NCBI GenBank assembly: GCA_963922205.1 | Contig: CAWUHX010000362.1 | Span: forward strand, 62,001 to 126,000 | DNA: 64,000 bases | From: Romanomermis culicivorax | Taxonomy: Eukaryota; Nematoda; Enoplea; Mermithida; Mermithidae | Reading direction: 5' to 3' | Part shown: positions 1-64,000 of the stretch, one piece after another | How the letters are laid out: every line of letters starts with the position of its first letter | Numbering within the stretch: the first letter of the stretch is position 1 | Translations under genes and position numbers: made by a program | Notes under the pieces: generated by a model | The model's database searches: none | The model's input: the letters and a program-made list of their open reading frames with translations, nothing else | Told to the model about the DNA's origin: nothing

Positions 1-229
1 TACCTGTAAGACCTCCGACCAGTTGGGAGGGGGTAAATCCGAAATTTTGGGGGGAGGGGGTAGAAAAAAGTCGAAATTTTTCCCAAAAAAGGCCAAAAAA
101 CACACTTTTTTGCAAATTTTTTTAATTTTTTCCAAACTGGGGGGGGGGGGGGGTAAATGATTTTGGGTACAGGGTTGGCCAAGTTGGGGGGCCCCCCCAA
201 CCCCCCCCCCCCCCCGAGGTACTGGTATG
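1..229 (-). mobile_element. MITE-A copy cut by the window edge
   Basis: The window opens inside one terminus (tacctgtaagacc) and the element runs to a mutated opposite terminus (ctggtatg). In between lie long G and C runs and the stretch gtcgaaatttttcccaaaa, which recurs in the copies at 54848-55086 and 62487-62688 on the other strand. It has no coding capacity and lies in what should be an intron of the first maltase gene. Confidence 0.8.
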
Positions 230-5144
<4,915 letters not shown>

Positions 5145-5359
5145 AAAATCATTCCAAATTGAATTTTTTATCTGATAGAGATCGAAAAATCAACTTTGAA
5201 TAACAAACGTCTTTGGTTTTTAATTTTTCTGATGATATCGTTTATGATACATTGAATAAAAAGTGTTCATGTGCGGCTTGTTTGACCATTTTTTCCGTGA
5301 AAATCACATTTTTATCTGAAAAATGCAAGTTTCGAATTAATGTTCAACATTTACTAGCC

Positions 5360-8300
5360 ATGGAATGGTGGAAAACCGGCCCAATTTACGAAGTTTACAT
5401 ACGTTCTTTCAAAGACAGTAATAACGATGGAATTGGAGATATCAAAGGTGCAGTAATCAATTATGTTGTAATTAATGTATTTCTTTTTCCAGTTTTTAGG
5501 TATCGTTGAAAAAATACCATACTTGAATTATTTGGGTGTCAAAGGAATATGGGTGACGCCGTTTTTTCAAAGTGGTGAAGTCGATAACGGATACGATATT
5601 ATCGATCATTGTCAAATTGACCGAAAATTCGGAAATATCGACGATTTCAAAGAATTACTGGACAAAGCTCATCAGTGTGGTAAAAAATATAGAACATTCA
5701 TCCAAAAAAGCTAATAAAAAATATTGATTTTCTACGCAGGTATCCATGTTATAATTGATGTGATAGCCAATCATACTTCCGATCAATGTACCTGGTTTCA
5801 AAAAAGTATCCAGCGGATAGATCCTTACACGGACTTCTATATATGGCGAGATGGGAAAATTGATCTCGAAACTGGTGATAAACTCCCTCCCACTAATTGG
5901 GCTAGTCGTTTCGGTAATTTAAAAATTCGAATCCTTTTTTTTAGGTCTAAAGTCTGTATTTATAAAAGTTTTCTTTGACTACCTAGAATGAGCCATACAT
6001 GTAAAACAATCATTCATTAGTAGCTAAAATTGTGAAAATCAAGATTCTAGTGTTTAAAAATATTTTGTGGATGATCCCAACAATATCCGTTAATTTTTAG
6101 CCATCTTTGTTATATGTGTGAAGAAAAATGGGCGCCTAAAACAAAACTTCTCAAACCATTAATTTGTTTATCGTTTGTACAAATTGTTGTTTTTCGATAA
6201 AAGTCCTTTAGCTAAAAATCAGAGGTGCTAAGTAGTTGAAGTTATTTTTTGAATATTGAAAGGTCTAGAATCGCTAATCAGTGTACAAGAATTTCCGTAA
6301 ATTTTTGTCAGCAGGTAGAAGACATCGTAGACCCAATAGAAAAATTTTTGGTGTGTCTGAGCTTCAGCGGTAGATATGGTGATTTTGATGAAAAAATGAA
6401 AATTTTTGCTCTCAAATTTTAATGTTTCGAGCGCTGCTGCGTTCTCAATACACACTTTACACTAATAACTTCTACCGTAAGTTTCAGATCATTCATTCGC
6501 CCAATATTAGGCAAATTTACAGAACACGATGTCGGATGTACTTAACCTGCAAAAGTTGAAAGAAGTCGATGTCAAAAAAAGAAAAAATTGAAAATTTTCT
6601 AAAATTATCATTTTTTTCTCTTTTTTTCTGAAAATCAAATCTTGATTTGATTTTCAGACGAAATGAATATAATTTTCGTTCCTAACGCATCAAGTTAACC
6701 AAATATGTGATTTTCAGGTAGCGTCAATTTTTTAGAGTTGAATCCTACCAGAAATCCTGCCGTAATTGATTAAAATCAAACCTTTCTTTAAACCTTGTCA
6801 GAAATAAATTTGTTTTTTAAACGGTGCCAAAAAAGCTAATGAATCAATATTATATTATATTGAAAAATAATTTTCAGACACCCTTCATTTTGTATTGTTC
6901 AACATACATTTTTGAACAGTGGTTTTTTCTAGATTGTCAAGTTACTGCGGCTTTTTCGATTAACGTTCACATGCATAAATTTTGGCCTAAGCCCGCTAGG
7001 GTAGTAGGCTAAATTTTTGGGCAATAAGTCGAACAATTTAGACCTCCTTTAGACTTTTTATGCATACCAATTTCTCCAAATTGGAGTCCATATATTTGGG
7101 ACACCTTGAAATGTTTCATTTCCACAGGAGGCTCGGCGTGGACATTCGATAAGACGAGAAAGCAATATTATATGCATACTTTTCATCCACAACAACCAAA
7201 TTTGAACTGCCGAAATCGCTCGGTTATGGAAGAAATTTTGAAAATTCTTAAATTTTGGATTGATTTAGGCGTCGATGGATTCAGATTGGACGCCGTAAAG
7301 CATATGGTATGCGACGCTCAATTTAGAGACAATGCGACTGAAGAGCTTTATTTTTCGTTCAAAGGGAGGATGCATATAAAAGTAAAAATATGATGTATCC
7401 AAAAATGATGCGTGTCGCAAGAGGAAATGAGATCGTTTCGTATTCAGAGTAAAAATTATTCTAGTAAGAAACATGTGTCAAAGTTCGACTTGTCTTCGAT
7501 TATTACAGGAGGCGAAATGAAAGGATTGGATCCTAGTTTTTGGTCAATTTTTTGATTATTCAAATTCAGTGAAAACGTCATTGTTGAATCAACTTCGACG
7601 TAAAAACAACAACACAACGAAATCCATATTCACGATGATCTGGTGTGGTGGTAATTGGCAAATTAAATTTTTCAGAAATCCATGACACTCAAATGGCGGT
7701 CAATCAAAAAGGAGAAATCAAAAACTTTTTTCACCATCGAATTGTCAATTTTTCAAGAGCTATTCCGTAGTAAATCTACATAATTTGTCAATCGTTTTAT
7801 TTGCACGTTTTGCACTTTTTGGAAAAACTTTTGGAATTTATCGCACATAACGGAAACTTTCGATCGATAAAGTCTTAGATTTTTGAGTTTTCTATGATAT
7901 CCATAAAAATGTGCATTTTCGAGTAAAGAGTAAAAACGCCAAAATTTTCCGTATTAAAGATAATAATTTAATTTGTGTTTTCTATCACAGTCGCTGACGT
8001 TGAATTGCTTAATAAATTTTTAGATTTTTGAAATTTTTGCGTACTGCGGATTGACCCTTGGCCCGAATGATAGAAATAACATCAAAAAGTGCTTTATTAC
8101 TGTACTGCAAACTAAAATTAATCTACATTTTTAGGGTATAAACACAAAAACAATATACATGTAACCGAGCTCTGATATCTGTGGGGGGTCATGCAACTTT
8201 TTTATGGGCAGGATCATCGATCGCCCAAATTTTTATGGGGTTTTTGAAGGAGACAAATTTCAATTTCTTCGCTCAAAAGTCATAAAGCCAGTTCGAAAAA

Positions 8301-11300
8301 TCGTAATTTTTGTCTGAAAACATCGTCAAAATATGTATTCATGGCGCGAAACCTAGAGAAAATCGACTCTTCTGACCTTTTCTTGTTCAAAAATGACCCC
8401 TTTCTTCCAGAAATTAACAATTTTTTAGTTTTTTTCGATTAAAAGAATGATGTTCCAATGGCTAGGCCACTTCAGCCATTTATGTGTCAAATCTTGGAGG
8501 TCACTATCCCATGATTTTTGGGCATACATATGATTGAGGAGAGCGCCATAAGAACCGACCTAGTCTAAAGATTAATTTCTGACGAACAAATCAGTAAGAT
8601 CAGAGAATGGTGGATAGTTTACTGAAAGTCGAACGAAACGGCTTAGTTCATCATTTATTAAAGTGAACTGCAGTTCGTAATTTTTTCGATATATCCACAA
8701 ATTATTTGATTTCATTCTATTACATTCTCCAGGCGAATCAGCGATTCGACTACGATCAACCGGAAATTTTTTCCCTTCTTCGAACAATAACCGATTACGT
8801 GAAAAAACGGTCTAGGATCGAAAATCGATCTATTCTAATCATGACCGAAGCATATACTAGCTCGGAAAATATTGGCAAATATTTTACGGAAGCCGGCGCC
8901 GATATGCCGCTCAATTTTTGTTTAACTCAGTGGAATTGGGAAACGTCGAATGCTGTGGATCTCGAACAAATGATTAACCAATCGCTAACGATAGGGAAGG
9001 AAAATAACTTTTGGTTGAATTGGGTTGTAGGAAATCACGATAGGAGTCGAATTGGAAGCAGACTTAAAGCTGATTCGAACGGGGGGATTATTGATCAAGT
9101 GAATATGCTGATGTTTCTCCTTCCAGGTATTTGACTTTTTGTACCTTTTTTCATTTGCATTTCTTGAATTTTATTTTGTTTCTTTGCGCATAAATCAACA
9201 GGAATACATCGTCCTTTCAATCTTTTTGTCTTACCAAAGTTTTTAATATAACAGAAATTTTTGTGAGAGACGTGTTATATTTTGTTACAGTATATGGTAT
9301 ACTGTAATCTCTTAATCAAAACTGTATAACTTATACTTTCTATGGCGTATCCCCATTACAGTGAAACTCAAAATAGCGAGACTGAAAACAGCGAAGTCTC
9401 TGAACAGTGATTCTCAATACAGCGAAATCTCAATAGAGCGATGCTCAAAGCAGCGACTTCTCAAAACAGCGAATAGTAAAAATTCCTATGCATTAGGGTA
9501 AACGCACACATCATTTTTATAATAAATATGCAAATTAGATATATTAAAATGCTTTTTGCTAGTTGAGTCTATTTTTAGTTGCATTTTTAATTTTCACATG
9601 CTTTTGTGCTGCAGTATCGATGGATCAAATAAAATAAAATAAAACTAGCTAATAAAATGAAATGAGTAAAATAATTAAGCAGTAAAGGCAGAACAAAAAA
9701 CAAATAATAAAGAAACGAAAAAAATAATGTAATAAAAAGTAGTTAAAAAATTGAAGAAAAGTACACAACCTGAAAAAATTTAAACAACAAGAACACAAAG
9801 TGGCTCAAAATAAGAAGAGTTTAAAAAGGCAGTAAGTCAGTAAAGGAAAAAAGAAACAAAAAACATGCATGCAGATATGTCAATAATAAACAAACCAGAA
9901 TAAAATGTTTTAGTCGTGAAAACACATGCTATAGAGCTATAATTTCAGAAATCTGGCGATTCGTGCCAAAATGTGTGACAAGCATCATTCACCAGATTGA
10001 AATGGAGGACCAAATAGGTGTCTTTGGCGCATGGCCCATTTGGACCTCATTTTTCCATTCTAAAGATAATATTTTTGAAAATTCGTTATTTTGAGAATCG
10101 GTTCTGAGACTTCGCTATTTTGAGAATCGCTGTTTTGAGACATCGCTTTATTGAGACTTCGCTGTATTGAGAATCGCTATTTTGAGACATCGCTGTTTTG
10201 AAAATCGCTGTATTGAGTTTCGCTGTTGTGTGTTTCGCTGAAGCCTTGAGCCTTTCTATTAACTTCTTATCTCATTGTTCGTTTGTTACTATATGTATAT
10301 TGTCGTTTTTGCAATTCTATTCTTTTGTTTATAGTTTTTTGCTTTACGCCTATACATTATTTTGTTTAGGAACGCCCATTTTTTACTACGGTGAAGAATT
10401 GGGCATGCTGGACAGCGATATTTCTTTCGCAGATTGCGTCGATGAAGTTGGAAAAAAATTAGGACCCGAAGAATATAAAAAAAGAACTAGGGATCCTTGT
10501 CGAGCACCATTCCCCTGGACGGATGAAATACCAAATGCTGGATTTACTTCTCCCGTCGCGAAATCGTGGTTACCATTGCCAAAAAATTGCAAAGGTAGAA
10601 AGTTTTTTTGTAAATAGTATTAGGTTGACCCAAAAGGTTTTCTTTGTGCACGGGTTTCTTTCATTTTCTTTCTGTTGTTTTCTGTTTGTTTCTATTTTGT
10701 GTTTTGTTAACTGTTTTTTTTGTTTTCTGGTGAACATTTTTTTTACAACCTGAAAATCAAATTTTTGTGAATATTCAACTGACAAACTCTAAGAATGTTT
10801 CAAATCTTATGAGTTGTAGCTTCCAAAGGCGTTCCAAAACACAATTTGCAGCTTCAAAAGTTCTTGTCCAATTTTTTCGACGTCCTGTGACTTCCTCCGT
10901 GTCGACTTTTTTTCTGGTGCCGGTCCCGGTGCCTTATACCATAGTATGTTAAGCGTAAGATTAGAGTAAAAAGATTACAAGCATATTATGCACATAAGGG
11001 GGATGTGGGGGCTCTGGACCCCGACAGATTTTGATTGAACCTCAGCTGGTTCTTGCTGACCCCCAGCAAATTTAAGCCTCTAGCATTTATCAAATCGATG
11101 ATGGACAAAAGGAGAGAAAATGAAGAAGCAAACATCATAAGAATGAAAATGATGCTGTAGTTCAACGGTTTTTTCTAAACAATCATACTTAATTCCAAAC
11201 GAGTAACATTAAAACTTTAAAAAGTCCTGACCAGGCGAATAATTCAACATATTTGACTCATATAGACAGAGGAATATGCTGCTTGGATGTCAGAAGACCT

Positions 11301-14300
11301 TTCTTCTTGTTATCAAGAAAAAAATTTCATCCCACCCGCTGTCCAGGCTGACCCCTAGCAGAATTTCCATGCTGTGTATGTATGGTTACAGGAATATTTT
11401 TTCTCGCTCAATCACATGCTGGAGTAATGAATCAAATTACGATTATTTTAGAAAGTTATAAAAAGGAAGTCAAGGAAATCCCAATTAATTGTATCCAAAT
11501 TTTTGGGCCAACATAAAACGCCTACTTGCCAAAACGCCCACCAGAAAAATGGTGCTTTCAACATCCTTTTTATTTCTTAGGCGTTTTGGGCGGTTTGGCC
11601 ATTTTAACACAAAATGTTTTTCAAGGCTTTTTGGGCGGTTTGGCGTTTTACAAAAAGGTTTTTTCGGCGTTTTGGGTGTCTTAACAGAGTAGATCTTTTT
11701 CGACGTTTGGGGCATTTTGGACGTTGTACAGAAAAGGATACTATCCGACGTTTTAACAGAAAAGCTGATTTTCGGTGTTTGGCATTTTGGGCCTTTACAC
11801 AAAAGACAAACTTTTTAGCGTCTTGCATCGCTTTCATAGCATTTTTTTATTTCTAGAAAATGTGAAATTAAACGGGCCAACATAAAACGCCTACTTGCCA
11901 AAACGCCCACCAGAAAAATGGTGCTTTCAACATCCTTTTTATTTCTTAGGCGTTTTGGGCGGTTTGGGCATTTTAACACAAAATGTTTTTCAAGGCTTTT
12001 TGGGCGGTTTGGCGTTTTACAAAAAGGTTTTTTCGGCGTTTTGGGTGTCTTAACAGAGTAGATCTTTTTCGACGTTTGGGGCATTTTGGATGTTGTACAG
12101 AAAAGGATACTATCCGACATTTTAACAGAAAAGCTGATTTTCGGTGTTTGGCATTTTGGGCCTTTACACAAAAGACAAACTTTTTAGCATCTTGCATCGC
12201 TTTCATAGCATTTTTTTATTTCTAGAAAATGTGAAATTAAACGGGCCAACATAAAACGCCTACTTGCCAAAACGCCCACCAGAAAAATGGTGCTTTCAAC
12301 ATCCTTTTTATTTCTTAGGCGTTTTGGGCGGTTTGGGCATTTTAACACAGAATGTTTTTCAAGGCGGTTTGGGCGGTTTGGCGTTTTACAAAAAGGTTTT
12401 TTCAGCATTTTGGGTGTCTTAACAGAGTAGATCTTTTTCGACGTTTGGGGCATTTTGGACGTTGTACAGAAAAGGATACTTTCCGACGTTTTAACAGAAA
12501 AGCTGATTTTCGGCGTTTGGCATTTTGGGCCTTTACACAAAAGACAAACTTTTTAGCGTCTTGCATCACTTTCATAGCATTTTTTATTTCTTTGGAGTTT
12601 TACGCGTTTTGCAGAAAAGTAAAATTTTTCTTTCGCCTTACAAGTATGTCTATGTATGTGTGGAAAAGTGTGAAAACAACAGCTGACCAATTAGCATATT
12701 TTCTTGTTCGTCTGTCTCCATATAAAAATTAAAAATACAGAAATGGCCAACGAATGAAAGAAAATTTGCCATAGAAAAGCAAGTATCAAAAGCCAAAAGT
12801 GTAGGTCAAGGCAAAAGAAGAAAAACAGTCGAAATTCGGATGCATGAAGTTCACGGGCTAGGTTTTTTTCAGTGAGTGCATAGGAACAAAAAGAAAACAA
12901 GTAAACCCAACAATGAGAAAAGTAAAGATTATGTAATAAGTGTAATATGCCAATGAATTTTGTCAAGAAGCAGCAGTCCACCGATGGTTTTGTGTGGAAT
13001 TGTAGTTCCTGCAGAAAACAAACTTCCATACGAACTGATTCAATATTTGCCAACAGTGCACTTAGTCTATCAAATGGAACTTTATTATTATTCTTCTTTT
13101 GTAATGATACGCCCACCTATATGGTTCAACGTTTTCTTGGCAGTTCAGTGAACTATATGACTATTTTGGCTTGGTACGAAAAATTTCGAGATTTATGCTC
13201 AACGTTTTTGATCAGCAAGCCATTAATATTTGACGCTGACGTATTTATTGGGGACAAAGCCCATGAAGTTGAAATTGACGAATCGTTTTTTTGGAAAGAA
13301 GGCTAAAAATGACAGAGGCACAAGCAAACAAAATTGCTTAGTTTTTGGAATCATCGAAAAAAAAGGAAAAAAGTGTGTGCTGGGTACCGACCAATTCAAG
13401 AGAGATTCTGATACCCTTGATAGAAAATCATATTCCAAAAACGACCAAAATATTCCATGATGGTCTTTCAACTTATTCCAAACTTCATGAGCTGGGTTAT
13501 GAGCACAGTGTAGTTTTCCATAATAAGGAATTCGTTACAGAAGATGGCGTCCACACAAACACGATAGAAGGCGCCTGGGGCTTGGTGAAGCAAAAAATAG
13601 CATCAATGCATGGAATCAAGTCGCACGATCGTTTGGCAGCCCATTTGGATGAATTCTCCTTTAGACAAAACTTTAAAGATGTTAAAGGGTCCATTTTTGA
13701 CATTTTCATTGAAAAGCTGGCTGGAGTGAATGAATTTTGATATATAAATTATAGTAACTTATTCGTACTTCATCCTTTTATCTTACTTTACATTAAGTTT
13801 GTGTGTCATTAATCATTATTGTAAAATTATTACGAGTATTTACTATGTGTTTCTCAAATAGATTACAGTGTGAAAATAAGCAGAGTTACAATGTGTACAT
13901 TCATATGGAGCAGCTTTACAATGTTCAGGCGATAAAGTGTTGACTTCAGGAAATATGTGAATACTTGAAAATAAAAAAAGGAAAACAATACATGTGCAGC
14001 TCCAAATTTTTGGAGAGGTGGCTGACCCTGATTTTTTGGGCCCAAGATCCCACAAAATATATGTCAAACATTTTTTTTTCGAGTATTTCATGCATAAAAA
14101 ACTTCAAAATCTAAACCTCTGGGGGGTATATGTACGCTTCCTGTATCCTCCTCGCACATGTGTGCTTGAAACCTGCAAACTATACCTAAAAAAATTCAAA
14201 ACAACTTAAAAAGCTCAAAATGACTTAAAACGCAAAAATGCCTTAAAATGCCAACATAACGCCCTAAAACGCCCAAAAAGCCTTAAAATGCCCAAAACGC

Positions 14301-15592
14301 CTTAAAATGCCAAAACGCCTCAAAATGTCAAAACGCCTTAAAATGCCAAAACGCCTTAAATTGCCAAAATGCCCAAAACGCCTTAAAATGCCGAAACGCC
14401 TCAAAATGCCCAAAACGCCTTAAAATGCCAAAACGCCTCAAAATGCCAAAATGCCCAAAACGCCTTAAAATGCCCAAAACGCCCTTTCATACATAATGAA
14501 CCTCTAAAACTCCTAAAACGCCCAAAACGCCTGCTCATAAAAGGGACCCCTATGTTTAACATGTACGTAGGCTCTTTAGGTTGGGCCAAATTTTTAGCCG
14601 TAATATTGAAGTCTTGAAAATTAAACACCGGAGGATCTTGCTTTTTCACATAGATTTTTTTTTGCTGAAGAAATATATGTATGAAAGTCCAGGATTTCCA
14701 TCGTGCTTATATCCTGATGTCAGAGCCAAATTGATCAATGTTCCAAAAATGTTGGTTAAGACAACGAATTTGAAGTTGATAATCAGGCTTTTATATAGAA
14801 TATGAATTCTGTTTGCATGTATCGGTATTTTCATGCGTTTTTAGATGCTGATTTCCATAGAAAATTAACTTTAATAATGCAAATCACAACATCACTGCTA
14901 ATAGATGTAGTAGAATCATCATTGCCAAAATAGCTAGCACCGGGCCGGTGTCAGGTACTATAGCACCTGCACCAGTGCATGGGACATCGCTATTTTGTAC
15001 CCTAAGAAAATCCTCTGCGAAACTGTCAAAATTTTTGTACTGGGCAAAGAAAACTGACTACAGTAAGCTCAATAATTCTCTTATGAAAATTATAAATTCA
15101 GCTTGAAACATGGAAGATTGAAATTTTTTCTCATTTACATTAAAACTTTAATTTTCAGATATTTGCGTTGATAAGCAAACGCTGAACATGAAATCTCATT
15201 TGAACTTCTTCCGAGAATTGAACATTTTCGTCGGCGAAAAAATTCGTGTCAACGATTTTGATGGAGCGGGTGACTCAATTACGATATTGAAACTCAATTC
15301 GGAGCCAAACATTCTCGTTTTTACGAGAAATTCGAAGCACGGTGGAAAAGTTTTGACTAATTTTCTAGTCATTTTGCATTTCGGCTGTAAAAAGATGGGG
15401 AATGACGACGATTTTTCCATAATTGATTTGTTAACGCTGACCGATTTGAACGAAAAAAAGAAAAACACCGGAATTAGTGGAAAAGTGCTTCTCAAAACAC
15501 CGAACGTCCATCATTTGAACCTAAATGATTCGGTCTGTTTGAATAATATCAAAATTCGTCCCTCAGAAGGATTGGTAATTCAGTTGATTTGA
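5360..15592 (+). CDS. GH13 alpha-glucosidase (maltase), complete, 7 exons
   Basis: Maltase paralogue of the preceding gene. Exons 5360-5447, 5500-5679, 5740-5913, 7128-7381, 8733-9126, 10370-10594 and 15159-15592 join in phase to 1749 nt (582 aa, stop TGA). Catalytic residues: nucleophile D202 in GFRLDAVKH, acid/base E271 in [10 protein letters not shown]335 in VGNHDRSR, plus DVIANH and QPNLN. The length fits the mature part of insect maltases. The start is odd: the protein begins directly at [10 protein letters not shown], where family members normally have about 20 hydrophobic residues first. The in-frame sequence upstream (back to 5213) has no ATG and no signal-like stretch, and the previous gene's stop is only 215 bp away. 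Either a tiny 5' exon was missed or the enzyme is not secreted. It lacks the GVDG intron of its neighbour. The last intron is 4.6 kb and packed with repeats. Family assignment is certain; substrate preference is not readable. Confidence 0.93.
5914..7127. other. Maltase intron 3, nothing recognised
   Basis: AT-rich intron DNA of 1.2 kb between a clear donor (tcg/gtaattt) and acceptor (tttccacag). Short open frames occur on both strands but none resembles a protein. I recognise no repeat terminus here. Confidence 0.6.
7382..8732. other. Maltase intron 4 with a MITE-B copy
   Basis: The intron lies between donor aaa/gtaaaaata and acceptor tctccag. Its second half (about 8154-8556) is a MITE-B copy. 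The first half shows nothing I can identify. Confidence 0.6.
8154..8556 (+). mobile_element. MITE-B copy
   Basis: Starts with atacatgtaaccgagctctg and continues with the family hallmarks: a G-run, then caattttttcgc-like blocks, gtaatttttgtctgaaaa, tatggcgcgaa, and near the end ccaatggctaggcc. The far terminus is eroded. It has no coding capacity. Confidence 0.7.
9358..10243 (-). mobile_element. FB-array element, copy 1 (maltase intron 5)
   Basis: The left arm (about 9360-9475) is a run of 15-16 bp units of the type acagcgaagtctcaaa / acagcgattctcaata. The right arm (about 10085-10240) is the same array inverted (tttgagaatcgctg). The core matches, in reverse orientation, the cores of the copies at 30463-31296 and 50053-51167, including a segment with acatgctatagagc and accagattgaaatggag. 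It contains no open frame of note. A target-site duplication was not found. Confidence 0.85.
10985..11375 (+). repeat. Dispersed repeat shared with 36498-36865
   Basis: Both segments run in the same orientation through atgcacat, cagattttgattga, a tract of agaa/gaagaag codon-like sequence, cataagaatgaaaatgatgc and a gacccatcc-like end. They are about 70-80 percent alike by eye. One frame of the second copy is open for some 35 codons and rich in Lys, Arg and Glu, so the repeat may derive from coding DNA, but I recognise no protein. Confidence 0.65.
11505..12597. repeat. Three near-identical 369-bp tandem repeats
   Basis: The phrase gggccaacataaaacgcc starts at 11505, 11874 and 12243, giving an exact period of 369 bp. 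The copies differ at only a few positions, so amplification is recent. Each unit is filled with smaller ggcgttttgggcggttt-type words. The unit is a multiple of three, so matching open frames of 77-126 codons appear on both strands in every copy. I regard these as artefacts of the repeat, not genes. Confidence 0.9.
12947..13740 (+). pseudogene. Merlin / IS1595-type transposase relic, frameshifted
   Basis: Pieces in three frames line up as one DDE transposase of the ISXO2-like (IS1595/Merlin) family. First comes a zinc-ribbon-like WNCSSC, then a helical stretch with [13 protein letters not shown], then EIDESFF with the first Asp. The reading then moves frame inside the T-run near 13285 to give [11 protein letters not shown], and moves frame again near 13380 before FHDGLSTY (second Asp) and [12 protein letters not shown] (catalytic Glu). 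The last frame stops at 13740. With two frameshifts it cannot encode a working enzyme. Merlin elements make 8-9 bp target duplications, but I could not fix the ends of this one. The GGCGTTT-rich repeats on its left and the inverted AAACGCC-rich array on its right may be parts of its arms; that is inference. Confidence 0.8.
14212..14540. repeat. Minisatellite, about 18-bp unit (ttaaaatgccaaaacgcc)
   Basis: Repeats of ccttaaaatgcc and caaaacgcc, with shortened and expanded units, run for about 330 bp. The words are the reverse complement of those in the 369-bp repeats at 11505-12597. Open frames here are low-complexity artefacts. Confidence 0.85.
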
Positions 15593-15980
15593 GAAACGTT
15601 GAAACAGTGTTTTTGTTATTTTTTCTCGAAAGTAAAGCTTTAATTGTAGTGGATGTTTCCATAAACGGCGGCACTTCGTGCTGATATTTCTCCAAGGGGT
15701 TATAGTAGTATCCTAGAAAATAATGCACGTTAGTTTTTAAGATTCAAATTATTACTTTACTGTATCTTGAAATTTCTAGTTCTTGACATTGTCGTCATTA
15801 GTTTTTTTGCGCCGGTCAAACACGGCTCTTGGCCGAAAAATTTGTAACTTTACGCCAAATGGCAGATTCTTTTGACATGTCAGAGTTGAAATTTCATTGA
15901 CTTCAAAAGAAGTAGATGCTCAAAATGCGAAATTCCACGCAGAAATAATTAATTATGGAAATGATGATTTCTCTTCTCCA

Positions 15981-16501
15981 CACTTTTTTTCCACGAACTC
16001 GTTTCCACAAATGTGGAAAGGGGTCAAATTTTTTTTCCACATGTGGAAAAAATTTTTGTCGTCTTAAAATCTTTGTTTTTCGCTTGAAAATACTCATAAA
16101 GGCTTTTTTGTGAGGTTGTCTACACAGCAAAAATGACCTGCTGATCTCAAATATAGTTATCAAATGCCATACTCTGATCAAAGTCGCCCCTGATTAAAGT
16201 CACCCCGCTTTACCTTAATATTAGATAGCCCGAGATGATGAAAACTATTAAAGATTAAATTGTAAGTGAATGTAGACATGCTAAAAGCTGCGCCTGAGCT
16301 TGGTAATAAATAATGATTATTAGAGTCATAACCGGCGCGCCGGAAAATTTTGAGATTTTGACCTCCTAAAATGCATCGAAATGCATCTTTTCAATATTAA
16401 AGCCCAAAATTTGTCTTCCACATTTGTGGAAAGACCTCAAAAAAATTTTCCACATTCCAGACTTTTTCCACATTTTAGTGCAAATGTGGAAAAAAACAGT
16501 G
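15981..16501. mobile_element. hAT-W copy, word TTCCACA
   Basis: Starts CACTTTTTTTCCACG and ends GTGGAAAAAAACAGTG. The words ttccaca and tgtggaa recur at both ends, in pairs forming palindromes such as tttccacaaatgtggaaa, and the core shares ataaccggcgcgccgg with the full copy at 62697-63655. The flanking 8-mers (CTTCTCCA and CTCGGTAG) do not match, so one end is probably lost or rearranged. Confidence 0.75.
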
Positions 16502-16954
16502 CTCGGTAGTCGGTTTGCCTTTGCCTTTTAAACGCAGAGAAACCTGAAAATTGAGGCGTGACACCCAAGACGGTTGGGCCCAGAACCCAAATATTGCTAT
16601 CCCCACCATACCCGTATCCAGGATTTTTAAAAAAGGGTGGAATTTTTCAAAAATTTTTTGGAATTTACTGAATAAAAAAAAATCATTTTTGCAGTAAAGA
16701 CGACTTACTTTCAGTTAGTTATGTGTGCTTGAATTAGTGGCTAAATTCTTTGTTTGACGAAAAGTATGTAAATGTAATAATTTAATTTGGAAATTGTGAT
16801 GTATAAGTACGATAATGATATTGCTGAAAATTCTTTTTTAAAAAAAATTTAGGGGAAATTTCCCCTCTTCCCCCTCTAAATACGGGTATGATCCCCACCG
16901 AGCTTAGTCGAAACTCTGAAAATTTGGCCGAGTGAATTTTTGTGTTTTGGGAGC

Positions 16955-17192
16955 CAGTGTTTTTTTTGCACGAGCTCTTTTGCACGGTGCAAAAAAATCA
17001 CCAAAAAAGTTTTGCACGCCAAAAAAATTTTGAAATTTGGACCTACTAAAATGCACCAAAATGCATCTTTTCTATATGAAAATACCAAATTTTTTTCCAC
17101 AATTGATAAATATTTTTTTGCACAGTGCAAAAAACCTGAAAAAAAGTTTTGCACGAGCGGAAAAAGTTTTGCACAGTGCAAAAAAAACACTG
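16955..17192. mobile_element. hAT-W copy, word TTGCAC, with 8-bp TSD
   Basis: Starts CAGTGTTTTTTTTGCACG and ends GTGCAAAAAAAACACTG. The flanking 8-mers are TTGGGAGC (16947-16954) and TTTGGAGC (17193-17200), matching at 7 of 8. Six or more ttgcac/gtgcaa words fill both ends, several as palindromes (ttgcacagtgcaa). Short terminal inverted repeats with an 8-bp TSD are hAT features. The core ggacctactaaaatgcacc is shared with the other hAT-W copies. Confidence 0.85.
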
Positions 17193-17365
17193 TTTGGAGC
17201 AATTTTTTGCCTCTTGTTGTGTTGATACGCACAGATTTTTGTGCACAAGATACACTGCCAATCGTCATGCCCTTCTTTTTTTAGCCAAGTATCGCGGTTT
17301 GCTAACGAAACTTTTTTTCCATGTTTCATACATAATATAAATTTTGGTCTATCGCCGTAGATATA

Positions 17366-17662
17366 ACAGACTTCCGAGGTCTGGAGGCTCAAGCGAATTT
17401 TTTTCGGGCCCGGGGTCAAAGATTTTTCAAAATTTTAGGAGATCCCTAAAGGCAAAAAAATCGATTTTTTCGCCAATAAAGTTCGGAAAACGGTTCAAAA
17501 ACTAGTAATTTTGTCAAAAAATACGTGAAAAATGTGTTCCTTTCGCGCAGTGCCGAGAAAATCCGCATTTTTTACCATTATTTGTTCAAAAATTGATATT
17601 TTTCATCAAAAGAATTGACATCTTTTAGTATTTTTCCGGCCTCGCCCCTAATTACATGTATA
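17366..17662 (+). mobile_element. MITE-B copy
   Basis: Runs from ttccgaggtctgga to attacatgtata. The internal blocks gcgcagtgccgaga and ttgttcaaaaattgatattttt match other MITE-B copies. The first terminus is eroded. Confidence 0.65.
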
Positions 17663-17845
17663 CCTATCAGCCTTCAAGGCCACCTTGTCGACATTTCATC
17701 CAAAAATACAATTTTACGCGTATTAAAACGAAAAATACTAAAACGAGTAGTGTTAGAAAAAATCAGACACTTGAAATTTCGAATTTTCAGTTGGGTGTAC
17801 GTGTTATTACTCATTTCTTATTTCAGATCCAGGAACAGCTTCATT

Positions 17846-20800
17846 ATGACTTTGCAACCTGTTCAGCCTTTTAATTTCGGTATCGGTCCTATATCTTGCC
17901 ACGCATGGAACAAAGATCGCACGCGTAAGTTCTCTCAAACAAATTCGTCGTTCCACTAAAGCTCTAAATTTACAAGAAAAAAGCAAAATTTCAAAAACCG
18001 TTAGTCTTTTTTTTGTCGTAAAAAAAATTTGAACTTTTCAGAAGTCGCTGTTTCGCCCAACAATAACGAAGTGTACATTTTTGCCTGGAAGAGCGGTCGA
18101 TGGGATCGGCAATTCGTTTTAAGCGAACACGATTTACCCATTACCGGTATAGATTGGGCGCCAAATACGAATCGTATTGTTACTTCTTCGCAGGTTTTTA
18201 TAGAATTTTCTTAATTTGAATCGAATTCAGAATATTTCATTTCAATTTTGAGGATAAAAATGCTTTTGTTTGGACTTTCGACGGTAAATCTTGGAAACCT
18301 GAATTGGTAATTTTACGGCTACAACGAGCGGCGACGTGCGTTAAATGGTCGCCTCTAGGTGAAAAAAATTCTATTTTTTCCCCGATTAACGTAATTATCA
18401 TTTTTTTCTCAAATTAAGAAAATAAATTCGCAGTCGGCAGTGGTTCGAAACTCGTCTCCGTATGTTATTACGAAAAAGATAACGATTGGTGGCTTTCTAA
18501 ACAAATAAAAAAACCGTTCAAATCGACGGTTACGTCGTTAGATTGGCATCCGAACAACGTCATTTTGGCTGCAGGTTGTTGTGATTTTAAGGTTAGTAGA
18601 ACATTGTTTAAATTTTTTACAAATCCTAGGAACATATCTTGGCAATTGGTTCAATTGTATTCAAATCGTACCATAGCGAGCTAGTTCCCGGCACCAAATC
18701 GAAGTTCGTGTCAGGGCTAATTTGATAACACTACACAAAACAGTTTTACGCTGATTCTTTCTCCACTGTTTCCCAGAAGTGTCTAGACTCTGGAATAAGC
18801 TTGAAAACCAACTTTGATTGTATCGTGTCTATTTCCTAAGCGTAATAAACAGACCTAGAAAAATCAGGAAAAAGATTATGCATGAAAACAACGGAAAAGT
18901 CATGGAATTTCCCCAAAAATTCTTATGATGTTTTAGAAGAAAAATATGGTGGTCAAATCGAAAAAGTTGCTCTAGGCTGGGTTTTAGAAGGTCAAAATCT
19001 GGAATTTTTTTGTCGCACGATATATTTATTTATTCAAATTTGGCTCGAACCCGACAGTTGGGAAGTCTAGTACCATTACTCAATTGGCTTTCACTTGTTT
19101 TGTGCATCTATTTCATCTATAAACATTTATATAGTGCCTTCAATGAGATTCAAACTTCTCTGTTGATCATATTTCTATTTATTCGCACTTGATGAATATT
19201 AGGAATTACGATGGTCATAGGCTAATGGGAGTAAAACATTTCATAAATTTCAAAGCACATTTTAAAAGCTTACTTTTCAGTTTTTCCAATGTCCAGGCTC
19301 AAATAGCTAAATTCTGAAACATGTTCATCCAGTCAGTCTTTCATTACGTTCACTCAAGTGAAATTTCAAAATTTAGCATGACTTTCACTCATAGTACATG
19401 TTAGGGCTGTTTCGAGTTCTTGAACTCGATTAAAACTCGACAATTTTGGCAACTCAAACTCGAAAACTTCGAAATTTCAAACTCGAACTCTATTTTTTTC
19501 AACTAACATGTTGATTTTTGTCAATTTTTCAAAGTTTTTTTTGTAAAAAAATCGACGTTTAGTATTTTTGATTTAAGCCAGTCATTATTGGAGCAATTTG
19601 GCTGAAACTTTGCAGTTTTTATGCCAGATGTTTTCCTATCGATGACAGGAAACCGAATTTTAAAAGCTTCACCCCTTTGGAAGCCATGAAAGTCAGTACC
19701 GGTCGCCTTTTTTTGGCTCACCCTGTATTACTAGGAATAAAAAGGACTTTTATAATACACCTACTCCTTCACTATACCGAATTTTATGCTAAATAACTTG
19801 ACCGTGTAGGTACCTGGTTCGTTTGTACCAGGTGCATAATAATATTGACTAGCATTTATATAACAAAATGACTGCTTATATACGGTAGTGAACTACTCGA
19901 ACTCTACTCGAAAAATTTTTAAAACTCGAACTCGAAAACCTCGAAATTTCAAACTCGAACTCGACATTTCTAAAATCCTCTGATCGAAACAGCCCTAGTA
20001 CATGTTACGGGGCCCCGAGGACTGGGGTGTCGGTCGGGCGACTTTTTTCCGGCCGGATATCAATGATTCCCCAAATTTCAGGGGAGAGTCTCTGCAGTAA
20101 AAAATTCGACTTCTTCACCGAAAGAGTCCCAAAAACGGTTCGAAAAATATTAATTTTTGTCTTGAAAAACTGTCAAAAATGCATTTATGGCGCGAAGCGA
20201 CGTTAAAATTGACGTTTTTTAAGCCATTTTTCTTCAAAAATTGACGTTTTTCAGTATTTTTCCGATCAAAAGTATGGGCACTAGTTATTGTGTTGGAAAA
20301 TTCTGGGAGGTCGTCCAATGGCTAGTCATATGGCCGGCGATTTCTGGGTGTTCCTATAGCGCTGCTTTCATTTTAAGAGATTCTTTGCACGTATAACATT
20401 TATTTCACTGTACCTGACCAATTTAGAAAAATTACAATCAATTTTCTCCGTTGATTTTGAGAATTTTCCATATGAGTAACAGTGTAATGCAACAATACGT
20501 TGAAAAAGCACATTCGCATCTATTATAAATATTTTTGAGCAGAAAACCTGTTTTGAAAAATCTTTTACGTATTGAATAAAATCTGGCTCTTTTACACCTC
20601 TACACTATTGTGGATAGAAAAAATAGAAAAAACAGTGATTCTTTGTACAATAAAGCTGTCAAAGTGTTGAAAAAGAGTTCCTTAAAGGAAAATGAATAGC
20701 CACTGAGAAAAAAATTAAGATTTGTGTCCGGAAAAAAATTGTCAAGCTTGCAAATCGCAAAATTGAAACAAAGTGAAAATATTTTTTAATTAATTCGATA

Positions 20801-23800
20801 AAATTTTGTTATGATTATTTGTATGCTTCATACGTGTTTACAGCATCTGCTACAAATTTTAACCATATCTGTGCGTGGTAAGTTAGTCTGGGGAAGATAA
20901 AAGTCGGATTTTGTCAGGGTAATAAATGGTTTTGTTCGAGAAGAGCCCAAGCGAAGGCTTGTACGGCGAAAATCCGAGCTCCTGTCGAAAAAGTGGAAGG
21001 CAGAACAGCTTCTGGGTTAAAAATTCCGGTAGCAACATATGGTTTAAAAATCTCCAGCAGTTAAGGTTTTGTATTAATTACTGTTGATTTTCGCTCTAAA
21101 AAAACTGAAATTCTGCAAAATGTGTAAAACCTAGAAAAGTCAGGGAATTTCATTTTGGTAAACTCTTGGGCACCCTGGTTAACATCCCGTTCCCTTCCCT
21201 AGTTTGGCTTTGGCAAACAACTTTCGGGTTTCTAGTTGACTGGTACCGAACGATTGTCCGTCATGAATTTGTCCTCATATACCAAGTGGCTTCCAAAACT
21301 CTAATTTTTTCGCACATGCTTTCTAGGCCAGGGTTTTCTCCGCTTTCGTCAAAGAAGTCGACAGCGATAAAGTCGCGCCGTCGCCTTGGAGTATCAAAAT
21401 CCCACCATTCGGTCAGCTGCTCTCAGAATTATCTAACGGTGGAGGTGAGTCTTCGATAAAAAAAATATTCCCATGCTTGATATCTTTGAATTCGTGAATT
21501 TTTTTAGGTGGTTGGGTACACGACGTAAAATTTTCGCCATCAGGAAATCGTTTAGCTTGGGTTGGGCACGATTCTAGTTTATCGGTGACGGATTCGAGTT
21601 TGAACGACGAGTAAGTTTCCATTTGCAATATTGAACCGAAAAGCTGGAGGTTTTACAGAGATTTCGTAAATAGGATTCGTAACGTCATTTCGATGAGCGG
21701 GACAAAAATATCAATATTTTGACAGGATGTTTTGTGAAATTTTTAATGAAATTAGTTCAAAATCACTCAAGGCAATCTTGACAACGGAATTTAAGGCAGG
21801 CTTTTTCCGCTTTTGGAAAATTTGTATAAATTTTTCGCCCTGGACTGAACCTGTTTTTCGAGAAGTTCTAGAACACCAAGTTTTTCGGCGCTTTGTTCAA
21901 GATAAATTAATAACTGAATTGGTGTTGAAAATCGAGGCCGCAGCCATGAAGGTCACTTGTCTCACTGTAAAATTGCTAAATGTTGTGGAACCTGGGACAA
22001 ACAAATTTTCGATTCAGAAGTTAATTCTTGTTGACATTCTTACAAGAATATTCCCGAAATTCTGCGAATGTTTGCATTTGTAAAACCATTGCAAATCTTC
22101 TGTTGAAAATTTTTTCAATTTGACGATTTAGTTCAATCTAGACAGAAATTTAACATGGAACGTGTTACGATAAACCCAGTCTTCTTTTATTCATAGTGCA
22201 GTGTTTTTTTGCCGTGCATAAAAATTTTAGCTCAGTTTCTGCAAGAATAGAAAGTTTTGATTGAGAAGTTGTTGAAGTTTCGGAAGTTTCTACCGATTGA
22301 ATCGATAAAAAGGTGTGATTTTTTGACGCTTTAGCGAGTAAAAACCCCCAAATTTTCCGTCACTTCGCGCCGGAACTTGTTTCCTCATTTTCCCTAAGTC
22401 GTTTTTCGCTTAAAAATGCCCATAGACGCATTATTTATGTATTTTTGAGCTTTTTCAAACTTTCTGCTGTTTTTTAAAGCCGTAATTCATTAAAATTTAA
22501 GAAACATTTGAAATTTTTGAGTTAGATCGAAGTGTAATCAACAAGCACTGTGGAACAAATTTTCCAGCAAACTATCCAAGAGCATAGTTACTTTGAATTA
22601 CATGAGAAATCGATGGCTAAGTCCTCTATGATGACAAGTGAGAGCCCAAAAAAGATAGTAATCTTTCCGACGCGAAGCGCCGGAAAAATTTTTTGGGTAT
22701 TGACTTTTCGCGACACTGGAAAATCAATTTTCCGAACATTTATTTCAAGAATTACATTCGAATTTTGTGTTCATAAGTCATAATTTCTAGAATTTTATAT
22801 TCGAAAAATTTTCAAACCAGTAATTTATTCGCAAACTGTCATGAACAAGATATGAGTAAGAAGAGTAGAAATTTCCGAAAACTACTTCCATGAAGCTTTT
22901 GGATCGACTTTACGTTAAGAAAGGAATAATCGCTTGAAAAATTTTGCCGACTTGACGTATTGTTCCTTCTCGAAAAATGTGTCGAGGAAAAAATGTGTAT
23001 GTTCATTAAACATCAAGAATTAAAACATGAGATAATACGTTGAAGATGATGAAAACTATGAGATTAAAATTAAATGATAAGCCTTACATACCTGAGCTAG
23101 GAAATAAATAATAATGCTTATTAAAGTCATAAGCGGCGCGGAGCGCCGGAAAATTTTGAGATCATGACCTTAGATGCACCAAAATGCATCTTTTCTGTAT
23201 TCGATGTGATCAAACACCTAGCTCAAAAAATTCTGCACCAGTGCAGAAATCACCGAAAAAACTTCTGCATGAAGCCTAAAAAGTCTGCACTGTGCAGAAA
23301 AAAAACATTGCTTGTCAACAGGGTTTTTTCCGCACGCCTTCATCCGCACCGTGCGGAAATGACCAAAAATTTTTTCCGCACACGAAAATTTTTTCCGTTC
23401 GAAGTTTAAATCATTTGAAAAATGTGTGAAATGAGCGAAAATTATAGATTGCTAAGAAAATAATGGAAAGTATCGGTTTTTCTAGCTCAAAAACATTATT
23501 TCAGATTGATTGAGCAAAATTAATAGTTGCTGCTGTCATTTCTGTGATTAGAGCTGAAGATTTATAGATTTCAATTGATTCAATTTCTACATTTTTATAT
23601 TCTAGAATGCTGGAAAATGAGCCTTTTCAACCTTTATCTCTAAAATAAAAGGTTTTCATTTCCAGCCGAAAATCGTGTAGTTTCCCAATGACAAAATCAA
23701 CAAAATCCGAACCTATAGTCCAGACTGCCCCATGGGGAGAGGTATGAGGGGGGTATTACCCTACCCAAAAATTGATCACTATTCACCAAATTCAGAGACA

Positions 23801-26800
23801 AAATGACGTGTTTAGTGGACATTTAGCTACACTACCCCCGCAAATTTTAAATTTTACCCCTACCTGAAAAATCTGACCTTGGGGACCTCTGCTATAGTCC
23901 GTTTTTTACAAAATGCATCCAAATTGAAGAAGTAACACGAATCAGTACTGTCTTATAAATCTTTAACATAGAGCTCTTGCTTTAAAATTTCTCACTCGAA
24001 AAATTTTAAAGGTTAGGTCAGTATGCTCACAAATTTTCAGTCCTATATGATATATTGTTTTTCAGAAAATCGTGAAAATCTGAAATACTACTTGCTTTCC
24101 ACCTTCATTAGTTAGAAGTATTTCAAGAAAAAAAGACTATAATACTGAAGATTACTAATTGATGAATGGGATGAGAAACTTCAAATCATGAAAACCATGC
24201 ACACTTAACTTCTGATGCGTCACACCAGAGAATTTTTGAACAAAGGAGCTACTGAAATGTTGATAATGTATTCTAGAGATAATTTGTAATACTTTCGGTT
24301 TAGATTTTTCCTGGAAAAGTGATGGTATTAAATAAATGTGTGGAGAAATGTAGGAAAAATCAGTAAATTCGTATGAAAATTCCAATTCACAGTATAAAGT
24401 GACGAGTTTTACTCACTCTAGCAGAGACATAAAGATTGATGGAAACAATCTGGCACAACCGAGAAATCAAACTAAATTTCTTCTTGGCTGTGCTTCAGCT
24501 TAATTGTAGTTAATATTATAAATTATTTTCATGGCCGGAAAAATTTGAGATTTTGACCATCTAAATTGCACCAAAATGCAGCTTTTCATCAATGCCAGCA
24601 GCAGAAACGCATAAAGAAATTTCCGTTCTGTGCGGAAAATGCCCAAAAATTTTTCCGCACAGCCCAAAAAAAGTCCGCACTGTGCGGAAAAAAAAACCCT
24701 GCTTGTCAACAGTCGAGAAGTTGCTGCAGAATAAATGCTATAATATCAGTGATAGAACTTTAACAATATCCAAACGTATAATATTTTTAGCATATGAAAA
24801 AGTCGTTTTATTATTTTTTCTTCGAAGATTTTCTCCGCATGAGAACCTTACCCGAAAAATATGCACACATTTTCCTGAAATATTCCACAATTTAATAAAA
24901 ACTCGTTCTATAATGGTCACAACTCACAACTATTTTATGTATGCTTTTTAAGAACTTACTCAATCATTTCGATGTTCCTTAAGTCAGAAATTCATAAACT
25001 GAGGAGCAAACAGAAAAAAATTTAGTCAGGTCAGTCGGATTCATATAGTAGAAGGAAGTGCCACTGGAACCCCCGCCCAAAAAAATCGTCGGCAGTATGG
25101 CTAGCCATGACGATCCTCATACTTTTGGTCAGAAGAATACGGAAAAACGTCAATTTTTTTATGGAAAATGACAATTTTTGAACAAAAAATGGTGAAAAGT
25201 GTCTGTTTTATCGACGCTTCGCGCAATGAATACATTTGCTACGAGTTTTTTTTGGACAAAAATTATTATTTTTCGAGCCATTTCTTGTACTTCTTCGGGA
25301 AAAAAATCGATTTTTTTCCTTCAGGAACGTCTCCCTAAAATTGTTGGCAGTCGATGACCCCCGATCCCGAAAAAGTCGCCGGAGTTCCCCAGACCACGGG
25401 GCTCCGTTACATGTATGGTCGGATTGTGCTTATAATAGACAAGCGGTGCTATACAATACTTGATCATCACTGAGTTAGCGTTCTACTCAACAGTTAACTA
25501 GAAATCTTATCTGAACATAATTCCTAGGATTATTATTTGGTGCAGAAGAAAGTTTGTTGCTCGCAGAAAATTTTTTTAGTCATTTCTGCACCGTGCAGAA
25601 GAAAGCCTAGATTCTAACCGAAGGTCCCCAAGATCAGATTTTTCAGGTAGGGGTAAAGTTGAAAATTTGCGGGGATAGTTTGGCTAAATGCCCACTAAAC
25701 ACTTCATTTTGTCTCAAAATTAGGCACCCAGCGGTCAATTTATAGGACTTAAGGTAGGGGTAATACCCCCCTCGTACCCTTCTCTATGGGGTTGTCTGTC
25801 TGATTCTAACCATACATTTAACGAGGCGCCGAGGTCTGGGGGTCGGGCCACTTTTTTTGGACCGGGGTCAGTAATTCCCAAAATTTTGGGGGCAGGGGTC
25901 TCTGAAGGAAAAAATTCGATTTTTCACGAAAAAAATCCGAAAAATAATTCAAAAAATAGTAATTTTTCCACAAAGACGGAAGGAAATGTATTCTTGACGC
26001 GAAGCGCCTAAAAAATTGACATTTTGACCCTTTTTTGTTCAAAAATTGACATTTTTCACTATTTTTCCGACCAAAAGTAGGATGTCCCTACAGCTACCAT
26101 ATAGCTAGCCATAGGATTGTAAAATCCTGGGGAGGTCGCCCAATGGTTAGCCATATGGTCGAAGATTTATGGGGGTCTCCTGCAGCACTTCCCCCCAATG
26201 ACATGTATGATTCCAACTGTAATTTCACTGTCGGCTATCACAAAAATGTTTTTTTTAAATCGCATTATATAAAAATGAGAAGTAATTGGGTAATTCACAA
26301 AACTGTAATCTAAATTTTAAAAAATGTTGCTTTCGCATGTCGTAATATATACTGTCTGGATATCAGTTAGCAGCTCTTTTTGCGACTAAGGTATGAGTGT
26401 TTTAAATTTTTTAGCAGCTCGAATACCAACCGTAACCTGAATAATTTCTCTGATATAATATCTTCGTTATTCAGTGACGCGGATTTAACCTCACCCTCAC
26501 CGCATGATGTTAAATCATGTACGTCGAGCAGTAAAATTTCGAAAAAGTAAATTATGCGTTATAAATGCGGTTTGTAAACACTAATTTTTGTTTTTTACTC
26601 AATTGTGTATATTTAAAGTAGTCAGTTTGTTGAACTAGTTGAAATTAGAAGAAATTCCTTTAGTGCATGTTTCGTGGGCATGTTGTTAACCTTTTTTACG
26701 TCCTTTGTACCTTGCTTTTATACACAAAATTCTTCCCTTTTCAGCATAGCAACAGTCAAAGAATGGTATTTACCTTTCACGTCATTGATATGGGTGTCAG

Positions 26801-29800
26801 AATCTTCTATTGTTACTGCCGTAAGAAGGCCTAACTTCTGTGTAAATATTCCTTTTCCTATTACGCTTTTGTTTATTTTAGGGTTACGATTGTTGCCCAA
26901 TGCTTTTCACGTATAAAGGAAAAAGCGAGTTGACGTTTGTGAGCAAATTGGACGTGCCGTCCGAGCAGAGGATCAACAAAGTCACGTGAGTAAAATGTTG
27001 GGAAATTAATGCGATTTTTGAAGTTTTTTGGCGCCACGAAATGGAGCCAAAAATCACTAAGTTCAGAATTTCTGGCGAAAATTTATTTACTTATATTTTC
27101 GATTCTTGAATCATTGAGCGCTGTGTCGGTTCCTGGAACTTGCAAAATGGGCCAGAGGAAGGGTAAAAACTGGCCGCAGGTTTTTAGGTCAAATTCAATA
27201 GGTAGTAGCTACGTTTTTTCAGTCAAAAGCGTCCCTTGCTAGATGAAATGAAGCAATAAACTGATATTTTTCTTAGCTTATCTGGCAGGAATGTCATACG
27301 ATCTTTAGATGCCCATTAATAATATCATCTTCTATGATACATTTTGGTCATGGTAGATTAATCCCTAGCTTCTAACATCTAACTCGCGTAAATAAAATGT
27401 AGATAAAAAGATATATAACGTTGTTATATCATATTTGTGATGCAGCATTGTCTCGAACTGAGCTGAAAGATAATTGGTGTATATACATGCATAACTGTGG
27501 AAACTCTATCGGTTCATCTGCTCAGTCAACCATAAAGTTTCAATCGTTTTTGTGGTTCCCAAAACCAAATTAGGGTAGGAAACCGAATGTTAGCAGATTT
27601 ATTCATAGAATATGGAAACAATACAATGAAATTCAATTTTCCACCTAATTTCAGTCTAAACTTTTAATAAGTAGTATATAAAAATCAATGACTATAATAA
27701 TTATTATTGAGTTCTAATAGCCAGTCATTCACTCGAATTAACCCTGACATAATCTTTGATGTGGTGCTAGAAAATAGCGCATCCAGTACGGAAGTTACCT
27801 CATCCGGTACCGAGTTGCATTCAGTTGAAAAAGTGAAGCCATTGCATTTTCGCACATTAGTAGCATCTGATCCTGCAGATTCACTTTTCTTATGTAGATA
27901 AGTCAAAAAAATTTTTTTATAGCTCCACTGCAAGCTTCCATCATAAAGTTTTGTACCTAAATTCTGCATTTTTAACCTTTGACTTTGAAAATTTCCTCCT
28001 AGGAGTCAAATGACCGATGGCTTGAAAACAAAAAACTGATCTATATAGTACAAGGTGTCTCGAACATACATGTATTTGGGGGAGTACCATAGGAATCCTC
28101 CAGACATCTTCGGCCGTATGGCTAGCCATTGGGGGACCCCCCAGATTTTCCAACCCTATGGTTAGTCCCATGGACCTCCATACTTTTGGTTGGAAAAATA
28201 CTGAAAAATGTCAATGTTTTAATCAAAAATGTCAACTTTTGAACAAAAAATGGTCAAAAATATCAATTTTCTCGGCGCTCTGCTCCATGAATACTTTTTT
28301 ACACTTTTTTAGACAAAAATTACTGTTTTTTTGGTTGAAAAATCGAATTTTTTTCCTCAAAGACCCCTCCCCCTAAAATTTTGGGAGTCAACACGGTTGC
28401 TACACAACCTTGGAAACCTAGGAAACTCAGGGGAATTTTTTTCAGCACCTGGGAAACTCAATGGATTTTCTTCATGGGCCGCATGTTCATGTATTAGGTC
28501 GGAGGGCGGTTTGTTAAAAATAGTTATTTTTGATTTTTTTCATTTAAGTTTTATATCTTTGCTGCTTATAAATTGTTGAACAGCAGTTGAAAAAACTTGA
28601 TTAAAACGTTGATAATATCAATCGGTAATAAAAAAAATCGGTAATCGTCAGTTGCAGTAGAATGTGCTGAAAAATGAATTTTCCGACATTTTAGAGGCTC
28701 CGAAATCAAAATTTTTTAGCGCTGGGCACCGAACAAGTTACTTTAGCCAGACTTCTGATTTCTCACCCAAAACTCAAGAAATTCAATTTAAAAGTCAGAA
28801 ACTGAGACGAAGTGAATGAAATACAAGGAAAGTAACTTTTGATCAATTTTCTGATGAACAATTTTTATCAATTTTAGACTGAGCAACTAAAAATTAATCT
28901 GTGCAACCAAACTGTTCCCCAGGTTACAGATCAACCTGGGTTGTGCGAAAAAATCCTGATGATTGATTCGAATAATGACTGATCTAATTTGTGAGCTTTA
29001 TTATTCTGTGTGTGCTAAAGAATGTATTCGAAATGATTGATCTGCTTTGCGGGCTCTTCCTGTGATCTTGGAGAGTGTTTTTGACTAATTTTCCACATTT
29101 ATTTACAAACTTTTTAGTTTTGGCTTGTTGAAATTCCTATTGGCCTGTAAAATTTTGACCTTAGGAGCCAAATGGCCTGTCGAAAAAAAACAAAAAAAAC
29201 CTGCAATACACACTCTAAAAGTATATAGTGTAAACAACGAAAATTGTGTCCCAATTGTGTATGTGAAAAACCTAGGAAATTATTCATGGATACCTGGGAA
29301 ATTCAGGGGATTTTTTTGGCCAGTAGTGTAGGAACCCTGAGTCAGTTACCTCTGGCCCCAAAAAAGTCGCCCGACCCCCTAGACCTCAGGGCCCTGTTAC
29401 ATGTATGGTTTAAACAAAAGTTTTGGTATTTATTTCGCCTTTTTTATTTCTAAAATAGAAAAGAAAATTAGCAAATTTTATAGAAAAGTAGCTTCTAAGT
29501 TTCGGTCCTAATCTGTGAGACGGAAAAAATTCGATATAATTCCAAATTACGTATGCAAATGATGAGAATGTTTTTCGTGCTGAAAGCAACTTGATTTTCT
29601 AAAGCCTAAGTTATGCGTCAAAAACATGAAGTGTGTTTTATTATCAAAGTGACGTGTTAACTAATTAATAAGTTGTTCCTTCAATACTTGAACATTTCAT
29701 TCCAGGGCGATGGATCGATTCCGACATTTAGATAAATTATCCGCCGCTAATTTAGACACATCTCTGAAAACGCTACATCAAAATACAATAAAGTAATTAA

Positions 29801-31494
29801 TTAAAGCATTTCTTGTTTGAAGTATTTTCCATTCATAAATATAAAATTTTCATTAATTTTCAGACAGATTTTGCCGCATACGTCGCAAATGATCAACGTT
29901 ACGAAATTCACTACCGTCGGCATTGACGGTCAACTGATTCTTTGGGATTTAAAAGTAAGAATTTTTAATAATCTATAAAAGCGTACCGAAAATGGCTTTT
30001 ACGTGACGGATGTTATTCCAGGATTCTATTGAATATTGTGATCAAAAAGTACGAAAGTGTGCCGTTGAAGTTTTATTTAATCACGCATGATTTTAAAAAG
30101 ATATTAATGACTTCTGCTCGAAATAATGCATTTTCTCGGCAGCTTGAGGTTAAAATTGATTGATATTCATCTCTATTTTCTTGTTTAGTCAAGATTATGA
30201 AACAAAAAAATATGCTTCACAGAGGAAAAATTGTTATTTTTGTTTGCTAACGATTCGAATTCAGATTATCTAGTTGACTTTTCTGGTGACATAATAAAAA
30301 TACATCGTAGTATAAAATAAAAAATAGAACAAAATTGTTTATCTGATACACCTATATTCAAGTTAGATATTGAGCAATATTTTCGTTTTCAAAGTCCTAA
30401 AATACGTAATTAAATTTTAGCATGATCTCGATTTGAATAACTACCTACTAACACTAACTATTGTCAATGAGACGTGTTATTGAAAAACAGCGATTCCAAT
30501 ACAGCGAAGCCTCAAAACAGCGGTTCTCAAAACAACGATTCTCAAAACTGCGAAGCCTTAGAGCAGATTCCCAAAATGGCGAATTTTCAAAAAAGTTAAA
30601 TTTAGAATGGAAGAATGGAGATTTGGTCCTCAATTTTGATCTGGTAGATGCTGTTTGTCACATTTTGGCACCAATCGCTAGATTTCTGACATGGCTTTAT
30701 AGCATGTGTTTTCACAACATTACAGCTTTTTATTCTGGTTTGTTTATTATTAATATATCCACATTCATGTTTCTTGTTTTTTTCCATTATGGACTTATTC
30801 CCTTTTATACTTATCTTATTTTGACCCACTTTTTGCTTAATTTTGTCACCTTGTGTACGTTTGTTCTATTTTTTACGTTTACCTTTTTTCAATACATTAT
30901 TTTACTTTTCATTTCTTTATTACTTGTTTTTTGTTTTGCCTTTACTTCTTAATTTTTTTTCATTTTATTTGCTTATTTCATTTTGTTTTATCTATTTCAT
31001 TAATTTAATTTTTTTTGCAATTAAGCTCCATACAAAATAGTTTTTACCGAGAATCCTTATGATATTTTTTTGTGATTTTGGAATGGTGGTTCGTGCATAT
31101 CTACCGCAACTGCAGCACAGAAGCATGTAGAACCTAGATGGCCAAATGCAAATAGACCATCTCAACTAGCAACTAATTTGCATATTTATTATAAAAATGA
31201 TGTGTGCCTTTACTCTAACGCATAGAACTTCCTACTATTGGGTGTATTGAGATTCGCTCTTTTGAGACTTCGTTGTTTTGAGCTTCGATTCGGAGTTGTC
31301 CCAAATCGTACTAACCAAAAAATGACCATTATACGAATGTCGTCTTCATCATGAATGAGCGTTTTTTTACTGTGTGGCCTGTAGACTAATCTAAACTCTT
31401 CTTCAATTATCGTTTCGACAAATTTTCATTCATTCCTAATTTTTATTTTTAGAGACTAGAATCGACCGTTGACGGCATAATTGTTGAACAATGA
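17846..31494 (+). CDS. Arpc1: Arp2/3 complex subunit 1 (ARPC1, WD40 protein)
   Basis: The seven-bladed WD40 subunit of the Arp2/3 complex, which nucleates branched actin filaments in the cytoplasm. Exons are 17846-17924, 18042-18193, 18253-18358, 18419-18591, 21327-21444, 21508-21610, 26745-26820, 26882-26985, 29706-29792, 29864-29954 and 31453-31494. They total 1131 nt, 376 aa; the family is about 370 aa. Diagnostic segments appear in order: [92 protein letters not shown], the long [17 protein letters not shown] helix insertion before the last blade, and [16 protein letters not shown] further 132-nt in-phase exon may lie in the sixth intron (see 26415-26546). Introns of 2.7, 5.1 and 2.7 kb are full of transposons while other introns are under 110 bp. 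No damage is seen. Confidence 0.97.
19402..19997. mobile_element. hAT element, TAGGGCTGTTTCGA ends, 8-bp TSD
   Basis: Perfect 14-bp terminal inverted repeats (TAGGGCTGTTTCGA / TCGAAACAGCCCTA) and a perfect 8-bp TSD, GTACATGT, at 19394-19401 and 19998-20005. Both features are typical of hAT. The subterminal regions are arrays of ctcgaactcgaaa-type words. The core (about 19510-19730) is foreign: it matches the 3' end of the mariner-like element at 32277-33009 and ends in ggctcaccctgta. Confidence 0.9.
19998..20370 (+). mobile_element. MITE-B copy with a hAT inserted at its terminus
   Basis: Begins gtacatgttacggggccccg, the MITE-B terminus, directly at the target duplication of the hAT at 19402-19997, so the hAT landed in the MITE end. 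It continues through the standard blocks ggtcgggcgactttttt, tatggcgcgaagcg, ttcaaaaattgacg and ccaatggctagtc, then fades near 20370. Confidence 0.75.
22199..23310. mobile_element. hAT-W copy, word CTGCAC, start uncertain
   Basis: The core at about 22409-22800 matches the core of the full copy at 62697-63655 (caaactatccaagag, cctctatgatgacaagtgag), and the end at 23130-23310 carries gcggcgcggagcgccgg, then ctgcac/gtgcag words, ending in CATTG. The end has the family layout of palindrome, half-site, palindrome and A-run. The true start is unclear: a CAGTGTTTTTTT at 22199 is a candidate, but its flank does not match the right-hand flank CTTGTCAA. Confidence 0.65.
23319..24701. mobile_element. 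Complete hAT-W element, word CCGCAC, 8-bp TSD
   Basis: Starts CAGGGTTTTTTCCGCACG and ends GTGCGGAAAAAAAAACCCTG, inverted repeats of each other. The TSD is perfect: CTTGTCAA at 23311-23318 and 24702-24709. The word ccgcac or its complement fills both ends (ccgcaccgtgcgg, ccgcactgtgcgg). The 1.4-kb core has no transposase-like reading frame, so it is non-autonomous. It sits exactly on the right-hand boundary of the preceding hAT-W copy. Confidence 0.85.
25046..25417 (-). mobile_element. MITE-B copy
   Basis: Inverted copy. It starts near ggaagtgccactgg, carries tatggctagcc, acgcttcgcgc and agtcgccgg blocks, and ends with gctccgttacatgtatg. Confidence 0.75.
25811..26209 (+). mobile_element. MITE-B copy with near-perfect 8-bp TSD
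   Basis: Starts catacatttaacgaggcgcc and ends ccccaatgacatgtatg. The flanking 8-mers are ATTCTAAC (25803-25810) and ATTCCAAC (26210-26217), one mismatch, supporting an 8-bp duplication. Internal blocks are as in the other copies. Confidence 0.85.
26415..26546 (+). other. Arpc1: Candidate in-frame extra exon of Arpc1 (44 codons)
   Basis: A 132-nt open segment bounded by a good acceptor (gttttaaattttttag) and a donor (aaaaa/gtaaat). It is symmetric in phase: the preceding Arpc1 exon ends in phase 2 and this segment both starts and ends in phase 2, so it can be spliced in without shifting the frame. It has no stop and would add 44 residues rich in Ser, Asn and Asp to the loop between SVTDSSLND and IATVKEWY. 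Without it the protein aligns with known ARPC1 with no gap, so the exon is either alternative or lineage-specific. Codon use looks like that of the neighbouring exons. If the donor is not used, TAA follows within four bases. It could be chance, but phase, length and both sites agree. Confidence 0.5.
26986..29705. other. Arpc1 intron 8 (2.7 kb)
   Basis: Holds a MITE-B copy apparently split by an insertion (28065-28395 and 29335-29407). A small open frame on the minus strand near 27685-27969 has no recognisable similarity. No other feature was seen in 26986-28064 or 29408-29705. Confidence 0.6.
28065..29407 (-). mobile_element. MITE-B copy split by an insertion of about 0.94 kb
   Basis: The first part (28065-28395) starts catacatgtatttggggg and stops at ttttgggagtca. 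The second part (29335-29407) resumes gagtcagttacctctggcccc and ends gccctgttacatgtatg. Together they make one ordinary MITE-B. GAGTCA is present on both sides of the intervening DNA, as expected for a target duplication. The insert ends carry related phrases (aaacctaggaaa, cctgggaaa, tcagggga) in the same direction. I do not recognise the insert. Confidence 0.6.
29955..31452. other. Arpc1 last intron with an FB-array element
   Basis: Between donor aaaa/gtaaga and acceptor tttttag, followed by a final coding exon of 42 nt. More than half is the FB-array copy at 30463-31296. The rest is AT-rich with nothing recognised. Confidence 0.65.
30463..31296 (+). mobile_element. FB-array element, copy 2 (Arpc1 last intron)
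   Basis: The left arm (30463-30600) contains aacagcgattccaatacag-type units. A shorter right arm (about 31235-31296) contains the inverse (ttgagacttcgttg). The core, with ctttatagcatgtgttttc and acattacagctttttattc, matches the two other copies. A run of about 160 codons is open through the left arm and core but consists of Phe/Leu-rich translated T-runs, so I do not call it a gene. Confidence 0.8.
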
Positions 31495-31817
31495 AGTTTG
31501 GAACGCGTCACAATATTATATATATATATGCAGGCTGAAAAGAATCTTTATACCATAATCGGATGAATGAAAGCAACAAATGCGATCCTTTATAGCTTCA
31601 ATTTTCTTCTCCCCTCTTCGTTAATTTATTCATTAACGTTTTACTTATTATCCTATAAATCATTGTTCCTTATTTTTGTTTAGCATTTTTATTAAATATT
31701 CGTTTTTTGTAAAAAGCTTATTTATTATTACGGAGCTATTGTTTTTATATAAAATTGTTGCTGTTCGATCAAATTAAGGGGAAATCGATTCGAAAATATT
31801 TTACTATAAGGTAACAT

Positions 31818-34529
31818 CTAATAAAATAAATAATACAAAAATGCGGTCATCCAATCATTTTTCTTCACTTCGAAAAGGTCCCTATATTCCAGCGCAGCGT
31901 ATCTTTCTTGGAATTTATTTTCTCTAGCTAATAAAATATTAATTATCGATTGATCGAACCGATGACAATTAGAATAATTGGCGTACGTATCGCCGCCGAA
32001 CGTGCAATGAATCTTTGAATTGGGTGGCGAAATACAATTATCGTCCAACGAGCATAAAATCCAAGGAATTAACAAATTTTCTTTGACTTCTTTCGTACCG
32101 TGAATCAATTGAATGCCGGCTTCGTACATTGTTCTATTTTTAAGCTTTTCTGACAATGGGAAATATTTGTAGACAGCCGGATTTGTGGCGACTTTGATAT
32201 TGTGTCGAGCGGATGAAAACATCAGCCAAGGATATGTTGGGCACGATGCTCTGAAAAATGTTGCGAAATATATGTATACAGGGTGAGCCAAAAAAATCTG
32301 CTGACTTTTATAACTTTTGAACGGATAACGCTTTTTGAATACGGATTGCTGCATTGGAATGCCCTGCTTATCTTTGATAAATCGACCGAATTTTATGCTC
32401 CTAGCATTAATGGTTACTGCACAAACAGAAATTTAGTAGAAGTGGTCATTTTTGAAAAAGTATAAGTTCACAAATCAAAGTAAAAGTTGTCCTATTGTGA
32501 AAAAAAAATTTGTAAAGTTGATAACACAAAATCACTCAGATTTGTAAGTTACACGTAATTTACAGTCATCAAATTCTTGTTTCAAGATGGGCAAAATTTC
32601 GTCAAAATCAATAAGTTTTGTTTTGAAATTGAAAAAAAGAAAAATCAATTCAGTCATTGACCAGATCGAAAAACGATTAAAATCATTGACGAAAGAGAAA
32701 GTAGGACACACTAAAACGTCTCTCTACATAGTTTCCAGCTGTAATATGGTTTTCATGATTGGATCTATTGTACTCTTTTGTTGCAAAACATGTTGATTTT
32801 GTCCATTTTTCAAAATTTATTTGCAAAAAGACCGACGTTTAGTATTTTTGATTCTAGTGAGTCAATATTCGAGAAATCTTGCTGAAACTTTGCGATTTTC
32901 ATGCCATATGTTTCATCTATGGACGACAGGGAACCGCATTAAAAAAACTTCACTCGTTTGAAAGCTATGAAAGTCAGTACCGGTCGCCTTTGTTTTGCTT
33001 CACCTTGTATGATCAATTTAGACAACTAACATTTCTATACTCCATTAATTTTGCAATGGTCGATGCAGCGAGGTTGCAGCCAAACTTGCATATAAAATTA
33101 TGGAAAGCTACTTGACCCTATTCAATAAATTTTCCTTTTTGATACAGACTCCTTGATTATTACTCTTTTCAATCAATCCAAGATTATCCAAATTGATATC
33201 CTGATCTCTAGTAAGGCTGCATTCGCCGAAACTCCGACCGCTGCATCGGTCATTTTAAAATCAATGGTGTAACAATATTCTAGCGCAAAATAGTCATTTT
33301 CAAACTCACTTGCAAGCCTTGAATAGATCGAAAATGGGTTTCAACGATTTCTTGATTACGATTGACGAATCTAACCATAAAACGCTCGAATAATTAGTCA
33401 ATTCTAAACCGATAACTATCGATTTCCAGCGACATTCGTGTAAATTTCGAACGCCGTGAGGCAACAATTCGAACTTTAATTTTTTGATCTCGACAATTAC
33501 GTCGCTGTACGACGATTTAAGGTAATCGATTCGATATCGGCTGAAGATAAATGAAAAAAAAAAACTTTTTAAAGGGGAAAAAAATTAAAGTCGTCTACAT
33601 AAATTCACAAATTTTTTTTTCAATCGACCATTTTTGAGGAATTTTTTTTGAAATTGAGGAAAATTTTATTGTGCTTAGGCGTCATTTCGGGAAAAAATTA
33701 TTTAAGTTCATACTTTTATAGAATGTCAGTCGTGATTATCTTTCCAGAAAATCCCTTTGCTTTATTATTTTCCAACATTAACCAAAAGAAGAGAAATGGT
33801 GAGAATCTCAGTAGTCATAAAAATGTTCATTCTAACCATTTCGACGATCAAATGGAAGTTGTAACATCTGCTCAAGCCAAACCCAAAATTCATGATGATG
33901 ATGAATTTGACCGAAACAATTATTGATGTAAAAGCGCGAGAAACGTTCAAAAAACATACCAGAAAAGATTTAAAACGATTTTTAAGTAAAGAAACTAAAA
34001 AATTGTCTTTTCCTCGTGAGGAAAAAATTTTTGAGGTTTTTCTTCAAATGGGGCAGAAAGTTTTCGGAAAAAATAAACACTGCACACATAAAAACGCATT
34101 AGTAATTTTTAACGAAATTATCTTACCTTTAAATCTTTACCTCAGTCCTAAATCGTACAATACCACAATTCTACGATTCCCAAACCATTTCCGAATACTA
34201 TTTAATAGTGAAATTGCTTCGTGGTAATGATTATCGGAAAAGGCGCTGACTAAAACCGGTTCCATTTCGAATATAGTTCTTTGGTCGTCATTTTGAAAAT
34301 TGGAAGACAAATTAATACCTATCTTGTAGAGCGAATTGATTGATTCGAGCCAATCAGCTCTAGATTTGATGACAAAAAAGTCAGCGGCATAATTGTTCTT
34401 GTCGCCGGTTCTGCCGCGAAAAATGAAAAATATCATCGTAGCGGCGACAAGAAAGATAAATACTATTCGCCTATTTGATCGGTGAAATCGCATTGATGAT
34501 CGGAAAAAAGCCAACACTGAATGATTCAT
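31818..34529 (-). CDS. Type II membrane protein, putative glycosyltransferase-like
   Basis: Three exons, 34529-34141, 33540-33310 and 32250-31818, give 1053 nt (350 aa). Residues 22-37 form one hydrophobic anchor after a short basic N-terminus, followed by a lumenal domain, the layout of Golgi glycosyltransferases. Segments I recognise as typical of an animal family of uncharacterised proteins (DUF1647-like, from memory) are VVLYDLGL, HECRWKSIVI, SVLWLDSSI, LIPWILCSLDDNCISP and NCHRFDQSIINILLA. The WLDSS segment could play the part of a DXD-like sugar-nucleotide site, but no catalytic residue is established. Several NxS/T sites lie in the lumenal part. The gene starts 319 bp downstream of the Duox stop on the same strand, without obvious functional link. 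The second intron consists mostly of a mariner-like element. The gene structure is well supported; the function is not. Confidence 0.85.
32277..33009 (+). mobile_element. Mariner-like non-autonomous element
   Basis: Starts TACAGGGTGAGCCAAAAA and ends GCTTCACCTTGTA. The ends are an imperfect inverted repeat inside TA dinucleotides, as in Tc1/mariner elements. The last 220 bp match 19510-19730 (cgacgtttagtatttttgat, gtcagtaccggtcgcc). No transposase is recognisable. It begins 26 bp from the splice acceptor of the last exon of the minus-strand gene and makes up most of that intron. Confidence 0.7.
33541..34140. other. First intron of the type II membrane protein gene
   Basis: 600 bp of intron. 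Two plus-strand open frames of 92 and 111 codons (33648-34227) overlap the exon on the other strand and show no domain; I treat them as chance. Confidence 0.6.
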
Positions 34530-34848
34530 TTTTTTCTCAGAATATATGAATTACATTATTGATTAATTGATAATGGACGGAGCTCGCTCAGCTTGTAACA
34601 TTTGTCAGAAATTGAAAATTTATCCTGGCTACAGTAAATCAAACACTTCAGAACCGTAAAAAATTGTCCTGAAAACCTTGCAAAATGTAAACAAAAATCA
34701 ACATCATAGCAATGGGGTCTTCTAGCATTTACGTTAGCCTTCTTTTCTATTATCCTTTGGCATGATACAAAATATATAAAAGCTCTTGCAAATGCGGCAG
34801 TCTAGAAGCACGGAGAGATGTCAAAAAATATACAAAAATCTAAAACAT

Positions 34849-37800
34849 TTACATAAAAGTTTCATATCTGTGAATAAAATTGGGTTTCTTCCGCAAACTA
34901 TTCACAGCCTCGCAAGCTTCTTTCACGCTAGTGTTCAACATGCGCGGCCCACAACTGAAAACGCCTATTCGTCGAACCTAACGAAAATAATATTAATAAT
35001 TGAGAGATTTGATTTTTCAAATAAGAAATATACATCTGATGCAGGTTTTTTAGCACGGTCCTAAAGAAACCTGAGCCCTGCTAATGGAAATTTTTGGACG
35101 TTAGCACGCCTACTAATGACTGTGAGGGAGAAATTTTTGATAAAAGTTCCAGAAGAAAATTAAGGATATCACCAAATTGTGGTGAAAAATCAAAAATCCT
35201 TGTTATCACAAATAACTACTTCGTCAATATCCCCATTCCTTTCGTCACTTTTGCATAGTGAATGTGACTCGAATTTTAATTCGCTTCTTCTCTAACCCCT
35301 TGGACACTATTCAGGAGCTGTTTTGACGTATGCTGAAGTTTAGGCAAATTTTTAATAGTGAGTAGCAAATACAATAATACGTTTTCTGAAAAAATCAACC
35401 GAGAACCTGTATCGAAGTTGAAGTGCAGTTCCGGATACAATGAAAGCATGTAAACTTTTATCCAAACAGAACGCAAATCTAGCGATTCCTAAAAGTATTA
35501 CTATGAAACTAACCACTGAAACTTTACTTGTCGGTCAACTACAGATGCATAATGTAAGAACGAAGCTGATTCAATTGGGGAGTCCTATTCCTTCTGAAGG
35601 TACCAATATCAAGCATCATTCCATGAACTTATTTAAAATAAAAGCATGTTTGCAGAATTGACAAACTCACACATTAGTTTGATACCAACAAAATAACATA
35701 TGTCAACCGTACTGACTGTGCTAATGAAATATTTTTTCATTAGCACAAATGTTAATGGCAGTCGTGCTAAAAAACCTGATTTGATGGCACTTACGTCTTG
35801 ATGTTTTTGTCGGATATGTTGCAAAAAAGATTCGAAATTAGGTCGGCCGAAGTGATTAACAGCTTTCAAATTGGTGAACATGCTCCTGCCTTCGGAGCAC
35901 TGGAAATGTTTCTCGCAAATATACTGAAATGTAAAGGATGGAATGAAATAAAATTCTATTTGTGACATGTGACAAAATAGCCAAGATTTTCGTAACTTCA
36001 ATGTGCTGAAAGGCACGTAATCTATAGGCGCGAAATAAGTACATACATGCACATCATACATGTAACGGAGCTCCGAGGTCTGGGGGGGGGTTGGAGCACT
36101 TTTTTGGGGCCGGGGGTCAGTAATTCCCAAAATGTTGGGGGGAGGGGCCCATGAAAGAAAAATTCGATTTTTTCCATGAAAAATGTCCGAAAAACGGTTT
36201 GAAAAGTAGTAATTTTTGTCTAAAAAATTATAAAATATGTACTTATGGCGCGAAGCGCCGAGAAAATTGACGTTTTTGACCATTTTTTGTTCAAAAATTG
36301 ACATTTTTCATGGAAAAAATGACATTCTTCAGTATTTTCCCGACTAAAACTATGAGGGTCCCTAGGGCTACCATATGGCTAGCCATAGGATTGGAAAATC
36401 CTGCGGCGGGGGGTCATCCAATGGCTAGCCATATGGTCGACGTTTTGTGGGGGGGGGGGTTCCCATAGCACTTCCCCCCCCCCCAATTACATGTATGATG
36501 CACATGGGGGTTTGATGGAGAAGTCTGGAGCAAGAACAGATTTTGATTGATCCTCAGCATCCTAATGACCCCAACACATCCGACCATCCAGCATTGATCA
36601 AAAAGATGATGAAGGAAAATGAGAAAAGAAGAAGAGAAAGACGTCATAAGAATGAAAATGATGCTGTAGCTCAACGATTTTTTAAAACAAAGCATACTTG
36701 AATACAATAGGGTAAAATTAAAAGCTTAAGGTGCTAATCAAGCAAACACTTTTCACATATTTGAATAATATATGCTGCTCAGATTTTTTAAGTTTTGCTT
36801 TTCTATCAAGAAAGGAAAAAAATCTCCGACCCATCCTGTGGACCTCAAACATAATTTCCATTCTGAATTAAGAAAAGTCGAGACCAACGTTCTCAATGAT
36901 CAGGGAATAATCTTCAATATTTAAAAAAACTAAAAATTTGGCCATAATCAATAAGGACAAGTATTTATGGTTAAATTAGGTTGAATGTCATTTGGAAACC
37001 AGTCATTACACATAGAAAGGAAAAACAACCGCATAGTATGCAAATATGGAAGAGAACGATAAAGCATATGTAAAACAAAGGATGTAGAATAGGAAACAGA
37101 CCAGACGAGTGATAAAATTAAAATGAAAAATCAAAAAATTAAAAAGTGAAAAATTTTACTCACCAACATTGTCGTTCTTAGGTCAAATTTGTGGAAAAAC
37201 TGCGTAATAAAAATATGAATTTCGAGAATGCGCTGCAAATCTTCTTCTTCAACTTTGCGCAACGTTTCGACGAACCATTCAAAATTTTTGTGCGTCGGAC
37301 AAACCCACACGTAATATACCTGAAAAAAATCTAATACTGTCAAGTCCCAAGTTCCAAAATTTAAAAAACTGGAAAATAAGTTTCAGGACAGGATACTAAA
37401 AATACCTTTTTACAAGCTATTTCAGAAAACTTCGATCCAGAAGTGGCCTGTATCAAATCATTCAGCATAGAAGCGTAAGGTGTGACGCCGATTCCGCCTC
37501 CGACCATAATAGCGATTTCGTAATTCCTCCACTCTTGATTCCCACCTCCGTAGGGACCATCCATATAAATCTAAAGCATGTTGTATTGAAAAGACGACGT
37601 TTATCCTAAATAAAATGTAAATCTTTTCAATAATTACCGTCGGATATTGGCCTATCGTGTGATGTACGTGGGCTATTTCATGCTTTAATTTCCACGTCCA
37701 GGGGCCCTGAGCTTTGACGTAGATTTCTAGGAATGGTTCTTGCGGCGCCGAAGCCAAAGAGAAGGCGTGCCATTCGTTAAAATTGCAGCCCAAAGCTGGG

Positions 37801-40800
37801 CATCGTGTCCTGATCCATTGGCCGCTTTTGAAGCTGAAGTTTCTGGGACGTTTGAATTTGATATAAGTCACATCTAGAGAGAACAATTTAAGAGCGTAGA
37901 TCCTAGACACTAAAGCTCCGAGACTAAGGCGAGTTTTTATGGGTCGGGAAAAGTCATCGATTGTCCAAAATTTTAGGGAGGTCATTGAAGAAAAAATTTT
38001 GACTTTTTCGCCAAAAGGTCATAAAAACTGTTGAAAATTAGTTTCGATCAAGAAAATCAACATACAAAATGGACATTTTAGACCATTTTTTTCAAAAATG
38101 ACTATTTAAAAAAAGTTAACATTTCAGCCATATGACTGGCAAATCTTGGGAGGGTTTTCTATGACACTCCCCCCGAGATGCTCCAGAGATCAGATCATCA
38201 AAATTTTCAGGTCAAGTTCAAGCAGATTGCATATCACGAATCCGTCTTTTTTAATAACATTGAGACCCGTTCAACAGAAAATTCAGTATTTCGGCTACGG
38301 TTCTTCGTGTCTAAGAACCTCCGGTTCCTCCGGTATACACAAATGGATTAGAAATTGATTTTTAAAATTATTCTTTCCATTTTTTTAAATTCCTGACTTT
38401 TCCATTTCTTTATTTTCCGACAATTTTGTTTGTCGCACTATATTTTCTTATTTTAGAATTTTCATTTATTCTTCTTTTTTCTACCTTGCACTTTTTCCGT
38501 TCTCATTTTCCCATTATTTTAAAACATTTTTCTATTCTTGGTTATTTTGATACTTCCAAAAAAGCGTTCTTAATCTAAGTTTTTCTACTTACTTTTTTCT
38601 TTGTTTTTTTAACTTTTTTCTCCGCAGACTTTCATATAGATATTCACTATTTGCTATATTTTGTTCTGTCTCTTTCTGGCTTTTGAGTGCTATTTAAAAA
38701 AACACGAGTGGCGCGTGCCAGAAACTATTGCAACATTTTATATTAAGGGTTTCCTGCAACTCAAAGTTTCTCAAATTTCCAGAATGATTCGTTGCACAAA
38801 TTTTACGAATTTCATCAAACCGCTTGGAAAAAATCGCATTTTCAACAAACATTAGGTTTAAATTCATTCAAAAAGATGGAAAGACCATCCAAGAAAATTA
38901 TACGCGTCCTACCCGATGGCAATAATTCTGCTGCAATAATATCCAGCTTCTTATATTCTTGCTTTAAACCGATGATACGATCGAAAATAAATATGACCGC
39001 CGGTCCCAAAATGTAATACCAAAATCGCGGACTCTGAAAAATCGAAAAATTTCGGAATTTGTCAATGTGAATATTAAAAATTAGACAAATTTACGTCCAA
39101 AAGTTTGGGCAGTCCGTGGGCTATTGCCAAAGCGTATAATAGAATGTTCAATAAATGCGTAATACGGAAAGCGTGGTAAGCGCTATTGATAATAGATGGC
39201 GCAGCGAAAACGTACATCACCGACATGACTACGACTAAAAATATTCCCGTTATACCGGTCACGGTACCGAAAAACCAATAAATAATCGACGGTTGGAAAT
39301 CGGAACTAAAAATATGACAAAATTTAATAATTTAGGCATCATAATTGGACACAGTGCAGAATTTGTGATTTTTATACAAAACCGAATATTAGCAAGAATA
39401 GAATTGACACATTTTCCAAATTTATGCAATAAAGTGGAAAAGATGAGTAAAAATCTGTGTTACTGTTGAAAAACGTGCAAGAACTGCTTCTTCTGATAAA
39501 CCAGACATGTAATTGGGCGAGGGAAGTGCTATAGGAACCCCCCCCCCCAGAGATCGTCGGCCATCTGGATTTTCCAATCTTGTGGCCAGCCATATGGTAG
39601 TGATAGGGACCCCCATACTTTTGTTCGGACAAATAATACAGTTTTTATGGTTTTTAAGACAAAGATTACTAGTTTTTGAACCTTTTTCCGACCTTTTTTG
39701 TGAAAAAATTGATTTTACCCCTCAAAGGCCCCTCCACTAGAATTTTGGGGAATCAGTGAACCCCGGCCCCAAAAAAGTCGTCCAACTCCCCCCCCTCAGA
39801 CCTCGGGGCCCCGTTACATGTGTGTAATGAACAATGCTTGGCTCAGTAATTTTCCATACAAATATCTAAACAGAACATCTACAGTAAACTGCTGTTTGAA
39901 ACATTGACTTGTTATCCTGACTAATTGGTGAAATGGGATCTTTTTTAAAATAATTTTCGACAAAAAGTGACCATAGTTCATAAAAAGTACGTTGTTTTAC
40001 GAAAAGCTTCCTGCTCAAGTTGGACAGTTTACCGATTGAAAAAAAATTATCAATTTATGGAATTTTCGAATTTTCAATACATCATCTGGCTTTTTACAAG
40101 AAGTTGCAGAATTTTTTTAGTTTCCGATAGTCCCAAACCCAAATGATATAAAATGGGAGAATTTTAGAGGAGAAATCAGTGATTTTTCTCTGGTAGTGAA
40201 CATTTATCCAAACCATAGACAGAGGTAATACTCCTTGTTGTTTGCAGCGATTGTTGCATTATTTACCTAAATACAGCTTCCTGGAAGAGGCAGCGTAATC
40301 CTTCGTGGTCCTGGGTCGAAACGTGGTAAAAATTAATGCAATGTCCGGCAGTGTGAACCACTAAAAATAGCATAAGACAAACGATATACATTGTAGACGT
40401 ACAACGATTACGACAGATTATAAATTTTTCGATGGAAAATTTCCTTCAAATTTGCGCATGCGCATTTCCAGTTGTATTAGTCACAAGTCCCAAAAATTTA
40501 GAGGTGTGACTGCAGCGAAGTCTAACTAATTAATCCTTAAACTGTACTGATTTGCATAATGCCGAAAGAAAATTACTTACAAGAAAAGAATCCTATCGTA
40601 ATTCCGATGAGCTTATGAAAACTGATGGCAGCGTCGAAAGGCACAAAATCATTTAAAGGAGTTTCTCGTAATTTGGTAATGCAATTTCGGCAGACGGTCA
40701 ACAATATGAGACCCATACAAAAAGAAATGGACGCGGCACTGCCTCTGGTAATGGCGATGCCCAAGCCCATTACTCGGCGCAAGTCGCGGTGTTCGTTCAT

Positions 40801-43800
40801 TGAATAATAATCTGCAAGAAAGTTAAAGAAATTGAGAAAGTAGGTTGGAAGAATTCTGAAAGATATCATTAAGAACTTCTTGTTTCGAATTTACAACAAA
40901 TTACAAAAGACAATTTTTCGAATCAGAAAATCAAAATGATTTGGAGTTCAAGATTTAAGACTTATTTTTTCGTAAATCCTGTCAACTTACGCCAAAATCT
41001 TTCGAAAAATACGGCGCCATTGATCAAGAAGAAAATCAACAAGCAAGAAACGTGCTGACGATTATCTTCCAACCACGTGACGCAATTGTTGTAATATTTT
41101 CTCAATTTGGAATTCTCCATTTCGAACGGTATGGTGAAGCTGGAGACGCTTTCGCGTTCGCCCAAGCAATTTTTCGAACGGCTACTGTTGATCATGGTTC
41201 GACGGCCTTTCAAATGTAGACCCATATTTTTGGACACTTCGCTCAAAATGGCTTCGAAATCTTTTTGGGTCAGGTAATCTTTTTGTTTGGGGATGCCGCT
41301 ATTGAAAAGAATTTCTTCCATCAATGCTTCTTGATGGTCACCGTCCAATTTTGTGCCGCCGGCCGTCATAATTGACCTTTATAAATTAAAATGACATTTT
41401 CTAAAATCTAAATTAACAAATTCAAAATTTTAATTTTGAAAACTTTTTAAAAATCCTTTTCAAAATCAAAGACCAAATTAGCTGGGTGTCCTTTGTTTTC
41501 TGAAAGTATAGTTCGGAAGAATTTACAAAATTTATGGGAGTTTTTCTCATATAACAAAGTCATTTTAATCGAAGAGTCTAAAAATGAAGAGAGGATTACA
41601 CATAATAGATAAATCAGAAAATGATCCGTCTTGACCTTTTTGTACACTAAAAAATTTACAAAAAAGTTTGAAGCGAAAAAAATCGAAAAATCTTAATTCG
41701 AAATTTAGAATGAATTTCATTATAGTAAAAAATAGTCGGGATCGAGCAAATGGAGCATTTTTCGGAATAACAAGTTTGAAAGTTGAGAGAGAAACCTGGG
41801 GCGGGTATTACTGCATAACTAGATCTCAAGTCTGAGATGGAGCTTAAGACCGACTTGGTTAAGCTGGAGCTTAAGTCGGTATTACTAAAAGTTAAGCCGG
41901 TGCTGAGCAAGACAGACGAGCTAAGCTGCAACTTAACTACATTTTTATATCTTTTGTGTGGAAAGTTAAGATGGAACTTGGTTAAGCTATAGCTTATGTC
42001 GGTATTAAGAAGTTAAGCTGCAGTTTAGCAAAGCTGTTGCTGAGCACCAGCTTAACCTTTTTCATATGTTTTGCATTGGAAGTTAAGCTGTAGCTTAACT
42101 TTTTGTGTCGACATTTTTTTGTGCCTCTACGATGTTTATTAGTTTATTGTCTCTAGGATGTTTATTTTCTTCTGTGTGCATAATCCGACAGTAGTACCCA
42201 GTACCTATATGCATTGAACATATTGAAAAATACGAATATGGACAGCATATTTGTATAAATAAAGCGATTAGTCGTTATCGACTTTCTAGGAAAAGTTTCG
42301 CAACTTTTGTCGTCATCTTTTCCGTTGTCAATTTTTTTTGCACTTCTCCAAGCTTTTCGTCATGTTGAGTGGTAGTAGCCATTTTTGTCATCAAAACTTC
42401 GTTAATTTATTCATTCATCGATTCTCTTGCTGGTCTTATCAACGAAAACGAAATTCACGAAAAATGTGATTTCTACGAATTCTATCTTGACGTTCTTCTT
42501 CATCAAGCAATAAAACCAAACGAACAGCTATTATCATATAACAACATAAAATACGAACTTAAGACAGCTAGCTACCCACCAGTCTTGACTTTTTCACGTG
42601 AAATCGCAGCTTAAGCTCTTGCTTAACTTTCGTGATACTGGTCGGACTTAAGTCCGAGACCTAAGTTTGAATCTTAAGTCTATTGCTCAGCTGCAGCTTA
42701 ACAATTTTTTAGTAATACCGGCCAAGCTGGTGCTCAGCTGGGGCTTAACTTTTTCTATATCTTGTAACGTTGTAGAGACTTAAGTTGCATCTTAAGCTCC
42801 AGCTTAAGTCGCAATAGTAATACCGGCCCCTGGAGAACAGCAGAAAGATTAGATTCAAGAGAAGAAAAGAAAACAAACGGAATACATCATGAAAATAAGA
42901 GAAAGTTGCATACTGTAACTAAAAATAAATCAAAATCGGAGGTGAAAAATTCAGGGAAAAAAATAAATATTAAGAAAATAAGAGAAAAAATTCATTGACA
43001 AGTTTACACTAGTCCTATCAAAATGAGATGCCAAATTTTTTTCCTTTCTCGTCAGAAAAATATACCGATTCCGATTTTTGGCAATGACCGATTTTTGATT
43101 TTAATAATTGAATTTTTTTACACAATACGCATCAAGTGCGCTCTATTCATAATTTAACAAAAAAATACCTCATGAATTCGCAAAATTCTTCCCTATCGAC
43201 TCGTCCTTCTTCGTCGGGTAAACACAATAGATAAATAATTTCCAATTTCTCTTGCAATTGACCTTTACTAAATTTGACTACGGTTTCCAAAAAATCTTGA
43301 AAACTCATTTTGTTGCCGTGACCGCGCGTTACGACCAGAAACATACGTTCGATGAATAGGTCGTTTTCGTTCATGCCTAAAGCTTCGGCGAATTCGGCCC
43401 GATTTAGTGTAGTACGGAGGACGGCCGGGGTCGAGTGACTAAATTGAGCGCTTTCTTCGCTGGATTTCATTTGCGGGAGTTGAAATGCCTACAAAAGAGG
43501 AAGTTCTCATTTTAATTTAAACGAAGATACAGTATCTTATTTTACACCAGACGAGATGTACCTGAGCGTAAGCATCTCTGAAAAAATGCTCCAATTTTTT
43601 CTGACGCGTCTCTCTAGTTTCGGCCGCTTTGAGCAGGGCGTCAGTTCCTGTATGCGAGACTCTAATATTTCGGCCGTGAGTTTTCATCAATTGTTCAGTG
43701 TGTACCAAGAATTTGGCGCATTGACCTTCCGTTTCGAAGTGAAGAACCTTGAGCGAAAAGTTGAGCATAACAGTAAAAGTAAACAGCTGCCGCTCCGAAA

Positions 43801-46800
43801 ACTTACCACATCGTAATCATTGGGCACAACAATAAGCATAAAACCGCTGTCGCTCACCGAAATGTACAACGTTTGAATATTTTCGAGACCGACGTGCCTG
43901 AGGAGACCGCCGCGTCTCTTGGTCAGCTGGATTGACGGTGTATGATCCAGAACAACGTTGACGCTACGACTATACTTTTCGTGCATCCACTCCACAGCTG
44001 CAACAACAAAACAAGTAGATGTCGGAGGAAAAGTATAATTTGAACGAAATAAAGCGGAATTATTGACTCTTTTACAGTAAACACTGGAGTAACAGAGTAA
44101 TCTGTCCAGGAATTTTTCAAAGCTCAATAATCTTTAACTAGCGGCCTGACAGCGTTTTTTTCGATTTGAAAATTGGACAAAAATTATCGATTCAACTTAC
44201 CCTGACCAACCCAAATCGCCTGTTTCGGTTTTTGCAACGTATAAATTTGCATATTATTGTTTTTATTGTTCAATGTCATATTTTTTGATAATTGCTCTTG
44301 CGGAATTTGGGCCAAAGGCGAGGGAAAAAATTTCGGACCCGGCGCCGAAAGTTTTTTTCGCCGTCTAACCATCCAATAGCCTATTCCGATGCAAACTACA
44401 TGGTAACAAAAAAACTTAATTCTAAATTCAAAAAAAATGGAAAGGTTCAATTATTTTTACTAAGAGGAATAGTTCCAAGTCCAATACAAGTGTAAATAAA
44501 AGCAACTTCGTTGCCCATAAAATGGTCATGGCGCATGAAAGGTATACATGGTTCCAAACTCGAGGAATTAAGTTGATACGGTTGCGGACAAGGGTCTCCT
44601 GAAAAATTTCTTATTGAGGATATCGAATAAACTAGAGAAAACCAAAAGAGTCATACCTGACAGTCACAAAACTTTTTTGAAACTACCGTTATTGATTATA
44701 TCACACGTCCAAAAATATATCATTTATTTTCATGAACCACAGAAATCCATAGCTTACCATGCTGGAAATAAAAAACATTTTTTTGAACGTGTTCTTCTTC
44801 GATATTCGTCGTTTTTATAATAAGATCGTACATTTTGACTTTCTTTATTTCTTTGATTTCTTTCTCAGTGAAAAGTCTGTAACATAGACGAGAAAATAAG
44901 CTAAATGGAGAAGTGGAAGGGAAGAAATCATGTAAAATATCTAAAAATTGGAAATCTGCTGGGAGATCAAGTTTTTACAGAAAATCAGTATAGCGATAAC
45001 AGTGACCTTACCCATTATTTAAATTTTCGAACCAAAAACGATCGGCATCTCTTGTCCGATAAAATTGCTCCTTGACTATAGTTTTGAACAAAGCACCCAT
45101 ATTGTGACCATTCGCTTCTAACAGCCCGCCAACGTAAACGTCTAATGTTTCGATTTTATCGTTATACAACGTTTTCAAGTTTTCGAAAAGCTAGAAAGTG
45201 TCAAGCGTTCAACTTGAATGTGTATAATCATGAAAGCAAAAATCAAACTTTCGGATCTTCTTTATGCAACTGAGGATTGATATCCGACCACTTTTTGGCG
45301 ATGGTAAGGTTGAAAAATTTCCGAGCCGAATTATAATCCATGAGACCATTGTCGCGACCCCTCATAATAGACAAGGCGGCAAGATCCCGACGAGAAAAAT
45401 GCATCGGCCCAAAAAGATAATCTAAAAAAAAGCAATTTGGTTACATTTCACTAGATTTAAAAAAACAATATGATAAGTTTAACATTTTCACTTTTTTATG
45501 CTACAGTTCGAGTCTAAATATGCAGAAGTTTCATTACTTCAACGCATCATTTGTAAAAGGCTTTAAAATTAGGTCAACCATACATTCACATAGGGGGTAA
45601 ATTCTTCTACCTGAGACCCTGGCCCGTATAAAATCGTCAAACACCCCATGAACATTTTCCAATACAGCTTTTTTGATGATTTTTATGCATATTTTTTTTT
45701 AATGAAAAACAAGGTTGCGGAACTTTTTTTAGTTTTTCTGCTCGTCCACCTCCTCACTATCCCTCCTCGATAAAAATTCCAAGGACCCTCCTTCTAAAAA
45801 ATTATTGCCGTGCACGTCTGAGGTCAAGATTCAGTTTCTAAAAGTTTTTCCATAAGTACACACTGGCCATTAGAAAACCAATTATGTCAGGTGAACGTGA
45901 AAAACGATTCTTCACAAATACATCACCTTTGAAACAAACAATAATCTGCAAGTAAAGATATCTACCGCTCATTCTGTGGACTGAAATCTACTAAACTACG
46001 ATAAACCTGTTTAAATGCGCAATACTTTACTGTAGGAGTTTTGAAAATTACATAATTTCGCATTAAATTTGACCATGAAATTCAGTGATGTACTTGAAAG
46101 TATCAGAAAATTCCTAATCCATAATAAAAATGAATTATGGCTTACCTCGCAGATCATGCACCATCACGTGGTCATCCCGTTCGGCTATTTGTGAGGCCAT
46201 GCCCAAAATAACTTGGTCCATTGAATAACGTTGAATATTATCCTGGAGATAGAAGAAAATGACAAACTATGAACTAAAAATCTATAACTTTCAAAATTTG
46301 ATCTACTTGTGAATTCCACCATGTATTGCATAATCGAATGGCCGGATATCCGCCGACATTATCTTCATATCTACACTTTCCGTTTCTGTGAGAAACCATA
46401 AATTTTATTTAAAGAAAAATAACGCGACAAATGAAACTACCTCAAAAACAAACCAGGTGGTATCCATGTATGTGGGTAGCGGAATGCGGCGGCAGCGAAA
46501 AGGTGGCTAACACCGGGTGGCAAATGCGGGTTATGACCTTTATAGGGCGCAACTGGTTCATCAATTAAGACAGGAAGAAATTCGTACATGATGATATTCT
46601 AAAAAAGGGATGCATGGATTTGAATCACAAATAACGGAACAAAAAAGGAGTTGAGTTCAACTGTGATGAAATTTTAGAAAATTTAGGCTTAAAAAGATTA
46701 ACCTGAACGAAAAAAAATTGATAGCTGTTCCTGTACTTTGGGTTTTTTATAACTTTTTTGAAATGTTTAATTGTTTGACAAATTTCCTAAATTGCTGATA

Positions 46801-49800
46801 ATGAGATACAGTCCTTCCAAATCGATGAGATCCTGTTTTCTAATGGAGTAGAATCATTTTTCGGAAATATTGAAAGTTTTGCGAGTTAAGTGCAATAAAA
46901 AATCGTACAAAAATAAAGTACACGTATCGCAACAGAAGATCGACAATGAACATCTTGAGTGGCACAGTTTTTGGAAACTGTCTTGACTGAAATGATGCAC
47001 AAGGCTTCGTTTCAAATTTAATGCTTCAAAATATGAGGCTTCACGCACCGAATCAACATCATCTCAAAAGAACTATGTTTGGTATTGGCCTTTGTGCATA
47101 CGGCCCAAAAGACCCATAAAATCGTAATCTCACCTGTAACGTTGCAATGACCATTTGTCTGGATCTATGGAACAAATCATCGTCAGTCCAATCCGGATGC
47201 TGAACTTTCAACCTACGAGCTTGATAATTATGCCATCGATAAAGCATCAATCCCATGCTTAATAATGCCGGATTTTCGTTCACTCTCGAATCGCCAAGAA
47301 CTGAGAACATTTTTGTCAAAATATAAAATAAAAAAAATAAAAAAAGCTAAGAAAAATTTACGGAAAAGTCGCTCAGGATCGACCAAACGATGGACTTGGG
47401 GTGGTGGTGGGTTTATCAATGGTACACGTTCGGAATTCAATGGCGGGTAATTGGGCATAACGCCCTCTCGGAGTAGACCGCTGTGGAATGAACGCATAGC
47501 ATTGACCCAAGGCTCCTGAACACTATATAAGAAGCTAGCGTCGATCCAGCTTGTTCTTTCGTTGACCTATGTAAAGAAAAAGACATATCTTATTTATAGC
47601 AACAGGGTCTCCCAAAAAATACAACTCCAAATCACAATTCATAATAATTTTTGACATGTTCATCAGAATTTTGGAGAATTTGAATTTTTTATGGCCTTTA
47701 TTGCGAGTCTGATATTAGTCAAGAATATTGTTTCATTTCGTGCATGATTTTTGAATGACCATAGACTTTTACATGGAGGGATCAGCAATCAGGGGTTGTC
47801 ACGCATTCATTTGATCTACATACACACAAGAGCCGCAAGCTGAAGAGTGACGTGATTTAGACATATACCTATTAATTCAAAAGAAATCAGTTTTTCGAAA
47901 ACCGAAACCACGTAACTCAAAATTCTGAAACCAAAACCGATATTTCTGGTTGAGGTATTTTTTGGTTTTAGGCATTTTACCTGGCACGTCAATTTTAAGA
48001 ACTACTGTTTGTATCTGGCAGATGAAACGATTTGTTTTTAATTTTGACCTTAAATATTAAGTTGATATTTTGAACGTTTTAGTTTGGAAATTCTATTTTT
48101 ATCCTTGAAAATCACCTTTACACTACTCAGAATGACTATTTTATGTCTGAATGAATGTTTCCGACCAATTCGATATTTTTGGCAAATAACAATAACAATT
48201 GGGCACGTAACTGGTTTTGTTTGGCTTCACTTTTTTCACTACATCATGGATGGAGACGATTTATTACTTCAAAGAATAAGAAATGTCAAGAACAGCCTTT
48301 TAATTTTGAATTAGAGGGGTTAATTTAATATATTTATCAGGTCAGAAGCATTATCAAAAATGTTCAGTGTCAAACATACCGTCTTCTGCAAAAATAGAAC
48401 CACGACTCATTTGGATGGCAAAATAGCTTTTGGAAAATTTGACTTTTGGAGTATTTTTTTGTTTATACAAGACTTCATATCTAAATTTTCCGGCGCTACA
48501 TGGTGACCGATCCACGAGTGTCTTTTAAATCACAGCATCACTTCATAATGCCTATAACCACATGTTGTTCTTTGCAATATGAGTTCTAGACATTAAAAAC
48601 TTCCTTGTCAATGTATATCACGATAATCATATCTTTAGATACCTTCAATGTTTATTTAATTTTTGTAAGTTATAGAGCTTAGTCTCCGACCAAGATAAAA
48701 ACTTGTTTTTCAACCATCTCAGATATGTTATTGATATTCATTTGGGGATAGGTGTCTCCCGATTGAGAATGAATCATAAATGTAATTGTGGGAAGTGCCG
48801 GAAAGCCCAAAAAATGAAACCGGTACGCTCTTTAGCCCTAATCCACTTTTCTTAATCCGTTGTGAAATCTTCAATATAACTAGGATTTTCTACAACCACA
48901 ACAAACATCAAAGCTCAAAAAACGCGTATTTTTGCGTAATATTTCAAAAGTACCTGTTCCCTAGGACTGTTTAATCCTTCGCCGGTCCTTTTATCATATT
49001 TCGCCCTTAAAAATGGCATCATGCTGCCTCCTTCGCATTGGCTATCGAAAACGTCGTCGCACTTGTTCACCGCTATTTTGTGCATTTCTAACGGGCAAGA
49101 AACGTCCGAAGCTTGCATAATTTCGTACGCTACGACTTGACCTCGAAAATAAAATGAAAATAATTTTCAACAACATCACAAATTTGTCGTAAAATCCTAC
49201 TAAAAAACGCGAACATGGTCGTAATGTTTCGTTCGTTGGACATCCCGTCTTGACCTTTGAAAACAGTATCGCTAACCAGGCGAGCGCTGGGTAGATTTTC
49301 GTCCAACATATAAATACCGTCCGAATAAGCGCTGGGCATATGACGGTATAATCTGCTTCCTGAAAGCAAGAAAATATAGGCCCAAAATATCTATATTTCA
49401 AAATGCCCAGAGAGCACCTTCAGCAAATTTTGACCATTTAGAAAGTAGTGACCACCTGGATGAATTCAGTGACCAATCCTCTTCAATCTCATGACAGGCA
49501 ATAGAAACCACTTTAGACCGAATTTGATAAAAAAGTCTGTTTCGGCTATTCACACTTTTAACAATTTTACGATTATTAGGGTGAAAAACTAATGAAACTT
49601 TTTTAATCTTTTAGGCAAATATTTTGACCCCTGCACCTATTCCATGTATAATTACAGTGAACTACAAGAAATCAGACGCAACAAGCTGTTTTCAGGAACT
49701 TTAGGACCCCATTTTACAAAGATTGCTTAGCTCGACATCAAATGACGACTGAGTCTGTCGTTGAAAAGGTCAACCCAAATTCCAAGGTCATTATATCTTT

Positions 49801-51429
49801 GGTCATTGTATTTCTATAACAGTAGCAATTATATTAGTACACACATTACATACATACATTTAACAGATATCCGTGGGCTGGGGGTACTACGACTTTTTTT
49901 TATGGGTGTGGCAGTCATTATTGAAAAAAATCTATTGTCTGAAAAAAATAGTAATTGTTGTCTGATAAACTATAAAAAAATGTATTTATGGCGCGACGAG
50001 CAGAAAAAAATGACATTTTTGTTTGAAATTATTGTTTTTTTACAAAAAAATTGACAACGATTCTCAAAACAGTGAAACTCAACACAGCGATTCTCGAAAC
50101 AGCGATGTCTCAAAAAAGCGATTCTCAATTCAGCGAAGTCTCAATACAGCGATTCTCAAAACAGCGAAGTCTCAAAACAGCGAATCTCAATTCAGCGGAG
50201 TCTCAATACAGCGATTCTCAAAACAGCAAAGGTCTCAAAACAGCGATTCTCAATTCAGCGAAGTCTCAATACAACGACTCTCAAAACAGCGAAGTATCAG
50301 AACAGATTCTCAAAATAACGAATTTTCAAAACAGTTATCTTTAGAATGGAGCAATTGAGATTGGGCGGGGTAGACGTTTTAACACATGGCCCATTTGGTC
50401 CTCCTTTTCGATCTGGTGGATGCCGGTTGTCACGCATTTTGGCACCAATCGCCAGATTTCTGACATGGCTTTACAGCATGTGTTTTCACGACATTACAGC
50501 TTTTTATTCTGGTTTATCAATTATTATTAACATATCCTTATGCATGTTTTTTGTTTTTTTCTTCATCGGTTTATTTCTTTGAATATTTTTATTTTGTGCT
50601 ACTTTTTGTATAATTTTTTCAGGTTGTGTATTTTTGTTCTATTTTTTACCTTACTTTTTACTACATTATTTTACTTCTCATGTCTTTATCATTCGTTTTT
50701 TGTTCTGGCTTTACTGCTTATATATTTTATTTATTCCATCAATTTAATTCTTTGCGACGCCATTAAGTTGCATACAAAACAACTTCAATAGAGAATCCTT
50801 ATGATAATTTTTTGCTTTTGTTTTTTCAAATGTTTCAGAAAAATGTTTTTCTCTCAGAAATTTTTTTGTGATTTTGGAATGGTCCGTGCCAAAATGTGTG
50901 ACAACCAGCATCCACCAGATCGAAATGGAGTACCAAATCTATTAGGCCAAAATGTCTATCCCGCCCAATCTCCATTTCCCACTCTAAAGATAACTTTTTT
51001 GAAAATTCGATATTTTGAGAATCTGTTCTGAGACTTCGCTGTTTTGAGAATCGCTGTATTGAGACTTCGCTGTTTTAAGAATCGCTGTATTGAGACTTCG
51101 CTGTTTCGAGAATCGCTGTATTGAGTGTCGCTGTTTTGAGTTTCGCTGTTGTGTGTTCCGCTGAAGAGGGGTGAAACCATGTGGTTGATATACGGTAGCC
51201 ATATGATTGACAAATCCTGAGGGTCACCATGATCGACGATTTCTGGTGGGTTCCTTTGAGACTTGTTACATGAATGCACACATGGACAATCTTTACCTGC
51301 AGAGCCCCATTCGGGATGCGCTAAATTGTTATACCAGCCGTCGTAGCGTTGAAATTCCCATTTTTGACCGTGGTTAAAATTCAACAGCGAAACAATGATC
51401 AAAAATAATCCAACAAATGTCGTCGTCAT
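34849..51429 (-). CDS. Duox: Dual oxidase (peroxidase homology plus NADPH oxidase), 26 exons
   Basis: Plasma-membrane enzyme that moves electrons from cytosolic NADPH through FAD and two haems to oxygen, giving extracellular hydrogen peroxide for gut immunity and cuticle cross-linking. The 26 exons run from 51429-51297 to 34977-34849 and total 4545 nt (1514 aa), the normal length. There is a signal peptide (residues 1-21), then the peroxidase domain (about 26-580: YDGWYNNLAHPEWG, LGDSRVNENPALLS, FRYPHTWIPPG, MRGRDNGL; the WxxHD distal-His motif is absent, as in other Duox). The first TM is at about 585-610. The EF-hand region (820-896) is degenerate. Six-TM ferric reductase follows with haem His in HKLIGI, HTAGH and HLLN...IAHG. 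FAD site is HAFSLASAP. NADPH sites are GPYGGG, GGGIGVTPYAS and FSCGPRM. Exons, minus strand: 51429-51297, 49359-49201, 49141-48954, 47566-47362, 47300-47134, 46598-46441, 46385-46307, 46242-46146, 45421-45249, 45190-45012, 44876-44758, 44598-44461, 44395-44201, 43997-43807, 43747-43562, 43488-43169, 41376-40991, 40811-40581, 40360-40267, 39305-39095, 39033-38913, 37873-37638, 37570-37406, 37319-37164, 35923-35795, 34977-34849. Confidence 0.97.
34978..35794. other. Duox last intron
   Basis: 0.8 kb between donor gac/gtaagt and acceptor cgttag (minus strand). AT-rich, with no repeat or gene that I recognise. Confidence 0.6.
36055..36497 (+). mobile_element. Complete MITE-B, perfect 8-bp TSD
   Basis: The reference copy of this family: 443 bp, perfect 11-bp terminal inverted repeats (CATACATGTAA / TTACATGTATG), and a perfect 8-bp TSD, ATGCACAT, at 36047-36054 and 36498-36505. 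Internal order: a G-run, caattcccaaaatg, gtaatttttgtct, tatggcgcgaagcgccg, ttgttcaaaaattgac, tatggctagcc, ccaatggctagcc, then G and C runs. No open frame. The target site is the start of the dispersed repeat 36498-36865. Confidence 0.92.
36498..36865 (+). repeat. Dispersed repeat, second copy
   Basis: Second copy of the sequence at 10985-11375, same orientation, starting at the shared atgcacat. One frame reads about 35 codons rich in Lys, Arg and Glu followed by a Phe-Phe and a stop. Its origin is unknown. Confidence 0.6.
37874..38912. other. Duox intron 21 with a MITE-B fragment
   Basis: The segment 37913-38175 resembles MITE-B (gggtcgggaaaagtcatcg, tccaaaattttagggagg, ctatgacactcccccc) but both termini are worn. 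The rest is T-rich on the plus strand. Confidence 0.55.
39306..40266. other. Duox intron 19 with a MITE-B copy
   Basis: Contains the MITE-B at 39502-39824; nothing else was recognised. Confidence 0.6.
39502..39824 (-). mobile_element. MITE-B copy
   Basis: Ends are CAGACATGTAATTGG and CCCCGTTACATGTGTG. The flanking 8-mers TGATAAAC and TAATGAAC agree at 6 of 8, compatible with an aged TSD. It lacks part of the middle found in the 443-bp copy (the gcgcgaagcgcc block). Confidence 0.75.
41377..43168. other. Duox intron 16 with a foldback element
   Basis: Over half of this 1.8-kb intron is the foldback element at 41798-42830. Flanks are AT-rich and without features. The intron splits the region just after the second EF-hand-like loop. 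Confidence 0.6.
41798..42830. mobile_element. Foldback element with AGCTTAAG-rich arms
   Basis: Ends are GGGGCGGGTATTACT and, inverted, AGTAATACCGGCCCC. The arms (about 41798-42100 and 42590-42830) are built from ggagcttaag, aagttaagctg and ggtgctgag words in both orientations. A core of about 450 bp includes an 81-codon open frame (42369-42614) with no recognised domain. I could not see a clean target-site duplication. Confidence 0.8.
45422..46145. other. Duox intron 8, nothing recognised
   Basis: 0.7 kb of intron. A C-run rich segment at about 45600-45830 (acattcacatagggggtaaa...cctccttct) resembles worn G/C-rich MITE sequence, but no termini are visible. Confidence 0.5.
46599..47133. other. 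Duox intron 5, nothing recognised
   Basis: About 535 bp of AT-rich intron DNA between clear splice sites. A 64-codon minus-strand open frame runs through it but has no features of a protein. Confidence 0.55.
47567..48953. other. Duox intron 3, nothing recognised
   Basis: 1.4 kb between donor cag/gtactt and acceptor acatag on the minus strand. AT-rich; no repeat terminus or coding segment that I can support. Confidence 0.55.
49853..51276 (+). mobile_element. MITE-B copy interrupted by an FB-array element
   Basis: The left part starts catacatttaacagatatcc and contains tatggcgcgacgagc. After the FB-array insertion it resumes near 51168 with acggtagccatatgattg, cgatttctggtgggttcc and ends acttgttacatgaatg. 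Joined, the two parts give the ordinary MITE-B order, so the FB-array element came later. Confidence 0.75.
50053..51167 (+). mobile_element. FB-array element, copy 3 (Duox first intron)
   Basis: The most regular copy. The left arm (50053-50330) holds about 18 units of acagcgattctcaaa / acagcgaagtctcaaa. The right arm (about 51000-51165) holds the inverse. The core at 50340-50990 matches the copies at 9358-10243 and 30463-31296. The arms could fold into a long hairpin. Open frames of 97-157 codons across the arms are Ser/Gln-rich artefacts of the 15-16 bp repeat. Confidence 0.88.
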
Positions 51430-52527
51430 TTTACGATATTTTCAAAAACTTGAGTCATCGAATCGTAAGAGCGTGTAGAGTCATAACAATGAAATAATAA
51501 AAATAAATTGATTTATTCCTTACAAAAATAAAAATCTTGCGAGTTTAGAATATTGCTATAGGTCGAATATAACACAAATAAATAAAAATCCAGTCTTGGG
51601 AGGTGCGTTCTATATTAACAGCTACTATAGCTCTCAAGGCCCGGAGAATGAAGCGAAAGAATGGCGAATTAAACTTGGCTAAACATAAAAAAGAACACGA
51701 AAATGAAGAAAAAGTAAATAAATGTTACTCTTTAACCGATGACGAGGAACGAGGTTTTTGTTGGCATTAGGAGGACTTCTTTCCAAGAGTCAACGACTTG
51801 TCGAACATGGAAGCTTCAAGTTGACGCAAAATGTAAATATTGCCCTACCGTTTCAAGACTTCGTAAAAAAGAGGAAGACAAAGTCACATTCAAAACAATT
51901 ATATATATTATTGTTGAGACCAAGATTTCGAGCGGATAAATCAAGTTATACTTTATAACGAGTATTAAAATATTAAAAGTTTAAACTGAGTTTCGCGAGG
52001 TGATTAAAAAACCTGTTTAAATGTTCGGCCGATAGCAAGGGGCAAAGCGTGTGTGAATTGGTTGGAGAGTTCGAAATGTCATAGAGGAGCAGGGTTTAAA
52101 AATTGTCACAAAGACCCACAAGGAAAGATTTTGGATCACATAGATAGGGACACTGGCACTTAATTTTTTTTCCAAAATTTTCCTAAATTTGTATATTTCC
52201 GACTAATATGATGATCCTGATTACGAATATGTCAATAGTTTTTCATAAAATCAAATATTTTGACTGGAAACAGGGTGCCCTATGAGATTTTTTTCTAAAT
52301 TTGCATATTTGTGATCATAATATGGGTAAACTGATGATGCTGATCACAATATGCCAGTAGTTTACCGTTCTATCAAATGTCAAAAACCAGAGAACATTTG
52401 CTGTAAGGTTTGCATTTTATCAACCTATAGTTTATTATGTAAAAACATCAGTTTACACTTCATAAAATTCTTAGCAACAGTTCCTGGAGCTTTTATTTTT
52501 ATTACAATATATGTGTGTGAGTGTGGA

Positions 52528-52678
52528 ATCATTTGGGTCGAAAGTTTTCCCAAAAAGAGTCGAAAATTTTCGCAAAAAATGCACTTTTTCCCAATTTTTC
52601 CATGTTAGGAGGGGGTCGGGTAAAGTGTTGGCCAAGTTGGACGGGGGTCCCCCCAACCCCGCCCCAATTACGGGTATG
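52528..52678 (-). mobile_element. MITE-A fragment
   Basis: Reads gtcgaaagttttcccaaaaa, aagtgttggccaagttgg, then G/C runs and ends ccaattacgggtatg, the MITE-A terminus. The other terminus is missing. Confidence 0.7.
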
Positions 52679-52907
52679 GTTTCATCGATTACCAAATTTC
52701 AACCGAAAAATCGATTTTGTCATAATTGGTGAAAAATGCAAATTTTTAATAATAATAAGTTTATTATGTCTAAATGTGAGGTAAAATGGTTCAAATTAAG
52801 CGAACATGTGAATTAAACGAAGGTAAACTACAGTAAATAAGGAACGTAAACGTAATAGGGTACGCAGCTCACAGATGTAACATCTAATGCACACCCCCCC
52901 GTGAATT

Positions 52908-53108
52908 TCATATTTGTAGAAACTTAAGTTTATCCTGAAATGAGTGCAAACTAGAGTCATTAACAACTTCAGTTGGTAAGGAATTCCAAGTACTGATGTA
53001 TCTATTAAAAAAACCAAATTTAAAAGTTGAACCGCGAGCAAAATTTTTAATTAGTTTAAAATTGTGTTTCTGGCGAGTGACATTGACATTTAAAGAAAAA
53101 TTTATCAA
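52908..53108 (-). pseudogene. LINE reverse-transcriptase C-terminal fragment
   Basis: About 66 codons open on the minus strand with the tail signature of jockey/CR1-like ORF2 proteins: an RQKHNFKL segment, then FFNRYISTWNSLP and VVNDSSLHSFQDKL. No polymerase motifs are present, so it is a 5'-truncated copy. After the stop comes a gcacaccccccc stretch like the one after the related fragment at 56839-57030. Confidence 0.75.
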
Positions 53109-54708
53109 AATCTAGGTGTGATTTACCACGTAATGTTAAAGATCATAGAAAGAGCAAAAGATATGCTACAAAATACACTACAGGCTGATAAAAATGTAAA
53201 TCATACGGTCAATATAATTGATAGAATGGAAACCTACTGGCATATTCGTGATCAGCATCATCGAATTATCCGTAACATAATCACAACAAATGCAAATTTC
53301 AAAAAAAAATTGTGATAGGACACCCTCCAGTCAAAATATTCGATTTTATGTAGAACTAGTGACATATTCGTAATCAGCATCATCATTTTAGTCGGATATA
53401 TGAAAATTTGGGAAAATTTTGGAACAAAAATTCCGTACTCCGTTTTAAGACTTTACACTAGTTAAACAAGTTCCGTCCGGGACACTTTTAGCCGCATTTA
53501 ACGTCAAATCGCACCGGAAAGATATAACATAGAAAGTTCACGCGATATCACGCGGGCGCTTTATTGGGCAAAAATGTTGCGCAGCCCGCAATTTAGTCGC
53601 GATGTGAAAAAGTCAAAAAATAATGTCGCACGAATCGAATTGCATGCATAGCGATCGAAGAGGCGTCAAGATCGTATTTGATGAAATAAAATTTTGACTT
53701 TACAAATTTCACAGTAAATTGGTAAGCTATCGGCCGTAGCGTAAACCTGCGAGTCGAACCTATTGGTCGACAACTTATGCAACAAACAGGGAATAAAAGC
53801 AGAGTACGGCAACATATGAAAGAAATTTCATTCGATAAAAAACTGGCCAAAATTTTGTATTATGGCCGGCGGCCGACTTCATAAAAACTTGAAATTTTTC
53901 CTAGTCATTGAAAACGATGCATATTCTATACCACGTAAGTATATGTTTTACAGGTACAATATAAAACGCCGTAGCAGCCGGTACGGTAAATTGAATTGCA
54001 AGGTCTTTTTTGTCATATTATAGTACATACTGTAGAATATGGCCCATTTCACAAACCACGCATCACGGTATTGGGAGATTGCAAATATTATTATCATTTG
54101 AACTGGTTTATTTTGCAAAGATTGAACCACTTTCAGATGAGACGGCAGGCATACATAAGTACAATGAAAAAATTCTTCTGATTTTTTATGCAAGTATCAG
54201 TTTGATCGAACAGACCGTCGAATAAGTCTTCTGGCAGATCATCTTTTCACAAATGATCAGCGTGAAATCCAAAAAAGTAAAAGTGAAAAAAAGTAAAAAA
54301 AGTAAAAAAAAAAAAAAATTTCACATTTTTACCACTTCCAGTTAAATCAGAGGTGCTGCTGGGTTGAAAATTGGGCATACTATTTGAGTATAACATCAAT
54401 TTTTAAATGAAAAATGAAGTGTAAAAACCCTTTGTTTAAGCGTTTCTGACGAAACTTATATTTTTAATACATGTCATGGGTTCGCAAAAAAACATTTCCG
54501 AGCTCGAAATAAGATTGATTTTTATTATGGTATAAACACAAGTGTTAAACGTACTTGGACGTCGACTAAATTCCACAGGTTTACTGTAATGAACAGCACG
54601 ACCAATCAACTTTTTTTACCTTTATTTTGATTTTATCGCACGTCATTTCATTTTGTAATATTTTTTGGTATCTTGCATTGTATAATTTCTCCGTACTTCC
54701 CTTCATCG

Positions 54709-61468
<6,760 letters not shown>

Positions 61469-62329
61469 TAATCACTTAGAAATATTCTTTGTTTACAGTG
61501 TACACCAATTTCTATTTTCTCATTTTATTTCACGCGCATTCATTTTCTGTATGAATTATTATGTTTGTTTCCTGTATATCAATCAAGAGCCAAAATCTGT
61601 AATGTTTTGGGTCACAATTTTGAAAATTATTTTAATTTTTTTTCATTCTTTAATTCTTTAGTTTTAAATTTTTTTTGATGAAATTGAGAGCTTCAAAAAA
61701 TTTACCGCGAGCGTCTTTTCAATATGAATTTTTTTCGCCGCGATATGATGAACAAATTTCTACGTTTTTTCTTTTCGAGCTAACGTTTCCAGAATGTCTT
61801 TACTTGTGAGCTGTGCGGCAGTTCGTTTTACGAATGCATTTCTCTAGCCTTTTTTTCTAAATAAGACCGTGTGACATATGTAATATCTTGGATTGAAATG
61901 CAAATGAGACGGAGTGAGCATAAATATCCAATAATTTTCTCGCTGGTTTTCTTGTGGTCGGATTAATTCAATAATCGCAGCTCTATAAGCAATCTGACAT
62001 GCTGCCTTTATGGCCAGATTCTTTTTTTTTTATTCTCCGCTTGGCCTTGCCTGCATCCTGTTCTTGGCATTTGATTAAACATTCAGAACTCTCCGGACAT
62101 CTGGAAACGAAGCTATTCTACTTATTATTCATTTTATTTCATTATTTCGCCGTTGCATAATATTAATCAATTTTGTGTCGTTACCTATGACCGGTACGTT
62201 CTTCTCTGTCATCATGTTCTGTTAGTGAAGTTCGATAAAATACATTAACCTTGAAGACGAAATACGTCATTACTGTAGTTTCTAACCGAATTCCATAAAT
62301 TTACTGCGTTTTTTTCTACGTCTTCTCAG
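61469..62329. other. Rab35 3' flank
   Basis: The 3' untranslated region of Rab35 should start here. The stretch is T-rich. I do not see a canonical AATAAA close to the stop and do not place a cleavage site. No further gene was recognised to the end of the window. Confidence 0.5.
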
Positions 62330-62410
62330 CACTGCTTTTTCCACAAATGTGGAAATAAGTCAAAATGTTTTTCCACATGTGGAAAAGTTTCTGTCTTAAA
62401 ATCTTATGAA
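62330..62410. mobile_element. hAT-W start fragment, word TTCCACA
   Basis: CACTGCTTTTTCCACAAATG followed by tttttccacatgtggaaaag, the start of a hAT-W element, then unrelated DNA. It is a truncated copy upstream of the pile-up at 62479-63663. Confidence 0.65.
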
Positions 62411-62486
62411 TTACCAGAGAAACATGTAAATATATGATTGTATGACTAGAAATTACAATGAAACGCCTCCCCACTAGGGTTGGGAC

Positions 62487-62688
62487 CATACCTGTACTTG
62501 GGGGGGGGGTTGGGGGACCCCCCCCCAACTTGGCCAACCCTGTACCCAAAATCATTTACCCCCCCCCCCCAGTTAGGAAAAAATTGAAAAATTTTGGCAA
62601 AAAGTTATGTTTTTTTGGCCTTTTTTGGGAAAAATTTCGACTTTTTTCTACCCCCCCCCCTTAACTGGTCGGAGGTCTTACAGGTATG
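62487..62688 (+). mobile_element. Complete MITE-A, perfect 8-bp TSD
   Basis: 202 bp. Ends are CATACCTGTACTTGG and GTCTTACAGGTATG (10-bp perfect inverted repeat). The TSD GTTGGGAC is at 62479-62486 and 62689-62696. Internally it has long G and C runs and gggaaaaatttcgactttttt. No open frame. The right TSD copy is also the left TSD of the hAT-W element that follows. Confidence 0.92.
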
Positions 62689-62696
62689 GTTGGGAC

Positions 62697-63655
62697 CACT
62701 CGTTTTTTCCACCAACTTCTTTCCACAAATGTGGAAAGGGGTCAAATATTTTTCCACATGTGGAAAAGATTTTTTTCGTCTTAAAATCCTCGTTTTTTCG
62801 CTTAAAAATGCTCACAAACGCATTATCGCACTTTTTTGAACTTTTTCAAGCCTTCCGGTGTTTTTAGAGAAGCTAATTCATTAAAATCGAAGAAAAAATT
62901 GAAATGTTCGACTTTAAAGCCTAATCTACAAGCATTGTTGAACAAAATTTTCTAGCAAACTATCCAAGAGTATAATTGACTTGAATTACACGAAAAATCG
63001 ATAGTCAAGTCCTCTATTATGACAAGTGAGATGCTGGAAAATCAATTTTCCGAACATTTATTTCAAAAATTAGGTTCCAAATTTGTGTTCAAAAGTCGAA
63101 ATTTCTTGAATTTTACTTGAAAAATTTTAAAATCTGTAATTTATTTGTAAACTCTCATGAATTTGGTCGAAAATATATGAGTAAGAAGAGTATAAATTTT
63201 CGGAAGATATTTCCAGGAAGCTTTTGAATCGATTATATGTTAGCAAAGAAATAATCGCACCAAAAAGCGTAGAGACTTGACGTATTGATCTTTCTCAAAA
63301 GAAAAAAATGCGAATCTTCATTAAATATCATGATAAAATATTGAAGATTACCAATTAAAACATGAGATACTACGTTTAAGATGATGAAAACTAATATAGA
63401 TCAAGTGATAAATGAAGGTAGACATGATAAAAGCCGCGCCTGAGCTACTTAATAAATAATAATGATTATTAAAGTTATAACCGGCGCGAAGCGCCGCAAA
63501 ATTTGGAGATTCGGACCTCCTAAAATGTACCAAAATGCATTTTTTCAATTTGAAAACCGCAAATTTTTTTTCCACATTTGTGGAAAGACCTCAAAAAAAT
63601 TTTCCACATTCCAGATTTTTTTCCACATTATAGTGCAAATGTGGAAAAAACAGTG
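62697..63655. mobile_element. Complete hAT-W element, word TTCCACA, perfect 8-bp TSD
   Basis: 959 bp. It starts CACTCGTTTTTTCCACC and ends GTGGAAAAAACAGTG. The TSD GTTGGGAC is at 62689-62696 and 63656-63663. The left end has two full palindromes (tttccacaaatgtggaaa and tttccacatgtggaaa). The right end has a palindrome, two half-sites and a final tgtggaa. The core carries caaactatccaagag, cctctattatgacaagtgag and ccggcgcgaagcgccg, shared with other copies. There is no transposase frame. Confidence 0.9.
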
Positions 63656-63662
63656 GTTGGGA

Positions 63663-63790
63663 CAGTGTTGAAAACTTTATGCCCCATTTGAGGAAAAACC
63701 CCAAAAAATTTTTCCTCATGAGGAAAAATCAATTTTTTTAGTTTCCTTGCTTAAAAATCTCTCTAAATCGTTTCTGATGTTTTTTTTTGA
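63663..63790. mobile_element. hAT-W start, word CCTCA
   Basis: Begins cagtgttgaaaactttatg at the right TSD of the previous element. It has cccatttgagg and cctcatgagg palindromes where the other copies have their words, then gcttaaaaatctctctaaa as in the family core. It may run on to or past 63790; its far end was not found. Confidence 0.6.
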
Positions 63791-64000
63791 ACGTTTATCA
63801 TTAATGTGCATCTTATTCTGCCAAAAAACCGACATTTTTTTGAAAAAGGTTTTGAGCTATGACCTGCTTGTAAATAAATATGTAAGTGAGTTTACATGAG
63901 CCAAGCAAGAGAATAATTCAACGGCATAACCTTTATTTCTTATATTTCTTTGACGGCATAAAACAACCTAATTTTGACATAACAAGTAAATCAAACAGTA

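Follow-up and report, generated by a model that had tools for sequence, protein, structure and literature searches.

Subterminal words agree within most copies of hAT-type MITEs in the Romanomermis culicivorax genome and may be recognition sites of different transposase lineages

The window, the whole 64,000-nucleotide stretch of DNA analyzed here (G000:C362:62001-126000), contains exons that we take, by eye, to be ARPC1-like and Rab-like, together with a hAT-like family whose members are termed W elements. Lineages of W elements were designated by the letters A to H, each with its own end word. Reading of the sequence confirmed the words, palindromes, T and A runs, and tips of the copies that the original prediction had placed in the window. 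Its list of copies was incomplete: the H copy (TTAGCAC) and a second TTCCTCA end at 33955-34079 fit the same pattern and were absent from it. The elements were located as follows.

15981..16501, plus strand: A copy with word TTCCACA and a partial deletion of the body; matches itself at 100% and also matches family members; a flanking duplication was looked for and none was found
16955..17192, plus strand: B copy, word TTGCAC, duplication TTGGGAGC/TTTGGAGC (7/8)
19402..19997, strand not assigned: MITE of a second hAT group, CGAGTT/GAGTTC words, tips TAGGGCTG/CAGCCCTA, GTACATGT duplication on both sides
22380..23310, plus strand: C copy with right-end word CTGCAC, truncated on the left near 22380 (left edge approximate)
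23319..24701, plus strand: D copy, word CCGCAC, 8-bp duplication CTTGTCAA/CTTGTCAA, with a nested element at 23721-23891
33955..34079, minus strand: F-type end, word TTCCTCA
35042..35778, plus strand: H copy, word TTAGCAC, duplication ATCTGATG/ATTTGATG (7/8)
57670..57830, plus strand: E core and right end, word GTTGCAC; the left end was looked for in the window and not found
62330..62410, plus strand: solo A-type left end with word TTCCACA; the position of its right edge is approximate
62697..63655, plus strand: A2 copy, word TTCCACA, 8-bp duplication GTTGGGAC/GTTGGGAC
63663..64000, plus strand: left end of an F copy, word TTCCTCA, running into the window edge

Short terminal repeats of the CAGNG kind are typical of hAT elements. 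The W tips were CAGTG and CAGGG, apart from CACTG in A and CATAG at the right-hand end of G. The 8-bp target-site duplication expected of hAT elements was found, with 7-8 of 8 bases matching, around A2, B, D, and H in the window and at 12/22 C/G-core loci with ends located. Duplications of 7-8 bp are also made by the P superfamily; a search for PF21787 (P-type transposase) gave 0 matches in the genome and 0 in the control genomes too, and is hence uninformative.

Elements of other kinds were also present in the window. At 41800-42825, TTAAGCT/AGCTTAA repeats were densely packed between TAATACCGGCC-like ends, and we regard this as another element with one uniform word. Two MITEs with perfect 8-bp duplications were seen, one at 16607-16890 (CATACCCGTA tips, duplication ATCCCCAC) and one at 36055-36497 (CATACATGTAA tips, duplication ATGCACAT, GGCTAGCC palindromes inside). 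More W-like ends with other words were noted by eye, namely TTTGCC at locus L047 near 522-700, TTTGTAC at L078, and TTTGTGCCA at L008 and L077.

The 359-Mb R. culicivorax assembly (595 contigs) was searched with patterns in which the word letters were left free, and the same patterns read backward served as controls. The right-end pattern of palindrome, A-run, and tip (TTNNGCACNGTGCNNAAAAAAANNCTG) gave 44 matches in the genome, all of which were listed (backward control, 0), and the two arms were equal in 39 of them, counted by eye. The central palindrome pattern (TTTTTCNNCATGNNGAAAAA) was found at 1009 places (control, 0), and 44 of the 50 listed were symmetrical by eye. Three NNGCAC half-sites gave 322 + 300 = 622 matches (backward control, 0). 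Among the first 100 listed, all three half-sites agreed in 68 copies (34 CC, 26 CT, and 8 TT, with 16 pairs possible), against a mean of 15 and a maximum of 27 in 5000 shuffles; the other 32 were not uniform. Two of the three standard words were mixed in 16 of the 100, and another letter pair stood in at least one slot in 17. Three TTCCNCA half-sites gave 453 + 465 = 918 matches (backward control, 0). In the 71 that were printed, 65 agreed (55 A, 10 T; shuffle mean 39, maximum 48) and 6 did not, 2 of these being T-A-A mixtures.

The expectation that words within a copy agree more often than by chance was thus borne out (68/100 and 65/71); because the copies share ancestors, these figures count copies rather than switching events, and the shuffles demonstrate agreement within copies, not many independent switches. 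The stronger statement that nearly all slots of a copy carry the same word applied to most copies, but not to the 32 of 100 that were non-uniform or to a mixed copy at L043. A scan for word-bearing tips yielded 30 from all the DNA retrieved, compared with 1 from that DNA reversed and 0 from each of five shuffles; decayed tips escape it, and the window and the 20 sampled regions account for 7 of the 30. Since the A query contained its word, its matches are biased toward TTCCACA, and a shuffle test that includes those loci is not counted as agreement evidence. Chance repeats were ruled out by the shuffles and by the backward controls, which were 0 for all free-letter patterns. The observation on the words holds and is not due to chance.

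A word-free query for the C core located 40 places, the window's own included (40 of 518 candidates scored), and of the remaining 39 we examined 20, namely those at ranks 2-14 and seven of lower rank. In the 135 bases past the core, 9 of the 20 had CTGCAC without ACAAGCC and 11 had ACAAGCC without CTGCAC; both were never found together. Other words were present besides at two of these loci: L034 had two TTCCTCA, seemingly from an inserted F end, and L048 had one TTGCAC. Both ends could be acceptably located in 12 of 22 loci (the 20 plus L015 and L021), comprising 7 G and 5 C copies. The same word was found at both ends, which lie up to about 1 kb apart, in 11 of the 12, the exception being L043, with CCGCAC at the left tip and CTGCAC at the right. 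G36 matched C45 at 86.7% over 811 shared bp, and the first 189 and last 91 bases of G had no counterpart in C at E 1e-3. The D core (word CCGCAC) was located at 40 places in the genome.

Body and core alignments connected most of the other lineages. C45 and A2 showed 75.6% identity across 820 columns, and a copy of the A left tip sits 84 bp inside C (C45 85-147 = A2 1-63, 78%). The B core matched A2 at 84% over 83 bp (B 70-151 aligning to A2 802-884). This match extends through a lone TTCCACA slot, at about 17100-17108 and just inside the right-hand words, and then switches to TTGCAC; the lone slot is a fossil of an A-type slot. The D right end matched C45 at 72.6% over 164 columns. The alignment of E22 with C45 spanned 61 bp only, and a similarity search of H against A2 gave no match. 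Thus, the grouping of all copies into one family is sound for A, B, C, G, and the D right end, which share a body or core at 72-87%, but too broad for E and H.

The left ends of A, F, and inner C (6 A, 5 inner C, and 2 F sequences, chosen) aligned as one scaffold in which the word varied: TTCCACA in A, TTCCTCA in F, and in inner C a fossil TTCCCCA in some slots with decayed forms elsewhere. Together with the B and C/G ends, this scaffold indicates two sources of word differences, stepwise change within a conserved scaffold and the gain of new outer ends. Spacers with the words masked also beat shuffles (z 6.4 and 8.9 for C-D, 6.9 for B-C, and 6.0 for A-B), but spacer-only alignment is weak, since G-D, H-D, and H-E, which are not thought to be homologous, reach z 4.5-5.7. 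Nested insertions were seen by eye, an F end lying within the C copy at L034 and a C-type MITE standing beside a transposase at L092 with CTGCAGAC on both flanks. The proposal that the slots were rewritten together accords with the body or core common to different words and with the one-base word differences in the kept scaffold. Rewriting in place does not describe B, C, and G, in which new end modules took the place of older ends or surrounded them; with the inner fossil words of B and C, these modules indicate that not every slot was rewritten in place.

To characterize coding capacity, frames of at least 55 residues in the W elements were listed and ten ORFs were compared with Pfam; two matches were obtained, both far below the cut-off, and no coding match resulted. 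The dimerization domain PF05699 had 1837 candidates in the genome, of which 150 were scored, and none of the 44 W tips (TTNNGCACNGTGCNNAAAAAAANNCTG) lay within 5 kb of these 150. With no cognate transposase found for the W words in this set, we infer that each word is the site of its own transposase lineage, as originally suggested, by analogy with other hAT genes here, which carry their own words in cis.

These genes were analyzed through the DNA downstream of 35 transposases, a chosen set with several members for some lineages. In the 450 bp past the 3' ends, 19 of the 35 had 3-10 copies of one word and at most two of any other tested word, 3 had two copies of one word or palindrome, 5 had one copy, and 8 had none of those tested. 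The tested words, picked after the sequences had been read, were GGATCC, GGATATCC, GGTTTC, GGTTCC, GAGTCC, GAGTTC, and AAAACCT; a GGGTCC array close to L056 was noted only by eye. The tip CATC[CAT]CTA was found at 16 of the 35 ends and CAGCCCTA at one. Dimerization domains of the GGATCC, GGTTTC, GGTTCC, and L056 lineages were 38-60% alike. The free-letter pattern GNNTANNCGTTGCATCCCTA gave 54 + 61 matches (backward control, 0), and 80 of the 100 listed were symmetrical (51 GGG, 29 GAG; shuffle mean 45, maximum 63). When these 100 tips were compared with the 150 scored PF05699 matches, nine were at most 1500 bp downstream of a match and shared its strand, and one was placed otherwise. Three were GGGTACCC at 170-236 bp past the domain, five were GAGTACTC at 267-295 bp, and one was GGATACCC at 857 bp, GGGTACCC and GAGTACTC thus differing in distance from the transposase. 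The nine downstream tips indicate that tip and transposase go together in this second hAT group (tips CATC[CAT]CTA), in which PF05699 occurs in cis with the repeats and the arrays lie downstream. The group's 8-bp duplication was found in the one copy tested, the window MITE at 19402-19997 (GTACATGT on both sides), which shares its words with transposase locus L085 and its ends with the 3' end of that locus.

Several further loci were noted among the other hAT groups. The dimerization domains of L051 and of L053/L057 were 85% alike and the downstream DNA was abruptly different, with TTCGTNNACGAA-like repeats at L051 and GGAGCGGAG-like repeats at L053/L057; either a word switch or a nested insertion might account for this. 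Two elements, L026:606-1902 and L026:3350-4656, had the same tips (CAGGGTTGGCAA), target-site duplications of 7-8 bases, and different uniform words (GGGTTTTT-like and GGTTTTT-like). AAAACCT arrays were found at transposase loci L065, L087, and L090.

The window elements are probably non-autonomous hAT-type MITEs of several lineages, each moved by a transposase recognizing one subterminal word; we place the probability of this reading at roughly 0.7. The word would act through several repeats per end, some of them forming palindromes next to A/T runs. Amplification would continue only for copies with slots that fit an active transposase, so that each burst would be uniform for one word. Words might change little by little alongside the BED finger, with the scaffold kept (TTCC[A/T/C]CA; TT/CT/CCGCAC). 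They might also change through new ends, probably by nested insertion and deletion, intermediate stages of which were not seen, and the old body would then be handed to another transposase (B, C, G). According to the available parts of the published reports, Hermes BED domains bind two subterminal repeats cooperatively as a quasi-palindrome and need an AT-rich stretch beside the motif (PMC10368747), and Tgf2 without its N-terminal BED finger loses end binding (PMC4890040). The W slots match the Hermes anatomy in having a word, an inverted word, and an A/T run, and by this analogy transposase recognition is the likely cause.

Other explanations were weighed against the same data. Homogenization of the slots by gene conversion or by copying between palindromes, without transposase selection, would give agreement within copies and one-base differences inside one scaffold. 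It is unlikely, because 11 of 12 copies have the same word at ends up to about 1 kb apart, yet spacers and bodies are not homogenized; moreover, fossil words in B and C were left unconverted, and transposase genes carry words of their own. It is also rather improbable that the words are lineage relics, now functionless, of a few uniform founders that were amplified. Copies within a lineage are close together, and shuffles cannot remove founder effects, but several lineages, and hAT groups with different tips too, show uniformity, and the words are placed where hAT binding repeats are known. CpG decay, rather than a recognition switch, is very improbable as the source of the CCGCAC and CTGCAC classes: CCGCAC does contain a CpG, and one of the most frequent changes in copies that are otherwise CC is to CT, but decay should act on the two strands alike and so produce CCACAC as well, copies agreeing on CT have spacers of their own, and the TTCC[A/T/C]CA series has no CpG. 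That the copies are unrelated elements with only A/T-run ends in common, which is true for H against A2 and nearly so for E against C45, is rejected for A, B, C, the D right end, and G by the 72-87% body and core alignments and is highly unlikely overall.

Beyond recognition of single words by transposases, a broader and more tentative reading, which we hold possible but somewhat doubtful, is that each of several hAT groups, with tips that stay nearly constant, has broken up into lineages whose transposase and word co-change by one- or two-base steps, and that MITE bodies move from one lineage to another by re-ending and retain fossil words of their former masters. The word series concerned are TTCC[A/T/C]CA; TT/CT/CCGCAC; and GGATCC, GGTTCC, GGTTTC, GAGTCC, and GAGTTC. 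If true, the genome would amount to a selection experiment run by nature on recognition by BED fingers. Many matched protein-site pairs would be at hand if one BED finger corresponds to each word, and the recognition code of a little-studied zinc finger could then be learned. Fossil words would record which transposase earlier moved a MITE family, making the turnover of control between transposons readable from sequence.

Parts of this pattern are already known elsewhere, namely VANDAL motifs, Galileo chimeras and selective binding, and CACTA subfamilies; the following comparisons refer to the available passages of each source. Like W elements, Hermes and Tgf2 have subterminal repeats, which in them are bound by an N-terminal BED finger (PMC10368747, PMC4890040). 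Unlike W, they are described there as single elements with one motif each and no word series among relatives in one genome. Arabidopsis VANDAL elements also have repeated motifs, which are bound by an element-coded protein, VANC, and whose repeat units diverge together; unlike W, they are Mutator-type, the protein counters silencing and is not a transposase, and the motifs change via tandem repeats (PMC5735166). Galileo, of the P superfamily, resembles W in its chimeras, whose two terminal repeats come from one subfamily and whose internal region comes from a different one, and its binding domain binds best to its own subfamily's ends and weakly or not at all to some others. It differs in its long terminal repeats, and its passages contain no uniform short-word series (PMC3573991, PMC3688188). 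Soybean CACTA subfamilies share with W conserved tips and subterminal motifs that differ between subfamilies, and the authors suggest coevolution of motif and binding protein; they belong to another superfamily and have two motif types, with no shared bodies under different motifs in the sections available (PMC2613891). The hAT-derived CGGBP proteins are described as varied in specificity (PMC8097297). In the open-access literature, we found no account of a genome in which hAT MITE copies are each uniform for one word of a series, which does not prove that none exists.

BED fingers were compared at the positions equated with Hermes Q64, S66, N67, and R70 (residues from the available part of PMC10368747); positions were equated by counting from the first zinc histidine, and because Hermes is CCHC this mapping is approximate. 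Five related BED copies had G/A-G-C-K at these positions; a GGATCC array was read for four of them, and the fifth (C98) was without a word read. The BED copy of the GGTTCC lineage had S-S-N-K, with 23-26 of 52 residues alike overall relative to the five-copy set. The suggested comparison of BED residues between word lineages therefore yielded a difference between GGATCC and GGTTCC, but one lineage pair cannot prove a code. No BED finger was seen in the stretches read for L079, L080, and L081 (GGTTTC, GGGTCC, and GGATCC/GGGTACCC lineages).

Shortened BED frames were also observed. At L071/L063 (G000:C4:1129294-1129653), a BED finger directly precedes the dimerization domain in one 133-residue frame, with a second copy at C4:1143593-1143952. 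Because this frame has no room for a catalytic part, it is possible that it encodes a repressor made by internal deletion. Many PF02892 matches scored near 43.9 bits in short frames of about 63-90 residues, and their equal scores suggest a numerous deletion derivative retaining the BED finger. One such short-BED derivative, L078, has GGATCC words and contains the W-like TTTGTAC end inside.
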